Shown: positions 1-64,000 of the stretch, in pieces | Layout of the letters: every line of letters begins with the position of its first letter | How positions within the stretch are numbered: the stretch's first letter is position 1 | Source: Pseudalgibacter alginicilyticus | Lineage (GTDB): Bacteria; Bacteroidota; Bacteroidia; Flavobacteriales; Flavobacteriaceae | Reading direction: 5' to 3' | Length of the DNA: 64,000 nucleotides | NCBI RefSeq assembly: GCF_001310225.1 | Contig: NZ_CP012898.1 | Span: forward strand, 1,860,001 to 1,924,000 | Made by a program: the position numbers and the translations under genes | Notes under the pieces: model-generated | Seen by the model: only the letters and a program-made list of their open reading frames with translations | Database searches by the model: none | What the model was told of the DNA's origin: nothing

Positions 1-2
1 AT

Positions 3-353
3 AAATTTAAAAAAGGAACAAAAGGCGTAGAAGATATTAAACAATTTTTTTATGATTCTGTAAGTTCTGAATATAAAAACGACAATATAAAAGGATGCTT
101 TATAACAAACACCTATAATGAGTTCTCTGAAAACGAAGATCAATTAGTTCAGGAACAGATGAGTACTTTTATGAATAACTTAAAATCCATTATTATTGAA
201 AAATTACAAATGGATCTTTCAAAAGACAAAGAAACTATTATAAAACAAGCTAATTATTTATTATTAGCAAAACATGGTTTAGCCGCCGCAGCAAGAGTTA
301 ACACAAAACAAGAAATAGAAGATTATATTGAAATGACATTTAAAAACATATAA
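3..353 (+). CDS. TetR family transcriptional regulator, C-terminal part (5' end outside window)
   Basis: The reading frame is open from the left edge of the window, so the DNA-binding N-terminus is missing; 116 residues are visible. The visible part is helical and contains GCFITNTYNEF, typical of the ligand-binding half of TetR repressors of the YxaF/AcrR kind. A TetR-type palindrome lies 21 nt after the stop and before the next gene, which has the same direction, so this protein is probably the repressor of the AhpD-like gene that follows. The effector is unknown. The family call rests on the C-terminal pattern plus the adjacent operator; it would be uncertain from the protein fragment alone. 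Confidence 0.75.
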   Translation, partial: KFKKGTKGVEDIKQFFYDSVSSEYKNDNIKGCFITNTYNEFSENEDQLVQEQMSTFMNNLKSIIIEKLQMDLSKDKETIIKQANYLLLAKHGLAAAARVNTKQEIEDYIEMTFKNI

Positions 354-373
354 CCCTTTTTTTTACAAAATAA

Positions 374-389
374 CTAAACGAACGTTTAG
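374..389. promoter_or_regulatory. TetR-type operator
   Basis: CTAAACGAACGTTTAG is a perfect inverted repeat with 7-bp arms and a 2-nt centre. It sits between the TetR-like gene and the AhpD-like gene, 27 nt upstream of the latter's ATG. Size, symmetry and position fit a TetR dimer site. Binding is inferred. Confidence 0.7.
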
Positions 390-416
390 AAAAATTAACA
401 TTAATAACAAAAAATT

Positions 417-980
417 ATGACTACATTAAAAGTTCACAACATTGAAACAGCACCAGAAGGCAGTAAACCATTATTAGAAAACTCTGAAAAAGCCTTTGGA
501 AGAATTCCAGGTTTACATGGTGTTTTAGCTGGTGCTCCTAAAATATTAGAGGCTTATCAAACTTTACACAGTTTATTTGTTGAATCATCTTTTAACGAAG
601 AAGAATTAACAGTCGTTTGGCAAACTATCAATGTAGAGCACGCTTGTCATTATTGTGTTCCTGCACACACTGGAATTGCAAAAATGATGAAAGTTGATGA
701 TAAAATTACAGAGGCATTACGTAACGAAACACCTTTAGAAGATTCTAAGTTAGAAGCCTTACGCACCATGACTTTATCCATTGTTAGAAATCGTGGAAAT
801 GTTTCTGAGGCAGATTTAAACGCTTTTTATACTGCAGGTTATGCTGAAGCTCAAGTATTGGAAATTATTTTAGGCTTATCACAAAAAACAATAAGTAACT
901 ACGTAAACCATATAGCAAATACACCTGTTGATTCGGAATTTAAAAAATTTGAATGGACCAAAGAAAATGTGGTAGCTTAA
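417..980 (+). CDS. Carboxymuconolactone decarboxylase / AhpD-like family protein
   Basis: A 187-residue cytoplasmic protein of the AhpD-like all-alpha fold. The sequence EHACHYCVPAH (near residues 74-84) holds the CxxC redox pair with the flanking Glu and His used for proton relay in AhpD alkylhydroperoxidase reductases. The CxxC implies thiol-dependent peroxidase or disulfide chemistry; the substrate is unknown. The gene stands alone behind a TetR-type operator and is followed by a strong terminator, so it looks like the single target of the upstream repressor. Such TetR/AhpD-like pairs are common in flavobacteria and are usually taken to respond to electrophilic or oxidative stress. The family call is firm; the physiological role is inference. 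Confidence 0.88.
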   Translation: MTTLKVHNIETAPEGSKPLLENSEKAFGRIPGLHGVLAGAPKILEAYQTLHSLFVESSFNEEELTVVWQTINVEHACHYCVPAHTGIAKMMKVDDKITEALRNETPLEDSKLEALRTMTLSIVRNRGNVSEADLNAFYTAGYAEAQVLEIILGLSQKTISNYVNHIANTPVDSEFKKFEWTKENVVA

Positions 981-1012
981 CTCTTTAAAAACCACCTATT
1001 AATAGCAGTAAG

Positions 1013-1042
1013 CCTTTCGTTTTAAGCGCGAAAGGTTTTTTT
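1013..1042 (+). terminator. Rho-independent terminator of the AhpD-like gene
   Basis: CCTTTCG and CGAAAGG form a 7-bp stem around a 9-nt loop, followed directly by seven T residues. Confidence 0.85.
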
Positions 1043-1074
1043 AATAACAGCTTATAAAAAAACAACTATATAAT

Positions 1075-1875
1075 ATGGATAATAATAGACGAAATTTCAT
1101 TAAAAACTTAAGCTTAGTAGGAACTACAGGAATGTTAATTCCAAATTTAGCTATTGGAAATACACAAGAAAACCCAAATATTATGATAAATAAAACAAGA
1201 CCTAAAGTATTGTTTTTTGATGTAAATGAAACACTTTTGGATCTTACCGACATGAAAAAACAAGTTGGTGAAGCTTTAAATGGAAGAGAAGATTTATTAT
1301 CTCTTTGGTTTACAACCATGCTACAATACTCATTAGTAACCACAGCCAGTGGACAATACGAACATTTTGGAAACATAGGGGCAGCCGCACTACAAATGGT
1401 AGCAGCAAATAATGGCATTACAATAAAGGAAGATGAAGCAAGAAACATCATACTAAATGCACTTAGGGGATTACCTTCACACCCTGAAGTTGAAGAAGCT
1501 TTAAAAGAACTAAAAAAGGCTGGTTATAAATTAGTATCTTTTACAAATTCTTCAAATGAAGGAGTTAGAAAACAATTTGAAAGTGCCGGATTAACATCAT
1601 ATTTTGATGAAAGACTAAGTGTGGAAGACATTGGTAAATTTAAACCCTTTTCAGACACCTATGCTTGGGGTGCCCGCAAAATGGGTATAAAACCAGAAGA
1701 ATGCATGCTTATAGCTGCACACGGCTGGGATGTAGCAGGAGCACTTTGGGCTGGTTGGAGAGCCGCTTTTATTAGTCGACCTGGGCAACAACTGTTTCCT
1801 ATAGCTCCAAAAACAGAAATTATTGAATCAGACCTTCTTAAGATTTCAAAAAAACTCGTTGTACTAAAAAAATGA
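1075..1875 (+). CDS. Haloacid dehalogenase type II-like HAD hydrolase with Tat signal
   Basis: A 266-residue protein. Residues 1-28 look like a twin-arginine signal: NNRRNFIK followed by a hydrophobic stretch ending in LAIGN. The HAD core begins near residue 44 with motif I FFDVNETLLDL; the nucleophile Asp is present and the second Asp of phosphatases is replaced by Asn, as in type II dehalogenases. Motif II is SFTNSS, motif III lies in GKFKPFSDTY, and motif IV is AAHGWDVAGA, typical of the L-2-haloacid dehalogenase branch. The likely reaction is hydrolytic dehalogenation of a 2-haloacid, or a related hydrolysis. Export of a folded HAD enzyme by Tat is unusual for this normally cytoplasmic family. 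The gene appears monocistronic; a terminator precedes it. Confidence 0.85.
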   Translation: MDNNRRNFIKNLSLVGTTGMLIPNLAIGNTQENPNIMINKTRPKVLFFDVNETLLDLTDMKKQVGEALNGREDLLSLWFTTMLQYSLVTTASGQYEHFGNIGAAALQMVAANNGITIKEDEARNIILNALRGLPSHPEVEEALKELKKAGYKLVSFTNSSNEGVRKQFESAGLTSYFDERLSVEDIGKFKPFSDTYAWGARKMGIKPEECMLIAAHGWDVAGALWAGWRAAFISRPGQQLFPIAPKTEIIESDLLKISKKLVVLKK

Positions 1876-1925
1876 TTGTTTATCATGTTTAAACACCCAC
1901 TAATAACTCAAAACTTACATCCCTA

Positions 1926-1964
1926 TATTTTTGCGTGAAATTAAACTAAAAAAAAGTAAATTTG
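1926..1964 (+). promoter_or_regulatory. Promoter region of purL
   Basis: Two matches to the Bacteroidota -7 consensus TAnnTTTG precede purL: TATTTTTG at 1926-1933 and TAAATTTG at 1957-1964. For the second, a TTG at 1931-1933 lies 23 nt upstream as a possible -33 element. Which is used cannot be told from sequence. Confidence 0.45.
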
Positions 1965-1997
1965 CACTTTCTTTAAACACACACAAATCAATAAATA

Positions 1998-4900
1998 ATG
2001 ATTCATTTCTTTGGAAACGTAACCAGCAAGATTTTTGCTGTTCAAACAACAAAAGAATTATCAACTGAAACCATTGCAAAACTATCGTGGTTATTTGGCA
2101 ATCAGCCTAAAATAGAACAAGCATCGCTCGATGCTTTTTTTGTTGGCCCTCGTGCTGCCATGATTACACCTTGGAGTACCAATGCTGTGGAAATTACCCA
2201 AAATATGGGTATTGCCGATATTATTCGTATTGAAGAATTTCAAGCCGTTTCTAAGAATTTTAACGAATTTGACCCGATGATTTCTGAAAAATTCAAAGGA
2301 TTAAATCAAAATTCATTTACGATTGATATCAAACCAGAACCTATTCTTGACATTAAAGATATTTCAGCATACAATCAACAAGAAGGTTTATCATTAAGTG
2401 ATGAAGAAGTGAAATATTTGGAAGGTGTGTCTAAAAAAATTGGAAGACCTTTAACGGATTCTGAAGTTTTTGGATTTTCTCAGGTGAATTCTGAGCACTG
2501 CCGTCATAAAATTTTCAACGGTACGTTTGTAATTGATGGAGAAGAAAAACCAACCTCACTTTTCAAACTTATTAGAAAAACATCTGAAACACACCCAAAC
2601 ACCATTGTTTCTGCTTATAAAGATAATGTTGCTTTTATTGAAGGTCCAAAAGTAGAACAGTTTGCTCCAAAGCGTGCAGACATTCCTGATTATTACACAA
2701 CTCAAGATTTTGATTCTGTTATTTCATTAAAAGCAGAAACACACAATTTTCCAACTACCGTTGAGCCATTTAATGGTGCTGCAACTGGTGCTGGTGGGGA
2801 AATTAGAGATAGGTTGGCTGGAGGAAAAGGTTCTTTGCCTTTGGCTGGAACAGCGGTTTACATGACCTCATATTCTAGACTGGAAGAAAACAGACCTTGG
2901 GAACAAAAATTTGAAGCCAGAAAATGGTTATATCAAACACCTATGGATATTTTAATAAAGGCTTCGAATGGCGCGTCTGATTTTGGAAACAAATTTGGAC
3001 AACCGCTTATATGTGGTTCGGTATTAACTTTTGAACATAACGAAAATGCCTCTTCAAGTGAGTCTGCTCCACGTAAATTAGGTTTTGATAAAGTGATTAT
3101 GCAAGCTGGAGGTATTGGTTATGGTAAAAAAGAACAAGCTTTAAAAGAAACTCCCAAAACGGGTGATAAAATTGTAATTCTTGGTGGTGAAAATTACAGA
3201 ATCGGCATGGGTGGTGCCGCAGTTTCTTCTGCGGACACTGGTGAATTTGCTTCGGGTATTGAATTAAATGCCGTTCAACGTTCTAATCCAGAAATGCAAA
3301 AACGTGCTGCCAACGCAGTTCGTGGCATGGTAGAAAGTGACGAAAATTTTATTGTTTCCATTCATGATCATGGTGCTGGTGGTCATTTAAACTGCTTATC
3401 AGAATTAGTAGAAGATACTGGAGGAAAAATCGATTTAGACGCCCTTCCTGTAGGAGACCCAACACTTTCTGACAAAGAAATTATTGGTAACGAATCACAA
3501 GAGCGCATGGGCTTGGTCATTGCCGAAAAACATATAAAAACACTACACAATATTGCAGACCGTGAGCGTTCTCCTATGTATACAGTAGGTGACGTAAGTG
3601 GAGACAATCGATTTACTTTCGAATCTAAAACTAACGGACACAAACCTATGGATTTAGCCATGGAAGATATGTTTGGAAGTTCTCCAAAAACCATTTTAAC
3701 AGATAAAACGGTACTTAGAAATTATAAAAACCCAAGATATAAAACCAAAAATTTACAAATCTATTTGGAGCAGGTTTTGCAATTGGAAGCTGTAGCTTGT
3801 AAAGATTGGTTAACAAATAAAGTAGACCGCTGTGTTGGTGGAAAAGTTGCCAAACAGCAATGTGTTGGCCCTTTACAAATCCCTCTAAACAATGTTGCTG
3901 TTATGGCTCTTGATTTTAAAGGGAAAGAAGGTGTTGCAACGTCCATTGGGCACTCGCCTATTTCTGGATTAATAAACTCGGCTGCAGGTAGTAGAAATGC
4001 CATTACGGAAACCCTAACCAACATTATTTGGGCACCGCTAAAAAATGATTTAAAAAGTATTTCGCTTTCGGCAAACTGGATGTGGCCTTGTAAAAACGAA
4101 GGTGAAGACGCCCGTTTATACGAAGCTGTTCAAGCAGTTTCAGAATTTGCAATCGATTTAGGTATCAATGTCCCAACAGGAAAAGATTCGCTTTCCATGA
4201 AACAAAAATACCCTGAGGGCGATGTCATTTCTCCTGGAACTGTTATTATTTCAGCAGGTGCAAATTGTAATGATATAACAAAAGTGGTGGAACCAGTTTT
4301 AAAACAAAATGCTGGTAACATTTACTATATTAATATATCTCAAGATGATTTTAAATTAGGAGGAAGTTCTTTCAATCAAGTATTGAATACTATTGGAAAC
4401 GAAGCACCTGACGTAAAAGACCCTGCCTTTGTTAAAACAGTTTTTAATACCATCCAAACCCTCATTAAAACAGATAAAATTAAAGCAGGTCACGATGTTG
4501 CTTCTGGAGGATTAATTACTACTCTTTTAGAATTGTGTTTTGCTGATGTTAATTTAGGTGCTGATTTTAATCTTTCTAAATTAAATGAAGACGATTCTAT
4601 CAAAGTGTTATTTGCTGAAAATTCAGGTATTGTATTTCAAGCAGATGCTTCAGTAGAAACAATTTTATCTAAAAATAACATAGAGTTTTTCAATATAGGT
4701 TCAGCTAATAATACTGGCTATGTTACCATTAAAAATAACGACGACATTTTCACCTTTAATGTTGTTAAAACAAGAGATATTTGGTACAAAACATCATATT
4801 TATTAGATCAAAAACAAACAGCAAATGGTTTAGCTCAAAATCGTTTTGATAATTATAAAAATCAACCTTTACAATATGTTTTCCCTAAACATTTTACTGG

Positions 4901-5678
4901 TGTTTTCACTCCTATCAATAACCTAAAAAATAAACCTAAAGCAGCTATCCTCCGAGAAAAAGGAAGTAATTCTGAACGCGAAATGGCAAATGCCATGTAT
5001 TTAGCTGGTTTTGATGTAAAAGATGTACATATGACCGATTTAATTTCTGGTCGTGAAACTTTAAAAGACATTCAGTTTTTAGGAGCTGTTGGAGGATTCA
5101 GTAACAGTGATGTTTTAGGGTCTGCTAAAGGTTGGGCTGGAGCTATTAAATACAATGAAAAAGCCAATAAAGTGATTAAAGATTTCTTTGCTAGGGAGGA
5201 TACTTTATCTGTTGGAATTTGTAATGGTTGTCAATTATGGATGGAATTAGACCTCATCAATCCAGAACATGATATTCATGGAAAGATGTTGCATAATGAT
5301 TCTCATAAACATGAAAGTGCTTTCACTTCAGTAAAAATTCAAGAAAACAACTCCGTAATGCTTTCAACACTTGCTGGCAGCACTTTAGGAGTATGGATTT
5401 CGCATGGCGAAGGAAAATTTAATTTACCTTATGCAGAAGATAAATATCAAATTGTTGCTAAATACGCTTATACCGAATACCCACATAATCCAAATGGTTC
5501 TGACTTCAACACAGCAATGATGTGTGATAAAACAGGACGTCATTTAGTAACTATGCCACATATTGAGCGCTCCACATTTCAATGGAATTGGGCAAACTAT
5601 CCTGACGGTAGGAAAGACGAAGTTTCACCTTGGTTGGAAGCTTTTGTAAATGCCAGAATTTGGTTAGAAAAACAGTAA
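1998..5678 (+). CDS. purL: Phosphoribosylformylglycinamidine synthase (large single-chain PurL)
   Basis: 1226 residues, the normal length of the single-chain FGAM synthase. It catalyses the ATP- and glutamine-dependent conversion of FGAR to FGAM, the fourth step of de novo purine synthesis, in the cytoplasm. The N-terminal PurS-like part is followed by two AIRS-like ATP-binding halves (for example SEHCRHK near residue 168 and AETHNFPT near 248) and a C-terminal class I glutamine amidotransferase domain. The amidotransferase nucleophile is C1075 in GICNGCQLW, with H1188 and E1190 in PHIERS. The gene is monocistronic: its own promoter elements precede it and a terminator follows. Identification is secure. 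Confidence 0.98.
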   Translation: MIHFFGNVTSKIFAVQTTKELSTETIAKLSWLFGNQPKIEQASLDAFFVGPRAAMITPWSTNAVEITQNMGIADIIRIEEFQAVSKNFNEFDPMISEKFKGLNQNSFTIDIKPEPILDIKDISAYNQQEGLSLSDEEVKYLEGVSKKIGRPLTDSEVFGFSQVNSEHCRHKIFNGTFVIDGEEKPTSLFKLIRKTSETHPNTIVSAYKDNVAFIEGPKVEQFAPKRADIPDYYTTQDFDSVISLKAETHNFPTTVEPFNGAATGAGGEIRDRLAGGKGSLPLAGTAVYMTSYSRLEENRPWEQKFEARKWLYQTPMDILIKASNGASDFGNKFGQPLICGSVLTFEHNENASSSESAPRKLGFDKVIMQAGGIGYGKKEQALKETPKTGDKIVILGGENYRIGMGGAAVSSADTGEFASGIELNAVQRSNPEMQKRAANAVRGMVESDENFIVSIHDHGAGGHLNCLSELVEDTGGKIDLDALPVGDPTLSDKEIIGNESQERMGLVIAEKHIKTLHNIADRERSPMYTVGDVSGDNRFTFESKTNGHKPMDLAMEDMFGSSPKTILTDKTVLRNYKNPRYKTKNLQIYLEQVLQLEAVACKDWLTNKVDRCVGGKVAKQQCVGPLQIPLNNVAVMALDFKGKEGVATSIGHSPISGLINSAAGSRNAITETLTNIIWAPLKNDLKSISLSANWMWPCKNEGEDARLYEAVQAVSEFAIDLGINVPTGKDSLSMKQKYPEGDVISPGTVIISAGANCNDITKVVEPVLKQNAGNIYYINISQDDFKLGGSSFNQVLNTIGNEAPDVKDPAFVKTVFNTIQTLIKTDKIKAGHDVASGGLITTLLELCFADVNLGADFNLSKLNEDDSIKVLFAENSGIVFQADASVETILSKNNIEFFNIGSANNTGYVTIKNNDDIFTFNVVKTRDIWYKTSYLLDQKQTANGLAQNRFDNYKNQPLQYVFPKHFTGVFTPINNLKNKPKAAILREKGSNSEREMANAMYLAGFDVKDVHMTDLISGRETLKDIQFLGAVGGFSNSDVLGSAKGWAGAIKYNEKANKVIKDFFAREDTLSVGICNGCQLWMELDLINPEHDIHGKMLHNDSHKHESAFTSVKIQENNSVMLSTLAGSTLGVWISHGEGKFNLPYAEDKYQIVAKYAYTEYPHNPNGSDFNTAMMCDKTGRHLVTMPHIERSTFQWNWANYPDGRKDEVSPWLEAFVNARIWLEKQ

Positions 5679-5692
5679 TTATTCAAATAAAA

Positions 5693-5730
5693 ACTCCCGA
5701 ATTTAAAAAAATGATTTCGGGAGTATTTTT
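5693..5730 (+). terminator. Rho-independent terminator of purL
   Basis: ACTCCCGAA (5693-5701) pairs with TTCGGGAGT (5716-5724) across a 14-nt loop, followed by ATTTTT. Confidence 0.85.
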
Positions 5731-5830
5731 ATAGAATGTAAATAAAAAAACTTACTGCAGTTAATTAATCTGCTTTAGCAAAATCCTTTTCATAAAATAC
5801 TCCAAATAAGTAGATTCAACAAATAACACT

Positions 5831-6616
5831 TTATATTTTCACCTTATTACCAAAGAGATAACCATAGGGCATACCTACAAAAATAACACCTCCTACTATG
5901 TTTCCTAATGTTGCTGGAGCTAAATTATTTATAATAAACTCACTCCAAGTAATATTTACACCTTCGAAAATAGCCAATGGAATAAAATACATATTAGCAA
6001 TACTATGTTCAAACCCTAAAGTAACAAAAGCCATCACTGGTAGCCAAATAGCAAAAATTTTACCAACGGTATCTTTAGCTGCCATCCCCTGCCAAACAGC
6101 CAAACAAACTAACCAATTGGCTCCTATCCCTTTTAGGAAGGTTACTAAAAACGTATGACTCGTTTTGCTAATTGCTACATTGCGTACCGATTCAGAAAAA
6201 GGAGAATCACTAACAATGTGTGTTAAATGAGTCATAAAATAAGCAACAAAAAGGGCTCCTATAAAATTACCAAAATATACTAAACCCCAGTTTTTCAACA
6301 CAGTACTAACCCTTTGCTTTTTACTTAAGATATTAGGTATAAAATAGGCATTGTTTCCAGTAAAAAGTTCAGCACCTACTATAACTACCAAGATAAGGCC
6401 AATAGGAAACATTGCTCCAAAAAGAAACTTGGTTATTCCAGGATTACTGGCAGATAATAATGGCGAACCTCCACCTACAACTATAGCTAATAATCCCCCA
6501 AAAGCTATGTAAGCTCCTGCTAAAAAAGCAAGAATTAGTATTTTACTTACTTTATATTTTCCTTTATTTAGCGCTAATACACCAACTATTTCAATAACTT
6601 CTTTAGGGCTATTCAT
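5831..6616 (-). CDS. focA: Formate/nitrite transporter (FocA-like)
   Basis: A 261-residue membrane protein of the FNT family with about six hydrophobic segments. It is the last gene of a minus-strand unit pflB-pflA-focA, starting 34 nt after the pflA stop, so its substrate is most simply formate made by pyruvate formate-lyase, exported or re-imported as a channel/transporter in the inner membrane. FNT proteins can also move nitrite or hydrosulfide; the gene context is the argument for formate. Gene order differs from Escherichia coli, where focA comes first. Confidence 0.88.
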   Translation of the reverse strand: MNSPKEVIEIVGVLALNKGKYKVSKILILAFLAGAYIAFGGLLAIVVGGGSPLLSASNPGITKFLFGAMFPIGLILVVIVGAELFTGNNAYFIPNILSKKQRVSTVLKNWGLVYFGNFIGALFVAYFMTHLTHIVSDSPFSESVRNVAISKTSHTFLVTFLKGIGANWLVCLAVWQGMAAKDTVGKIFAIWLPVMAFVTLGFEHSIANMYFIPLAIFEGVNITWSEFIINNLAPATLGNIVGGVIFVGMPYGYLFGNKVKI

Positions 6617-6650
6617 TATAAAATGTTTTTCTTTCTTTCAATATCAATAA

Positions 6651-7379
6651 TCAATTTACTTTCACTTTTTTAAAATATTTTTTCAAAATATTTGAAGCTT
6701 CAATTAACTCTTCAGGGGTGTTTTCTCGAGCATCTTTTAATTGGTAAGCCCATCCTAATGCTTCCCACTTATGAACCCCTAATTTATGGTATGGTTGGAT
6801 TTCTATTTTTTCAATAGTATCATAATCCTTAAAATACGCACCCATGGCATGTAATAATTGAGGCTTACTAGTGATACCCGGAATCAGCACATAGCGCAAC
6901 CACATGTTTTTTCCTGATGCTTCTCGATATTCTGCGAAATTGAAAGTTGTTTCTTTGCATTTAACACCCGTTAAAGCTAAATAGCCTTCTTCTGTCATAT
7001 GTTTGATATCTAACATCACTAAATCAGTGTAGTTATCTAAAAGTTCTTTAGAAAAACTATTCAAAATTCTTCCATTAGTATCAATATTTGTATGAATCCC
7101 TTCTTCTTTTAATCGTTTAAAAAAAGGAATTAATTCTTTCGCTTGTAATAATGGTTCTCCTCCTGAAACGGTTACGCCTCCTCTTGCTCCAAAATAGGGT
7201 TTCATTTTAAGAGCCATTTGAACTAACTCTTCGATATCATAAACGGTTCCTCCAGACGTTTCAATAGTATCTGGGTTATGACAGTACAAACATTTCAGCT
7301 TACAACCTTGTAAAAAAACGACCCAACGTATGCCCGGCCCGTCATGAGTTCCAAATGATTCAATCGAATGTACTCTCAA
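6651..7379 (-). CDS. pflA: Pyruvate formate-lyase activating enzyme (radical SAM)
   Basis: A radical SAM activase that installs the glycyl radical on PflB. CKLKCLYC is the CxxxCxxC [4Fe-4S] motif, preceded by FGTHDGPGIR, the conserved N-terminal signature of PFL activases. The chosen start is TTG at 7379, giving 242 residues (E. coli PflA has 246) and an N-terminus RVHSIESFGT that matches the family. The frame is open further upstream to another TTG at 7457, but that would add 26 unconserved residues and run through a 32-bp palindrome. No in-frame ATG exists near the family start. The gene follows pflB and precedes focA on the same strand; low expression relative to pflB would be expected. 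Confidence 0.92.
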   Translation of the reverse strand: MRVHSIESFGTHDGPGIRWVVFLQGCKLKCLYCHNPDTIETSGGTVYDIEELVQMALKMKPYFGARGGVTVSGGEPLLQAKELIPFFKRLKEEGIHTNIDTNGRILNSFSKELLDNYTDLVMLDIKHMTEEGYLALTGVKCKETTFNFAEYREASGKNMWLRYVLIPGITSKPQLLHAMGAYFKDYDTIEKIEIQPYHKLGVHKWEALGWAYQLKDARENTPEELIEASNILKKYFKKVKVN

Positions 7380-7428
7380 TGTATTTATTTGTGTTTTGAT
7401 ATTTTTTTTATTTAGTGTTTTATAAGAA

Positions 7429-7460
7429 ACATTGAAAGCGTATATATACGCTTTCAATGT
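7429..7460 (-). promoter_or_regulatory. 32-bp perfect palindrome between pflB and pflA
   Basis: Positions 7429-7460 are a perfect palindrome; each half is ACATTGAAAGCGTATA or its complement. It begins 12 nt after the pflB stop. In RNA it would form a very stable hairpin with a minimal loop, followed on the minus strand by a T-rich stretch. Likely roles are partial termination, or 3'-end protection of pflB mRNA so that PflA is made in lower amount. An operator role cannot be excluded. Confidence 0.7.
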
Positions 7461-7471
7461 ATTAGCAATTA

Positions 7472-9697
7472 TTACAGAGATTCATGGAACGAACGTGTAA
7501 TAACCTCTAACTGTTGTTCTTTTGTTAATCGGACAAAATTTACAGCATAACCAGACACACGAATGGTTAATTGAGGATAGTCATCTGGATTTTTCATGGC
7601 ATCCATTAGCATTTCTTTATTCAACACGTTAACATTCAAGTGCTGGGCATTTCTTGAAAAATAACCATCTAAAGTAGCTGCTAAATTTTCAATTTGTTCT
7701 TCTTCATCTGAACCTAAAGATTTTGGTACAATTGAGAATGTATTTGAGATACCATCTTTAGAATCGTCATAATTGATTTTTGACACTGAATTTAAAGACG
7801 CAATGGCACCACTACAATCGCGACCATGCATTGGGTTAGCTCCAGGTGCAAAAGCAATGCCTCGTGCTCTACCATCTGGTGTTGCTCCTGTTTTTTTTCC
7901 ATAAGAAACATTTGAAGTAATTGTTAAAACTGACAAAGTAACTTCTGCATCTTTATAAACGGGTAATTTTTTTAATTCGTTGTTAAAATCAGCAACCGCA
8001 TTACTTGCTAAAGTATCTACTCTATCGTCATCATTTCCATATTTTGGAAAGTCACCTTCAATTTGAAAATCAATAGTTAAACCCTCTTCATTTCTAATTG
8101 GTTTTACTTTTGCATATTTGATAGCAGACAATGAATCAGCCACAATAGATAAACCGGCAATTCCATAAGCAATATTAATATTAGGATTGGTATCAATTAA
8201 TGCCATTTGTGCTTTTTCATAATAATATTTATCATGCATATAGTGTATAATATTCATAGAGTCATTATACACTCTGGCAACTTCTTTCATGGCTATTTTA
8301 AAATTAGCCATTACTTTATCAAAATCTAAATACTCATCAGTATATTCAGGAATACCAGCAATCATTTGTGTTCCAGAAAATTCACATTTACCTCCGTTTA
8401 ATGCTAACAATAGTGTTTTAGCTAAATTAGTTCGTGCACCAAAAAACTGAATTGATTTTCCTAATTCTTGAAAAGACACGCAACAAGCAATTCCATAATC
8501 ATCTGACCCTCGTTTATCACGCATTAAATCATCGTTTTCAAATTGAATAGACGAAGTGTCTATAGATACTTTAGCACAGTAATTTTTAAAATTTTGAGGT
8601 AAGTTTTCAGACCACAATATGGTAATATTTGGCTCTGGTGAAGCCCCTAAATTATAAAGAGTATTTAAAAAACGGAACGATGTTTTAGTAACCTTAGTTC
8701 TTCCATCTGCAAACATACCGCCTATCGCCTCTGTGACCCAAGTTGGATCTCCAGCAAAAATTTCATCATAAGCTTCCATTCTTAAGTGGCGAACCATACG
8801 CAACTTCATTACAAATTGATCAATATATTCTTGTGCTTCAACTTCAGTAATTAAACCTTCTTCTAAATCTCTTTCTATAAAAATATCTAAAAATGAAGAT
8901 ACATTCCCTAATGACATGGCTGCGCCATCTTGTTCTTTTACAGCAGCCAAGTAAGCCATATATGTCCACTGTACCGCTTCTTGAGCATTTTCTGCAGGAC
9001 GAGATAAATCTAAACCATAAGATTCCCCCATTTCAACTATTTCTTTTAAAGCTTTAATTTGCTCAGAAACTTCTTCTCTCAAGCGAATGACTTTATCGCT
9101 CATGGGACCAGTAATATTTGCTAAATCTTGCTTTTTAGCCTCTATTAAACGTGTCACACCATATAAAGCAATTCTACGATAATCTCCTATAATTCTGCCT
9201 CGCGCATAATTATCTGGCAATCCTGTTAAAAACCCTAATGAACGAAATTTTCTGATTTCCTCTGTATAAGCATCAAACACACCATCATTATGTGATTTTA
9301 CATATTTTGTAAATAATTCTGACAGTTGATTGTTTGGTTCTAATCCATGCTCAGACAACGCTTTTTTAACTACTTTAAATCCGCCATAAGGCTTCATGGC
9401 TCTTTTTAATAATTCATCGGTTTGTAACCCAACAATAACTTCATTTTCAATATCTATATAACCAGGTTTAAAAGCATTAATTCCAGAAATAATATCTGTA
9501 TCAACAGCACGAACACCATTTCTTTGACGTTCCTCTTTGGTTCCTTGCTTACAAATTTCCCATAATTTTAATGTTTTTTCACTCGGACCAACCAAAAAAT
9601 CATGTGTCCCATGATACGGTGTAATATTGTTTGTAACAAAATCTCTTAAGTTAATCGTCTTACACCAAATACCTGTGTTAAAAGTTTTAATTTCCAT
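7472..9697 (-). CDS. pflB: Formate C-acetyltransferase (pyruvate formate-lyase)
   Basis: 741 residues, near the normal PFL length. It converts pyruvate and CoA to acetyl-CoA and formate under anoxic conditions through a glycyl radical. The paired active-site cysteines are visible in GIACCVS, and the radical glycine is G716 in RVSGYAV near the C-terminus. ATG at 9697 is the start. First gene of the unit with pflA and focA. Its promoter carries a Crp/Fnr-type dyad 23 nt upstream of a TATTTTTG element, fitting oxygen-responsive activation. Its presence argues for facultative fermentative growth in a respiring marine bacterium. Confidence 0.97.
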
Positions 9698-9723
9698 TTA
9701 TTTATCCTTTTATTTTAAGTGTG

Positions 9724-9766
9724 CAAAAATAACCCCTAAACTTAATTCCAAAACTGACAAATGTCA
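9724..9766 (-). promoter_or_regulatory. pflB promoter with Crp/Fnr-type dyad
   Basis: On the minus strand, TGACAAATGTCA (9755-9766, perfect 5+2+5 dyad) is followed after 23 nt by the -7 element TATTTTTG (9724-9731), then a leader of about 25 nt to the pflB ATG. The dyad centre would fall near -41, a class II activator position. The same dyad and spacing recur at three other promoters in the window. Confidence 0.75.
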
Positions 9767-10100
9767 TTGAACACATATTATTTAATGCCCTTGAATTTAC
9801 GAAAACGTTTGAATTACAATTATTAAAAAAATAACAAATAAATTGGTTATAAATCTAATAACTTAAACTGTGTTTTTTATTTAAAAGGAGACACTAATAT
9901 AATTTGCATCAAAAAAAAAGATAAAAAAACTACTATTTCAAACTTTAATTAGTTTGATAAAACTAAGAATTAACAGACAACTATTTTAAACAAAAAAAAG
10001 TTGTTTTTGAATGAAATGAGATGAACTATTTATTTTATAAAAAACTCTTGGCAATAAAAATGTGAACAACAATCAATTCAATCTATAAGCTGATAAATGA
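9767..10100. other. Intergenic region upstream of pflB, no gene seen
   Basis: About 330 nt of very AT-rich sequence between the pflB operator and the terminator of the alginate-lyase-like gene. No convincing reading frame. A small inverted repeat TCAAACT-N6-AGTTTGA is at 9938-9957. Nothing else could be supported. Confidence 0.6.
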
Positions 10101-10137
10101 GCTAAAATACAAAGGCTCTTTTTTAAAGAGCCCTTGT
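10101..10137 (-). terminator. Terminator of the PL6 alginate-lyase-like gene
   Basis: On the minus strand, a 13-bp stem with one G-T wobble (core GGCTCTTT / AAAGAGCC, arms at 10109-10121 and 10125-10137) is followed by ATTTTAG. It lies 11 nt past the stop codon. Confidence 0.8.
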
Positions 10138-10147
10138 AAATATATGA

Positions 10148-11965
10148 TTATTGTTTAACAAATATTTTGGAGACATTTTTAATTTTTAATATATATGTCC
10201 CACTGGTTAAATCACTCACATAAATTGTTTCTTTTTGAGAACTATAGATTTCATTGCTTATAATTCTCCCAAGCATATCAATAATTTGAACCTGACCTAA
10301 AACCTGATTATCCAATGAAATATTTAAATAATCACCTCTTATTGGATTAGGATATATACGAAGTATACTTTCAGTTTTTATACTATTATCAACATTTAAA
10401 GTTGGACTACCTCCAAAACCAACAGTTACTCCCACATCTGATTGCCTGTAGGGACGTTTAGCACCTCCACCATTAAATTCTTCTGCCCCAGCATCAATAG
10501 AAGCTCCCATGGGACGAGTACCTCCTAAAACATCACTGTTTAAAAATAGATAATTCCCCTCACCATAATCAATAGCTGCACTTCCATAAACTACATTATA
10601 AATATCATTCCCCGAGGTTAGTAGAGCTGGTTCAATTGGTGGTACTTCTACATTTAAATTACCACCACCATCAAAACTTCCAAAAGAATCATACGCATAT
10701 GAGGTTTGCTTTATATTATTTTCATATTTAGATACAGAACCTATGAGTTGGGTGGTAACTTGTATAGCTCTATTGGAACTTGCACTGGGAATTGTAACAT
10801 CATCTACAAAAAATAAGTTATTACCTATTATCACATCTTGAGGCGGCTGATTTTGTGAACTATTAAATGTCGCACCAACTCTTATACCTAGATCACAATT
10901 CACAAAGGTGTTATTTACTATAGTTGTATTTTTAACCTGATAATATTGATTCAATGCGCTATTTAATATCCCATTATGAATATTAATCCCTGCAAGACCA
11001 TTTGTTGACGAATTATTTGGGTACTTAGCTCTGGTGCCTTCAATATAATTATTATAAATTTTATGATTTTCACCCATTACTCGAATACCCCCACTAAAAG
11101 ATTGGCCATTTGCTAAAAAAAAATTATTATATACTTCACAATTATTCCCATGTCTTAATGTCAATGCTCCTGAATAATTTTCAAAAGTATTATTATAGTA
11201 TTTATTATTTCCACTTTTGTTAGAAATCACTTCAATTTCACCTACAAAATCATAAAAATAATTATCATAAACCTCCGAAGACGAATCTGACAATGATGTA
11301 GAACTGTTACCTAATCTTATAGCATCTTGATCATTATCTTCATTTACCACTGAGGTTCCTTGAGGCGTTCTATTTGCAAAATAATTATGATGTATTTTAT
11401 GAAAATTCTCAACAGCAGGAGAGTCTCTATTATCATTTATTATACTTCCTACACCATGTTTACCAACAAATGAGCTATAACTTATTTCATTGTTTGCTCC
11501 TCTTAATAAAATCCACTTAAAAACACTTGTTTGTTGAGAGGAGCCTTGATTAAAAGCGTCTATCTTAATATTTGAAACTTTACAGTTATTACAAACATTG
11601 GAACTATTAACTCTAAAATCTATTAAAGGCGTATCTGTAGACACTGAATTAGGAGGGTTTTCAAAAACAACGCCTTCAAAATGAATATAATCACCTCCAA
11701 GCTTCACATTAGTATTTCCAGAAAAAACAACCATACCAGGGGATTCTGCCTTAATAACTATTGGATTTGCTGCAGTACCGTCTTTACTAATACTAATTGT
11801 TGTATTAGCCCAACTACCATTATTTGACAAAATGATAGTTGTACCAGGAACTGCAGCAGATATGGCACTATTAAGTGAACTTTGATTTGTTACGGTTTGT
11901 CCATAAATTAATTTAATAGATACTAAAGCCATACAGCTTAAATAGTTAAGTAATTTCCTTTTCAT
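10148..11965 (-). CDS. Secreted PL6-type alginate lyase / chondroitinase-B family protein with T9SS sorting domain
   Basis: 605 residues from the ATG at 11965, which gives a clean signal peptide (MKRKLLNYLSCMALVSIKLIYGQ). The frame extends to a GTG at 12043, but that start would bury the signal and cross the operators. Residues about 25-500 form a parallel beta-helix of the PL6 kind, with repeated asparagine-rich turns (KIHHNYF, RHGNNCEVYNNFF). The family cleaves alginate, or less often dermatan/chondroitin sulfate, by beta-elimination. The final 70 residues (RIYPNPIRGDYLNI through GTYILKIKN) are a type A Por sorting domain, implying export by type IX secretion and surface attachment or release. 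It stands alone rather than in a SusCD locus. A tandem operator overlaps its promoter. Confidence 0.85.
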   Translation of the reverse strand: MKRKLLNYLSCMALVSIKLIYGQTVTNQSSLNSAISAAVPGTTIILSNNGSWANTTISISKDGTAANPIVIKAESPGMVVFSGNTNVKLGGDYIHFEGVVFENPPNSVSTDTPLIDFRVNSSNVCNNCKVSNIKIDAFNQGSSQQTSVFKWILLRGANNEISYSSFVGKHGVGSIINDNRDSPAVENFHKIHHNYFANRTPQGTSVVNEDNDQDAIRLGNSSTSLSDSSSEVYDNYFYDFVGEIEVISNKSGNNKYYNNTFENYSGALTLRHGNNCEVYNNFFLANGQSFSGGIRVMGENHKIYNNYIEGTRAKYPNNSSTNGLAGINIHNGILNSALNQYYQVKNTTIVNNTFVNCDLGIRVGATFNSSQNQPPQDVIIGNNLFFVDDVTIPSASSNRAIQVTTQLIGSVSKYENNIKQTSYAYDSFGSFDGGGNLNVEVPPIEPALLTSGNDIYNVVYGSAAIDYGEGNYLFLNSDVLGGTRPMGASIDAGAEEFNGGGAKRPYRQSDVGVTVGFGGSPTLNVDNSIKTESILRIYPNPIRGDYLNISLDNQVLGQVQIIDMLGRIISNEIYSSQKETIYVSDLTSGTYILKIKNVSKIFVKQ

Positions 11966-11988
11966 TTCTATAATTAAATAATTAACAA

Positions 11989-12018
11989 TTGGTTTACCAA
12001 TTTGGTTTACCAAATATA
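11989..12018 (-). promoter_or_regulatory. Tandem operator overlapping the PL6 gene promoter
   Basis: TTGGTTTACCAA (TTGGT-TT-ACCAA dyad) occurs twice, at 11989-12000 and 12002-12013, with a 13-bp period. On the minus strand the -7 element TATATTTG (12011-12018) overlaps the second copy, so a bound repressor would block the promoter and the transcription start. The dyad size suits a LacI or GntR family repressor, which is not encoded next door. Confidence 0.7.
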
Positions 12019-12311
12019 GCAAAATATTAATAACTTTTAACACTGATAATCAGTTATTTATTTTCACAAATTGCATCTTAAAATTAAAAGCTTAGAAAAA
12101 AAGCTTAAAATGATTGTAATAATAAAAGCCTTGGTCCATTTTGAAAATCAAAATTACTGAGTAACTTTTATTGAAAATTCCGAAAAGAATAATATCAAAA
12201 CAACTAAACTTGTACTTACTATTAATTATGCAACAAATAGCTTATTTTATTATCTATTTGAAAATCCCATTTATTTTCCTAATTTGCATAAAACTTAACT
12301 AGACCAAAATA
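12019..12311. other. Divergent intergenic region, no gene seen
   Basis: About 290 nt of AT-rich sequence between the PL6 promoter and the acyl-CoA ligase start. No reading frame or clear exact TAnnTTTG element for the ligase; a near match TAATTTG lies at about 12280-12286. Confidence 0.5.
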
Positions 12312-14087
12312 ATGATTGAGGTTAACAGAATTTTTGACTTTCCGCTGTATCAACTTAAAAAATTTAATCTTGAAAAAGCGCTCACTACCAAATATAATGA
12401 TGAATGGATTAGTATTTCAACTAAGGAATATATTAATCAGTCTAATAAAATAAGCAGAGGTCTTTTAAGATTAGGTGTAAAACCAAATGATAAAATTGCA
12501 GTAATATCTTCTACAAATAGAACTGAGTGGCATATATTAGATGTAGGTATACTACAAACTGGCGCACAAAATGTCCCCATTTATCCTACAATAAGTGCAG
12601 AAGATTATGAATATATTTTAAATCATTCAGAATCTGTTTATTGCTTTGTATCAGATATTGAAGTGTTAGAAAAAATAAATTCTATAAAAAATAACACCAA
12701 GCTTAAAAATATTTACGTTTTAGACAATATAGGGAACCAAGATAACTGGAAAGATGTTTTAGCCTTAGGAGAAGATGACAGTAACCAAAATGAAGTAGAA
12801 GAGAGAAAGAACGCTGTAAAACCTACTGATTTAGCAACTTTAATTTATACATCTGGAACAACAGGAAAGCCTAAAGGGGTTATGTTATCACATAAAAACA
12901 TAGTTTCTAATGTTTTAGATAGTGAAAAGCGAGTGCCATTTGATCATGGAAAATCTAAAGCTTTAAGTTTTCTGCCTATTTGCCATGTTTTTGAACGCAT
13001 GGTGGTATACCTCTATCAATATTGTGGTGTAGAAATTTATTTTGCTGAATCTATCGAAAAAATGAGCGATAATCTTAAAGAGGTACATCCAACCGTTATG
13101 ACTGCTGTACCTCGTTTATTTGAGAAGGTGTATGATAAAATTATAGCCAAAGGAAGCGATTTAAAAGGTATAAAAAAAATGCTTTTCTTTTGGGCTGTAG
13201 ATTTAGGGTTACGATTTAAACCCTACAAAGAAAACGGATGGTGGTACGAAACACAATTAAAACTTGCGAGAAAACTAATTTTCAGTAAATGGAAGGAAGG
13301 GTTAGGTGGAAACTTAGAATTAATGGTGTCAGGAAGTGCTGCTTTACAACCTAGGCTTAATCGTGTTTTTGCAGCCGCTAAACTTCCTATAATGGAAGGA
13401 TATGGTCTTACAGAAACCTCTCCTGTTATTTCAGTTAATGATATGAGAAATGGAGGCTTTAGAGTTGGCACTGTAGGCCGAATAATTGATAATGTTGAAG
13501 TTAAAATTGCTGATGACGGCGAAATTTTAGTGAAAGGCCCCAATGTTATGATGGGGTATTATAAAGACCCTGAAAAAACTGCTGAAGTTATGACAGGTGA
13601 ATATTTCCATACTGGTGATATTGGAGAAATAGATTCTGATGGTTTCTTAAAAATAACCGATCGAAAAAAAGAAATGTTTAAAACTTCTGGTGGAAAATAT
13701 GTAGCACCCACATTACTTGAGAATAAATTTAAACAATCACGATTTATTGAGCAAATAATGGTAATTGGTGAAGGAGAAAAAATGCCTGCTGCCTTAATAC
13801 AACTTAATTTTGAATTTGTTGAAGAATGGGCCAAACGACATAGAATCAAGGTGAATTCAAATAAAGATCTTATTTCTAATTCACAACTGTTAGCTAGAAT
13901 ACAAGACGAAATTGATACAGCCAACAAAAAATTTGGAAAATGGGAACAAATTAAAAAGTTTGAACTAACACCAGATGTTTGGTCAATTGAAGCAGGGCAC
14001 CTGACTCCTACTATGAAAATGAAACGAAAGGTTATTAAAGAAAAGTATTTTAACCTCATTGAAAAAATTTACCGAGGTGATAACTAA
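12312..14087 (+). CDS. Long-chain acyl-CoA synthetase (AMP-dependent ligase)
   Basis: 591 residues. Activates fatty acids to acyl-CoA with ATP, releasing AMP and pyrophosphate. The ATP-binding signature YTSGTTGKPKGVMLSH is near residue 178; the adenylation motif YGLTETSP is near 363; HTGDIGEID and DRKKEMFKTSGGKYVAP give the hinge and C-terminal lysine region. The length and KTSGGKYVAP form are typical of the bacterial FAA1-like long-chain group (FadD15 type). It lies just upstream of a MarR-controlled beta-oxidation operon and presumably supplies its substrate, but a terminator separates the two units. Confidence 0.93.
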   Translation: MIEVNRIFDFPLYQLKKFNLEKALTTKYNDEWISISTKEYINQSNKISRGLLRLGVKPNDKIAVISSTNRTEWHILDVGILQTGAQNVPIYPTISAEDYEYILNHSESVYCFVSDIEVLEKINSIKNNTKLKNIYVLDNIGNQDNWKDVLALGEDDSNQNEVEERKNAVKPTDLATLIYTSGTTGKPKGVMLSHKNIVSNVLDSEKRVPFDHGKSKALSFLPICHVFERMVVYLYQYCGVEIYFAESIEKMSDNLKEVHPTVMTAVPRLFEKVYDKIIAKGSDLKGIKKMLFFWAVDLGLRFKPYKENGWWYETQLKLARKLIFSKWKEGLGGNLELMVSGSAALQPRLNRVFAAAKLPIMEGYGLTETSPVISVNDMRNGGFRVGTVGRIIDNVEVKIADDGEILVKGPNVMMGYYKDPEKTAEVMTGEYFHTGDIGEIDSDGFLKITDRKKEMFKTSGGKYVAPTLLENKFKQSRFIEQIMVIGEGEKMPAALIQLNFEFVEEWAKRHRIKVNSNKDLISNSQLLARIQDEIDTANKKFGKWEQIKKFELTPDVWSIEAGHLTPTMKMKRKVIKEKYFNLIEKIYRGDN

Positions 14088-14092
14088 ATAAT

Positions 14093-14120
14093 TTAAAACT
14101 CATTTTTAAATGAGTTTTAA
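14093..14120 (+). terminator. Terminator after the acyl-CoA synthetase gene
   Basis: TTAAAACTCATTT and AAATGAGTTTTAA form a 13-bp perfect stem with a 2-nt loop, starting 5 nt after the stop. The A/T-flanked stem would work in either direction, though the T tract is short. Confidence 0.7.
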
Positions 14121-14151
14121 CCCTACTGTTCCACAATTAAAAAACACTTTG

Positions 14152-14184
14152 TTATGCATGCATAATATATTTTTCATATATTTG
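14152..14184 (+). promoter_or_regulatory. Promoter and MarR-type operator of the beta-oxidation operon
   Basis: TTATGCATGCATAA (14152-14165) is a 14-bp perfect palindrome. It is followed 11 nt later by the -7 element TATATTTG (14177-14184), 21 nt before the marR ATG. A TTTG at 14148-14151 may be the -33 element. The palindrome lies between the two elements, where a MarR dimer would repress its own operon. Confidence 0.7.
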
Positions 14185-14205
14185 GATTGAACTCCAACCA
14201 AAAGC

Positions 14206-14652
14206 ATGAAAGAAAAAACAATAGACTATGTTTTAAGAACCACTTGGTTAGCGGTAAATAAGATGTATAATGAAGAAGCTTCAAAATTTGAAACCACCAT
14301 GGCTACTGGATTTTGTTTGCTGAGTATAGATCCAGAAAAAGGAACAGCATCAACAGCCTTGGGACCAAAAATGGGCATGGAAGCAACTAGTTTATCACGT
14401 ATTTTAAAAACCATGGAAAAAAAAGGGTTAATTGAACGAAAACCAAATCCAGATGATGGACGAGGAGTCATCATTCACTTAACTGATTTTGGAAAACAAA
14501 AAAGAGAATTATCAAGGGAAAAAGTACTGATATTCAATAATGCTATAAGAAACAGTATTTCTGAAGAAAAGTTAAAACATTTTTATGAAGTTGCACAGCA
14601 TATAAATGACATGGTAAGTAACAAAAAAATTTACAATCAATCCGATAGTTAA
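14206..14652 (+). CDS. MarR family transcriptional regulator of the fatty-acid operon
   Basis: 148 residues with the MarR winged helix: a recognition region GMEATSLSRILKTMEKKGLI followed by the wing ERKPNPDDGRGVIIHLTD. The DxRG motif of the wing is present as DDGRG. It is the first gene of the operon with the 3-hydroxyacyl-CoA dehydrogenase/hydratase 8 nt downstream, the thiolase and the acyl-CoA dehydrogenase. A palindrome directly overlaps its promoter. Inference: it represses the operon and is released by an acyl-CoA or fatty acid. Confidence 0.92.
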   Translation: MKEKTIDYVLRTTWLAVNKMYNEEASKFETTMATGFCLLSIDPEKGTASTALGPKMGMEATSLSRILKTMEKKGLIERKPNPDDGRGVIIHLTDFGKQKRELSREKVLIFNNAIRNSISEEKLKHFYEVAQHINDMVSNKKIYNQSDS

Positions 14653-14660
14653 TATACAAA

Positions 14661-17069
14661 ATGAGCAAACGAACAATTAAAAAAATAGCTATTATTGGCT
14701 CTGGAATTATGGGAAGTGGTATTGCATGCCATTTTGCCAATATAGGTGTAGATGTATTATTATTAGATATTATTCCACGAGAATTAAATGATGCCGAAAA
14801 AGCAAAAAATTTAACTCTTGAAGACAAATCTGTTCGAAATAGAATTGTAAACAACTCCTTAACAACCGCATTAAAATCAAGCCCATCCCCTATTTACCAT
14901 CAAAAATTTGCAAGTAGAATTACAACGGGAAATACAGAAGATGACATTGCTAAAGTAGCAAACGTAGACTGGATTATGGAAGTTGTTATTGAACGCCTTG
15001 ACATAAAAAAACAAGTATTCGAAAAATTAGAAAAATATAGAACCCCTGGAACCTTAATAACTTCAAATACCTCTGGTATTCCTATCAAGTTTATGAGTGA
15101 AGGACGAAGTGACGATTTTCAAAAGCATTTTTGTGGGACCCACTTTTTCAATCCAGCACGCTATTTAAAATTGTTTGAAATCATTCCTGGACCTCATACA
15201 TCTACCGAAGTTCTTAATTTTTTAAATAGTTATGGTGAACAATTCCTTGGAAAAACATCGGTTGTTGCTAAAGACACACCCGCATTTATAGGAAATAGAA
15301 TTGGAATTTTTAGCATTATGAGCTTGTTCCATACCGTAAAAGAAATGGATTTGACTATTGAAGAAGTTGATAAATTAACAGGTCCCGTTATTGGCAGACC
15401 CAAATCGGCAACTTTCAGAACCGTTGATGTAGTTGGATTAGATACTCTTGTACATGTAGCTAATGGTATTGCAGAAAATTGTAAAAACGATGAACAACTA
15501 TCTCTTTTTAAATTGCCTAATTTCATCAATACCATGGTTGAAAACAAATGGCTTGGAAGTAAAACAGGACAAGGTTTTTATAAAAAAACAAAAAAGGATG
15601 ATGGTACTTCTGAAATTTTATCATTAGACTTGAATACCTTAGAATATCGTTCAGTAAAAAAAGCAAATTTTGCCACTTTAGAACTAACAAAAACCATTGA
15701 CAATGTAGCTGACCGATTTAAAGTATTAGTATCTGGAACAGATAAAGCAGGTGAATTTTATAGAAAAAGTTTTGCATCCTTATTTGCTTATGTTACCAAC
15801 AGGATTCCTGAAATTACAGACGACCTTTATAAAATTGATGATGCTATGAAAGCTGGTTTTGGATGGGAGCACGGTCCATTCCAAATATGGGATGCTATTG
15901 GCGTAGAAAAAGGTATTGACATCATGAAATTGGAAGGTTTAGCACCTGCTTCTTGGGTACAAGACATGTTAGCTTCTGGCAACAAATCTTTTTATACCGT
16001 TAAAGAAGGTGCTACATTTGCTTATGATATCCAAAAGAAAAAACAAGAAAAAGTGCCTGGTCAGGATGCCTTTATTATCTTAAATAACATTAGAAAACCT
16101 AATGAAGTTTGGAAAAACTCGGGTGTGGTTATTGAAGACTTAGGCGATGGTATTTTAAACTGCGAATTCCAATCTAAAATGAATACCATTGGTGGTGATG
16201 TGCTAGCAGGATTAAATAAAGCTGTTGATTTAGCGGAAAAAAACTTTCAAGGCCTAATTATTGGAAATCAAGGGGCCAACTTTTCAGTTGGTGCCAATAT
16301 TGGTATGATTTTTATGATGGCTGTAGAGCAAGAATATGATGAATTAAACGCTGCCATCAAATACTTCCAAGACACGATGATGCGTATGCGCTACTCATCA
16401 ATACCCACTATTTCTGCTCCTCATGGTATGTCATTAGGAGGTGCTTGCGAACTCTCCATGCACGCAGACAAAGTAGTTGCTGCTGCTGAAACTTATATTG
16501 GATTGGTGGAGTTTGGTGTAGGTGTTATTCCTGGAGGTGCTGGCTCAAAAGAAATGGCTTTAAGAGCCTCTGATATGTTTAGAAAAGATGATGTAGAATT
16601 AAACACATTACGCGAATATTTCCTATCCATTGCTATGGCTAAAGTATCTACTTCTGCCTATGAAGCCTTTGATTTAGGAATCCTTCAAAAAGGCAAGGAT
16701 ATTATAGTTGTTAATAAAGATAGGCAAATTGCTACCGCTAAAGCTCATGCCAAATTAATTGCAGAAGCGGGTTATACACAACCTCTAAAACGTACAGATG
16801 TAAAAGTATTAGGAAAACAGGCTTTAGGGATGTTTTTAGTAGGCACTGATGCTATGCAAAATAGCAAGTATATTAGTAAGCATGACCAAAAAATTGCAGA
16901 CAAACTTGCTTACGTCATGGCTGGTGGCGACTTATCAGAACCTACTTTAGTGACAGAGCAGTATTTATTGGATTTGGAACGGGAAGCTTTTTTAAGTTTA
17001 TGCACTGAACGGAAAACATTAGAACGTATTCAACATATGCTAAAAAAAGGAAAACCATTACGAAATTAG
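14661..17069 (+). CDS. 3-hydroxyacyl-CoA dehydrogenase / enoyl-CoA hydratase fusion
   Basis: 802 residues. The Rossmann NAD-binding motif IIGSGIMGSGIACHFA is at residues 10-25, so the dehydrogenase half comes first. The crotonase half follows from roughly residue 500: GANFSVGANIG gives the first oxyanion loop, GMSLGGACELSMHAD the second, and ETYIGLVEFGVGVIPGGAG the catalytic Glu region. This order is the reverse of E. coli FadB/FadJ, where the hydratase is N-terminal, but is standard for this bacterial subfamily. It performs the two middle steps of beta-oxidation in the cytoplasm. It sits 8 nt after marR and upstream of the thiolase. Confidence 0.93.
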   Translation: MSKRTIKKIAIIGSGIMGSGIACHFANIGVDVLLLDIIPRELNDAEKAKNLTLEDKSVRNRIVNNSLTTALKSSPSPIYHQKFASRITTGNTEDDIAKVANVDWIMEVVIERLDIKKQVFEKLEKYRTPGTLITSNTSGIPIKFMSEGRSDDFQKHFCGTHFFNPARYLKLFEIIPGPHTSTEVLNFLNSYGEQFLGKTSVVAKDTPAFIGNRIGIFSIMSLFHTVKEMDLTIEEVDKLTGPVIGRPKSATFRTVDVVGLDTLVHVANGIAENCKNDEQLSLFKLPNFINTMVENKWLGSKTGQGFYKKTKKDDGTSEILSLDLNTLEYRSVKKANFATLELTKTIDNVADRFKVLVSGTDKAGEFYRKSFASLFAYVTNRIPEITDDLYKIDDAMKAGFGWEHGPFQIWDAIGVEKGIDIMKLEGLAPASWVQDMLASGNKSFYTVKEGATFAYDIQKKKQEKVPGQDAFIILNNIRKPNEVWKNSGVVIEDLGDGILNCEFQSKMNTIGGDVLAGLNKAVDLAEKNFQGLIIGNQGANFSVGANIGMIFMMAVEQEYDELNAAIKYFQDTMMRMRYSSIPTISAPHGMSLGGACELSMHADKVVAAAETYIGLVEFGVGVIPGGAGSKEMALRASDMFRKDDVELNTLREYFLSIAMAKVSTSAYEAFDLGILQKGKDIIVVNKDRQIATAKAHAKLIAEAGYTQPLKRTDVKVLGKQALGMFLVGTDAMQNSKYISKHDQKIADKLAYVMAGGDLSEPTLVTEQYLLDLEREAFLSLCTERKTLERIQHMLKKGKPLRN

Positions 17070-17146
17070 ACAACTTGGATGGTAGACTTTTAAATTTTAG
17101 AAATCTGAATAATCCAGAAAATCTAATTATCTAAAATAACAAAAAA

Positions 17147-18337
17147 ATGAAACAAGCATATATAGTAAAAGCATACAGAACTGCCGTTGGAAAGGCTCCT
17201 AAAGGACTTTTCCGTTTTAAACGAACTGATGAATTGGCTGCTGAAACCATTCAATATATGATGAAAGAACTGCCTCAATTGGATAAAACACGCATTGACG
17301 ATGTAATTGTTGGAAATGCTATGCCTGAAGGCGCACAAGGCTTAAACATGGCTCGTTTTATCTCTTTAATTGGGTTAGATTCTATAGAAGTTCCAGGCGT
17401 AACAGTCAACAGATTTTGCTCTTCTGGTGTAGAAACCATTGCCATTGCAACAGCAAAAATACAGTCTGGTATGGCAGATTGTATTATAGCAGGAGGTGCT
17501 GAAAGCATGAGTTCCGTTCCTATGTCTGGTTACAAACCAGAGCTTAATTATGAAATCATAAAAGAAGGACACCCCGACTACTACTGGGGGATGGGGAATA
17601 CAGCCGAAGCAGTAGCTAATCAATTTAATGTATCGCGTGAAGACCAAGATGAATTCGCCTATAATTCCCATATGAAAGCTTTAAAAGCTCAAGCTGAAAA
17701 TCGTTTTCAAGATCAAATAGTACCTATTGAAATTGAGCAAACCTATATGGATACGAATGGAAAAAAAACAACAAAAACATATACCGTTTCTAAAGACGAA
17801 GGACCTCGTGCTGGAACAAACTTACAGGCTTTAGCAAAATTACGCCCTGTTTTTGCTGCAGGTGGAAGTGTGACTGCTGGAAACTCTTCTCAAATGAGTG
17901 ATGGAGCTGCTTTTGTTATGGTTATGAGTGAGACTATGGTAAAAGAATTAAATCTGGAACCAATTGCGCGCTTAGTAAATTATGCCGCTGCAGGAGTAGA
18001 TCCTCGTATTATGGGTATTGGTCCTGTTAAAGCCATCCCAAAATCATTAAAATTAACAGGATTAAAACAAAAAGATTTAGAACTAATTGAACTAAATGAA
18101 GCCTTTGCTTCTCAATCTTTAGCTGTAATTAGAGAATTAAACCTTAACCCAGACATTGTTAATGTAAATGGTGGAGCCATTGCATTAGGACACCCTTTAG
18201 GTTGCACCGGAGCAAAATTGTCGGTTCAATTATTTGATGAAATGCGAAAACAAAACATGCAAGGTAAATATGGCGCTGTAACCATGTGCGTAGGTACCGG
18301 ACAAGGTGCATGCGGTATTTTTGAATTTCTTAAATAA
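17147..18337 (+). CDS. fadA: Acetyl-CoA C-acyltransferase (thiolase)
   Basis: 396 residues, normal thiolase length. The acylated nucleophile is C91 in [18 protein letters not shown] holds the active-site His, and [12 protein letters not shown] the second cysteine. It cleaves 3-ketoacyl-CoA to acetyl-CoA and a shortened acyl-CoA. It lies in the beta-oxidation operon between the dehydrogenase/hydratase fusion and the acyl-CoA dehydrogenase, completing the cycle. A biosynthetic acetyl-CoA acetyltransferase is possible from motifs alone; context favours degradation. Confidence 0.93.
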
Positions 18338-18423
18338 GAAATACTTCCTATCACCTCAAACGTAAAGAAGTATTACAAAACAGAAAAAATAATTAAAGTA
18401 TAACTAAAAAACACCCTGTAACA

Positions 18424-18454
18424 GTTCTCTTCTTTGGAGAGTTAAAAGGGCTAA
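18424..18454 (+). repeat. Possible dispersed intergenic repeat upstream of the acyl-CoA dehydrogenase
   Basis: The sequence TCTCTTCTTTGGAGAG followed by TTAAAAGGGCT resembles a second element at 42001-42020 that also lies directly upstream of a start codon. The CTCT/AGAG ends can form a short hairpin. Repeat status is inferred from two similar copies in the window. Confidence 0.35.
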
Positions 18455-18457
18455 ACT

Positions 18458-20251
18458 ATGGAAAAACAACTATTACGCGGCGGACAATTTATAGTTAAAG
18501 AAACTAAATGTGATGACGTTTTTACTCCCGAAGATTTCACCGAGGAGCAAAAAATGATGAAAGAAGCTGTTATGGAATTTAACGATAGAGAAATTATTCC
18601 AAACAGAGCAAAATTTGAAGCTAAAGACTATGCACTCACCGAATCCTGTATGCGTAAAGCTGGTGAACTTGGATTTTTAAGTGTAGCAGTTCCAGAAACT
18701 TATGGCGGTTTAGGAATGAGCTTTGTTTCCACACTGCTAACTTGTGATTATATTTCTAGTGGCACGGGCTCCTTCAGTACAGCTTTTGGTGCACACACAG
18801 GCATTGGTACTATGCCTATTACACTTTATGGTACTGAAGAACAAAAACAAAAATATGTCCCCAAATTAGCTTCTGGCGAATGGTTTGGAGCCTATTGCTT
18901 AACAGAACCTGGGGCAGGAAGTGATGCTAATTCAGGAAAAACAACGGCCACACTTTCTAGTGATGGCAAAAGTTATAAAATTAACGGACAAAAAATGTGG
19001 ATTTCAAATGCAGGATTCTGTAAATTATTCATTGTTTTTGCTCGCATTGAAAATGACAAAAATATTACAGGTTTTATTGTTGAAAATGATTCAGATAATG
19101 GTATTACTTTAGGTGAAGAAGAGCATAAACTTGGAATTCGAGCTTCATCCACAAGACAAGTATTTTTTAACGACACCGTTGTTCCTGTTGAAAATATGCT
19201 TTCTGAAAGAGGAAATGGATTCAAAATAGCCATGAACTCATTAAATATTGGACGTATTAAATTAGCGGCAGCTTGTTTAGATTCTCAAAGACGTATAACC
19301 ACATTAGGCATCCAATATGCAACTGAACGCAAACAATTTAAAACACCCATAGCTGATTTTGGTGCCATTAAAGTAAAACTAGCCGAAATGGCGACCAACA
19401 CTTATGCCGGAGAATCTGCAACATACAGAGCTGCCAAAGACATAGAAGATAGAATTACGCTCCGTGAAGCTGCTGGCAATTCACATCAGGAAGCCGAACT
19501 TAAAGGTGTTGAAGAATACGCTATAGAATGTTCTATTTTAAAAGTTGCTGTTTCTGAAGATGTACAACATTGCGCTGATGAAGGTATTCAAATATTTGGA
19601 GGAATGGGCTTTTCGGAAGACACGCATATGGAAGCGGCGTGGCGAGATGCAAGAATTACAAGAATATATGAAGGCACTAACGAAATTAACAGAATGCATT
19701 GTGTAGGCATGTTAGTAAAAAAAGCTATGAAAGGCCATGTAGATTTATTGGGACCTGCAACAGCAGTAGGTAATGAACTATTGGGCATTCCTTCTTTCGA
19801 TACTCCTGATTATTCTGTATTATTTTCCGAGGAAAAAGAAATGATTGCCAAGCTTAAAAAAGTGTTTTTAATGGTGGCAGGGGCTGCTGTTAAAAAATTC
19901 GGACCAGAAATTGACAAAGAGCAACAATTACTCTTGGCGGCATCAGATATATTAATTGAAATATATATGGCTGAATCTACCATTTTAAGAACTGAAAAAA
20001 ATGTAAAACGATTTGGTGAAGACAAACAGAAAGTACAAATTGCAATGGCCAAATTATACTTATATCACACTGTGGATATTGTTGAGAAAAATGGAAAAGA
20101 AAGCATTATTTCCTTTGCAGAAGGTGATGAGCAACGTATGATGCTTATGGGTTTAAAACGCTTTACAAAATACACCAACTACCCAGACATTGTAGATTTA
20201 AGGCGAGAAATTGCGAAAAAAGTAAAAGAAGAAAATAGTTATTGTTTTTAA
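18458..20251 (+). CDS. Acyl-CoA dehydrogenase
   Basis: 597 residues, longer than the 380-residue short form; about 170 residues follow the catalytic core, as in the VLCAD-like and flavobacterial FadE-type group. YCLTEPGAGSDA is the FAD-binding signature, and RIYEGTNEINR carries the catalytic Glu region. It performs the first, FAD-dependent oxidation of acyl-CoA. It is the last gene of the MarR-controlled beta-oxidation operon, with a strong terminator after it. A 120-nt gap before it holds a repeat-like hairpin and could contain a secondary promoter, though none was recognised. Confidence 0.94.
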   Translation: MEKQLLRGGQFIVKETKCDDVFTPEDFTEEQKMMKEAVMEFNDREIIPNRAKFEAKDYALTESCMRKAGELGFLSVAVPETYGGLGMSFVSTLLTCDYISSGTGSFSTAFGAHTGIGTMPITLYGTEEQKQKYVPKLASGEWFGAYCLTEPGAGSDANSGKTTATLSSDGKSYKINGQKMWISNAGFCKLFIVFARIENDKNITGFIVENDSDNGITLGEEEHKLGIRASSTRQVFFNDTVVPVENMLSERGNGFKIAMNSLNIGRIKLAAACLDSQRRITTLGIQYATERKQFKTPIADFGAIKVKLAEMATNTYAGESATYRAAKDIEDRITLREAAGNSHQEAELKGVEEYAIECSILKVAVSEDVQHCADEGIQIFGGMGFSEDTHMEAAWRDARITRIYEGTNEINRMHCVGMLVKKAMKGHVDLLGPATAVGNELLGIPSFDTPDYSVLFSEEKEMIAKLKKVFLMVAGAAVKKFGPEIDKEQQLLLAASDILIEIYMAESTILRTEKNVKRFGEDKQKVQIAMAKLYLYHTVDIVEKNGKESIISFAEGDEQRMMLMGLKRFTKYTNYPDIVDLRREIAKKVKEENSYCF

Positions 20252-20286
20252 TAACTGATTTTAAAACAAAGGTAATTATTAACCAT

Positions 20287-20320
20287 AAAACGCTTCTACA
20301 TTTATAGAAGCGTTTTTTTT
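20287..20320 (+). terminator. Terminator of the beta-oxidation operon
   Basis: AAAACGCTTCTA (20287-20298) pairs with TAGAAGCGTTTT (20305-20316) with a 6-nt loop, followed by a T tract. Confidence 0.88.
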
Positions 20321-20330
20321 ATTAATTTTA

Positions 20331-21683
20331 GTGAAAAATCAAAATATGCGTATAACAGCATTAATCATCATTTTATTTTCAACATGTTTAATAAGCTCTC
20401 AAACCAATCAACAATTATATGATATCATAGATAGTATTTCATCTAAAAGAATACAAAAGGATGTTCAAACTTTGGTTGATTTTGGCACTCGAAATACGTT
20501 TAGCGATACCCTTTCTAACACCCGTGGTATTGGAGCTGCAAGACGTTGGATTAAACAAGAGTTTGAATCAATTTCAAAAGCATGCAACAATTGTTTGGAT
20601 GTTTTTTACCAAAAAGATTTTGTATCAAAAGCACATCATACTCGAGTACCTCACGATGCTTGGATTGTTAATGTAGTAGCCGTTCAAAAAGGCACTAAAT
20701 ATCCCAATCGTTACATTATTATGAGTGGAGATATTGATTCACGTGCCAGTAACACCATGAACTTTACAATTGATGCACCAGGTGCTAACGACAATGCTTC
20801 AGGTATGGCAGGTACAATTGAAGCAGCCAGAGTTTTAAGCAATTATAAATTTGAAAGCAGTATTGTTTATGTTGGTTTATCAGGCGAAGAACAAGGTTTA
20901 TTTGGTGGTGCAGGATTAGCTAAATTTTCAAAAGATAACGATTGGGAAATCATTGGGATTTTAAATAATGACATGATTGGAAACATAAAAGGTGTTGATG
21001 GTGTGATAGACAACAGAAGCTTTAGAATATTTTCTGAACCCGTACCCGCTAATGAAACCAATAAAGAACGGAACTTGCGCCGATTTTATGGTGGCGAAGT
21101 TGATGGTATATCTCGCCAATTAGCTCGTTACGTACATAAAACAACTAAAACCTATATGCCTGAAATGAATCCTATGATGATTTACAGGTTAGATAGGTTT
21201 GGACGCGGTGGACATCATAGACCCTTTAACGATTTAGGCTTTGCAGGTATTCGTATTATGGAGGCACATGAAAACTACAATCAGCAACATCAAGATATAC
21301 GCGTAGAAAATGGTATTAAATATGGAGATGTTATTGAGCATGTTAATTTTGATTATGCTAAAAAACTAACTGCAGCAAACGCCATCAATTTGGCGAGTTT
21401 AGCATCAGCCCCTCCTCATCCAAAAAATGTGGCCATTGGTGGTATAGTTGAACCTTCCGTAAAATTTAGATGGGATAAAGTTGATGGTGCAAAAGGCTAT
21501 AAAATCTATTGGAGAGCTACTACCTCTCCTACATGGGATTATAGCAGATATGTTGGCGATATTTCAGAATTTACATTAAACGGTATTGTTATTGACAATT
21601 ACTTTTTCGGAATAGCATCCGTTGGAGAAAACGGTTTTGAAAGCATTGTCAAATTTCCGAATAAAATTTTCAGAGACAATTAA
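20331..21683 (+). CDS. Exported M28 family metallopeptidase with C-terminal fibronectin III-like domain
   Basis: 450 residues from GTG at 20331; an ATG at 20346 gives MRITALIIILFSTCLISSQ and is an equally good or better start. Either way a signal peptide is present. The peptidase core shows GANDNASGMAGTIEAAR and GLSGEEQGLFG, the Asp and Glu-Glu zinc and catalytic motifs of M28 aminopeptidases. The first metal ligand position reads MSGDIDS, where most family members have GxHxDS with His; see findings. The final ~80 residues (VKFRWDKVDGAKGYKIYWR) look like a fibronectin type III fold. Likely role: periplasmic or secreted peptide degradation. Confidence 0.85.
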   Translation: MKNQNMRITALIIILFSTCLISSQTNQQLYDIIDSISSKRIQKDVQTLVDFGTRNTFSDTLSNTRGIGAARRWIKQEFESISKACNNCLDVFYQKDFVSKAHHTRVPHDAWIVNVVAVQKGTKYPNRYIIMSGDIDSRASNTMNFTIDAPGANDNASGMAGTIEAARVLSNYKFESSIVYVGLSGEEQGLFGGAGLAKFSKDNDWEIIGILNNDMIGNIKGVDGVIDNRSFRIFSEPVPANETNKERNLRRFYGGEVDGISRQLARYVHKTTKTYMPEMNPMMIYRLDRFGRGGHHRPFNDLGFAGIRIMEAHENYNQQHQDIRVENGIKYGDVIEHVNFDYAKKLTAANAINLASLASAPPHPKNVAIGGIVEPSVKFRWDKVDGAKGYKIYWRATTSPTWDYSRYVGDISEFTLNGIVIDNYFFGIASVGENGFESIVKFPNKIFRDN

Positions 21684-21738
21684 ATAAATATTAACGAAAT
21701 TAGATTTCAAATTTGGTATTTTGGTTAAAAATAAATTC

Positions 21739-23382
21739 ATGAAGAATCAATTCTATGCACTTATTATCTTGTTAATGATTGCTGTTTTTCAAATTCAGGC
21801 ACAATTACTTTCAGACAAAGAACATTTCACCAGACAAGACACACTAAGAGGTAGCATTACACCTGAACGTGAATGGTGGGATTTAACCTATTATCATTTG
21901 GATGTAAAAGTCAATCCCGATGAAAAATTTATCTCAGGAAAAAACACCATTCAGTATAAAGTACTAAAAAACAATTCCGTGATGCAAATAGATTTGCAAT
22001 CGCCAATGACAATAACAAAAGTGATTCAAAACGGAAAAGAATTATCGGTAACCCATGAAGGCAATGCGCATTTTATAAATTTAGAAGAAAATCAAAATAT
22101 AAATGACATCAATAGTCTTGATGTATATTATGAAGGACATCCAAAAGAAGCTATTAACGCCCCTTGGGATGGCGGTTTTTCATGGAAAAAAGACACCAAT
22201 GGAAATCATTTTATTGCCACATCAAATCAAGGGTTAGGCGCCAGTGTTTGGTGGCCCTGCAAAGACCACATGTACGATGAAGTGGATAGTATGCTTATAA
22301 GCGTAAACGTACCAAAAGACTTAATGGATGTTTCCAATGGAAGACTTCGACTTGTTGAGCGAATTGGTGATACTAAAACGTTCCATTGGATTGTAAAAAA
22401 CCCGATTAACAATTACGGCGTTAATATTAATATTGGGGATTATGTAAATTTTTCAGAGGTTTATGATGGGCAAGGTGGCAACCTAGATATGGATTATTAT
22501 GTATTAAAAGATAATCTTGAAAAAGCCAAAGAACATTTTAAAGATGCTCCCAAAATGATGAAAGCTTTTGAACATTGGTTTGGGCAATACCCATTTTACA
22601 GAGATAGCTTTAAACTTGTTGAAGTGCCTTATTTAGGTATGGAACACCAAAGTTCTGTAACCTATGGCAACCAATACAAAAAAGGTTATTTAGGACGCGA
22701 TATTTCGGGTACCGGATGGGGTTTGAAATTTGATTTCATCATTATTCATGAAGCAGGGCACGAATGGTTTGCCAATAACATTACCAGTAAAGATATTGCA
22801 GACATGTGGATTCACGAAAGTTTCACAGCCTATTCTGAGAGTTTGTTTTTAGACTATTACTACGGAAAAGAAGCAGCGGCCGCTTATGTAATTGGAACAA
22901 GAAAAAGCATCAGAAATGACAAACCTATTATCGGAAACTACCATCTAAATAATGAAGGTTCTGGCGACATGTATTATAAAGGCGCCAATATGTTGCATAC
23001 CTTACGTCAACTTATTGATGATGATGAAAAATGGCGTAAAATTTTACGTGGTTTAAACACGACATTTTATCATCAAACAGTTACCACAAAACAAATTGAG
23101 GATTATATAAGTGAGCAATCTGGCATTGATTTAACCGAGTTTTTTAATCAATATTTAAGAACCGTAAAAATCCCAACTTTAGAATATAAAATTGATAAGA
23201 AAGAATTAAAATATCGATGGACAAATACTGTTGATAATTTTGATATGCCCCTTCAAATAACAATTAATGAAAAAGAACAATGGTTATTTCCAAAAGCAGA
23301 ATGGCAGATAATAACTTTAGATTCTAAAAATGCTTCTTTGAAAGTTGATGATGATTTTTATGTTCAAACAAAAAAATTATAA
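21739..23382 (+). CDS. Exported M1 family metallopeptidase
   Basis: 547 residues from the ATG at 21739, which starts a clear signal peptide (MKNQFYALIILLMIAVFQIQAQ); a TTG at 21721 would add only six residues. HEAGHEW is the HExxH zinc motif, with the third ligand Glu in IHESFTAYSE about 20 residues later. The exopeptidase GxMEN motif appears as GMEHQ, so the N-terminus recognition residue is altered. It has the N-terminal beta-domain and catalytic domain but is shorter than pepN-type M1 enzymes. Follows the M28 gene on the same strand; both likely digest external peptides. Confidence 0.9.
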   Translation: MKNQFYALIILLMIAVFQIQAQLLSDKEHFTRQDTLRGSITPEREWWDLTYYHLDVKVNPDEKFISGKNTIQYKVLKNNSVMQIDLQSPMTITKVIQNGKELSVTHEGNAHFINLEENQNINDINSLDVYYEGHPKEAINAPWDGGFSWKKDTNGNHFIATSNQGLGASVWWPCKDHMYDEVDSMLISVNVPKDLMDVSNGRLRLVERIGDTKTFHWIVKNPINNYGVNINIGDYVNFSEVYDGQGGNLDMDYYVLKDNLEKAKEHFKDAPKMMKAFEHWFGQYPFYRDSFKLVEVPYLGMEHQSSVTYGNQYKKGYLGRDISGTGWGLKFDFIIIHEAGHEWFANNITSKDIADMWIHESFTAYSESLFLDYYYGKEAAAAYVIGTRKSIRNDKPIIGNYHLNNEGSGDMYYKGANMLHTLRQLIDDDEKWRKILRGLNTTFYHQTVTTKQIEDYISEQSGIDLTEFFNQYLRTVKIPTLEYKIDKKELKYRWTNTVDNFDMPLQITINEKEQWLFPKAEWQIITLDSKNASLKVDDDFYVQTKKL

Positions 23383-23387
23383 TCGAT

Positions 23388-23960
23388 TTGGAACTTGCAG
23401 AACTTTATTTTGAACACTATAAAGATTGGTATGAATGGTTAGCAGAAAATCATAAACAATCCACTGGCATTTACCTTATTTTCTATAAAGTAAATCATGA
23501 AAACAACTCTATGAGATGGGAGGAAGCTGTAAAAGTAGCATTGTGTTTTGGATGGATTGATTCTACAGTAAAAAGCTTGGGTAATGGCAAACGCCGGCAA
23601 TATTTTACACCTCGCAATGAAAAAAGTACCTGGAGCGCAATAAATAAAAAATATATCAGGCAGTTAATAAAAGATAATTTAATGCATGAAAGCGGCTTAA
23701 ATAAAATTAAAACAGCTAAACAAAACGGGAGTTGGACTGCTATAGACGCCGTCGAAAAAGGGGTCATTCCCGAAGATTTACAAATAGAATTTGACAAGAA
23801 CCCTATTGCTTTAAAAAACTATCATGCCTTTGCTCCCTCTTACAGAAAAAGTTATTTGTACTGGTTAAATCAGGCAAAAAGAGACCTAACCAGAAAAAAG
23901 CGCATAACTGAAATTATTCAATTATGCGCTAACAATATAAAATCTAAAGGTAATTACTAA
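23388..23960 (+). CDS. YdeI/OmpD-associated family protein
   Basis: 190 residues, soluble. It has the features of the YdeI family: WYEWLAENHKQSTGIYLIFYK near the start, then VALCFGWIDSTVKSLGNGKRRQYFTPR and a C-terminal YRKSYLYWLNQAKRDLTRKKRI segment. Start is TTG at 23388: the frame has no ATG until residue 42, past the conserved start, so TTG is forced. It begins 5 nt after the M1 peptidase stop and may be translationally coupled. The family's biochemical function is unknown; some members affect resistance to antimicrobial peptides. It converges with the glycosyltransferase gene, with one base between stops. Confidence 0.8.
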   Translation: MELAELYFEHYKDWYEWLAENHKQSTGIYLIFYKVNHENNSMRWEEAVKVALCFGWIDSTVKSLGNGKRRQYFTPRNEKSTWSAINKKYIRQLIKDNLMHESGLNKIKTAKQNGSWTAIDAVEKGVIPEDLQIEFDKNPIALKNYHAFAPSYRKSYLYWLNQAKRDLTRKKRITEIIQLCANNIKSKGNY

Positions 23961-23961
23961 T

Positions 23962-25239
23962 TTAATAAATATTAGATTCCATAGTACGCTGATTAATAGA
24001 ACTTCTAAAAACCTCTAACATGCGTTTTGCAATACCAGTCCAACCAAAATTACGACGTGCAAAGCGAGCACCTTCAACAGATAATTCATTCCGTAATTTA
24101 GGATATAAAAGCGGCATAGCCATCATTGCTCCAAATTCTACCGGACGATGTGGGTCTGCAAACAAAGCCTGATTACCAAAATCTATCAAATCGCACAATC
24201 CGCCATGAACTGTTATGATACTTGGTGTTCCACATGCCATCGCTTCAATGGCAACCATTCCAAATGGCTCATACCGTGAAGGCATTACAAAAATATTAGC
24301 AGACCTATAAACGTTTGCTAAATCTTCATCAGCAATATAGTTTTTCCAAGAAATTTTATCTGAAATCCCTAACTCCTCAGCTAATTTTTTTAGTTTATCA
24401 ATACCTTGATTATCTTGATCAGAATGATCACCTCCAATTGCAGCCACTAAGCGAGCTTCAGGGCATAATTGAAAAACTGTTGGTAATGCTTGAAAAAGCA
24501 AATCATAACCTTTGTTATGCGCCATTCTACCAAGTGCTAAAATATCAGTTGGTTGAATATCATACTTGGCTCGAATTTTATCATTTTCCTTAGAGGGCAC
24601 CGGAAAAAATCGGTTTTCATCAATTCCTGGAGGTATCATTCCACAGTTTCGAGGCAATACATCATACTGTTTTGTTAATAAATCTACCTGTGGTAATGTA
24701 GTTGCAATGACATAATTACACATTTGATAAACAAAATATTCTTTTCTAATACGCTCTTTAAAACGGTAGGTTTTTTCCATTTCTTTTTCATCCATATCAC
24801 TCCCCATGGTATGTTGTTTCCACCATCCTAGTGAGTGCGGTGTATGCACATGCGAAATACCCAATTCTTCTGCAATCTTTTGTCCAGCCCAACCAGCATC
24901 CCAATAATGCGTATAAACGATATCATATTTTTTACGTTCTTTTTTGATAGCCGCCAAACAGTTGGTAACAAACTTTTTTAAATGGTCGTGCATATCCTCT
25001 TTTCTAATAAATTTTTTACCTCCAAAAGGAATGCGCCAAACACTATAGTTTTCATCTACCACATCATATTCTGGTTGGTCTTCAAATTGACGAGTTACTA
25101 AATCTACACGTTTTCCTAATCTACTAAAACGCTCTGCTAATTCTAAAACATAAACTACTTGTCCTCCTGTATCTGGTTTTCCTAATTCGGCATGTGCACC
25201 TACATATCCGTGCAAAGAGATCATCAAAATCGATTTCAT
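23962..25239 (-). CDS. GT4 glycosyltransferase, sucrose-phosphate synthase / mannosylfructose-phosphate synthase-like
   Basis: 425 residues with a two-Rossmann GT-B fold. The N-terminus SLHGYVGAHAELGKPDTGGQ and HTPHSLGWWK are typical of sucrose-phosphate synthase-like GT4 enzymes; the C-terminal EPFGMVAIEAMACGTPSII is the E-x7-E donor site. Members transfer glucose or mannose from a nucleotide sugar to fructose 6-phosphate. It starts 15 nt after a gene encoding a sucrose-phosphate-phosphatase-like domain, which supports synthesis of a phosphorylated disaccharide. Whether the product is sucrose or mannosylfructose cannot be told. Likely a compatible solute or storage sugar. Confidence 0.85.
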   Translation of the reverse strand: MKSILMISLHGYVGAHAELGKPDTGGQVVYVLELAERFSRLGKRVDLVTRQFEDQPEYDVVDENYSVWRIPFGGKKFIRKEDMHDHLKKFVTNCLAAIKKERKKYDIVYTHYWDAGWAGQKIAEELGISHVHTPHSLGWWKQHTMGSDMDEKEMEKTYRFKERIRKEYFVYQMCNYVIATTLPQVDLLTKQYDVLPRNCGMIPPGIDENRFFPVPSKENDKIRAKYDIQPTDILALGRMAHNKGYDLLFQALPTVFQLCPEARLVAAIGGDHSDQDNQGIDKLKKLAEELGISDKISWKNYIADEDLANVYRSANIFVMPSRYEPFGMVAIEAMACGTPSIITVHGGLCDLIDFGNQALFADPHRPVEFGAMMAMPLLYPKLRNELSVEGARFARRNFGWTGIAKRMLEVFRSSINQRTMESNIY

Positions 25240-25254
25240 AATTTTATATTTTAG

Positions 25255-27339
25255 TTATTTATTAATTATTTTTAAGTCATGACAGGCAGAAATATATTGT
25301 GCAGCAGACCAAGCTTGATATGCTTTCCCCATAGCTTTTCCTGTAGTACCGTGCGCCCACTCTGTAAATTCCCAAGCTTCTACCAAACCTTCTTTATTGA
25401 TTAAGGCTAGTTTATATAACTCTGAAATAGCCACATCTTTTAACCCCAGTTTGTTAATATATTTCACCCAAAAACCACCTACAAAAGGCCATATACCTCC
25501 GTTGTGATAATGGTTAGGAATATTTAATAAATTTACCGTATAGTAAGGTTTCCAATCTGGATCGCCTGGTGTTACCACAGGATATACATTGGATACTGGA
25601 AAAGGGTCATTAACACCAGAACCTAACATAAATTTAAATGTTTTATGGGCTTTTTCAGCGTCAACAGTTCCATGTAAAAAAGCTAAAACATTTCCAAAAA
25701 CATCACAACGCCAACTAAAATCAAATGGTGTGGTTTGCGCTATTAAATAGGAGGTATCTCCTAAAGTAAACTGACGTTCAGCAAAGGATACGGATTGAAA
25801 TAATTTTTGCTGAGTTGAAGGCCAAAAATTCTGTAATATCTCTTTTTTAATAACTTGTGACCATCTAATATATTCGCCAGCTTCTTCGTAATCACCCAAC
25901 ATTTCCAACATTCTACCAAAACATACATTGGCTCTGTACCAAAGAATTTCATCATAAAGAATGTTATAACTTCCACCAAATAAATCTGTCCAATCTCCTG
26001 CTTCTGGTATTTCTAATAGAGCATCATTATTACTATCATGTGCACCTAACCAACGCATGGTTTCCTTTATATCTGAAATATATTGGCGTAAGAACTTCAT
26101 ATCCTTAGTTACATTTATATATTCATAAAATGCAATAACCACCCATATTCCACTATCAATAGAACAGATTCCCCCTACTCCTGAATAATCAGGCACATTA
26201 TCTTTTATACGTACATTAGATGGAATTTGTCCATTTCGTGAAATATGCTCAAATAAAGTGATTAAGGTTTGCCTTTGACATTTATGGATTTCTTCATCAC
26301 GAATTAGTGGCAACGAACCAATAAGTGTAATGGCCCCATCTCTCGCCCAAACACTATGATAATTTTCATCCGTACCATTTGGAACATTATCTTTAATAGA
26401 ACAAGCAGAAAATCCTAAAGGAGTGATATTTTTTTTAAGTGCTTCAATAGCTTTTTTATAACCTTCTTTAATTAAAGCAATTTTTTCATCTTCATCTTCA
26501 TCAGCAATATTGTTTAATTCCTGTTGAATAAAAAAGTCTTCTGTGTGATCTCTTTCAACTCCAATATTAATATCTTCTGGAAGTATGCCATAATAAATTA
26601 ATCCCTCAATAACTCCATCACCATATTCTCCTTCTGCATGATATATTTGCCTGTATTTAGTAAACTTATACAGCTCTTCATGTGCATTAGCAACAACAAT
26701 ACCTTTCACGCCATCCAAATCAAACATAGCAGAATCGTTTCCACTATCACCAGCTACTACAACCTCATCTGGTTTTAACTGAAGCTTTTTAAGTAGCCAT
26801 TGCAAAGCATTGCCTTTGTTTGCCCATTTTGGGAGAATATCTAAAAATTTTTCTCCTGAGTAAACTACATTAATATGCATATCAGCATTGATAAAGTCTT
26901 GTTCAATTTCCGTTATTAGGTCTTCTGTGGCATTATGAAAAAAGTAACTTCGCTTATATGAATGTTGAAATCTTGAAGGCTGCTCACTTATAGGGTGGTT
27001 GATATTTTGAATAATATTTTCAACAGCATTTAAATCCCAACCATCATCAAGAATATCATTAAACTCCTTTACCACACATTTGTTTGGATAGTCATAAATA
27101 TGTGTTCCTACACCAGAGATTATATAATCTGGTTCGGGCAAGACTCCATTATCAATTAAAGAGATAACATCATCAATTAAGCGACCAGTATTATAAGTGA
27201 GTAAAACATCTGTTTGAGCTTTATAAGTATTCCACACTTTAATAAAATTGCCTTTTAGAGTATGAAATTCAATTAAGGTATTATCTATATCAAAAGATAA
27301 AAGTTTGATAGGCCTCTTCATTACAAGATCTGTATCCAT
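25255..27339 (-). CDS. Fusion of sucrose-phosphate-phosphatase-like HAD domain and GH100-like six-hairpin glycosidase
   Basis: 694 residues, two enzymes in one chain. Residues ~10-260 are a HAD-IIB phosphatase of the sucrose/mannosylfructose-phosphate phosphatase kind: nucleophile D17 and D19 in FDIDNT, T51 in YNTGR, K175 in NKGNALQ, and D198/D202 in GDSGNDS. Residues ~290-694 are an (alpha/alpha)6 glycosidase: NYHSVWARDGAITL (327-340), ICSIDSGIWVV, YHNGGIWPFVGGF and a terminal KAYQAWSAAQYISA resemble neutral/alkaline invertases (GH100) and also amylo-1,6-glucosidases. With the adjacent synthase this would let one operon make, dephosphorylate and hydrolyse the same disaccharide. Separate start at ATG 27339; 217 nt to the upstream MoxR gene. 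Confidence 0.8.
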   Translation of the reverse strand: MDTDLVMKRPIKLLSFDIDNTLIEFHTLKGNFIKVWNTYKAQTDVLLTYNTGRLIDDVISLIDNGVLPEPDYIISGVGTHIYDYPNKCVVKEFNDILDDGWDLNAVENIIQNINHPISEQPSRFQHSYKRSYFFHNATEDLITEIEQDFINADMHINVVYSGEKFLDILPKWANKGNALQWLLKKLQLKPDEVVVAGDSGNDSAMFDLDGVKGIVVANAHEELYKFTKYRQIYHAEGEYGDGVIEGLIYYGILPEDINIGVERDHTEDFFIQQELNNIADEDEDEKIALIKEGYKKAIEALKKNITPLGFSACSIKDNVPNGTDENYHSVWARDGAITLIGSLPLIRDEEIHKCQRQTLITLFEHISRNGQIPSNVRIKDNVPDYSGVGGICSIDSGIWVVIAFYEYINVTKDMKFLRQYISDIKETMRWLGAHDSNNDALLEIPEAGDWTDLFGGSYNILYDEILWYRANVCFGRMLEMLGDYEEAGEYIRWSQVIKKEILQNFWPSTQQKLFQSVSFAERQFTLGDTSYLIAQTTPFDFSWRCDVFGNVLAFLHGTVDAEKAHKTFKFMLGSGVNDPFPVSNVYPVVTPGDPDWKPYYTVNLLNIPNHYHNGGIWPFVGGFWVKYINKLGLKDVAISELYKLALINKEGLVEAWEFTEWAHGTTGKAMGKAYQAWSAAQYISACHDLKIINK

Positions 27340-27556
27340 ATATAAAAAAATATTTTTTGAGCATTTTTTATTAGTTTTTCATAAAAACCAATAATAAAAC
27401 ACGATTATTTGCTTAATATACGTAAAAAGAGTACAAAAACCTACATTAAAGAGTTTTGGAAATTATTTTTAAAAAACCAAAAAAATAAAGTAACTTAAAA
27501 TATAGATTTCCAAATTAATCTACTCCAAACCAATTAATATGAAAATTAAAATATTT

Positions 27557-29017
27557 TTAAATGCCGCTTATAAAACTGCCATAAGGATCTTTAAATTGAG
27601 TTCCTTCTGTAAACCGGAATTTACTAAGTTGTTTATATTCTACCAAAGCCCAAAGCACAAATTCTTTTACAAAATAACTATCCTGTTGGGATAAGTTGGG
27701 TTGATATTGCCCCAATAAATCATCTAATGGAGAAATAGCATCTAACAAGTTTTTATACTCTTTATCTCTTAAATCATCCAACAGTTCAAAACCTTCTTTC
27801 TGATTAAAAAACCAAGAAACTATTGTATCATACACGCCTTCATCTTCTTGCTTTTTCAATTTTTCAATTTTAGGAAAAAATTCTGGAAACAGTCTTTTAA
27901 CTGCTTCACCTATTAAATTATATGCTACCGCTGCGGCACCTTCCTGTTCTCCTTCATAAACTAACTCCACCTTTCCTGTAATGGAAGGGATAATCCCTAC
28001 AAAATCACTTAAACGCACCGTAGTTTCAGCATCACCTGATAATAATGTGCGCCGTTCTGCCGTACTCAATAAATTTTCTAAAGCTGTAATACTTAGTCGT
28101 GCACTTACACCGCTTTTTGCATCAATAAATTCACTTTCGCGCGCTTCAAAAACAATTTGCTCTAATAAATCTCTTGCCAAATCTGGAACTTCAACGGTTT
28201 GTTTTTGATTTTCAACCAATTTAGCTTCCTGTTCTGTTATTAATCTTGCGGTTTCAATATCAACTGGATAATGAGTTAAAATCTGAGAACCAATTCTATC
28301 TTTTAAAGGCGTTACAATACTTCCTCTATTGGTATAATCTTCAGGGTTTGCTGTAAATAAAAACTGAATATCTAAAGGTAATCGTAATTTAAAACCTCTA
28401 ATTTGAATATCGCCTTCTTGCAAAATATTAAATAAAGCTACTTGAATTCTAGCTTGTAAATCGGGCAACTCATTAATTACAAAAATACATCGATTGGCTC
28501 TTGGAATCATACCATAATGAATCACTCTATCATCTGCATAGCTCAATTTTAAATTGGCTGCTTTAATAGGATCTACGTCTCCAATAATATCAGCAACAGT
28601 AACATCTGGTGTTGCTAATTTTTCAGCAAAACGCTCACTTCGATGCAACCAAGATATTGGTGTATTATCGCCTTCATTGTTAATTAATTCTTGAGCGTAT
28701 CTTGAAATAGGATTTAAGGGGTCGTCATTTATTTCGGAACCTTGAACATAAGGGATATATTCATCTAACAAATTTAACATTAGCCTCGCTAAACGTGTTT
28801 TTGCTTGTCCGCGTAACCCTAACAAATTAACATTGTGACGCGATAATATAGCACGTTCTAACTCAGGAATTACGGTGTTTTCATAACCATGAACGCCTTC
28901 AAAAGTAGTTTCTTTATTTTTTAATTTCTCGATTAAATTATCTCGTAATTCATCTTTTATAGATTTTGATTGATATCCAGATTTTTGTAATTCGCCTAAT
29001 GTTTTTATGTATTTCAT
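27557..29017 (-). CDS. MoxR-type AAA+ ATPase
   Basis: 486 residues from the ATG at 29017; an upstream TTG at 29032 would add five residues. Walker A is GLRGQAKT (residues 67-74), Walker B CIFVINEL (~177-184), followed by the sensor region FLFTANPEDYTNRGSIVTPLKDR. The layout fits the MoxR/Mg-chelatase-I branch, chaperone-like ATPases that work with a VWA-domain partner to insert metals or mature complexes. The gene directly downstream of the VWA gene, 90 nt apart on the same strand, encodes it, so the pair is intact. The substrate complex is unknown. Confidence 0.88.
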   Translation of the reverse strand: MKYIKTLGELQKSGYQSKSIKDELRDNLIEKLKNKETTFEGVHGYENTVIPELERAILSRHNVNLLGLRGQAKTRLARLMLNLLDEYIPYVQGSEINDDPLNPISRYAQELINNEGDNTPISWLHRSERFAEKLATPDVTVADIIGDVDPIKAANLKLSYADDRVIHYGMIPRANRCIFVINELPDLQARIQVALFNILQEGDIQIRGFKLRLPLDIQFLFTANPEDYTNRGSIVTPLKDRIGSQILTHYPVDIETARLITEQEAKLVENQKQTVEVPDLARDLLEQIVFEARESEFIDAKSGVSARLSITALENLLSTAERRTLLSGDAETTVRLSDFVGIIPSITGKVELVYEGEQEGAAAVAYNLIGEAVKRLFPEFFPKIEKLKKQEDEGVYDTIVSWFFNQKEGFELLDDLRDKEYKNLLDAISPLDDLLGQYQPNLSQQDSYFVKEFVLWALVEYKQLSKFRFTEGTQFKDPYGSFISGI

Positions 29018-29122
29018 ATTTGACTCTTGCAAACCCTCACAAAAGAGAGTATTATTGTGGTTATAAAATTTATTAATTTTTCGTATCTACCCCCCTACTT
29101 TAAGACATCCCAAATAAGAATT

Positions 29123-30250
29123 CTACCCTTTAATTCTTTTTTTTCTGTTAGTTTCATAATCTTCAAAAATCATTTCACCTAAACCTTTAAGACCTGTATA
29201 AAAGGCTTTCCCTTGATTAGCAAAAGTAAACTCTCTAACAAATTGCATTAAGTAAGGGTCTTGAGCAATCATAAAAGTGGTTATAGGAATATGCAATTTT
29301 CTTGCTTGTTGTGCCATCATATAGCATTTATTTACTATATGTTTATCCAAGCCGTTACTATTTTTATAATATTCGCCATCGGGTAAACGCAAACAGCTTG
29401 GTTTTCCATCAGTAATCATAAAAATTTGTTTATTAGTATTCCGTTTTCTACGCAGTAAATCCATTGCCAACTGTAAGCCTGACACTGTATTAGTGTGATA
29501 AGGGCCTACTTTTAAATATGGTAAGTCTTTAATCTCAATTTGCCAGGCATCGTTTCCAAAAACTAATATATCTAAAGTATCTTTTGGGTAACGAGTTGTA
29601 ATGAGTTCTGCTAATGCCATGGCTACTTTTTTAGCAGGTGTAATTCTATCTTCACCATATAGAATCATGCTATGGCTGATATCTATCATTAAAACGGTAC
29701 TCATTTGCGATTTATGAAGTGTTTCCTCAACCACCAAATCATCTTCAGATAGAGTAAAATTTCCAATACCATGACTTATTTGAGCATTCTTCAAGCTCTC
29801 CGTCATAGACACTTTATCTAGAGCATCACCAAATTGGTAGTTTCTAAAATCGCCTGTGTGTTCATCACCAACGCCAGGGCTTTTACTTTTATGATTTCCT
29901 TGTCCGCTTCGTTTTATCTTTCCAAAAATATGATCTAACGCTTGTTGACGAATGGCTCGCTCTGTTTTAGCAGTAATAGCTAAAGAACCATTCCCTTCTG
30001 GATCCTTTTCTTCTCGTAAATACCCTTTCTTTTTTAGGTCTTCAATAAAATCATCGATAGTATACTCTGCTGTGGTCAATTTATATTCTACATCTAACTG
30101 TCTTAACCAATCAATAGCCTCATCAAAATCACCAGAAGTATGTGTAATAAGTTCTTTAAAAATTTCAAAAAGTTTTTCAAAAGAAGATTGAAAAGGTGCT
30201 TCATATTTTTTAAAAACAAATCCTTTTCTTGAAGTAAAATCATGTATCAT
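29123..30250 (-). CDS. VWA domain protein, partner of the MoxR ATPase
   Basis: 375 residues, no signal peptide. Residues 1-110 are helical and charged. The von Willebrand A domain starts near residue 183, with the metal-binding MIDAS motif D190-x-S192-x-S194 in MIDISHSM and a later TDGKPS. A basic, glycine-rich linker (KIKRSGQGNHKSKSPG) separates the halves. MoxR-VWA pairs act together in maturation of protein complexes. It lies between the Crp/Fnr gene and the MoxR gene on the same strand. A long inverted repeat ends 4 nt before its start codon, suggesting control at the RNA or promoter level. Confidence 0.87.
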   Translation of the reverse strand: MIHDFTSRKGFVFKKYEAPFQSSFEKLFEIFKELITHTSGDFDEAIDWLRQLDVEYKLTTAEYTIDDFIEDLKKKGYLREEKDPEGNGSLAITAKTERAIRQQALDHIFGKIKRSGQGNHKSKSPGVGDEHTGDFRNYQFGDALDKVSMTESLKNAQISHGIGNFTLSEDDLVVEETLHKSQMSTVLMIDISHSMILYGEDRITPAKKVAMALAELITTRYPKDTLDILVFGNDAWQIEIKDLPYLKVGPYHTNTVSGLQLAMDLLRRKRNTNKQIFMITDGKPSCLRLPDGEYYKNSNGLDKHIVNKCYMMAQQARKLHIPITTFMIAQDPYLMQFVREFTFANQGKAFYTGLKGLGEMIFEDYETNRKKRIKG

Positions 30251-30253
30251 AGC

Positions 30254-30280
30254 TGTATAAAAATACTATATTTTTATACA
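30254..30280 (-). promoter_or_regulatory. Inverted repeat at the VWA gene start
   Basis: TGTATAAAAATA (30254-30265) and TATTTTTATACA (30269-30280) are perfect 12-bp arms around a 3-nt centre. They end 4 nt from the VWA start codon at 30250. As RNA this forms a hairpin next to the start; as DNA it could be an operator. A second small dyad, ATCATG-CAA-CATGAT, is at 30311-30325. Confidence 0.6.
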
Positions 30281-30341
30281 TAAACCATAGGGGAACTATT
30301 GGATTTATCTATCATGCAACATGATTTTTTTAATAAAGAAT

Positions 30342-31019
30342 TTATTCTACTCGTTTTAACCCTTCTAAATCCTTTATTTTTATCTGTTTACCTATTGTAG
30401 CTATTAAGCCTTCTTTTTTAAATTGTGAAAGTACTCTAATGGCAGATTCAGTAGCAGTGCCTACTATATTAGCCAAATCTTCTCTAGATAGTAAAACACT
30501 TAGAGTACCATCCGGATTTTCACCAAAACTATCGTGAATATATATTAGGGTTTCTGCTAATCTTTGTCTAACAGACTTTTGTGCCATATTTACAATAATA
30601 TCATCTGCTTCTCTTAAATCATTTGCCATACTTTTAAGTACATCAAACGTAAACTCAGGATTTTTGTGTAAGTATTTTAATATTTCATTTTTTGGAATAA
30701 AACAAACTTCCATATCGTTTAAAGCAGTTGCTTGCAAATTTGATCGCTCTTCCGTAACCACTGAACGTTGCCCCAATAAATCTCCCTTTACAACCATCTT
30801 AACAATTTGATCTTTACCATTTGAACTGAGTTTGGTAAGCTTACAAATACCATCTCTAACACAATAAACACCACCCAATATTTCACCCTCTTCAAAAATA
30901 ACCGCTCCCTTTTTAATAACTTTTGATATTTTACAATTAGAAATACGTACCAATTCTTCTTTACTCAATGTTTTAAGAGAGTTAAATTGTTTAATGATAC
31001 ATTGCTCGCACTTACTCAT
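30342..31019 (-). CDS. Crp/Fnr family transcriptional regulator
   Basis: 225 residues: N-terminal cNMP-binding-type beta-roll (residues ~20-130), long dimer helix, and a C-terminal Crp helix-turn-helix. The recognition helix has E191 and R195 in TESAIRVL, matching the Glu and Arg that Crp and Fnr use to read a TGA half-site. Cysteines C4, C7 and C29 cluster at the N-terminus, with C53, C59 and C106 further on. That is similar to, but not the same as, the Fnr [4Fe-4S] spacing, so cluster binding is possible but unproven. It lies 64 nt downstream of the universal stress gene on the same strand, so the dyad promoter there would also control it. Candidate reader of the TGACA dyads in this window. 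Confidence 0.9.
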   Translation of the reverse strand: MSKCEQCIIKQFNSLKTLSKEELVRISNCKISKVIKKGAVIFEEGEILGGVYCVRDGICKLTKLSSNGKDQIVKMVVKGDLLGQRSVVTEERSNLQATALNDMEVCFIPKNEILKYLHKNPEFTFDVLKSMANDLREADDIIVNMAQKSVRQRLAETLIYIHDSFGENPDGTLSVLLSREDLANIVGTATESAIRVLSQFKKEGLIATIGKQIKIKDLEGLKRVE

Positions 31020-31083
31020 AATGAATATTTATAATTTTAAAATATTTAAAATACTACAACTAACTATATAATTTGATATTAAT

Positions 31084-31923
31084 TTAGTGTAGTATTAAAA
31101 AAGGAACTTTGGTATAATAGCTTATCTTTGGCATTGTTGGATGGAATAAAATTTTTTGAAAATAGTTAAGATTTTTAGCCAACATAGTTATTAAATTAAT
31201 CTTATTCATTTCAACAAAATTCTCAACACCCTCTTCAATATTTTTATTGGCTAAAAAATGAAAACTATGCTCATGTTCACTAAGATAGTCAACTAAGAAC
31301 TCTTTATTAGCTTTTTGGTCACTATTCAATTCACCTCCTTTTTTATCGATATATAATACTCTTGTTGCAGAATTATTTCTTTTTATTATATCAGAAAAAG
31401 GTTTTAGTGTTTCGGTTAGGTAGAAAAAATGAAAATCAGTTGGAAAAGCAATTTCACTTAGCTTGGTATATTTAGCGTTTTCAGGAATTACCAACGTATT
31501 ACACATAACTTTTGTTATGACGTTTCCTGTATTTGTTCCAATATTATTTTTTTTATACCCAGATGCCCCTTTAGTTCCCATGGCTATAAAATCAATCTTC
31601 TTATCAACAACTTGTCTTCTAATTGAATCTATCATATACCCTTGATCCGTTATTGTAAAAAACCGCTGGTTACCATTTAGTGGTAAAGATTTATTTATAC
31701 GCTGCAATGTTTCTTGCAATCGTTTTTTTGGTGACTTTACCAATACATCCAGTCCTAAATCTCCTTCTATATCATTAGTAGCTTCAGGTTTTACTGAAGT
31801 GTTAGGGGTATTTATATGCAATAAATAAAAGTTACATGGCGAATTACTAAAAAAATCGCATGCGTATTCAATTGCATTCCATGCATTTTGCGAAAAGTCG
31901 GTGGGAATTAATACGTTCATCAT
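31084..31923 (-). CDS. Universal stress protein, tandem UspA domains
   Basis: 279 residues. The first UspA domain begins VLIPTDFSQNAWNAIEYA and contains GTKGASGYKKNNIGTNTGNVI, the G-x2-G-x9-G(S/T) nucleotide-binding loop. A second, more degenerate domain follows from about residue 150 (EIAFPTDFHF). It is cytoplasmic, with a role in stress survival inferred from the family. Its promoter carries a Crp/Fnr-type dyad with the same spacing as the oxidase and pflB promoters. It is probably the first gene of a unit with the Crp/Fnr regulator, giving autoregulation. Confidence 0.9.
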   Translation of the reverse strand: MMNVLIPTDFSQNAWNAIEYACDFFSNSPCNFYLLHINTPNTSVKPEATNDIEGDLGLDVLVKSPKKRLQETLQRINKSLPLNGNQRFFTITDQGYMIDSIRRQVVDKKIDFIAMGTKGASGYKKNNIGTNTGNVITKVMCNTLVIPENAKYTKLSEIAFPTDFHFFYLTETLKPFSDIIKRNNSATRVLYIDKKGGELNSDQKANKEFLVDYLSEHEHSFHFLANKNIEEGVENFVEMNKINLITMLAKNLNYFQKILFHPTMPKISYYTKVPFLILH

Positions 31924-31940
31924 GCTTTGCTTGTTGGGTA

Positions 31941-31983
31941 CAAAGGTAAAAGCATGAGAATTACTGAAATATGACCAAAATCA
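31941..31983 (-). promoter_or_regulatory. Promoter of the universal stress/Crp-Fnr unit with Crp/Fnr-type dyad
   Basis: On the minus strand TGATTTTGGTCA (31972-31983), a TGA-N6-TCA dyad, is followed after 23 nt by the -7 element TACCTTTG (31941-31948). The leader to the ATG at 31923 is about 15 nt. Dyad quality is weaker than at pflB or ccoS, but the spacing is identical. Confidence 0.65.
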
Positions 31984-31997
31984 TACTTAGCCGTTAA

Positions 31998-33056
31998 TCA
32001 ATGAATACTTTTTAGTTGATTTAAATCTAATATTTTAATATTTCGCCCTTCAATTTCAATAATACCCATGTCTTTAAAACCAGATAATGCTCTGATTAAA
32101 CTTTCAATGGCTATGCCTGCTACACTTGCTAAATCGTTTCTAGAAATACGAATAGCTTCTTCTGGTTTTTTGTTGAGTTTTTCGGCAAACATTAAAATGG
32201 TGGTTGCTGCTCGTTTTTTTACTGAGCTATACGCCATTTGCAATAATTGATCTTTTACACCTGTAAGATCTTCTGATAAAAGCTGAATAAGTTCTAAAGT
32301 AATATTATGATTGCTGGTGAGTATATTTTTAAGTTCACTTTTAGATAAGCTAATTAATGTAGTTTCTTGAATAGCTGTTGCCGTTTCTTGATACGTAGTA
32401 TTTTGTGTAAATGAGGTATATCCAAATAAATCATCTTCTTTATATACAGCCGTAGTCAGGCTTTTTCCTTGCTCGTCTAATTTATGGCACTTTACTAACC
32501 CTTTTGATATCAAGTATATATTATTCGAGTTTTTGCCTTCTTCGTAAACTAAATCACCTTGAGAATAGCTTATTTCTTCTCCATTATCTTCAAAGAAATT
32601 TTTAAGATCATTAAGTGTTCTTATTTCATCATTATCAGTTGATACGGGCTTCTCCGCTTCTACAATTGTATTTTTATCTTTTAAAATAGATGCCTTAGCA
32701 AGTCTACTTTCTATTGCACTTATCAATTCATCTTCTTCAAAAGGTTTTGTAATATAGTCATCTGCACCTAAATCCATACCTTTCCTAACATCTTTACGCT
32801 CCGTTTTTGCAGACAAAAATATAAAAGGAATATGCTTTGTATTACTATTCTCAGCAAGAGCTTCCAAAACGCCATAACCATCTAATAAAGGCATCATAAT
32901 ATCACAAACTACAATATCTGGCAAGTTGTTTTTTGCCATTTCAATACCCACTTTTCCGTTAGGAGCGGTTATAACATCATAATGAGACAATTCTAATAAT
33001 TCTGCTGTATTTTCTCTTAGAATAACATCATCTTCAATTAATAGTACTTTATTCAT
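31998..33056 (-). CDS. CheY-Crp hybrid response regulator
   Basis: 352 residues: a receiver domain (1-125) with D9, D10, phospho-acceptor D52 in VVCDIMMP, and the Lys in TKPFEEDEL; then a cNMP-binding-type roll (~150-265) and a Crp helix-turn-helix. The recognition helix has E318 and R322 in IESLIRAL, the same E-S-x-I-R pattern as the stand-alone Crp/Fnr protein, so both may read the same DNA. Its start overlaps the stop of the histidine kinase gene by 8 nt, so the two are co-translated. The pair lies back to back with the cbb3 oxidase genes. I infer redox or oxygen control of that cluster. Confidence 0.92.
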   Translation of the reverse strand: MNKVLLIEDDVILRENTAELLELSHYDVITAPNGKVGIEMAKNNLPDIVVCDIMMPLLDGYGVLEALAENSNTKHIPFIFLSAKTERKDVRKGMDLGADDYITKPFEEDELISAIESRLAKASILKDKNTIVEAEKPVSTDNDEIRTLNDLKNFFEDNGEEISYSQGDLVYEEGKNSNNIYLISKGLVKCHKLDEQGKSLTTAVYKEDDLFGYTSFTQNTTYQETATAIQETTLISLSKSELKNILTSNHNITLELIQLLSEDLTGVKDQLLQMAYSSVKKRAATTILMFAEKLNKKPEEAIRISRNDLASVAGIAIESLIRALSGFKDMGIIEIEGRNIKILDLNQLKSIH

Positions 33057-34296
33057 TATTAACTTTATTTTTTAATGTAATTGTAAATGTACTTCCTTTA
33101 TTTTCCTCGCTTACAAAATCTATAGTTCCTCCCAAATTTTCCAAATGACTTTTTACAATATTCAATCCAATCCCGGTTCCTTGAGTAAGTAAAGCGTTTT
33201 CTGCTCTAAAATAACGGTTAAATATTCTTTTTTGATCTTTAACAGGAATACCTATTCCGTTATCTGAAATTTTAAAAACAGTATGCTCCTCATCTTGTGT
33301 TATCAAAATATCTATTAAGGAATTTTCAGAAGAATATTTAATAGCATTATGAACCAAATTGGATAACGCTAACTCAACTGTTTTTTCATCTTGGTATAAT
33401 GATATACCATCAATGTTTTCTGGATAATTAATCTTCTGACCTTGCTTTAAAAGCATATTAGAATTATACACCACTTCATTAACTACTTTACTCAACTTAA
33501 AGGTGCTTAAATTATAATTAATTTTTCCTGTTTCTAATTTCTCAATTGACAAAAAGTCATTTAATATATTATTTAAGTAGTGTACCTTATCTGAAATTGT
33601 TTTTATATGCCTATCCCGTTTCTCTTGTTGCTCAGTTAATTTATACTTTCCCAACAACATAGCCGAAGTTAAAATTCCACTTAAAGGTGTTTTAAATTCA
33701 TGAGATACAAGCGACAAAAATTTTGTTTTTAACTCATTCAGTTCTTTTTCTTTTTTTAGTGCGTTACTAATTTTATTTTGAGCTTCAATTCGTTTTTTTA
33801 TTTCTGCATCGCGTTCTACATTTACAGTTTTTAGTTCTTTTACTGTATTACTTAGCTCATTGGTACGGGCTTCTACTTTTTTTTCTAACTGAGAATTTAA
33901 CTCATGTAACTCTAGTTCTTGTTTTTTTCGTATTGAAATATCAATAACTAATGCCATTACAAAAGAACCTTCATCAATATTTAATGGATTTAAACCAGCC
34001 TCAACAGGAAATGTACTACCATCTTTTCTAGCTCCATACAAATCACGACCTTGCCCCATTTGCCTGCTTGATTTGTCTTTCATAAAACCTGAAACATGCT
34101 CCCCATGATTAGCTTTATACTCTTGAGGAATTAATATTTCTAAAGGCTGATTTAGCAATTCATCTTTATTGTAACCAAACATTTTTTCTGCTGAAAGATT
34201 TGTAGAAACAATTTTTTGTTGTGCATTAACTACTATAACACCTTCTGAAACAGCTTCAAAAAGCACATTAAATATTTCTTTATCACTTCCTATCAT
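33049..34296 (-). CDS. PAS-domain sensor histidine kinase, FixL-like layout
   Basis: 415 residues, no membrane segment. A PAS domain (~10-125) is followed by a coiled coil (~125-190), a HisKA domain with H199 in SLVSHEFKTPLSG, and an HATPase domain (SDNGIGIPVKDQ, GTGIGLNIVKSHL). In the PAS domain H64 and R84 are 20 residues apart and align with the heme ligand His200 and distal Arg220 of Bradyrhizobium FixL in the same sequence context. Many related PAS domains keep these residues without proven heme, so oxygen sensing is only a hypothesis. Partner is the CheY-Crp regulator, with which it overlaps. Soluble and cytoplasmic. Confidence 0.9.
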   Translation of the reverse strand: MIGSDKEIFNVLFEAVSEGVIVVNAQQKIVSTNLSAEKMFGYNKDELLNQPLEILIPQEYKANHGEHVSGFMKDKSSRQMGQGRDLYGARKDGSTFPVEAGLNPLNIDEGSFVMALVIDISIRKKQELELHELNSQLEKKVEARTNELSNTVKELKTVNVERDAEIKKRIEAQNKISNALKKEKELNELKTKFLSLVSHEFKTPLSGILTSAMLLGKYKLTEQQEKRDRHIKTISDKVHYLNNILNDFLSIEKLETGKINYNLSTFKLSKVVNEVVYNSNMLLKQGQKINYPENIDGISLYQDEKTVELALSNLVHNAIKYSSENSLIDILITQDEEHTVFKISDNGIGIPVKDQKRIFNRYFRAENALLTQGTGIGLNIVKSHLENLGGTIDFVSEENKGSTFTITLKNKVNNE

Positions 34297-34350
34297 TATA
34301 TTTGCTTACATATTTTTAGCATTAAGACTTACATCTGAGCTAAGTTTATT

Positions 34351-34358
34351 CAAAAATA
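34351..34358 (-). promoter_or_regulatory. Candidate promoter of the histidine kinase operon
   Basis: TATTTTTG on the minus strand matches TAnnTTTG, 54 nt before the kinase ATG. It faces away from the ccoI promoter and shares its dyad at a 26-nt rather than 23-nt gap, so shared control is uncertain. Confidence 0.35.
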
Positions 34359-34384
34359 AATGTTTTGTAAAAATATATAAAACA

Positions 34385-34427
34385 TGACAAATATCATATT
34401 TAAAGCCTATATCATTTCTAACTTTTG
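34385..34427 (+). promoter_or_regulatory. ccoI promoter with Crp/Fnr-type dyad
   Basis: TGACAAATATCA (34385-34396, one mismatch from a perfect dyad) is followed after 23 nt by AACTTTTG (34420-34427, one mismatch from TAnnTTTG) and a leader of about 25 nt to ccoI. The spacing equals that at pflB, ccoS and the stress gene. Confidence 0.65.
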
Positions 34428-34453
34428 CACAAGGTATAAAAGAGCAAATAAAA

Positions 34454-36829
34454 ATGAGCAATAACACATGTTTTCATTGTGGTTTAGATGCTTCATCGTC
34501 TCGTATTGTGTATGATGAAAAATCATTTTGTTGTAACGGTTGTAAAACCGTTTACGAAATATTTTCTGCAAATAATTTAACTTGCTATTACGATTTACAA
34601 GAAGCTCCAGGCGCTACCCCAAAAGAAGTTGAAGGCAAATACAATTTTTTGGATAATGCCAAAATAGTAGAGCAATTATTGGAGTTTAATGATGATAAAA
34701 CGCAAATTGTTACATTATATATTCCACACATCCACTGCAGTTCTTGTATTTGGATTCTTGAAAACTTAAACAAATTACATCCATCAGTAAGTGCATCTAT
34801 TGTTAATTTTGGAAAAAAAACTGTACGTATTACTTACAACAGTGAAAATTTATCTTTAAAAGAACTCGTTAAATTATTAAGCCGTATAGGCTACGAACCT
34901 TTTATAAGTTTAGATGATTATAGTGTTGGCAAAAAACACACAGACAGGTCGCTTATATATAAATTAGGTATTGCGGGATTTGCTTTTGGAAACATCATGT
35001 TTTTGTCGTTTCCAGAATATTTTCAATCTAACGAATTCTGGCTTGAACAGTATAAATACTTGTTTAGATGGCTCATGTTTGTTTTTTCCCTTCCTGTTAT
35101 TTTTTATTCGGCTCAAGATTATTTTATTTCAGCCTTTAAAGGATTGCGTTCTAAAATTTTAAACATTGATGTACCAATTGCTTTAGGTGCCGCTGTTTTA
35201 TTTTTAAGAAGTACAGTTGAAATTGTTTTTGATATTGGCTCTGGTTTTTTTGATAGCTTGTCTGGTCTGATTTTCTTTTTATTACTTGGAAAATTTTTTC
35301 AACAGAAAACATACAATTTCTTATCGTTTGAACGGGATTATAAATCTTATTTCCCTATTGGGATTACTAAAATCACATCTAATTCATTGGAAGAATCCAT
35401 TCAGGTTTATGATATTAAAAAAGGGGATAGACTTTTAATTAGAAACGAAGAACTCATTCCTGTTGATTGCATTTTAATAAAAGGAAATGCTCGAATAGAT
35501 TATAGTTTTGTTACAGGAGAATCAGAGGCTATTTCAAAAAAATCTGGGGATAAATTATTTGCTGGAGGCAAACAGTTGGAGGGCAGTATTGAGGTGGATG
35601 TAATAAAAACAGTAGAACAAAGTTACCTAACCCAACTGTGGAGCAACGATGTATTCAATAAAAACAAAGAAGATAGTTTTACAACGCTAACGAATAAAAT
35701 TAGTAAAAAGTTTACCGTTACCATACTCTGCATTGCCTTTATAGCCACTGCATATTGGCTTTTTATGGATGCCACAAAAGCACTAAATGTTTTTACAGCG
35801 GTACTTATTATTGCTTGCCCTTGTGCCATTGCTTTAGCGGCTCCGTTTACCCTTGGTAATCTATTAAGGATATTTGGCAAACTAAAATTTTATGCAAAAA
35901 ATGCTTCAGTTATTGAACAATTAGCAGCTATTGATACCATCATTTTTGATAAAACTGGAACAATAACCTCCAACACAGAAACAACTATAAAATATGAAGG
36001 CTCTCAGTTCTCTCATGAAGAAGAAGCTTTTCTAAAAAGTACGCTTAGAAACTCCAATCATCCATTGAGTCGTTCATTATACTCACTTTTAAATGAACAT
36101 CAAATTGTAACTTTAGATAGATATGAAGAACATATTGGCAAAGGAATCCAAGCACAACGTTCGCTAGATTCTATCAAAATTGGTTCAGCAACTTATGTTG
36201 GTCATGATGCAGAATCAGCTACTTTAAACACAAGTATTCATGTAAGCACCAACAATAAGTACAAAGGCAAATTCACCTTTTATAATAAGTATAGAAAAGG
36301 ACTATCTAAACTCTTTAATAAGCTAAAAAAAGAGTATGATTTAGTAATTTTATCAGGTGATAATGCAGGTGAAAAGGAAAATTTAACTAAATTGTTACCT
36401 GCCAAAACCAAACTATTTTTCAATCAAAAGCCAGAAGATAAATTGGAATATATTAAACATCACCAAAACTCGGGTGCCAAAGTTTTAATGATTGGCGATG
36501 GATTGAATGATGCTGGAGCTCTTGCTCAAAGCAATATAGGTATTGCTATTTCAGAAAACGTTAATGTGTTTTCTCCTGCATGTGATGCTATTTTAGATGC
36601 CTCCAAATTCAATAAGTTATACCATTTTATAAAAGCGTCTAAATCAGCTATAAAAATTATTAAGTGGAGTTTTGCTTTATCTTTTGTATATAATTGCATT
36701 GGGCTTTATTTTGCAGTCACAGGGCAGTTAGCCCCCGTAGTTGCTGCTATTTTAATGCCTTTAAGTTCTATCAGCATAGTGGTATTTACCACTATTACGA
36801 CAAATATTTTAGGAAAGAGATTAGAATGA
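34454..36829 (+). CDS. ccoI: Copper-translocating P-type ATPase for cbb3 oxidase assembly
   Basis: 791 residues. N-terminal cysteine-rich motif CFHCG (6-10) and CCNGC (26-30) form a metal-binding domain typical of CcoI/FixI; an HMA domain follows with HCSSC at 94-98. Membrane helices flank the CPC ion-transport motif in IIACPCAIAL. The actuator has FVTGESE, the phosphorylation site is FDKTGTIT, and the hinge GDGLNDAGAL. It is an inner-membrane copper exporter that supplies copper to the oxidase CuB site. It directly precedes ccoS and the structural genes, but ccoS has its own dyad promoter. Confidence 0.95.
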   Translation: MSNNTCFHCGLDASSSRIVYDEKSFCCNGCKTVYEIFSANNLTCYYDLQEAPGATPKEVEGKYNFLDNAKIVEQLLEFNDDKTQIVTLYIPHIHCSSCIWILENLNKLHPSVSASIVNFGKKTVRITYNSENLSLKELVKLLSRIGYEPFISLDDYSVGKKHTDRSLIYKLGIAGFAFGNIMFLSFPEYFQSNEFWLEQYKYLFRWLMFVFSLPVIFYSAQDYFISAFKGLRSKILNIDVPIALGAAVLFLRSTVEIVFDIGSGFFDSLSGLIFFLLLGKFFQQKTYNFLSFERDYKSYFPIGITKITSNSLEESIQVYDIKKGDRLLIRNEELIPVDCILIKGNARIDYSFVTGESEAISKKSGDKLFAGGKQLEGSIEVDVIKTVEQSYLTQLWSNDVFNKNKEDSFTTLTNKISKKFTVTILCIAFIATAYWLFMDATKALNVFTAVLIIACPCAIALAAPFTLGNLLRIFGKLKFYAKNASVIEQLAAIDTIIFDKTGTITSNTETTIKYEGSQFSHEEEAFLKSTLRNSNHPLSRSLYSLLNEHQIVTLDRYEEHIGKGIQAQRSLDSIKIGSATYVGHDAESATLNTSIHVSTNNKYKGKFTFYNKYRKGLSKLFNKLKKEYDLVILSGDNAGEKENLTKLLPAKTKLFFNQKPEDKLEYIKHHQNSGAKVLMIGDGLNDAGALAQSNIGIAISENVNVFSPACDAILDASKFNKLYHFIKASKSAIKIIKWSFALSFVYNCIGLYFAVTGQLAPVVAAILMPLSSISIVVFTTITTNILGKRLE

Positions 36830-36840
36830 TTACAAATAAG

Positions 36841-36889
36841 AAAACATGACATTTGTCATGTTTTGAAAACAACCATAAAATTACTTTTG
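36841..36889 (+). promoter_or_regulatory. cco operon promoter with long Crp/Fnr-type dyad
   Basis: Positions 36841-36864 are a perfect 24-bp inverted repeat (arms AAAACATGACA / TGTCATGTTTT, centre TT). Its core TGACATTTGTCA (36847-36858) lies 23 nt upstream of the -7 element TACTTTTG (36882-36889), with a 17-nt leader to ccoS. This is the strongest dyad of the four. Confidence 0.8.
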
Positions 36890-36909
36890 AACCGTAACTT
36901 CAAATAGGT

Positions 36910-37098
36910 ATGAGCGTTATATATATTTTACTTGCTATAAGTATTATTGTAGCAGTTGGCTTTTTTATAGCCTTTATTATTGCTGTTAAAAGTGGACAGT
37001 ATGATGATAGCTATACACCATCTGTACGCATGCTTTTTGAAGATGAACTTATCAAAGAAAAAACTAACAAAACGATACTAACCAAAAAAGAACAATAA
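36910..37098 (+). CDS. ccoS: cbb3-type oxidase assembly protein CcoS
   Basis: 62 residues with a single N-terminal membrane helix (VIYILLAISIIVAVGFFIAFIIA is hydrophobic) followed by SGQYDDSYTPSVRMLFEDE, the conserved GQYDD-containing region of CcoS. It is needed for cofactor insertion in cbb3 oxidase in studied bacteria. First gene behind the dyad promoter, 7 nt before ccoNO. Confidence 0.93.
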   Translation: MSVIYILLAISIIVAVGFFIAFIIAVKSGQYDDSYTPSVRMLFEDELIKEKTNKTILTKKEQ

Positions 37099-37105
37099 TT
37101 ACATT

Positions 37106-39298
37106 ATGGAAATGCAACAATTTCATTACGATAACAAAATCGTTAAAAACTTTCTTTACGCCACTATGTTTTGGGGTATTGTAGGTATGTTAGTAGGTTT
37201 ACTACTGGCTTTTATGTTTTTATTCCCTAACTTAACTGATGGTATTTCCTGGTTAAGCTTTGGCAGATTAAGACCTTTACACACCAATGCTGTTATTTTT
37301 GCTTTTGTGGGTAATGCTATTTTTGCTGGAGTTTATTACTCTTCACAACGGTTATTAAAAGCCAGAATGGCAAGCGATATTTTAAGTAAAATAAACTTTT
37401 GGGGTTGGCAACTTATTATTGTTGCGGCTGCCATTACGCTTCCTTTAGGCTACACAAGCTCAAAAGAGTATGCGGAATTAGAATGGCCTATTGATATTGC
37501 CATTGCTGCAGTTTGGGTCGTATTTGGATGGAATTTAATAGCTACCATATTAAAACGTCGTCAACGTCATTTATATGTAGCACTCTGGTTTTATATTGCC
37601 ACATTTGTAACCGTTGCTGTACTTCATATTTTTAATAGTTTAGAATTACCCGTTAGCGCTTTAAAAAGCTACTCTGTTTACGCAGGTGTACAAGATGCTC
37701 TGGTACAATGGTGGTATGGTCATAATGCTGTTGCATTTTTCCTCACCACACCGTTCTTAGGTTTAATGTACTATTTTGTCCCTAAAGCAGCTAATAGACC
37801 TGTATATTCATACCGACTATCAATTGTTCACTTCTGGTCTTTAATATTTATTTATATCTGGGCAGGTCCTCACCATTTATTATATACAGCCTTACCTGAA
37901 TGGGCTCAAAACTTAGGAGTTGCCTTCTCAATCATGTTATTAATGCCTTCTTGGGGAGGTATGATAAACGGATTATTAACACTTCGAGGCGCGTGGGATA
38001 AGGTACGAACAGACCCTGTTTTAAAGTTTATGGTGGTAGCAATCACCGGCTACGGTATGGCAACTTTTGAAGGCCCAATGCTTTCACTTAAAAGTGTTAA
38101 TGCAGTTGCACATTTTACTGATTGGATTATAGCGCATGTGCATGTAGGCGCCTTAGCTTGGAACGGTTTTTTAACCTTTGGAATGATTTATTACTTGGTA
38201 CCTAAATTATTCAAAACAAAATTATTCTCTATTGGATTAGCAAACCTTCATTTTTGGATAGGCACACTAGGTATCATCATGTATGCGTTACCGTTGTATG
38301 TTGCTGGATTCACACAGTATTCTATGTGGCAACAATTTAACCCTGATGGCACTTTGGTTTATGGTAATTTCTTAGAAACCGTTACTGAAATTATGCCAAT
38401 GTATTGGATGCGTGCCATAGGCGGAACCCTATACCTTACAGGAATGTTTGTTTTGATTTATAACATTATAATGACTGTAAAACAAGGTAGCCCTGTAGAA
38501 GATGAACTTGCCGAAGCTGCTGCTTTAGAACGTGTATCAAAACACCGTACTGCCGGAGAAGGCTGGCATACTTGGTTAGAGCGCAAACCTATTCAATTAA
38601 CGATTGGAGCTACAATTGCCATTTTAATTGGTGGTATAATTCAAATTGTACCAACTATAATGATTGAATCTAATATTCCAACCATAGCAAGTGTTAAACC
38701 TTATACGCCCTTAGAATTAGAGGGACGCGATATTTACATACGCGAAGGCTGTGTTGGCTGTCACTCGCAAATGATTCGACCGTTTAGACACGAAGTAGAA
38801 CGTTATGGCGAATACTCCAAAGCAGGCGAATATGTTTACGATCATCCATTTCTTTGGGGAAGCAAACGTACAGGTCCAGATTTACATAGGTTAGGTAAAA
38901 AATATTCTGATAATTGGCATTTTAATCATATGTACGATCCGCAAAGTACCTCATCAGGTTCTATCATGCCACGTTACCCATGGTTAATTACTGGTAAAAG
39001 TAGCGAATTAGACAAATCCATGACTGAGAAAAAAATGGAAGTTATGATAAAATTAGGCGTACCGTATACTGAAGAAGATATTGCAAATGCACAAGCCAAC
39101 ATGTTAGCTCAAGGTGCTCAAATAGAGCAAAATCTATACACGGATCCTGATTTTGCAAACACATACGAAGCAGATAAAAAATATGCTGCTGAAAATGGTG
39201 AAGATTTCATTGAAATGAAAAACAGAGAAATTGTAGCTCTTATTGCTTATTTACAACGCTTAGGGACTGATATTTCAGTAAAATCTGAACAACAATAA
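37106..39298 (+). CDS. ccoN: cbb3-type cytochrome c oxidase, fused subunits I and II (CcoNO)
   Basis: 730 residues. The N-terminal ~480 residues are CcoN, with many membrane helices; heme and copper ligands appear in LRPLHTNAVIFAF, WYGHNAVAFFL, AGPHHLLYT and IIAHVHVGAL. The C-terminal part is CcoO, a membrane-anchored monoheme cytochrome c with heme motif C549-VG-C552-H553 and the later GSIMPRYPW, which holds the axial Met. Fusion of ccoN and ccoO is the usual state in Bacteroidota. It is the catalytic core of the high-affinity terminal oxidase for low oxygen, in the inner membrane. Confidence 0.97.
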   Translation: MEMQQFHYDNKIVKNFLYATMFWGIVGMLVGLLLAFMFLFPNLTDGISWLSFGRLRPLHTNAVIFAFVGNAIFAGVYYSSQRLLKARMASDILSKINFWGWQLIIVAAAITLPLGYTSSKEYAELEWPIDIAIAAVWVVFGWNLIATILKRRQRHLYVALWFYIATFVTVAVLHIFNSLELPVSALKSYSVYAGVQDALVQWWYGHNAVAFFLTTPFLGLMYYFVPKAANRPVYSYRLSIVHFWSLIFIYIWAGPHHLLYTALPEWAQNLGVAFSIMLLMPSWGGMINGLLTLRGAWDKVRTDPVLKFMVVAITGYGMATFEGPMLSLKSVNAVAHFTDWIIAHVHVGALAWNGFLTFGMIYYLVPKLFKTKLFSIGLANLHFWIGTLGIIMYALPLYVAGFTQYSMWQQFNPDGTLVYGNFLETVTEIMPMYWMRAIGGTLYLTGMFVLIYNIIMTVKQGSPVEDELAEAAALERVSKHRTAGEGWHTWLERKPIQLTIGATIAILIGGIIQIVPTIMIESNIPTIASVKPYTPLELEGRDIYIREGCVGCHSQMIRPFRHEVERYGEYSKAGEYVYDHPFLWGSKRTGPDLHRLGKKYSDNWHFNHMYDPQSTSSGSIMPRYPWLITGKSSELDKSMTEKKMEVMIKLGVPYTEEDIANAQANMLAQGAQIEQNLYTDPDFANTYEADKKYAAENGEDFIEMKNREIVALIAYLQRLGTDISVKSEQQ

Positions 39299-39315
39299 CC
39301 CAAAAAAAAGAAACG

Positions 39316-39510
39316 ATGTTAAAATATATAAAAGGTCATATGGAAACCATTGCTGGAATAGAAATCTATCCTATCATTTCTCTGCTCATCTTTTTTATCT
39401 TTTTTGCTATCCTATTTTTATGGGTATTTACCGCTAAAAAAGATTACATAAAAACAGTTAGCAACCTTCCTTTAGACAACCAAAACGACGATATATCATG
39501 CGAAATTTAA
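39316..39510 (+). CDS. ccoQ: cbb3 oxidase small subunit, CcoQ-like
   Basis: 64 residues with one membrane helix (IYPIISLLIFFIFFAILFLW) and a charged tail. Size, single helix and place between ccoNO and ccoP identify it as the CcoQ/FixQ-type subunit. Its 3' end overlaps the ccoP start by 13 nt. Confidence 0.85.
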   Translation: MLKYIKGHMETIAGIEIYPIISLLIFFIFFAILFLWVFTAKKDYIKTVSNLPLDNQNDDISCEI

Positions 39511-40394
39511 TCCCATCTTGGGTAAGAGTACCCGTAGTATTTTTAATTATTTTAGGTGCTGTTGAATTCTTTATCGATTCTGGAAGCAAACCTGCTTTTA
39601 TAGAATATCCTGCTGTATTATTATTTCTTTTGCTAGTACTTTTAATACTAATAGCTATTGAAGCTATTATTGCCGCACTGGAAAATGTCATGTTACACAA
39701 ATTAGAAGGTGAAGCAAAAGCACGCTTTTTAGCCGAAAAAGAAAACTCCTTTCAGTTCACTTGGTTAAAAAAAACCTACAATAAACTTTTAGGCCAAAAA
39801 CCTATTGAAAAGGAAAGTGAAATTATTTTAGATCATAATTATGATGGTATTAAAGAGTTAGATAACGACTTACCACCATGGTGGATTTATGCTTTTTATA
39901 TCTCCATTATTTTTGCAGCTATTTATTTAGCAAGATACCATATTTTTGATGGCGACAACCAAATTGATGAGTTTGAAATAGAATTGGCAGAAGCAAAAAC
40001 TGCCGTAGAAGCCTACAAAAAAACAGCTAAAAATTTAGTTGATATTAACACCGTAACACTATTGTCTGATGCGTCAGATTTAAGTGCTGGAAAAGCTGTT
40101 TTTGAAAGTATGTGTATAGCTTGTCACATGGCAGATGGCGGTGGCGGTATTGGTCCAAATTTAACCGATAAGCATTGGATTTTAGGTGGTGATATTAAAA
40201 GTGTATTTAAAACGGTTTCTGAAGGTGGTCGTTCTGGGAAAGGTATGATTGCATGGAAATCACAATTAAAACCTATAGAAATAGCACAAGTTTCTAGCTA
40301 CGTTTTAAGCTTACAAGGTACTACACCTGCAAACCCCAAGGCTCCTGAAGGTGATATTTGGGAAAGTGAGACTACCGAAACACCCACAGAATAA
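39498..40394 (+). CDS. ccoP: cbb3-type cytochrome c oxidase subunit III, monoheme CcoP
   Basis: 298 residues. Two hydrophobic segments occur at about 10-60 and a third at ~128-147 (WWIYAFYISIIFAAIYLARY), then a periplasmic cytochrome c domain with one heme motif, C206-IA-C209-H210, and an axial-Met candidate in GRSGKGMIAW. Proteobacterial CcoP has two hemes; only one CxxCH is present here, as I expect for Bacteroidota. It accepts electrons from soluble or membrane cytochromes and passes them to CcoO. It overlaps ccoQ by 13 nt. Confidence 0.94.
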   Translation: MRNLIPSWVRVPVVFLIILGAVEFFIDSGSKPAFIEYPAVLLFLLLVLLILIAIEAIIAALENVMLHKLEGEAKARFLAEKENSFQFTWLKKTYNKLLGQKPIEKESEIILDHNYDGIKELDNDLPPWWIYAFYISIIFAAIYLARYHIFDGDNQIDEFEIELAEAKTAVEAYKKTAKNLVDINTVTLLSDASDLSAGKAVFESMCIACHMADGGGGIGPNLTDKHWILGGDIKSVFKTVSEGGRSGKGMIAWKSQLKPIEIAQVSSYVLSLQGTTPANPKAPEGDIWESETTETPTE

Positions 40395-40410
40395 TTACTA
40401 AAAAAACATT

Positions 40411-41835
40411 TTGGAAACTCCAAAAAACGAATCATACAGAGACTCCATAAGCACGGTTACCAAAGATGGTAAACGCGCTTGGGTGTTTCCTAAAAAACCT
40501 AATGGTAAGTTTTACAGCTATCGCAAATGGGTAAGCTACTTTTTATTAGCGTTTCTTTTTTTGGCGCCATTTATTAAAATAAATGGCAATCAGTTTTTAA
40601 TGTTCAATGTACTGGAACGTCGGTTTAACATTTTCGGATTTCCGTTTTGGCCGCAAGATTTTCATTTATTTGTAATATCAATGATTATCGGCGTGATTTT
40701 TATTGCGCTTTTTACCGTAGCTTTTGGTAGAATTTTTTGCGGTTGGATTTGCCCACAAACCATTTTTATGGAAATGGTTTTTAGACGTATTGAATATTGG
40801 ATTGAGGGAGACAGAGGCAAGCAAATGCGTTTAGCAAAACAACCTTGGAACGCTGAAAAAATTAGAAAAAAAAGCTTAAAAGCACTTATTTTTATCATTA
40901 TTTCATTCTTAATTGCCAATATATTTTTAGCCTATTTAGTTGGTAGTGACAGGCTAATTCAATACATATCAGAAGGCCCGTTAAGCCATATAAGCACCCT
41001 AATCTCTTTACTAATATTTACAGCCGTTTTTTATTTTGTATTTGCTTGGTTCAGAGAACAAGTATGTATTATTGCTTGCCCTTATGGTAGGCTACAAGGG
41101 GCTTTATTAGATACCAAATCAATTGTTGTAGCTTATGACCATAAACGTGGAGAATCTAAAAATGGTAGAAAAAAATTCAAAAAAAATGAAGATAGAAACG
41201 ACTTAGGTTATGGCGATTGTATTGATTGCTTTCAATGTGTAAATGTTTGTCCAACGGGTATAGATATTAGAAATGGTACACAATTAGAATGTGTTAACTG
41301 CACGGCTTGTATTGATGAATGTGATCATATTATGGAAAGCATTAATTTACCTAAAGGCTTAATTCGGTATGCAAGTGAAGAAAATATTGAAAAAAAAGCA
41401 CCGTTTAAGTTAACCGCTAGAATGAAAGGATATGTTGCAGTTTTAACCATTATGATTGGTTTACTAACTGGTATGCTTTTTTTAAGGAATGATGTAGAGG
41501 CAACTGTATTAAGACTGCCTGGTCAATTGTATGAACACAAAGACAACAATATAATTAGTAATGTATTTACCTATAAATTAGTAAATAAAACCAGTAATGA
41601 TATTCATGATGTCTATTTTAAATTAATGTCTCACAACGGCACATTAAAATTGGTTGCAACCCAGGATAGTTTTATCGTTCCTAATCAAGGTATTGCAAAG
41701 GGCACCTTATTTGTTGAAATTAATAATTCAGCTTTATCTGGTGATAGAAATAATATTAAGATTGGTGTATATTCTGGTGATAGGTTAATTGAAACGACTA
41801 CGGCTAATTTTTTAGGTCCGAGGAGTTATAAATAG
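40411..41835 (+). CDS. ccoG: cbb3 oxidase accessory ferredoxin-like protein CcoG
   Basis: 474 residues with several membrane helices and two [4Fe-4S] clusters in CIDCFQCVNVCPTG and CVNCTACIDECDH, plus CGWICPQ and CIIACPYG. The C-terminal ~110 residues form an immunoglobulin-like periplasmic domain (IG-like FixG). CcoG is a copper reductase used in oxidase assembly in studied bacteria. The start is TTG at 40411; it gives the conserved N-terminus ETPKNESYRDSISTV, and no suitable ATG exists. 16 nt after ccoP. Confidence 0.95.
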   Translation: METPKNESYRDSISTVTKDGKRAWVFPKKPNGKFYSYRKWVSYFLLAFLFLAPFIKINGNQFLMFNVLERRFNIFGFPFWPQDFHLFVISMIIGVIFIALFTVAFGRIFCGWICPQTIFMEMVFRRIEYWIEGDRGKQMRLAKQPWNAEKIRKKSLKALIFIIISFLIANIFLAYLVGSDRLIQYISEGPLSHISTLISLLIFTAVFYFVFAWFREQVCIIACPYGRLQGALLDTKSIVVAYDHKRGESKNGRKKFKKNEDRNDLGYGDCIDCFQCVNVCPTGIDIRNGTQLECVNCTACIDECDHIMESINLPKGLIRYASEENIEKKAPFKLTARMKGYVAVLTIMIGLLTGMLFLRNDVEATVLRLPGQLYEHKDNNIISNVFTYKLVNKTSNDIHDVYFKLMSHNGTLKLVATQDSFIVPNQGIAKGTLFVEINNSALSGDRNNIKIGVYSGDRLIETTTANFLGPRSYK

Positions 41836-41887
41836 TTTTTGTTAGCTAATTTACAGAGCAAACTAAAGGGAATAGAAGTTAAGAAAG

Positions 41888-41980
41888 GTGCATTAGGGAT
41901 TAAAGCATTATTAGAACTCCTTGAAACGAGGGAATGCTGAAAGCCCGCCCCCAAAACCAAGGTAACGAGGGAATGCTATA
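41888..41980. repeat. Repeat-like element between ccoG and ccoH
   Basis: AACGAGGGAATGCT occurs twice, at 41925-41938 and 41964-41977, 39 bp apart. Around the first copy AGCATT (41904-41909) and AATGCT (41933-41938) are inverted, and the text GCATTAGGGAT ... GAAAGCCCGCCC resembles dispersed GGGAT/GAAAGCCCG intergenic elements that I recall from flavobacterial genomes. It interrupts an otherwise tight operon. Confidence 0.45.
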
Positions 41981-42035
41981 AAAAATAAAAACAACAAGTA
42001 TCTCTCTTTGGAGGGAGTAACAAAAAACACTAAAT

Positions 42036-42482
42036 ATGAAAATTAATTGGGGTACCGGAATTGTATTAGCATTTATTGGGTTTATTTCATTTATAATGTT
42101 TTTTGTTATAACAATGAATGTTGATGATAGGTTTACTAACGAATTGGTAGTAGAAGATTACTATGGAGCTGAACTAACCTTACAGGACGAAATTGACAAG
42201 CAAAATAATGCTAAAAATTTAGAAGAAAATATTCGTTACGAAATATCGACTGAGGGATTAGTTATTTTTTTTCCAAGTAATTTGGATTTAGAAAACATTA
42301 CTGGAAATGTGTTCCTATACAGACCATCTAACAAACACTTGGACTTTGAGACAGCTATCTCATTGTCTGATTCTTATTTGCTCATACCTGACAAACGTTT
42401 GGTAGATGGTCGTTGGAACATAAAAATTGACTGGCAATATAAAGGAAACTCTTACTTGTTTAAAGAATCAATAATTTATTAA
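42036..42482 (+). CDS. ccoH: FixH family protein (CcoH)
   Basis: 148 residues: one N-terminal membrane helix (GIVLAFIGFISFIMFFVITM) and a periplasmic beta domain ending with GRWNIKIDWQYKGNSY. The FixH/CcoH family assists stable assembly of cbb3 oxidase. It lies 200 nt after ccoG, with repeat-like DNA between, and one base before the SafE-like gene, with which it is probably co-translated. Confidence 0.88.
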   Translation: MKINWGTGIVLAFIGFISFIMFFVITMNVDDRFTNELVVEDYYGAELTLQDEIDKQNNAKNLEENIRYEISTEGLVIFFPSNLDLENITGNVFLYRPSNKHLDFETAISLSDSYLLIPDKRLVDGRWNIKIDWQYKGNSYLFKESIIY

Positions 42483-42483
42483 C

Positions 42484-43185
42484 ATGCTTGTTTCGGCATT
42501 TTTATTAGGGCTATTGGGTAGTTTCCACTGTGTTGGAATGTGCGGACCAATTGCTTTTATGCTACCTGTAGATCGAAAAAACTCTTTAAAAAAGGTATCT
42601 CAAATTGCTATTTATCATTTAGGAAGACTACTATCTTATAGTATTTTAGGACTCATCTTTGGTTTGGTTGGGAAAAGCTTATCCCTTTTTGGATTTCAAC
42701 AACAACTCTCAATAGGTATTGGTATACTAATGATTTTGGTAGTTTTAATTCCGCAAAAAACGTTTACTAATTATAATTTTTCAAAACCTATATATAAACT
42801 TATTTCAAAAGTAAAATCGGCTTTAGGAAGTGCTTTAAAGAAAAAAACAGCTGACACTTTTTTAACTATTGGTTTTTTAAATGGTTTTTTACCATGCGGT
42901 TTAGTTTATATGGCTGTTTTTGCAGCTGTAGCTAGTGGCAATGCATTAAGCGGTAGTTTATACATGACTGTTTTTGGGTTGGGCACTATACCATTAATGA
43001 CCACCGCTATTTATTTTAGTCATTTTTTAAAAGGTACCGCAAGACAAAAAATCCAAAAAGCTATTCCTGTTTTTGTTATTTTTATTGGAGCCTTATTTAT
43101 CCTTCGTGGTTTAGGATTAGGGATTCCATACCTCTCGCCCGCTCCTATTTTCGATATGATTTCTGGTGATATTGAGTGCCATTGA
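42484..43185 (+). CDS. Sulfite exporter TauE/SafE family protein (cytochrome oxidase maturation type)
   Basis: 233 residues, about six membrane helices. HCVGMCGP near residue 16 is the conserved cysteine motif of the short TauE/SafE proteins found in cbb3 clusters; FLPCGLVYMA gives the matching second-half motif. In such clusters the protein is thought to move copper or reductant for oxidase maturation rather than sulfite. The mechanism is not established. Last gene of the cco cluster; a bidirectional terminator follows. Confidence 0.88.
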   Translation: MLVSAFLLGLLGSFHCVGMCGPIAFMLPVDRKNSLKKVSQIAIYHLGRLLSYSILGLIFGLVGKSLSLFGFQQQLSIGIGILMILVVLIPQKTFTNYNFSKPIYKLISKVKSALGSALKKKTADTFLTIGFLNGFLPCGLVYMAVFAAVASGNALSGSLYMTVFGLGTIPLMTTAIYFSHFLKGTARQKIQKAIPVFVIFIGALFILRGLGLGIPYLSPAPIFDMISGDIECH

Positions 43186-43192
43186 TATAAAA

Positions 43193-43223
43193 AAAAGAAC
43201 CGTTAAAAATTAACCGTTCTTTT
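43193..43223. terminator. Bidirectional terminator between cco and gal clusters
   Basis: AAAAGAACCGTTAA and TTAACCGTTCTTTT form a 14-bp stem with one C-C mismatch; A and T tracts on the outer sides let it serve both converging operons. Confidence 0.75.
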
Positions 43224-43249
43224 AAATAAATTTATAAAATCAAAAAATT

Positions 43250-44269
43250 CTAAATTAATTCTCGTAACATTTTTACAGCTGTTTCTGCAGTTATATCTCT
43301 TTGAGGTGAACCAAACATTTCATAACCAACCATAAACTTTTTTACGGAGGCACTACGTAACAACGGTGGATAAAAACTCATGTGCCAATGCCAATGATTG
43401 TTGGCTTGTCCATTGGTTGGCGCTTGATGTATACCACTTGAATACGGAAACGATGTATTGAATAATTTATCATAAGCCTTGGTTAAAACCGCAATAGCTT
43501 CAGCAAAATTTAAAGCTTCATTGTCAGACATAGTTAAAATGTCTGGTTGAACTTTTTTAGGAACAATCATAGCTTCAAACGGCCAAATAGCCCAAAATGG
43601 AACAAGTACAACAAAATCATTATTTTGAAAAATTATACGTTCATTTTTTTCTAATTCTTGTGTTAAATAATCTCCTAAAAGGCTACTATTATTTTTATTG
43701 AAATAGTTTAATTGATGCGTGTTTTTTTTGTCTACTTCATTTGGAAGTGTCGATTGACTCCATATTTGCCCATGTGGATGTGGATTGCTACAGCCCATAA
43801 CCGCACCTTTATTCTCAAAAATCTGAACGTAGTTTATATTTGGATTTTGTGCCAATTCTTTAAACTCTCTCTGCCAAGCAAAAACTACTTTTTGAATCTC
43901 AGCTGGTTTCATATCTGCTAAACTTTTTGAGTGGTCTGGGCTAAAACAAATCACTTTGCAAATTCCAGTTTCACTTTGTGCTACCATCAAACCGTCCTCT
44001 ACTAAAAACGTTTTAGAATCGCTTTGTAAAGCAGCAAAATCATTAGTAAACACAAAAACATCTTGGTAATTCGGATTTATTTCACCGTTAATTCTAGTGT
44101 TACCAGCACATAGGTAACAACTTTCATCATAAGAAGGTCTTTTTTCATTAGATACCACTTCATTCTGCCCTTGCCATGGCCTTTTTGCACGATGTGGTGA
44201 CACTAAAACCCATTCTCCTGTTAAAATATTTAATCGTTTATGGGAATAATCTTGTAAATCTGTATTCAT
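43250..44269 (-). CDS. galT: Galactose-1-phosphate uridylyltransferase
   Basis: 339 residues. NPHPHGQIWS holds the HxH active-site nucleophile; CYLCAGN gives metal-binding cysteines and HWHWHMSFYPP the C-terminal His cluster. It exchanges UMP between UDP-glucose and galactose 1-phosphate in the Leloir pathway. Last gene of the minus-strand unit GntR-galM-galK-galT, 24 nt after galK. Confidence 0.96.
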   Translation of the reverse strand: MNTDLQDYSHKRLNILTGEWVLVSPHRAKRPWQGQNEVVSNEKRPSYDESCYLCAGNTRINGEINPNYQDVFVFTNDFAALQSDSKTFLVEDGLMVAQSETGICKVICFSPDHSKSLADMKPAEIQKVVFAWQREFKELAQNPNINYVQIFENKGAVMGCSNPHPHGQIWSQSTLPNEVDKKNTHQLNYFNKNNSSLLGDYLTQELEKNERIIFQNNDFVVLVPFWAIWPFEAMIVPKKVQPDILTMSDNEALNFAEAIAVLTKAYDKLFNTSFPYSSGIHQAPTNGQANNHWHWHMSFYPPLLRSASVKKFMVGYEMFGSPQRDITAETAVKMLRELI

Positions 44270-44293
44270 TCTATTGAAATATTGTTGACAATT

Positions 44294-45439
44294 TTATATT
44301 AATCCTGTTCCGTTAGACAATGAAACCGCATAAATAGAACAGTCATTATTAAACTTATTTTTGTAAGCTTTAGTTACAGCTTCTTGAAATAATTTAGAAC
44401 CTGTTTTTGAAACCAAATTAATAGTACAGCCTCCAAAGCCTCCACCCATCATTCTTGCCCCTATTACTTGATCGCTTTCTTTTGCACAGTCAACCAAAAA
44501 GTCTAATTCATCACAACTAACTTTATATTGTTTTGAAAGTCCTTCATGTGATGCAAAAATTAATTCCCCAAGTTTTTCCAAATCATCTGCCAACATAGCA
44601 GCTCCTGCATCCACGGCACGTTGATTTTCCTGTACAACGTATAATACTTTTTGATAATCTTCATCAGAAACCTGATCCTTAATAGTTAATAAATCTGATT
44701 CTGTTGCATCTCTTAACGCTTTAATATTTAGCATTTTTGAAATAGATTCACAAACAGAACGTCTATCATTATATGCACTATCAGATAAGCTGTGTTTTAC
44801 ATTAGTATTGATTAAAATCAATTCATAATCATGAAAATCTATTTTAAAAGGTTTTGCTTCAATAGAACGACAATCCAACAACAAAGCATGATTTTCAATA
44901 CCAAACATACTAGCATATTGATCCATAATTCCACAATTAACACCTGCAAAATTATGCTCTGCTTTCTGAGATATATAAATCATTTCTTCACGAGACAATC
45001 CTAAATTAAAAGTTTCATTCAAGCCAACGACAATGCTATTTTCTAAAGCAGCAGAAGAAGACAATCCTGCGCCACCAGGAATATCACCTCCAAAAACGAC
45101 ATCAAAATTTTCTATTTTAATTCCTTTTTTTTGAATTTCAGAAACAACACCTATAACATAATTGCCCCAATGTTCAGTATGTAAGGGTTGAATAGAATCT
45201 GGAAAAAATTCTATCCCTTCATTCATATCTACAGCAAAAGCAGTAGAAATTTCGGCATCACTTTTTTGAATAGCAGCAACAATCCCTTTATCAATAGCTG
45301 CTGGAAATACAAAACCATCATTATAATCAGTATGCTCACCAATTATATTAATTCTTCCTGGAGAAAAGACCATTAAAGGTTCTGTGCTAAATTTACTTTT
45401 AAAAGTCGATTTAATATTATTAATCATTGCTTTATTCAT
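44294..45439 (-). CDS. galK: Galactokinase
   Basis: 381 residues from ATG 45439; a TTG two codons earlier is less likely. GRINIIGEHTDYNDGFVFP is the galactokinase signature (R, E, H, D contacts), and GGDIPGGAGLSSSAALE is the GHMP phosphate-binding loop; GGGFGGCTINL is motif 3. It phosphorylates galactose at C1. Sits between galM and galT. Confidence 0.97.
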   Translation of the reverse strand: MNKAMINNIKSTFKSKFSTEPLMVFSPGRINIIGEHTDYNDGFVFPAAIDKGIVAAIQKSDAEISTAFAVDMNEGIEFFPDSIQPLHTEHWGNYVIGVVSEIQKKGIKIENFDVVFGGDIPGGAGLSSSAALENSIVVGLNETFNLGLSREEMIYISQKAEHNFAGVNCGIMDQYASMFGIENHALLLDCRSIEAKPFKIDFHDYELILINTNVKHSLSDSAYNDRRSVCESISKMLNIKALRDATESDLLTIKDQVSDEDYQKVLYVVQENQRAVDAGAAMLADDLEKLGELIFASHEGLSKQYKVSCDELDFLVDCAKESDQVIGARMMGGGFGGCTINLVSKTGSKLFQEAVTKAYKNKFNNDCSIYAVSLSNGTGLI

Positions 45440-45472
45440 CTTCAATATGCATTAATTCAAAAAATTTGAATA

Positions 45473-46363
45473 TTATTTATTATTAACTTGTACAGACCAA
45501 CTCAATCTGTAACTTTCATTTGGATTTAAAATCTGCAAACCTATCTCATTATTAAAACTATCCGACACCCCTGTTGTTGGCTCAATAGCAATGGTATTTG
45601 CTTTTGGCGGGGTGTACATTTGTAAAAAATTCTCTTGAGAAGTAGATTTTATGAACAACTCATAATCTGGAGTTTTAAAAACGATTTCATTAGAATCTAA
45701 AACATAACAATCATCCAATTGTTTATCTTTTATTTGAAAAACACTAACAGGCTCAATAGTTTCTATACCGGTAGTTATATTTCTATCCCCTATAATTAAC
45801 TTTTTATTTGATTCAAATTCTAAAGTACTATCGTATAAACTACTGCTATCAAAATAAGGGTGCCAACCTAATGTAAATGGAAATGCCTTGGTGCTTGTGT
45901 TTTTTACAGAAACACCTAAACTTAAACCATTATTTGTTAAAGTATATTCCAATTGAATGATAAATGTGTATGGAAATCCTATAGATTCCTTCAACTCTTC
46001 ATATTGCAAAATAACAGATGCACTGCGCTCTGTTGTTTTTTCATCTATTAGTGTAAATATTTTATTATACACCAAACCATGTAATGCATTATTTTCTTCC
46101 TTTTGATTAATTTCAAATAGAAAATTTTGCCCCTTAAAAGTATAGGCTCCATCTTTAATTCTATTTGCAAATGGAAATAAGATTGAAGATGCATAAGTAT
46201 TTGAGTAGGTTAATGGATATAAATCTTTTATTATTTGACGTCCACTGAGTGTTAATAATAACAAACTTGCTCCTTCACTTAAATTAATTTTTGCATATAC
46301 TTCCTTTTTAGAATCTTCAATTTCTATAGTATGCAAATCTTGATTATGTTTTATATGATACAT
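45473..46363 (-). CDS. Aldose 1-epimerase-like protein (galactose mutarotase)
   Basis: 296 residues of the beta-sandwich galactose mutarotase fold. HGLVYNK contains the first catalytic-type His; GWHPYFDSSS the second; the C-terminal IAIEPTTGVSDSFNN carries the Glu. Gene context with galK and galT supports mutarotation of galactose. The sequence is of the divergent YeaD/LacX-like branch, so specificity is less certain than for a canonical GalM. Confidence 0.85.
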   Translation of the reverse strand: MYHIKHNQDLHTIEIEDSKKEVYAKINLSEGASLLLLTLSGRQIIKDLYPLTYSNTYASSILFPFANRIKDGAYTFKGQNFLFEINQKEENNALHGLVYNKIFTLIDEKTTERSASVILQYEELKESIGFPYTFIIQLEYTLTNNGLSLGVSVKNTSTKAFPFTLGWHPYFDSSSLYDSTLEFESNKKLIIGDRNITTGIETIEPVSVFQIKDKQLDDCYVLDSNEIVFKTPDYELFIKSTSQENFLQMYTPPKANTIAIEPTTGVSDSFNNEIGLQILNPNESYRLSWSVQVNNK

Positions 46364-46375
46364 GTTTTTTTAAAA

Positions 46376-47368
46376 TTACAACGAGTTTCTAATGATGAGT
46401 CTATGTGGGTTTTCTATTTTAACTTGTTCTTTTCCTATTATCATTTCTGCCAAGCGTTTTCCCATAGCGTTAAAATCTGTTGATATGGTAGTTATACCAC
46501 CTTCTACAATTTCTTTAAGCAACGTATCATTAAATGAAATAGCTCCAATATCTTCTTTAAGAATCAGTTTAGCAGTTTTCATTTTTTTTATCAAGGTTAG
46601 CAAACTTCTATCATCAGGCATTAAATATAGCTCTCCTTTTTCAAGAGATTTATTCTTTAAATCATTTATGATCTCATAAGAAATACTATTTTTTTCACAG
46701 AAATCTTTAAATCCATTTTGAATAGCTATAGGCTGCTTATCTTCCGAAAAAACCAAAATCATTTTTCTGTAGTTTTTAATCAGTAACCGTGCATCATTTA
46801 GGTTATCATAGATAGATTTTTCAAAATTTTGATAAATAGCAGGATATTCTATTAAATCGTCATGCACCTGATCCAAAATATAAACTTTATCTTTAGGAAG
46901 TGCTTTTATAAACCGATTGGTGTTTTTTAAGTTTGCTGGCATGATAATATAATAATTATAATCACCAGTATTATCATTAATTAATTTGCTAAAAATAGTC
47001 TCATTAAAATGATGAAAATAAATATCTACTTGAATATTTTCTCCCAAATTTTCCAAAAACGAATTGTATAAATCTTCCTTAAAGGCATTTAATTCATCAA
47101 ACAATAAAAATATTTTTTGAACGACACTAACATCTTCACTTACAACATAATACCCTTTCCCTACAATAGACTGTATAATACCTCTATTTTTCAACTCATT
47201 AAAAGCCATTAAAACAGTATCTCTTGAAAGTTTAAAATCATCTCTCACACTATTAACCGAGGGTAATTGATCACCTTTTCTTAAAGCACCAGACAATATA
47301 GCATCTTCAATAGAATTGATAATCTGCTTGTATTTTGGTACCCCTATTTTTTTCTTAATAGTAATCAT
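46376..47368 (-). CDS. GntR family transcriptional regulator with sugar-binding domain
   Basis: 330 residues. N-terminal GntR winged helix (residues ~1-75): ILSGALRKGDQLPSVNSVRD and SRDTVLMAFNELKNRGII. The C-terminal part (about 85-330) is a periplasmic-binding-protein-like fold as in LacI proteins, ending AISFNDTLLKEIVEGGITTI. This architecture is common in Bacteroidota sugar regulators. First gene of the gal unit; divergent from the symporter. Two dyads lie in the shared promoter. Inferred repressor of both units, released by galactose or a derivative. Confidence 0.9.
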   Translation of the reverse strand: MITIKKKIGVPKYKQIINSIEDAILSGALRKGDQLPSVNSVRDDFKLSRDTVLMAFNELKNRGIIQSIVGKGYYVVSEDVSVVQKIFLLFDELNAFKEDLYNSFLENLGENIQVDIYFHHFNETIFSKLINDNTGDYNYYIIMPANLKNTNRFIKALPKDKVYILDQVHDDLIEYPAIYQNFEKSIYDNLNDARLLIKNYRKMILVFSEDKQPIAIQNGFKDFCEKNSISYEIINDLKNKSLEKGELYLMPDDRSLLTLIKKMKTAKLILKEDIGAISFNDTLLKEIVEGGITTISTDFNAMGKRLAEMIIGKEQVKIENPHRLIIRNSL

Positions 47369-47376
47369 AATCGATA

Positions 47377-47475
47377 CAAATATAGAATATTCTATTTAAA
47401 AACCCTACCAAACCCTACTGGTATGTTTTTTTTTGTTAAAAATACTTTTTTAAATAATATAAATATCTATATTTG
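47377..47475. promoter_or_regulatory. Divergent gal promoters with GntR operator candidates
   Basis: Minus strand: -7 element TATATTTG (47377-47384) serves the GntR-gal unit. Plus strand: -7 element TATATTTG (47468-47475) serves the symporter. Between or overlapping them are ATAGAATATTCTAT (47382-47395, perfect palindrome, overlapping the minus-strand -7) and TACCA-N8-TGGTA (47406-47423). Either could be the GntR site. Confidence 0.65.
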
Positions 47476-47519
47476 AATTCATTTTGTTATCAACAACCAA
47501 AAAACTAAATACAATTATT

Positions 47520-49148
47520 ATGACAAATGGATTTGAATTTTGGGACTATGTAGTTTTTATTGCATATGCCATTTTAATTTTAGGTGTAGGATTATGGGTT
47601 TCTCGTGATAAAGATGGCCATGAAAAAAATGCAGAAGACTACTTTTTAGCAAGCAAATCTTTACCCTGGTGGGCAATTGGAACCTCATTAATAGCCGCCA
47701 ATATTTCTGCCGAGCAATTTATTGGTATGTCTGGATCTGGGTTTGCCTTAGGGTTAGCTATTGCATCTTATGAATGGATGGCAGCCATCACCTTAATAAT
47801 TGTAGGAAAATATTTTCTTCCTATTTTTATTGAAAAAGGACTATACACTATCCCTGAATTTGTTGAAAAACGATTCTCAACAAACCTTAAAACTATTCTT
47901 GCGGTATTTTGGATTGCCCTTTATGTGTTTGTTAATTTAGCATCCGTTTTATACTTAGGAGGCCTTGCTATTGAAACTATAATGGGCTTTGACATGATTT
48001 ATGCTGTTATTGGTTTAGCCCTTTTTGCAGCAGCTTATTCTCTTTATGGTGGGCTATCTGCAGTAGCTTGGACCGATGTCATTCAAGTTGTATTTTTAGT
48101 ATTAGGTGGTTTAGCCACAACCTATTTAGCACTAAATACTGTTTCTGGTGGAGAAGGTATCATATCTGGATTTTCAAAAGTTGTTGAAGCAGCTCCCGAA
48201 AAATTCCATATGATTTTAGAAAAATCAAACGATAATTATATAAACTTACCTGGTGTATGGGTATTAATTGGTGGTTTATGGGTTGCAAACATTTACTATT
48301 GGGGCTTTAACCAATATATCATTCAAAGAACGCTTGCGGCTAAGTCTTTAAAAGAATCTCAAAAGGGTATTTTATTAGCTGCTGGTTTAAAAATTATCAT
48401 TCCTTTAATTGTTGTGGTGCCTGGAATTGCTGCATATGTTATGGTAAATGACCCTGAAATTATGGCTAATTTAGGACAAGCTGGCCAATTAAGTATTCCT
48501 TCATCTGGACAAGCAGATAAGGCATATCCATGGTTATTACAATTTTTACCAACAGGACTTAAAGGCGTAGCATTTGCTGCTTTAGCCGCAGCTATTGTGT
48601 CATCTTTAGCATCCATGCTAAATTCTACTTCCACCATTTTTACAATGGACATATACAAACAATATATAAACAAAAACGCAAGTGATAAAGCCACCGTTAG
48701 TGTTGGTAGAATATCTGCTGCCGTAGCTTTAATTATTGCTGTAATAATGGCACCTCTTTTAGGTGGTATAGATCAAGCATTCCAATTTATTCAAGAATGG
48801 ACAGGTGTTGTTAGTCCAGGTATATTAGCTGTTTTCATTTTAGGCTTATTCTGGAAAAAAACGACTAACAATGCTGCTATTTGGGGAGCCCTGCTTTCAA
48901 TACCAATTGCTTTAGCTTTAAAATACATTCCAATAGAAGCTCTTGAACCTTGGATGCATCAAATGGGACTCACAGCATTACTCACCATGCTAATCATCAT
49001 CATTTTAAGCTATTTACAAAACAAAGGTAAAGATGACGAAAAAGGAATTGACTTTTCAGAAGATTTATTCAAAACAAGCCCTTTATTCAATATAGGGTCC
49101 ATAGTAATTTGCATTATCACTGCAACTCTATATTGTCTATTTTGGTAA
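47520..49148 (+). CDS. Sodium/sugar symporter (SSS family), probably galactose
   Basis: 542 residues with about 14 membrane helices. The chosen ATG at 47520 begins right before the first helix; the frame extends to a TTG at 47484 that adds 12 residues between the -7 element and this ATG. SSS features include ANISAEQFIGMSGSGFALG, YSLYGGLSAVAWTDVIQ (the sodium solute symporter signature region) and SSLASMLNSTSTIFTMDIY. It resembles the SGLT-like branch. Divergent from the GntR-gal unit and sharing its operator region, so the substrate is most simply galactose or a galactoside. Confidence 0.9.
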   Translation: MTNGFEFWDYVVFIAYAILILGVGLWVSRDKDGHEKNAEDYFLASKSLPWWAIGTSLIAANISAEQFIGMSGSGFALGLAIASYEWMAAITLIIVGKYFLPIFIEKGLYTIPEFVEKRFSTNLKTILAVFWIALYVFVNLASVLYLGGLAIETIMGFDMIYAVIGLALFAAAYSLYGGLSAVAWTDVIQVVFLVLGGLATTYLALNTVSGGEGIISGFSKVVEAAPEKFHMILEKSNDNYINLPGVWVLIGGLWVANIYYWGFNQYIIQRTLAAKSLKESQKGILLAAGLKIIIPLIVVVPGIAAYVMVNDPEIMANLGQAGQLSIPSSGQADKAYPWLLQFLPTGLKGVAFAALAAAIVSSLASMLNSTSTIFTMDIYKQYINKNASDKATVSVGRISAAVALIIAVIMAPLLGGIDQAFQFIQEWTGVVSPGILAVFILGLFWKKTTNNAAIWGALLSIPIALALKYIPIEALEPWMHQMGLTALLTMLIIIILSYLQNKGKDDEKGIDFSEDLFKTSPLFNIGSIVICIITATLYCLFW

Positions 49149-49192
49149 AGACAATCAAAAAAAACTGAATTAATAGCATTTCAAGTTACAAT

Positions 49193-49243
49193 AAGAGTCA
49201 AAATATCTCGATTAATTGAAGATATTTTGGCTCTTTTCTTTTT
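49193..49243 (+). terminator. Terminator of the symporter gene
   Basis: A 16-bp stem with one T-G wobble, arms at 49193-49208 and 49220-49235 (ends AAGAG and CTCTT), 11-nt loop, followed by TTTCTTTTT. Confidence 0.85.
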
Positions 49244-49338
49244 AACAATTCACAAAAGATATCAAATTTTATGTTAAGTAATATTATTTTTATCGACTCA
49301 AGGGGCATAGATTTTTATCTTTATAAAAAATATATTTT

Positions 49339-49674
49339 ATGCAAAAGACATATTACGACCCTGCTGACCTCAAAAAATTTGGAAAAATAAGTGACTGGAA
49401 TCAAGAATTAGGTGATAAATTTTTCGATTACTATAGTAGGGTCTTTGAAGAAGGAACTTTAAGTGCTCGCGAAAAATCTTTAATTGCTTTAGCGGTAGCA
49501 CATACTGAACAATGCCCATATTGTATTGATGCCTATACTCAAGACGGCTTACAACGTGGCATTACCAAAGAAGAAATGATGGAAGCATTACATGTTGGTG
49601 CTGCTATTAAAGGTGGTGCAACTTTAGTCCACGGTGTGCAAATGATGAATAAAGTAAACAAACTTGAAATGTAA
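49339..49674 (+). CDS. Arsenosugar/selenodomain-associated alkylhydroperoxidase-like protein
   Basis: 111 residues, AhpD-like. TEQCPYCIDAY holds the CxxC pair, flanked by AVAHTE and a later HVGAAIKGGATLVHG. It matches the small carboxymuconolactone-decarboxylase family that accompanies rSAM/selenodomain proteins; in some bacteria the homologues contain selenocysteine at the redox site, here it is Cys. It starts the arsenosugar-type cluster, 77 nt before the radical SAM gene. Exact reaction unknown. Confidence 0.88.
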   Translation: MQKTYYDPADLKKFGKISDWNQELGDKFFDYYSRVFEEGTLSAREKSLIALAVAHTEQCPYCIDAYTQDGLQRGITKEEMMEALHVGAAIKGGATLVHGVQMMNKVNKLEM

Positions 49675-49751
49675 AAACAGTTTACGATAATAAAATTACT
49701 TTTAATCAATTCAATACGTCATTTGTAATTCGCAATTCCTTAAATCCATAT

Positions 49752-50807
49752 ATGACAACAAAGTCCCTACATAAACGCGAAAGCGACTTAGCAAACAGCA
49801 ACAAGCAACTAAAAATTCTATCTAATGGTATTTTTCAAAATGGCGATTTACCAACCTTTAAAGAAAAAATTTCTAAATCTGGCCAATTTCCTCTTAAAGC
49901 AAAAAAATTAGAAATTTTACAAATCAATGTAGGATACATGTGCAATCAGGTGTGCGAACATTGCCATGTAGATGCTGGACCAGACCGAAAAGAAATTATG
50001 ACAAAAGAAACCATGCTACAATGCTTGGAAGTCATTAAAAGTACAGGAGCTCATACATTAGATTTAACAGGAGGTGCTCCAGAAATGAATCCAAATTTTA
50101 GATGGTTTGTAGACGAAGCTTCAAAAGTTGGTATAAAAGATTTTATAGTTCGTTCTAATTTAACCATTATAAGAGCCAATAAAAAATACCATGATTTGCC
50201 AGAATTTTTCAAAAAACACAATGTTCATGTGGTAAGTTCCATGCCACATTGGACACGCGGAAAAACAGACAAACAACGTGGCAATGGTGTGTTTGACGCT
50301 TCCATAAAGGCTTTGCAAGATTTAAACAATACTGGTTACGGGATGCCAAATAGCTCATTACGATTGGATTTAGTTTACAATCCATCTGGTGCATTTTTAC
50401 CTGGCAACCAAGTGGATATGGAAAAAGATTTCAAGAAAGCCTTAAAAGAAGATTTCAGCATTCAGTTTCATAATTTATTTACAATAACCAATTTACCAAT
50501 AGCTCGCTTTTTGGATTACTTAATAGCCTCCGAAAACTACGAAGATTATATGCACGCCTTAGTAGAAGCCTACAACCCTTTGGCTGTTTCAAATGTCATG
50601 TGCACAAACACACTATCTGTAAGTTGGGACGGGTATTTATACGATTGCGATTTTAATCAAATGCTGGGACTTCCCGTAAACAGTAAATCAAAACACATCT
50701 CAGATTACAATGAAAATTTACTTGAAGGTAGAAACATTGAAATATCTCAACATTGTTATGGATGTACAGCGGGTGCAGGCAGCAGTTGTCAAGGCGTTGT
50801 GGCGTAA
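49752..50807 (+). CDS. arsS: ArsS-like radical SAM protein (arsenosugar biosynthesis, selenodomain family)
   Basis: 351 residues. Radical SAM motif C64-x3-C68-x2-C71 in YMCNQVCEHCHVDAG; DLTGGAPEMNP follows. The C-terminus has the DUF3641-type Cys-rich domain CYGCTAGAGSSCQG (C335, C338, C346). ArsS adds a deoxyadenosyl group to a methylated arsenical in arsenosugar synthesis; the family was earlier called rSAM/selenodomain because some members carry Sec. No arsenite methyltransferase (ArsM) gene is visible in this window, so the substrate would have to be made elsewhere. Role by family and context. Confidence 0.9.
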   Translation: MTTKSLHKRESDLANSNKQLKILSNGIFQNGDLPTFKEKISKSGQFPLKAKKLEILQINVGYMCNQVCEHCHVDAGPDRKEIMTKETMLQCLEVIKSTGAHTLDLTGGAPEMNPNFRWFVDEASKVGIKDFIVRSNLTIIRANKKYHDLPEFFKKHNVHVVSSMPHWTRGKTDKQRGNGVFDASIKALQDLNNTGYGMPNSSLRLDLVYNPSGAFLPGNQVDMEKDFKKALKEDFSIQFHNLFTITNLPIARFLDYLIASENYEDYMHALVEAYNPLAVSNVMCTNTLSVSWDGYLYDCDFNQMLGLPVNSKSKHISDYNENLLEGRNIEISQHCYGCTAGAGSSCQGVVA

Positions 50808-50859
50808 AAAAATATTTTAACATAAAGATGCACTCTTAAAGATATCTCTGAAAAACAAA

Positions 50860-50943
50860 TTAGAGAATCTCTAAATATTATGAATATGAAGCCTCCAATA
50901 ATTACTTATATTTTTGATGAAAATTTGATGAAAAGTAGATTTG
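50860..50943 (+). promoter_or_regulatory. Candidate internal promoter of the second symporter
   Basis: Two TAnnTTTG matches precede the gene: TATTTTTG at 50909-50916 and TAGATTTG at 50936-50943, the latter so close to the ATG (3 nt) that it would give a leaderless transcript. A dyad TTAGAGAATCTCTAA lies at 50860-50874. Confidence 0.35.
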
Positions 50944-50946
50944 TAA

Positions 50947-52281
50947 ATGAGCATAATTAATTGGCAATGGATTTTAATAATCGTATCGAGCTTAGTACTG
51001 TTTTTGTTGTCTCCATTGGCAAAAACAGCCAATCAGTTTTTTAAAGCTGTAAATCAAAAAAAAAGACCCAGTGTTTTAGTGCTAACTGGTAGTTTAATCA
51101 TTTCTTGGATTTTTGCAAAAAGTATTACCAATGCTGCAAATTTAGGTCTCAGTTTTGGTATTGTTGGTGGTATAGCTTATGCTGGTTACTACCTATCGTT
51201 TGCCGTTGCTGGAGTACTAATTTACAAACTAAGAGTCAATGGTGGCTATTATAGCATTCACCATTTTTTAACTTCAAAATTTGGAACAGGTGCTATGGCC
51301 TTATTTTCCGTTTTGATTGCTATTCGGTTATTTAATGAAGTATGGAGTAACACCATGGTTATTGGTAGTTATTTTGGAGAACAAGGCAGCACGGACTACT
51401 TTGGAGCTATTATATTATTTACACTCCTTACATTAGCATACGCTATAAAAGGTGGTCTTAGTAGTTCTATTTTTACCGACTCCATACAAATGGTATTATT
51501 TTCGATACTACTTGTAGTTATCTTATGGTCATTACTTTCGGTTGAAACATTCTCTATTAACGATGTTATTTCATCAGGTACTTGGAGTTTTGAATTGGGA
51601 CTTAATCTCTTTTTCGCTGCTATTATCCAGTCTTTCAGTTATCCTTTTCATGATCCTGTTTTAACAGATCGAGCCTTTATAACTACTCCAAAAACAACTC
51701 GAAAAAGTTTTTTATGGGCTAGCTTTTTAGGAGCTTTTTCCATTATACTTTTTAGCATTATTGGAATATATGCCAAAAAACAAGGCTTTACTGGACAAGC
51801 TGCTGTAGAAGTTGGTAAAGCCTTTGGCCTTGTTATTTTATTAATCATCAATTTCATAATGATTACCTCTGCTGCATCTACTTTAGATTCTACTTTTTCT
51901 TCATTTTCAAAATTATTAGCAATCGATTTAAAAGTAAGTAAAAACTTAAATTTTGGTCGTATATCCATGGTTATTATTGCTGTATTAGGAACACTTCCTA
52001 TACTTTTAAACGCCGACATTTTATCTGCAACGACTATTTCGGGTACCATGGTGATTGGCTTAACGCCTATTTTTTTATTTTGGAATATTAAAACTCATAA
52101 AATCAGCTTTTATCTAAGTGTTATTTGCGGTTTAATTTTTGGTTTTATTTTAGTACTTGACCTCTTTCCTAAAGCACTCATTTTAACAAACGGAAAGTAT
52201 GCAGATTTGTTATGGGTAAACGTTTGGGGAATATTAAGTTGCATCATTTTATACCTTATACCTTCATGGATAAAAAAATAG
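50947..52281 (+). CDS. Sodium:solute symporter family protein
   Basis: 444 residues with about 12 membrane helices, shorter than the galactose symporter above. SSS-type features are AIKGGLSSSIFTDSIQMVLF and TSAASTLDSTFSSFSKL. It lies inside the arsenosugar-type cluster; its stop overlaps the metallophosphoesterase gene by 16 nt, so the two are co-translated. The substrate is unknown. By context it could import or export a cluster intermediate, but that is inference. Confidence 0.8.
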   Translation: MSIINWQWILIIVSSLVLFLLSPLAKTANQFFKAVNQKKRPSVLVLTGSLIISWIFAKSITNAANLGLSFGIVGGIAYAGYYLSFAVAGVLIYKLRVNGGYYSIHHFLTSKFGTGAMALFSVLIAIRLFNEVWSNTMVIGSYFGEQGSTDYFGAIILFTLLTLAYAIKGGLSSSIFTDSIQMVLFSILLVVILWSLLSVETFSINDVISSGTWSFELGLNLFFAAIIQSFSYPFHDPVLTDRAFITTPKTTRKSFLWASFLGAFSIILFSIIGIYAKKQGFTGQAAVEVGKAFGLVILLIINFIMITSAASTLDSTFSSFSKLLAIDLKVSKNLNFGRISMVIIAVLGTLPILLNADILSATTISGTMVIGLTPIFLFWNIKTHKISFYLSVICGLIFGFILVLDLFPKALILTNGKYADLLWVNVWGILSCIILYLIPSWIKK

Positions 52282-53093
52282 AAAACATAGGGCACTTATC
52301 TGGAAAAGTGCTCCTTTTTGGTGGTATTTATAGCAATTTACAAGCTTTGGAATCCATAAAACAAATTGCAGAAAAAGAACAAATTCCAGCCAAAAACTGT
52401 ATTTGTACGGGTGACATTGTTGGTTATTGTGCACAGCCCGAAGAAACCGTACAGTTTTTTAAACATTGGCAAGCAAGAAGCATTGCTGGGAATGTTGAAA
52501 TTCAGTTACGCAGAGGCGCAAAAAACTGTGGTTGTGATTTCAAGGAAGGCTCAAGATGTGATAGTTTTTCTCAACAATGGTATCAGTTTGCTCAAAGCCA
52601 GTTATCAAAAAAATCTTTAGAATTCATAAATACCCTTCCTGAACACATTCAATTTGAATATGCCAACAAAAAAATAACAGTAGTTCATGGGTCTTTTTTT
52701 AATATATCTCAATTTATTTTTAAATCTACTCCATGGCATTGTAAGCAACCCAATTTTGAGGCGACCAACAGCAACGTAATTATTGGTGGACATTGTGGTT
52801 TACCTTTTCACCATAAAGAAAACGATAACCTTTGGATAAATCCCGGAGTTATTGGAATGCCTGCAAATGATGGCACTCCAAATGTTTGGTATGTTATTAT
52901 AGATGATAGTAATAATTTTTTTAACTTTAAACATTACACTTTAAATTATAATTATACGTTAACTCATAAATTAATGAAAAACGGCTTTTTACCCGAAGCA
53001 TATGCCAAAACAATAGTTACTGGAATTTGGGACAACACAGAAATTTTACCCGAATTAGAAAGTAGACTGCAAGGCTTAAGTGTTCAATTATGA
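52266..53093 (+). CDS. Metallophosphoesterase family protein
   Basis: 275 residues from ATG 52266; an ATG at 52212 in the same frame would add 18 residues inside the symporter gene. TGDIVGYC, AGNVEIQL, VVHGSFF and GGHCGLPF are the calcineurin-like phosphoesterase motifs in order, with some deviation (the usual D-x-H start is replaced by GGIYSNLQAL). A small Cys-rich stretch CGCDFKEGSRC follows the second motif, which is unusual. Stop and next start overlap (TTATGA), so it is coupled to the rhodanese gene. Likely a dephosphorylation step in the cluster pathway. Confidence 0.8.
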   Translation: MDKKIENIGHLSGKVLLFGGIYSNLQALESIKQIAEKEQIPAKNCICTGDIVGYCAQPEETVQFFKHWQARSIAGNVEIQLRRGAKNCGCDFKEGSRCDSFSQQWYQFAQSQLSKKSLEFINTLPEHIQFEYANKKITVVHGSFFNISQFIFKSTPWHCKQPNFEATNSNVIIGGHCGLPFHHKENDNLWINPGVIGMPANDGTPNVWYVIIDDSNNFFNFKHYTLNYNYTLTHKLMKNGFLPEAYAKTIVTGIWDNTEILPELESRLQGLSVQL

Positions 53094-53584
53094 AAATATT
53101 ATTATTTACAATAATCGGTAGTTTAACTTTAGTTCTTCACGCTCAAAAAACGCTTTCAAATTTGTTAGAAAAACACAATATAGAAAGTATTCCATACATT
53201 TCCATTGATTCATTAGCTGCAAATCAAAACAGATTTATTCTATTAGATGCACGAGAAAAAAACGAATATAAAATCAGCCATTTAGAAAAAGCTATTCATG
53301 TTGGGTATAATCATTTTAAAATAGATAGTGTTCAAAAAAAAATTCCCAATAAAACAACAAAAATAGTTGTGTATTGCTCATTAGGAATTCGTTCAAAATC
53401 TATTACAGACAGTCTCTTAAAAGCAGGCTACACAAATGTTAAAAACTTATATGGTGGTATTTTTGAATGGAAAAATAATAGTTTACCAATTTACAATACC
53501 TCAGAAAAAGAAACAGACAGCATTCATGCATTTTCTAAAAAATGGCATAAATGGCTAAAAAAAGGGATACAAATATATGACTAA
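53090..53584 (+). CDS. Exported rhodanese-like protein
   Basis: 164 residues. Signal peptide MKILLFTIIGSLTLVLHAQ, then a rhodanese domain with LLDAREKNEY and the active-site loop CSLGIRS. The cysteine is present, so sulfur (or selenium/arsenic-thiol) transfer chemistry is possible. It overlaps the genes on both sides by 4 and 8 nt, tying it to the cluster. Periplasmic location is inferred from the signal. Confidence 0.85.
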   Translation: MKILLFTIIGSLTLVLHAQKTLSNLLEKHNIESIPYISIDSLAANQNRFILLDAREKNEYKISHLEKAIHVGYNHFKIDSVQKKIPNKTTKIVVYCSLGIRSKSITDSLLKAGYTNVKNLYGGIFEWKNNSLPIYNTSEKETDSIHAFSKKWHKWLKKGIQIYD

Positions 53585-54206
53585 AGAACTCATTATTGTT
53601 TTTGTAAAAAACATAAAATTAGGAAAAGTAAAAACCCGATTAGCAAAAACCATTGGCAACCAAGGGGCTTTTGAAGTATATACTGAACTGGTAAAAGTTA
53701 CTGAAACAGCTACTAAAGACATAACCACCGATAAGCGCATTTATTTCTCGGATGCTATTGTTGACAATCAATGGAAAAACAATTATAAAACCGTTCAACA
53801 AGGTGAGGATTTAGGTAAACGCATGAAAAATGCATTCAAGAAAGGTTTTGATGATGGTTATAAACGTATTGTTTTAATAGGTTCTGATTTACCAGACATC
53901 AATTCAAAACATATTCAAAATGGGCTGAATGCTTTAAATGATAACGAGGTTGTTTTTGGTCCAGCTGAAGATGGTGGTTATTACCTCATCGGGCTCAACA
54001 AGCTCTATCCATTTATTTTTGAAAACAAACCTTGGAGTCAAACACATTTATTAAAAGACACACTCCACGAATTACAACAAAAAAACATACCTTACAGCTT
54101 ATTACAAACCTTAAATGACATAGACACATTTGAAGACTTAAAAGCATCCAACTTCTACCATTCAAACGAAACGTTAAAAAAAAGAATACAACAATTAAAT
54201 GATTAA
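53577..54206 (+). CDS. rSAM/selenodomain-associated transferase 1 (TIGR04282-type glycosyltransferase)
   Basis: 209 residues, nucleotidyl/glycosyltransferase-A-like fold. VFVKNIKLGKVKTRLAKTIG at the start, LIGSDLPDI near residue 100 and GPAEDGGYYLIGL near 127 are the family signatures. It is taken to transfer a sugar in arsenosugar biosynthesis. Overlaps the rhodanese gene (8 nt) and the phosphorylase gene (8 nt). Confidence 0.9.
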   Translation: MTKELIIVFVKNIKLGKVKTRLAKTIGNQGAFEVYTELVKVTETATKDITTDKRIYFSDAIVDNQWKNNYKTVQQGEDLGKRMKNAFKKGFDDGYKRIVLIGSDLPDINSKHIQNGLNALNDNEVVFGPAEDGGYYLIGLNKLYPFIFENKPWSQTHLLKDTLHELQQKNIPYSLLQTLNDIDTFEDLKASNFYHSNETLKKRIQQLND

Positions 54207-55011
54207 GTACATAGAAGAAACTGTAACCTATTTACAGGATAAAGGATTTGAAAACCCGGAAATCGGTATCATTCTTGGCACCGGACTTGGGCAACTTATT
54301 GATGAAATAGACATACTAAAAGAAGTAAGCTATAACCACATTCCTAATTTCCCAACAGCCACCGTTGAGTTTCACAAAGGCAAACTCATTTATGGCATAT
54401 TAGAAGGCAAAAAAGTAGTGGTAATGCAAGGACGCTTTCATTTATATGAAGGCTACACCTTGCAAGATGTCACTTTTCCTGTTCGTATTATGGAAAAGTT
54501 AGGCATTAAAACCTTATTAGTTTCAAACGCAGCTGGTGCCATTAATTTAGATTTTAAAAAAGGCGAATTAATGCTTATTGTAGATCACATCAACCTCCAA
54601 GGAAGCTCTCCTCTTGCCTTTAAAGGTGTTTCGCTTTTAGGCGAACGCTTTACAGACATGAGTGCGCCCTACAACACCCAAATCAATTCTAAATTCAAAG
54701 CCATTGCTAAATCTAACAATATCAAACTACACGAAGGAGTTTATGCCAGCGTTGTAGGTCCACAACTGGAAACTAAAGCAGAATACAAAATGCTAAAAAT
54801 AATTGGCGCTGATGCCGTAGGCATGAGTACAGTTCCTGAAATTATAGTAGCCAACCACCTAAAACTAAAAGTTGCTGCCGTGTCAGTTCTAACAGATGAA
54901 TGCGACCCAAACAATTTAAAGCCAGTTGATATATCAGAAATTATAGCCATGGCAAACAAAGCAGAACCAAACATGATTACGCTTTTTAAATCACTAATAA
55001 AAACGATTTAA
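54199..55011 (+). CDS. Purine-nucleoside phosphorylase
   Basis: 270 residues, trimeric PNP type. IILGTGLGQL is the phosphate-binding loop; GRFHLYEGY and VSNAAGAINLDFKKGELMLI are conserved; VGMSTVPEIIVANH and SVLTDECDP give the base site, where Glu and Asp/Asn set purine specificity. Phosphorolysis of an adenosyl or deoxyadenosyl group would fit removal of adenine from the ArsS product, a step proposed for arsenosugar pathways. Normal purine salvage is the alternative. Its 5' end overlaps the transferase gene. Confidence 0.9.
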   Translation: MIKYIEETVTYLQDKGFENPEIGIILGTGLGQLIDEIDILKEVSYNHIPNFPTATVEFHKGKLIYGILEGKKVVVMQGRFHLYEGYTLQDVTFPVRIMEKLGIKTLLVSNAAGAINLDFKKGELMLIVDHINLQGSSPLAFKGVSLLGERFTDMSAPYNTQINSKFKAIAKSNNIKLHEGVYASVVGPQLETKAEYKMLKIIGADAVGMSTVPEIIVANHLKLKVAAVSVLTDECDPNNLKPVDISEIIAMANKAEPNMITLFKSLIKTI

Positions 55012-55172
55012 TAATGCTATAATTAGCAATAGAGATAATCACAAAACACATGATATAAAACCTAAACTACTTATGACATATGAAATGCTAAACATAAAAG
55101 TTCCGCATTTCAATCCTAACAACTTATTGTGGCGGATGTTGTTAGCCTATAATCGCCATTTCATTATTGCCC

Positions 55173-56063
55173 ATGGAAAAATATTTAAACATCATAAAAA
55201 ACTCCTATTCTGGTTATTGGAATTATCTTAAAAATGAAGTTCTTTTTCCAAACCACTGGGACAATTATTTTTATGGACTCATTGCCATTTCACTTATTGT
55301 TTGGATTTTGGAAATTATTTTCCCTTGGCGAAAAAACCAATCTATTTTCAGAAAAGACTTTTGGTTAGATATATTTTATATGTTCTTTAATTTCTTTTTA
55401 TTAAACCTTATTGTTTTGATTGCATTATCAAATACGGCAGCAGAAATTTTAAACGACATATTAAAAACTATAGGATTATCGCTTACTAAATTTCAACTTT
55501 TTAATGTAAATAATTTACCTAAATGGGCTGGATTGATAATATTCTTTCTTATATCAGATTTTGTACAATGGAATACTCACCGCCTTTTGCATCGGGTTCC
55601 ATTTTTATGGAACTTTCACAAAGTACATCATTCTGTTAAAGAAATGGGGTTTGCCGCACATTTACGCTATCATTGGATGGAACCTGTAGTTTACAAATCA
55701 TTGCTTTACATTCCCATTGCTATCATTGGGAACTACAATGCTAAAGATGTTGCTTTTGTGTATTTTTTTGCCATTGTAATAGGGCATTTAAATCATGCCA
55801 ACTTAGGATGGGATTACGGTATTTTAAAATTTATTTTAAACAACCCTAAAATGCACATTTGGCATCATGTAAAAGAATTACCTAAACATGTTAGGTATGG
55901 TATGAACTATGGACTAACATTAAGTATTTGGGATTATCTTTTTAAAACAAATTACATCCCACATGACGGGAAGGATATTGAATTAGGTTTTGAAGGTGAT
56001 GACGTTTTTCCTAAAGATTTTTTTAGGCAGGAAATATATCCTATATCTAAAAAGCCTAAATAG
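55173..56063 (+). CDS. Sterol desaturase / fatty acid hydroxylase superfamily protein
   Basis: 296 residues from ATG 55173 (a TTG two codons earlier is possible). Four to five membrane helices and the diiron histidine motifs HRLLHR, HKVHH, HLNH and HIWHH. Such enzymes hydroxylate or desaturate lipids. A 160-nt gap with an inverted repeat (CTAACAAC at 55116-55123, GTTGTTAG at 55138-55145) separates it from the phosphorylase. Its presence in the cluster could point to lipid modification; it may be unrelated. Confidence 0.85.
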   Translation: MEKYLNIIKNSYSGYWNYLKNEVLFPNHWDNYFYGLIAISLIVWILEIIFPWRKNQSIFRKDFWLDIFYMFFNFFLLNLIVLIALSNTAAEILNDILKTIGLSLTKFQLFNVNNLPKWAGLIIFFLISDFVQWNTHRLLHRVPFLWNFHKVHHSVKEMGFAAHLRYHWMEPVVYKSLLYIPIAIIGNYNAKDVAFVYFFAIVIGHLNHANLGWDYGILKFILNNPKMHIWHHVKELPKHVRYGMNYGLTLSIWDYLFKTNYIPHDGKDIELGFEGDDVFPKDFFRQEIYPISKKPK

Positions 56064-56098
56064 TTTTCACTTAGGCACCAACCCTTAAACACTATCAA

Positions 56099-56818
56099 AT
56101 GAAATACGGTCTTTATTTTTTGATTACCATCCTGTCAATCTCAGCATTTAGTTCAAATAAAACCGCAAGGACATTTGATCATTCTATTTGGAATAACTTA
56201 CTTCAAAAGCATGTTTCTGAAAATGGCCAGGTAAATTATAAAGGCTTTAAATCTAATATAAACTTATTACAACAATATATAACTACTTTAAGTAATACCA
56301 CACCTAACGAAACTTGGAACAAAAACGAAAAACTTGCCTATTGGATAAATGCATACAATGCTTTGACTGTAGATCTTATTTTACAGAACTACCCTGTAAA
56401 AAGTATTAAAAACATAGACAAACCTTGGGATCAGCGTTTATGGAAATTAGGCAACAAATGGTATAACTTAAATGATATTGAACATGATATTTTAAGAAAT
56501 ATGAATGAACCTCGCATTCATTTCGCTATTGTTTGTGCTTCCTTTTCATGCCCAAAATTGCAAAATGAAGCTTATATTGCATCAAATATAGAACAGCAAC
56601 TTACTAAAGCTACTTATGAATTTTTAAATGATCATAATAAAAACAGTATTTCTGAAAACAACTTAGAACTTTCAAAAATATTTCAATGGTTTGCCAAAGA
56701 TTTTAAACAAAACAGCTCTCTGATTGATTTTTTAAACAAATATTCAGACATTAGAATATCTAAAAATGCAAAAAAACGTTTTAAAGATTATAATTGGAAC
56801 TTAAATGAATCGTACTAA
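56099..56818 (+). CDS. DUF547 domain-containing exported protein
   Basis: 239 residues with a signal peptide (MKYGLYFLITILSISAFSS). The DUF547 core shows KLAYWINAYNALTVDLIL and IHFAIVCASFSCPKL. The Asn/His/Cys pattern recalls a thiol-type fold, but function is not established. DUF547 proteins recur next to TIGR04282/TIGR04283 transferases, supporting membership in the cluster. 35 nt after the desaturase and 6 nt before the DUF885 gene. Confidence 0.85.
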   Translation: MKYGLYFLITILSISAFSSNKTARTFDHSIWNNLLQKHVSENGQVNYKGFKSNINLLQQYITTLSNTTPNETWNKNEKLAYWINAYNALTVDLILQNYPVKSIKNIDKPWDQRLWKLGNKWYNLNDIEHDILRNMNEPRIHFAIVCASFSCPKLQNEAYIASNIEQQLTKATYEFLNDHNKNSISENNLELSKIFQWFAKDFKQNSSLIDFLNKYSDIRISKNAKKRFKDYNWNLNESY

Positions 56819-56824
56819 AAAAAT

Positions 56825-58637
56825 ATGAAAACACATATCTTACTTTTAATCACCTCCTTTTTATTCCTTTCTTCTTGTAAAAACAACACTTCAAACCAGA
56901 ATGCACAATCTGAAATAGACAAACTGAATACTTTTTTTCAAAAGACATATGATGAGGATGTAGCAGAGTCTCCAATGCAACAAACAAGATTAGGCTTAAA
57001 AACAGAAAACTATGGAAAATGGGATGATATTTCAGATAAAAAACGCAAAAAAAAAATTAGCTGTTATTAAAAGCAGATTGGCATATTTAAACGATTCAAT
57101 CAATGTAGATTTATTAGATAAAACAACATCCCTAAGTTACAAATTAGCAAAAGAGACCTATCAGAATTATATTTCAGACTTTAAATATCGCTTATATAAT
57201 TATCCGATAAATCAAATGTTTGGATGGCATTCAAACATACCTGCATTTTTAATAAATATGCACAAAGTTTCAGATACTAAGGATGCAGAAGCTTACATCT
57301 CAAGATTAAAAAATACCTCAATATTGTTTTCTCAATTAGAAAATGAGCTCATACTAAGAGCTGAAAAAGGAATAATGATTCCTAAATTTGTTTTTGAGTT
57401 AGTAATTAACGATTGTAGAAATATAATATCAGGCACTCCTTTTGACAATACGAATTCAGCAAGTCCTATTATCGAAGATTTTATTAAAAAAGTCAATAAA
57501 TTGGATATGAGTACTGAAGAAAAAGAGGAACTAATTGAAAAGGCAAATGAAGCACTACTCAACCATGTTAAACCTGCTTACACATCGTTAATAGCTTTGT
57601 TAAACGTACAAAAAGAACAAGCGACAACTGATATTGGTATATGGAAATTCCCTGATGGTAAGGCTTTTTACAATAACAAATTACAACGAACCACCACAAC
57701 AAACATGACTGCAGATGAGATTCATGAATTGGGTTTAAGTGAGGTTAAACGCATTCATGATGAAATGCGTTCTATAATGAAAACTGTAGAGTTTGAAGGA
57801 AGCCTACAGGACTTTTTTACATTTATGAAGGAAAGTGAGCAGTTTTATTATCCAGACACTCCTGATGGAAAAAAAGCATACATAGCAGATGCCATAAAAC
57901 TGATTGAGACCATGAAAACAAAATTAGATGAGTTATTTATTACAAAGCCAAAAGCTGACATAGTAGTAAAAGCTGTAGAGGCATTCAGGGAAAAAAGTAC
58001 AGGAAAAGCATTTTACCAAAGAGGCACTCCAGATGGTAGTAGACCAGGTATTTTCTATTCCAATTTATACGACATGAAATCCATGCCAAATTATCAAATG
58101 GAAGCTTTAGCCTATCACGAGGGCATTCCTGGACATCATATGCAGCTTTCCATAGCACAAGAAATGGAAGAACTTCCCATGTTTAGAAAATTTGCTAAAT
58201 ATACAGCTTATACTGAAGGATGGGGTTTGTATACTGAATTATTACCTAAACAAGTTGGCATGTATAGTAACCCGTATTCAGATTTTGGTCGTCTAACCAT
58301 GGAATTATGGCGAGCCTGTAGGTTGGTAGTAGATACAGGTATTCATGATAAAAAATGGACAAAAGAACAAAGTATTAACTTTTACGTTGAAAATACTCCT
58401 AATGCCAAATTAGATGCGATAAAAATGGTAGAACGCCATATTGTGATGCCAGGGCAAGCTACAGCCTATAAAATTGGAATGAACAAAATTCTTGAATTAA
58501 GAGAAGACGCTAAAACTCAATTAAAAGATAAATTTGATATTAGAGAATTCCATGACGTTGTACTTACTAATGGCGTTGTTCCTTTAAATGTTTTGGAAGA
58601 ATTAGTAGAAGAATGGATACTCTTAAAATTAAACTAA
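56825..58637 (+). pseudogene. DUF885 lipoprotein split by a +1 frameshift in an A10 tract
   Basis: The first frame (56825-57070) encodes a lipoprotein signal with lipobox LSSC and the N-terminus up to KWDDISDKK. The rest of the DUF885 protein continues in another frame through 58637. The switch point is the A10 run at 57047-57056: with nine A the two frames join as a ~603-residue protein. The second part is intact and has the metal motif HEGIPGHH. Causes could be a sequencing indel, a slippage-prone phase-variable tract, or a real inactivating mutation. Without a frameshift the second part lacks an export signal. Family: exported, Zn-dependent peptidase-like. Confidence 0.8.
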
Positions 58638-58656
58638 TTGTATTTAAATTAGAAAA

Positions 58657-59367
58657 TTGGCTATCAACAAGACACCTTATAGATTATCCATTATCATTCC
58701 CACGCTGAATGAAGCCAATAACATATTCAACCTGTTAAATAATCTCACTAAAAATTCATCAAATAAAAACATATCAGAAATAATTGTCGTAGATGGAGGA
58801 AGCACGGATAAAACAAAAAAAATAGTTTCTAATTATAATAACATCATTCTATTAACTTCTGAAAAAGGACGTGCCAAACAAATGAATCTAGGTGCTAAAG
58901 CAGCTACAGGAAACATCCTTTATTTTTTACATGCAGACTCTTTTCCTCCTCAAAAATTTGATGAATTAATCATTAACGAAGTACAAAAAGGCAACGAAGC
59001 TGGCTGTTTTAGAATGCAATTTGACAGCTCTCATTGGTGGCTACTATTAGCTGGTTGGCTTACAAAATTTAACTGGCGCGCTTGTCGTGGAGGCGACCAA
59101 AGCCAGTTTATTACTAAAACATTATTTAATATTATTGGAGGTTTTAACGAACGCTATATTATATATGAAGATAATATTTTAATCAACGAGCTTTATGCTA
59201 GAAATCAATTTGTTGTTATAAATAAAAAACTAAAAACTTCAGCCAGATTATATAATAAACATGGTATTTGGAAAATACAATATCACTTCTTAATTATTCA
59301 TGTAAAAAAATGGCTTGGTGCTTCTGCAGATGATATCTATCTATATTATAAAAAGAATATCTATTAA
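58657..59367 (+). CDS. rSAM/selenodomain-associated transferase 2 (TIGR04283-type GT2 glycosyltransferase)
   Basis: 236 residues, GT2 fold. SIIIPTLNEANNI at the start, VVDGGSTDKT and FLHADSFPP (the DxD-type site), and GDQSQFITK are visible. It belongs to the family that accompanies ArsS and the TIGR04282 transferase. The start is TTG at 58657: the frame has a stop at 58645 and no ATG before the conserved region. Last gene of the cluster; it converges with the phosphatase gene, 3 nt between stops. Confidence 0.9.
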   Translation: MAINKTPYRLSIIIPTLNEANNIFNLLNNLTKNSSNKNISEIIVVDGGSTDKTKKIVSNYNNIILLTSEKGRAKQMNLGAKAATGNILYFLHADSFPPQKFDELIINEVQKGNEAGCFRMQFDSSHWWLLLAGWLTKFNWRACRGGDQSQFITKTLFNIIGGFNERYIIYEDNILINELYARNQFVVINKKLKTSARLYNKHGIWKIQYHFLIIHVKKWLGASADDIYLYYKKNIY

Positions 59368-59370
59368 TTT

Positions 59371-60102
59371 TTAAACTTTATTTCGGCCTTTTTCATTTGG
59401 ATACAACAACGGCAAATTATCACTTTGATATATTTTTTTAGTATTTATTTCTAACCCTGTTAATTTCCCTCTAAATGCTGCTCCAGTATCTATGTTCCAA
59501 ACATTAGCAGCACGCATAGGTAATTCTGAATTAAAATTAGTTGTTGGAGTATGTCCTATAAAAATTTCTTTGTAGTGTTTTAATCTTTTCGGATAAATTT
59601 CAGAATCTTCAGTTAGGGTTTTATCCATGGTTAACACCATTTCCCAAAGGGTTCTATCAAAATAAAAAGTCGTTTCAAAAACTTCTTTTTCAACACCATG
59701 CATGGATGTAAAGCCTGCATGAAGAAACAGCCTATTTTCATCATCTAAATAATATAATGGCATACTGTTAAAAAACTGGAAATGGGCTTTTTTTTCTACA
59801 TCTGAAAACCCCACATAACTCTCCATAGTTTCTTTGCCTCCATGCATGTACCACGTTAAATCTACCTTTTCAGATTTTAACCACTCTTGACACCAAACAT
59901 CATGATTACCTTTTATAAATACACACTTTATCTTTTCAGATAATTCTATTAAAAACTGTACTACTTGAGCAGATTCACTCCAACCATCAACATAATCGCC
60001 TACAAAAATAAGGGTGTCTTCCTCTGTAACTTCCATTTTATTAAGCACCTGAATTAATGCTTTTAATCCTCCGTGAATATCTCCAATTGCAAAAACCCTC
60101 AT
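59371..60102 (-). CDS. Serine/threonine protein phosphatase-like metallophosphoesterase
   Basis: 243 residues from ATG 60102; a TTG at 60120 is less likely. The PPP-family metal motifs are intact: GDIHGG, GDYVDGW, GNHDVW, and FIGHTPT. Closest to bacterial PrpA/ApaH-like phosphatases. Role could be protein dephosphorylation or nucleotide hydrolysis. Divergent from pyruvate carboxylase, 180 nt between starts. Confidence 0.9.
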   Translation of the reverse strand: MRVFAIGDIHGGLKALIQVLNKMEVTEEDTLIFVGDYVDGWSESAQVVQFLIELSEKIKCVFIKGNHDVWCQEWLKSEKVDLTWYMHGGKETMESYVGFSDVEKKAHFQFFNSMPLYYLDDENRLFLHAGFTSMHGVEKEVFETTFYFDRTLWEMVLTMDKTLTEDSEIYPKRLKHYKEIFIGHTPTTNFNSELPMRAANVWNIDTGAAFRGKLTGLEINTKKIYQSDNLPLLYPNEKGRNKV

Positions 60103-60282
60103 AAAATTATTTTTTGGCAAAATTAAAGTTTTCTATAAAAATGTGGCAATTATAACATTAAATTAAGATTAAAATAATCATTAGCTATCTACCAAACAAC
60201 TATTTAGGAAAAATCTTTAATAATTCACAAATCTTAATTACATTAGGAAAAATTATTCTAAGCTACCTAAATATAAACTACA

Positions 60283-63200
60283 TTGAAAATTAAAAAAGTA
60301 TTAGTCGCCAATCGAGGTGAAATTGCAATCAGGATTTTTAGAGCCTGTACTGAAATCAATATTAAAACTGTTGGAATATACACTTTTGAAGACAGATATT
60401 CCCTCCATAGATATAAAGCTGACGAGTCTTATCAAATAGGCGAAGACAACGAACCTCTAAAACCTTATTTAAACATTCATGCTATTGTAAAAATAGCACT
60501 TGACAATGGTGTAGATGCCATACACCCTGGTTATGGTTTTTTATCTGAAAATGCTGATTTTGCACAAGCCTGTGAGGACAATGGTATTATTTTCATAGGA
60601 CCAAAGGTATCTGTTTTAAAATCATTAGGTGATAAAATCACAGCCAAAACAGTAGCTGTTGCTAATGATATTCCTATTATTAAAAGTAATGACAAAACAC
60701 TAAAGGACATTGACACAGCTTTATCCGAAGCTAAAAAGATTGGATACCCTTTAATGCTTAAAGCAGCTTCTGGTGGTGGCGGACGCGGTATGCGTGTTAT
60801 AAGAACAGAAGATGAATTAAAAAGAGCTTTTAATGAAAGTAAGCGTGAAGCTTTAAATGCTTTTGGAGACGATACTGTGTTTTTAGAAAAGTTTGTTGAA
60901 AACCCAAAACATATTGAAATTCAAATTGTAGCAGATAACCATGGCAATACTGTTCATCTATTTGAACGCGATTGTTCGGTACAAAGACGCTATCAAAAGG
61001 TTATTGAATTTGCGCCTTCTTTTGGATTAAGTGATGATACAAAACAAGCATTATACACTTATGCCATTAACATATGTAAAGCTGTAAATTATAATAACAT
61101 TGGTACTGTTGAATTTTTGGTAGATGATGATGCTTCAATTTACTTTATTGAAGTAAACCCAAGAGTACAAGTAGAACATACAGTTACTGAAGTTATAACC
61201 AATATAGATTTAATAAAAACTCAGATATTTATTGCTGGTGGTTACAAACTTTCAGATGAGCAAATAAAAATACCTAACCAAAATGCTATAACAATAAGTG
61301 GTTTTGCTCTACAATGTAGAATTACAACCGAAGACCCACAAAACGATTTTAAACCCGATTACGGAACTGTTTCTGCATACCGAAGCGCTTCTGGCTTTGG
61401 TATACGTCTAGATGCAGGAAGCATCTATCAAGGGGCTATTATTTCACCATTTTTTGACTCTATGCTTGTAAAAGTAACGGCACACGGAAGAACTTTAGAT
61501 GGTGCCAGTAGAAAAATTCGTCGTGCCTTGGCAGAATTTAGAATTAGAGGTGTAAAAACAAACATGCCTTTTCTTGATAATATTTTAAAACATGAAACTT
61601 TTAGACAAGGAAAAGTAACGGTAAACTTCATCAAATCTAATCCAGATTTATTTATATTTAAAGCTCCAAAAAACAGGGCAACTAAATTAATAACTTATTT
61701 AGGAGACATTGTTGTAAACGGAAATAGTGATGTAAAAAAAATCGATCATTCTAAAAGCTTCGTAAAACCTAAAATACCAAAATTTGATTCAAACATTGAA
61801 TATCCCCAAGGCACCAAAGATTTACTAACTAAATTAGGTCCAGAAAAATTCTCAGAGTGGCTAAAAAATGAAAAGAAAGTTCATTTTACAGATACCACTA
61901 TGCGAGATGCTCACCAAAGTTTATTAGCAACTAGAATGCGTACGTACGATATGCTAAAAGTTGCAGAAGGCTACGCCAAAAACCATCCAAATATTTTTAG
62001 TATGGAAGTTTGGGGTGGTGCCACTTTTGATGTTTGTTTAAGATTTCTTCAAGAAAACCCATGGGAAAGGCTACGTATGTTACGAAAAGCCATGCCTAAT
62101 TTACTATTACAAATGCTTATTAGAGGTTCAAATGGTGTAGGTTACAAAGCCTATTCAGACAATATTATAGGAGAGTTTGTTGAACAATCTTGGGAAAATG
62201 GTGTGGATATTTTTAGAATTTTTGACTCACTAAACTGGATGAAATCTTTAGCTCCTTGTATAGAACATGTTCGTACCCGAACCGAAGGTTTAGCCGAAGG
62301 CTCTATTTGTTATACCAATGACATTTTAAATCCAGAAAACACCAAATACAACCTTAAATACTATATCGATCTTGCAAAAGAAATTGAGAGCGCTGGTGCT
62401 CATATTTTGGGTGTAAAAGACATGGCTGGTTTATTAAAACCATATGCAGCCTATGAGCTTATTTCAGCATTAAAATCTGAAATCAACATCCCAATTCACT
62501 TACATACTCACGATACCTCATCCATACAATCTGCTACTTATTTAAAAGCTATTGAAGCAGGTGTTGATGTTATTGACGTAGCATTAGGAGGCATGTCTGG
62601 ACTAACATCGCAGCCCAACTTCAATTCTATTGTTGAAATGTTAAAGTTCCAAGATAGAGCAAGTTCTATTAATATTGATTCATTAAATGAATATTCTAAT
62701 TATTGGGAATCCGTAAGAGAATACTATTACCCATTTGAATCTGGTTTAAAATCTGGTTCCGGCGAGGTATTTAAACACGAAATACCAGGAGGTCAATATT
62801 CCAACCTAAAACCACAGGCACAAGCATTAGGATTGGAAGATCGTTTTCATGAAATCACCAAAATGTATGGTGAAGTCAATAAACTTTTTGGAGATATTGT
62901 TAAAGTGACCCCAAGTTCTAAAGTGGTAGGTGATATGGCTCAGTACCTGGTCAGTAACAACTTAACCATTCAAGATGTGATAGAACGAGGAGACAGTATT
63001 TCTTTTCCGCAATCTGTAGTTGATTTATTTAAAGGCGAGTTAGGTCAGCCAGTTGGAGGTTTCCCTGAAAAACTTCAAAAATTAATTCTAAAAGACCAAA
63101 AACCATATACTGATAGACCCAATGCACACATACCCCCTTTGGACATTGATGCAGAATACAAAGCTTTCAAAAAAATATTTGAATATGATTTGAGTCGCAA

Positions 63201-63735
63201 AATTGATTTTACTGATTTTTTATCTTACCAACTTTACCCTAAAGTGTTTACAGATGCCTTCAATAAGCATTTAAAATACGATAACCTTATGAATCTTCCA
63301 ACAAAAAATTTCTTTTACGGCATGGAATTAGGAGAAGAAATTATTGTTGAATTAGACAAAGGTAAAACACTCCTTATTACATTAGAATCTATAGGAAAAG
63401 CTAATGATGAAGGTTTTGTAACCGTATACTTTAAAGTAAACGGACAAGGTAGAATAGTAAAAATAAAAGACCACTCCATTAAAGTAGATAAAATTGAAAA
63501 CATAAAAGCCGATAAAACTGATGACAATCAAATTGGGGCACCTCTGCAAGGTATGTTATCAACCATTTTAGTTAAACAAGGTGACAAAGTAATAAAAAAC
63601 CAACCTCTATTTATTATAGAGGCCATGAAAATGGAAACCACTATTACAGCTGCAACTGATGCTACAGTAAAGAAAATAGTTTTAGAAACTGGATTTATGG
63701 TTAATTCTGAAGACTTAGTTATTATTTTGAAATAA
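60283..63735 (+). CDS. pyc: Pyruvate carboxylase
   Basis: 1150 residues, the normal single-chain length. Biotin carboxylase domain first (KVLVANRGEIAIRI; GGGGRGMRV near 160; EVNPRVQVEHTVTE), carboxyltransferase in the middle (FTDTTMRDAHQSLLATR, GVKDMAGLLKP, HLHTHDTS), and a C-terminal biotinyl domain with K1116 in EAMKMET. It makes oxaloacetate from pyruvate, refilling the TCA cycle. The start is TTG at 60283: an in-frame stop lies nine bases upstream and no ATG precedes the conserved N-terminus. Followed by a hairpin terminator. Confidence 0.97.
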   Translation: MKIKKVLVANRGEIAIRIFRACTEINIKTVGIYTFEDRYSLHRYKADESYQIGEDNEPLKPYLNIHAIVKIALDNGVDAIHPGYGFLSENADFAQACEDNGIIFIGPKVSVLKSLGDKITAKTVAVANDIPIIKSNDKTLKDIDTALSEAKKIGYPLMLKAASGGGGRGMRVIRTEDELKRAFNESKREALNAFGDDTVFLEKFVENPKHIEIQIVADNHGNTVHLFERDCSVQRRYQKVIEFAPSFGLSDDTKQALYTYAINICKAVNYNNIGTVEFLVDDDASIYFIEVNPRVQVEHTVTEVITNIDLIKTQIFIAGGYKLSDEQIKIPNQNAITISGFALQCRITTEDPQNDFKPDYGTVSAYRSASGFGIRLDAGSIYQGAIISPFFDSMLVKVTAHGRTLDGASRKIRRALAEFRIRGVKTNMPFLDNILKHETFRQGKVTVNFIKSNPDLFIFKAPKNRATKLITYLGDIVVNGNSDVKKIDHSKSFVKPKIPKFDSNIEYPQGTKDLLTKLGPEKFSEWLKNEKKVHFTDTTMRDAHQSLLATRMRTYDMLKVAEGYAKNHPNIFSMEVWGGATFDVCLRFLQENPWERLRMLRKAMPNLLLQMLIRGSNGVGYKAYSDNIIGEFVEQSWENGVDIFRIFDSLNWMKSLAPCIEHVRTRTEGLAEGSICYTNDILNPENTKYNLKYYIDLAKEIESAGAHILGVKDMAGLLKPYAAYELISALKSEINIPIHLHTHDTSSIQSATYLKAIEAGVDVIDVALGGMSGLTSQPNFNSIVEMLKFQDRASSINIDSLNEYSNYWESVREYYYPFESGLKSGSGEVFKHEIPGGQYSNLKPQAQALGLEDRFHEITKMYGEVNKLFGDIVKVTPSSKVVGDMAQYLVSNNLTIQDVIERGDSISFPQSVVDLFKGELGQPVGGFPEKLQKLILKDQKPYTDRPNAHIPPLDIDAEYKAFKKIFEYDLSRKIDFTDFLSYQLYPKVFTDAFNKHLKYDNLMNLPTKNFFYGMELGEEIIVELDKGKTLLITLESIGKANDEGFVTVYFKVNGQGRIVKIKDHSIKVDKIENIKADKTDDNQIGAPLQGMLSTILVKQGDKVIKNQPLFIIEAMKMETTITAATDATVKKIVLETGFMVNSEDLVIILK

Positions 63736-63784
63736 GCGAATCGTATTTTATTTTCTAAAATCATTAAATAAAAACACCTCTTTA

Positions 63785-63822
63785 AACACTTGTTTTACTT
63801 TGTATTACAAGTGTTATTTATT
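63785..63822 (+). terminator. Probable terminator of pyc
   Basis: AACACTTGT (63785-63793) pairs with ACAAGTGTT (63807-63815), 13-nt loop, followed by ATTTATT; the T tract is weak. Confidence 0.6.
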
Positions 63823-63878
63823 CCTAATAAACAATTCATATCATAAGTAAAATACGTTTAATGGCGAACCATTAAAAA

Positions 63879-64000
63879 CAAGATTTTCCAATCACTGACA
63901 TCTTTACGCTTAATTATTCCAGCAAACGTTATCAAGTCATTGAAGACAATGGAGATGGCACTTACCAAATATACATAGAGAATTTTGATAATGGGCTTGG
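63879..64000 (+). other. Start-less reading frame running off the window
   Basis: From 63879 a frame reads QDFPITDIFTLNYSSKRYQV and on to the right edge without a stop; its composition looks like real protein. A TAA lies just upstream at 63873-63875 and no ATG, GTG or TTG opens it. A hairpin TTTAATGG-CGAA-CCATTAAA (63857-63876) precedes it. It may be a gene with an internal start beyond the window, or a remnant. Confidence 0.35.

Follow-up and report, generated by a model that had tools for sequence, protein, structure and literature searches.

The Crp/Fnr-type dyads found upstream of pflB, usp, ccoI and ccoS in Pseudalgibacter alginicilyticus are probably class II operators of a low-oxygen regulon of the Flavobacteriaceae, read by Fnr and by a fusion of a receiver domain with a Crp/Fnr-type protein. 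Each dyad lies 23 nt from a TAnnTTTG-like promoter box, and both regulators are encoded in the same window, by which we mean the whole 64-kb stretch of DNA analysed here (Table 1).

Table 1. Predicted operators, regulators and target genes in the window.
Feature	Position	Strand	Remarks
Formate/nitrite transporter	5831..6616	-	downstream of pflA
pflA, activating enzyme	6651..7457	-	downstream of pflB
pflB, formate C-acetyltransferase	7472..9697	-	putative target gene
pflB promoter	9724..9766	-	dyad TGACATTTGTCA 9755-9766, 23-nt spacer, box TATTTTTG 9724-9731
Fnr, Crp/Fnr regulator, 225 aa	30342..31019	-	C4, C7, C53, C106; recognition helix TESAIR
usp, universal stress protein	31084..31923	-	putative target gene
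usp promoter	31941..31983	-	dyad TGATTTTGGTCA 31972-31983, 23-nt spacer, box TACCTTTG 31941-31948
Receiver-Crp/Fnr fusion, 352 aa	31998..33056	-	Asp52 phospho-acceptor; helix IESLIR; without the Fnr cysteine set
PAS histidine kinase, 415 aa	33049..34296	-	PAS resembles haem PAS of FixL and DosP
ccoI promoter	34385..34427	+	dyad TGACAAATATCA 34385-34396, 23-nt spacer, degenerate box AACTTTTG 34420-34427
ccoI, heavy-metal P-type ATPase	34454..36829	+	named by place in the cco cluster; putative target gene
ccoS promoter	36847..36889	+	dyad TGACATTTGTCA 36847-36858, 23-nt spacer, box TACTTTTG 36882-36889
ccoS	36910..37098	+	putative target gene
ccoNO, fused cbb3 oxidase subunits I/II	37106..39298	+	
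ccoP	39498-40394	+	
ccoG	40411-41835	+	
ccoH	42036-42482	+	

Promoter geometry and significance of the composite sites

All four dyads reported in the earlier note were found exactly where it had placed them, and the 23-nt spacing that it described is strict for pflB, usp and ccoS, which are the three strict composites (TGA-N6-TCA, 23 nt, TAnnTTTG) of the window. The fourth site, ccoI, has a degenerate box, in that the 8-mer 23 nt past its dyad is AACTTTTG, so that the fit requires the first T to be relaxed; its dyad is located in a divergent gap shared with the kinase gene. If the TAnnTTTG box is placed at -12 to -5, as reported for Flavobacterium psychrophilum (excerpts of PMC9723704), the dyad centre would fall at -41.5, the position of a class II activator, as had been proposed for these promoters. 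The transcription start of ccoS is predicted near 36894.

The dyad-spacing-box signal is real and far above chance. A second-order Markov null (200 simulations) gave a mean of 0.025 composites and a maximum of 1, against 3 observed in the window, and a scan of spacings from 5 to 45 yielded, besides 23, a single strict composite, namely the ccoI dyad taken in the direction of the kinase gene, with a spacing of 26. The complete genome holds 17 strict composites at 23 nt. Counts at spacing 26 served as the background control in 56 genomes, a non-random set from 246 that comprises 36 with the fusion (E ≤ 1e-60) and 20 listed without it: 572 composites were found at 23 nt and 120 at 26 nt, the former count being higher in 55 genomes and tied in one. 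The dyad alone was rejected as a signal, as it is not above chance either in the window (24 matches with up to two mismatches, 31 expected) or in the genome (13 occurrences of TGACN4GTCA, 22 of the reversed pattern); the signal resides in dyad, spacing and box together.

Raw composite density separates genome groups poorly: the 56 genomes have 2.5 per Mb, a group of 17 with a distant Fnr has 1.5 (with 0 or 1 composite in three of them), and 15 genomes with neither regulator have 1.0, the last value being a raw density without the spacing control. These 15 genomes are small (1.4-1.9 Mb), lack any Fnr match at E ≤ 1e-20 and lie outside the 36 with the fusion; they were drawn from 20 listed of 103 non-matching genomes, five of 0.3-0.6 Mb being left out.

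Conservation and predicted operator consensus

Among relatives, the strict composite is present in 74 of 77 usp promoters. The dyad occurs in all 24 ccoS promoters, 22 of which have a strict box at 23 nt, and in all 15 ccoI promoters, where the strict box is found in none and nAnnTTTG lies at 23 nt in 13 sites. Conservation of the dyads in relatives is therefore clear for the cco genes; for pfl, the other group singled out in the earlier note, it is thinner, with pflB sites in 3 of 16 genomes, a count taken over genomes whose sites were examined, irrespective of whether the others have pflB.

The dyad family first described as TGACA-NN-TGTCA is real, but this form proved too narrow, the family consensus being [A/C]TGAY-N4-RTCAT. 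In a selected set of composites, TGAYN4RTCA is found in 113 of 120, a proportion biased upward by the selection, as some poor dyads were left out by eye; unselected sets gave 36/47, 40/53 and, for the P. alginicilyticus genome, 15/17, and the spacing-26 control composites 18/120. The longer TGAYN4RTCAT is carried by 11 of the 17 composites of P. alginicilyticus, by 30 of 73 in the 17 genomes with a distant Fnr, and by 2 of 26 in the 15 genomes with neither regulator. A conserved TTG in the spacer was not seen among 120 composites. E. coli FNR recognizes TTGAT-N4-ATCAA. None of 109 usp, ccoS and ccoI sites has a T preceding TGA, and the wider set of 120 has it in about 7%, in line with the earlier suggestion that the flavobacterial site differs from that of FNR.

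Genes downstream of the sites

The genes recurring downstream encode cbb3 oxidase, HemN, universal stress proteins, a nosZ-linked cytochrome c, a 2-oxoacid oxidoreductase, PflB and Pta. Over 16 genomes, hemN recurs in 12, ccoS/ccoN in 9, the cytochrome c gene in 5 (followed by nosZ in 5/5), the 2-oxoacid oxidoreductase in 4, and pflB, pta and pckA in 3 each; these numbers rest on 127 of the 169 composites listed, the remainder being 19 left out, mostly as poor dyads by eye, and 23 without an assigned locus. Propionyl-CoA genes, like pckA, are also among the targets. Judged by gene content, the recurrent targets constitute a predicted low-oxygen regulon, and together with the cco dyads kept in relatives they support the flavobacterial oxygen/redox regulon that had been suggested from the window. 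In F. psychrophilum, cbb3 and haem synthesis are raised under oxygen limitation (excerpts of PMC9723704).

Two Crp-fold regulators and a PAS kinase

The two Crp-fold regulators previously noticed in the window could be identified as Fnr and the receiver-Crp fusion, both candidate activators. Fnr has a cNMP-type domain and a Crp helix-turn-helix, and the NCBIfam Fnr model PRK11161 is the best of its 12 matches (97.4 bits, cut-off 228). In E. coli FNR, the cluster cysteines are C20, C23, C29 and C122. Alignment to Aliivibrio FNR matches C4, C7 and C106 with cluster cysteines, and N13 occupies the position of the third N-terminal one. The set C4/C7/C53/C106 is complete in 16/16 close Fnrs, in 8/8 Fnrs of fusion-less genomes and in 15/15 distant Fnrs outside one family (f4), in which all four cysteines are absent from 5/5 proteins. 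Fnr is predicted to be an Fe-S oxygen sensor. An AlphaFold model of Fnr was set aside for cysteine placement (mean pLDDT 59.5, pTM 0.41, residues 1-28 below 50).

The output domains of the fusion are cNMP_binding and HTH_Crp_2, not LuxR-type. As for the kinase, its PAS domain matches, among solved structures, the haem PAS of FixL and that of DosP best, and its His64 and Arg84 align with FixL 1d06; the haem PAS of BjFixL has H200 as proximal His and R220 as distal Arg. Both His and Arg are present in 46 of 78 aligned kinases, three have the His with another residue, and 29 have other residues; when the whole ORF is considered, 25 of those 29 match a loose His-x19-Arg pattern, a second PAS having been aligned in the ones inspected. 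The pattern is found at 67 of 80 loci, three of the 13 misses being truncated ORFs. These residues suggest that the kinase binds haem.

The genome encodes 13 cNMP-domain proteins, and the E[ST]xIR helix occurs in Fnr and two receiver-Crp proteins and is absent from the other ten. Three of the latter (L242, L243 and L246) have an ExxSR helix as in E. coli FNR and might be further readers of the sites; L239 appears CBS-like from its translation.

Proposed assignment of sites to regulators

Some genomes have Fnr but not the fusion, others the fusion but not Fnr, and neither group has lost the sites: cco and hemN sites are kept in Fnr-only and in fusion-only genomes, and the latter retain usp sites too. 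Absence of the fusion was checked at a relaxed threshold (E ≤ 1e-8) in 8 genomes. For the fusion, which has no cysteine set, cco targets are predicted from two fusion-only genomes (G188 and G192). Such either/or genomes do not allow a clean test, because other genomes encode a 198-aa Crp-type protein with a VETVIR helix.

The inner letters of the dyad vary between sites. An inner A..T (Fnr-type) is present in the window sites of pflB, ccoS and ccoI, and in 22/36 sites of Fnr-only versus 5/40 of fusion-only genomes, a contrast confounded by phylogeny, since five of the seven Fnr-only genomes belong to one genus. It is also found at 17/22 ccoS versus 9/73 usp sites. The inner-letter difference was noticed and then tested on overlapping sites, and usp sites located apart from fnr give a mixed picture (inner A..T in 9/58, neither letter in 1/58). 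The window usp site has no inner A..T, and by the inner-letter rule would be of the receiver-Crp type.

Proposed mechanism and alternatives

We propose that the operator [A/C]TGAY-N4-RTCAT at -41.5 acts together with the sigma-A TAnnTTTG box, and that near-identical operators are bound by two Crp-fold activators whose genes lie at the cbb3 locus and both of which probably read the window sites. Fnr, as the Fe-S sensor, would prefer TGAYA-NN-TRTCAT and take ccoS, ccoI, pflB, hemN and other genes, and low oxygen would lead the FixL-like haem-PAS kinase to phosphorylate the fusion, which would accept other inner letters and take the adjacent usp gene as well as some targets in common with Fnr. 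Read in this way from the sequence, binding would result in activation rather than repression, with oxygen as the signal and the targets divided between the two proteins. More tentatively, we consider it possible that they form a two-input switch, in which one -41.5 operator serves both an FNR whose cluster ligand has been relocated (C4/C7/C53/C106) and the FixL-driven fusion, inner letters discriminate, and each regulator may replace the other between lineages; the fusion would then collapse FixJ and FixK into one protein.

The inner A..T at the window ccoS, ccoI and pflB sites, and the cco and hemN sites kept in genomes without the fusion, would also fit a model in which Fnr alone reads all sites, the fusion having a different operator and lying nearby for another reason. 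We find this unlikely, as the strict composite is so regular at usp promoters beside the fusion (74/77), usp, hemN and cco sites are all retained where the fusion occurs without Fnr, and the E[ST]xIR helix is common to both proteins. Even less probable is a nutrient- or carbon-responsive Crp/MalR-like reader, or another Crp-fold protein of the genome: the core recurrent targets are a high-affinity oxidase, oxygen-independent haem synthesis, N2O reduction and pyruvate formate-lyase, four cysteines are conserved together in Fnr, the PAS domain of the kinase resembles that of FixL, and Fnr and fusion are both at the cco locus. What speaks for such a reader are pckA and the propionyl-CoA genes among the targets, the ExxSR helix of three other cNMP proteins, and a Crp/Fnr homologue of one Flavobacteriales MAG placed near a MalR-like, carbon-sensing group (excerpts of PMC8510549). 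A last alternative, that a repressor binds the dyad or that it is some DNA feature without connection to a Crp/Fnr protein, agrees with its lack of enrichment when taken alone, but is very improbable given the exact -41.5 position across genera and the absence of a conserved TTG in the spacers of 120 composites.

Comparison with known systems

In Proteobacteria, control by oxygen is well understood. The window Fnr resembles FNR of E. coli and Aliivibrio in its Crp fold, N-terminal CxxC and a cysteine matching the last ligand of FNR, and the low-oxygen targets and class II geometry are also alike. It differs in having N13 for the third cysteine and an invariant C53 instead, in its E[ST]xIR helix (ETISR in FNR by alignment), and in an operator without the leading T of TTGAT. 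The FixLJ-FixK system of rhizobia likewise combines a FixL-like haem-type PAS kinase adjoining cbb3 (fix) genes with a Crp/Fnr effector that lacks the cysteine set, whereas here a single protein unites receiver and effector and has no LuxR-type FixJ output, and the operator TTGANCNNGATCAANG (excerpts of PMC4999443) differs from the flavobacterial one. In Alphaproteobacteria, FnrN and FixK are also two Crp-type proteins, with or without Fe-S cysteines, acting on very similar sites (excerpts of PMC4999443), but phylum, promoter type and operator are different, and the second flavobacterial protein is itself a response regulator. In the parts of the open full-text literature that were covered, we found no description of the flavobacterial operator or of a FixL-driven receiver-Crp protein, nor anything relevant in RegPrecise-type work on Bacteroidetes FNR.

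If the proposal is correct, the low-oxygen regulons of many flavobacterial genomes would be predictable from a 43-nt pattern, spanning N2O reduction, cbb3 respiration and fermentation, and the two sensing routes would be separable by simple genetics.

Composite promoters in the window and its host genome

An earlier note had described four dyads, upstream of pflB, a universal stress protein gene (usp), ccoI and ccoS, at a fixed distance from a downstream box, and in the window sequence all four were located where it had placed them. The 23-nt spacing holds in the strict form of the composite (dyad TGA-N6-TCA, 23-nt spacer, box TAnnTTTG) for three of them, and for the fourth only if the first letter of the box is relaxed. 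Scanning spacings of 5-45 revealed three strict composites at 23, one at 26 and none elsewhere, and a second-order Markov null for the window gave a mean of 0.025 and a maximum of 1 in 200 simulations; the dyad taken alone shows no enrichment over chance. The ccoI dyad also has a box in the direction of the PAS histidine kinase gene (see table), and a single dyad may serve these two divergent genes.

CRP and FNR activate in the class II manner from sites centred at -41.5. In F. psychrophilum, TAnnTTTG is reported to lie at -12 to -5 (PMC9723704); on this numbering the dyad would span -47 to -36, with its centre at -41.5. The sites share the consensus [A/C]TGAY-N4-RTCAT, flanked by outer AA and TT, and a T preceding TGA is found in 0/109 usp, ccoS and ccoI sites and in about 7% of 120 other composites.

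The host genome (complete, 3.99 Mb, one contig) contains 17 composites versus none for the reversed pattern, 16 of which fall outside ORFs of at least 80 aa and one inside a 304-aa ORF. Downstream genes, part of whose names were assigned by reading translations, include those for a di-haem cytochrome c peroxidase, a pta-like protein, pflB, ccoS-ccoNO and hemN, a cytochrome c gene followed by nosZ, and a gene of the glyoxalase fold, resembling methylmalonyl-CoA epimerase, accompanied by a carboxylase; the others comprise usp, a CBS protein, thioredoxin-like and outer-membrane efflux-like proteins, an ArsR-like regulator and some unknowns. The conserved protein L011 (see table) follows a composite in 4/16 genomes, and gave no Pfam match within the 260 residues scanned.

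Coordinates of individual features in the host genome (G000)
Feature	Position	Description
ccoI dyad read toward kinase gene	window 34351-34396	TAnnTTTG box at spacing 26
L238, second receiver-Crp fusion	G000:C1:152282-153331, outside window	61% identical to window fusion; helix TETLIR
Site upstream of L011	G000:C1:2255204	L011: conserved protein, ~600 aa in relatives

Conservation across the order

We analysed 80 loci from named genomes with a receiver-Crp protein, all retrieved via this fusion, the nearest being those of Confluentibacter and Mariniflexile. The kinase, fusion and usp genes co-occur across the loci, and fnr adjoins them in 15/80. The strict composite at 23 is present in 74/77 usp promoters (one other has it at 24) and 22/24 ccoS promoters. 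All 15 ccoI promoters carry the dyad, none with a strict box at 23 and two with one at 22; nAnnTTTG stands at 23 in 13 sites. Upstream of the regulator genes themselves no composite at 23 was found (fnr 0/15, kinase 0/67, fusion 0/80). Seven kinase promoters (L072, L078, L082, L083, L087, L096, L097) have a dyad 24 nt before TAnnTTTG, in most cases TATGATA..TCAG; autoregulation in a shifted arrangement is possible.

Across 56 genomes of the order there are 572 composites at 23 versus 120 at the control spacing of 26 (2.5 versus 0.5 per Mb), with 23 exceeding 26 in 55 genomes and a tie in one. Among the dyads at 26, 18/120 are TGAYN4RTCA and 4/120 TGAYN4RTCAT. The 15 genomes with neither regulator have 26 composites (1.0 per Mb), 2 of them TGAYN4RTCAT, and the 17 with a distant Fnr have 73 (1.5 per Mb), 30 of this form; density alone is thus a weak separator of these groups and dyad form a good one.

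Downstream genes were clustered for 127 fetched sites from 16 genomes, and the counts are lower bounds because 42 further listed sites lay outside the clustering. A composite precedes hemN in at least 12/16 genomes, ccoS/ccoN in at least 9 (eight in a single cluster, plus ccoS of G192), the usp family in at least 7, cytochrome c in at least 5, a 2-oxoacid oxidoreductase in at least 4, and each of pflB, pta and pckA in at least 3; the cytochrome c gene is followed by nosZ in 5/5. Numerous other sites precede genes found just once. The comparison with relatives that the earlier note had proposed shows dyads conserved before cco genes, and recurring genes that include hemN, ccoS/ccoN and pflB (three genomes).

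Candidate regulators

For the 225-aa Fnr the closest curated model is Fnr, with a score below the cut-off. Its CxxC and C106 align to FNR ligands, the third ligand having no match. C4, C7, C53 and C106 are invariant in this protein and 15 close relatives, and are also present in 8 more Fnrs and in 15/15 distant Fnrs outside family f4. In f4 (L327-L331) all four are jointly absent in 5/5 proteins and the recognition helix, TATESAIRL, is unchanged, a combination that resembles FixK. This joint loss suggests that the four cysteines share one function, the simplest candidate being a [4Fe-4S] cluster in which C53 would be the fourth ligand. The number of composites varies within f4, from 10 in G053, several of the TGATnnnnATCATAAAA kind, to none in G173.

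The fusion combines a receiver, whose Asp52 is conserved in 81/81, with a Crp/Fnr part. The best solved matches of the kinase PAS domain are FixL and DosP, and the FixL His and Arg columns are retained. Of 13 cNMP proteins in the host genome, three (Fnr, the fusion and L238) have an E[ST]xIR helix and three others (L242, L243, L246) an ExxSR helix; none is the Crp-type protein of 198 aa, with helix VETVIR, that several relatives have (L256, L257, L259, L265, L281-L283). In G188 a composite lies directly upstream of this protein, oriented away from its gene.

Two probable readers of one operator

Composites occur at shared targets both in Fnr-only genomes (fusion absence checked in 8) and in fusion-only genomes (G192, G034, G188, G076, G133), with which we grouped G240, whose 37% relative lacks C4, C7 and C53. 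The hemN site, for example, is found in Fnr-only G041, G118, G122 and G160, and in G188, G192 and G240. Inner A..T (A at position 4 and T at position 7, the T of TGA being 0) is present in 22/36 Fnr-only versus 5/40 fusion-only sites (Fisher p about 1e-5, ignoring phylogeny), and in 17/22 ccoS versus 9/73 usp sites (p about 2e-8, ignoring phylogeny), a contrast first noticed on data overlapping its test set. By this rule the window pflB, ccoI and ccoS sites are predicted to be Fnr-type and the usp site fusion-type.

Sharing of sites between FnrN and FixK is reported for Alphaproteobacteria (PMC4999443), and a Flavobacteriales homologue has been placed close to a carbon-sensing MalR-like group (PMC8510549); in the portions of the literature searched we found no description of the present operator or architecture. 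In F. psychrophilum, oxygen limitation is reported to strongly induce the cbb3 oxidase and haem synthesis enzymes (PMC9723704). The earlier note's proposal of an oxygen/redox regulon with class II geometry holds up, and the regulators and sub-codes described here extend it. Judged from sequence, the composites mark a class II low-oxygen regulon that is genuine and conserved, for which binding, the oxygen response and the Fnr cluster are predicted.
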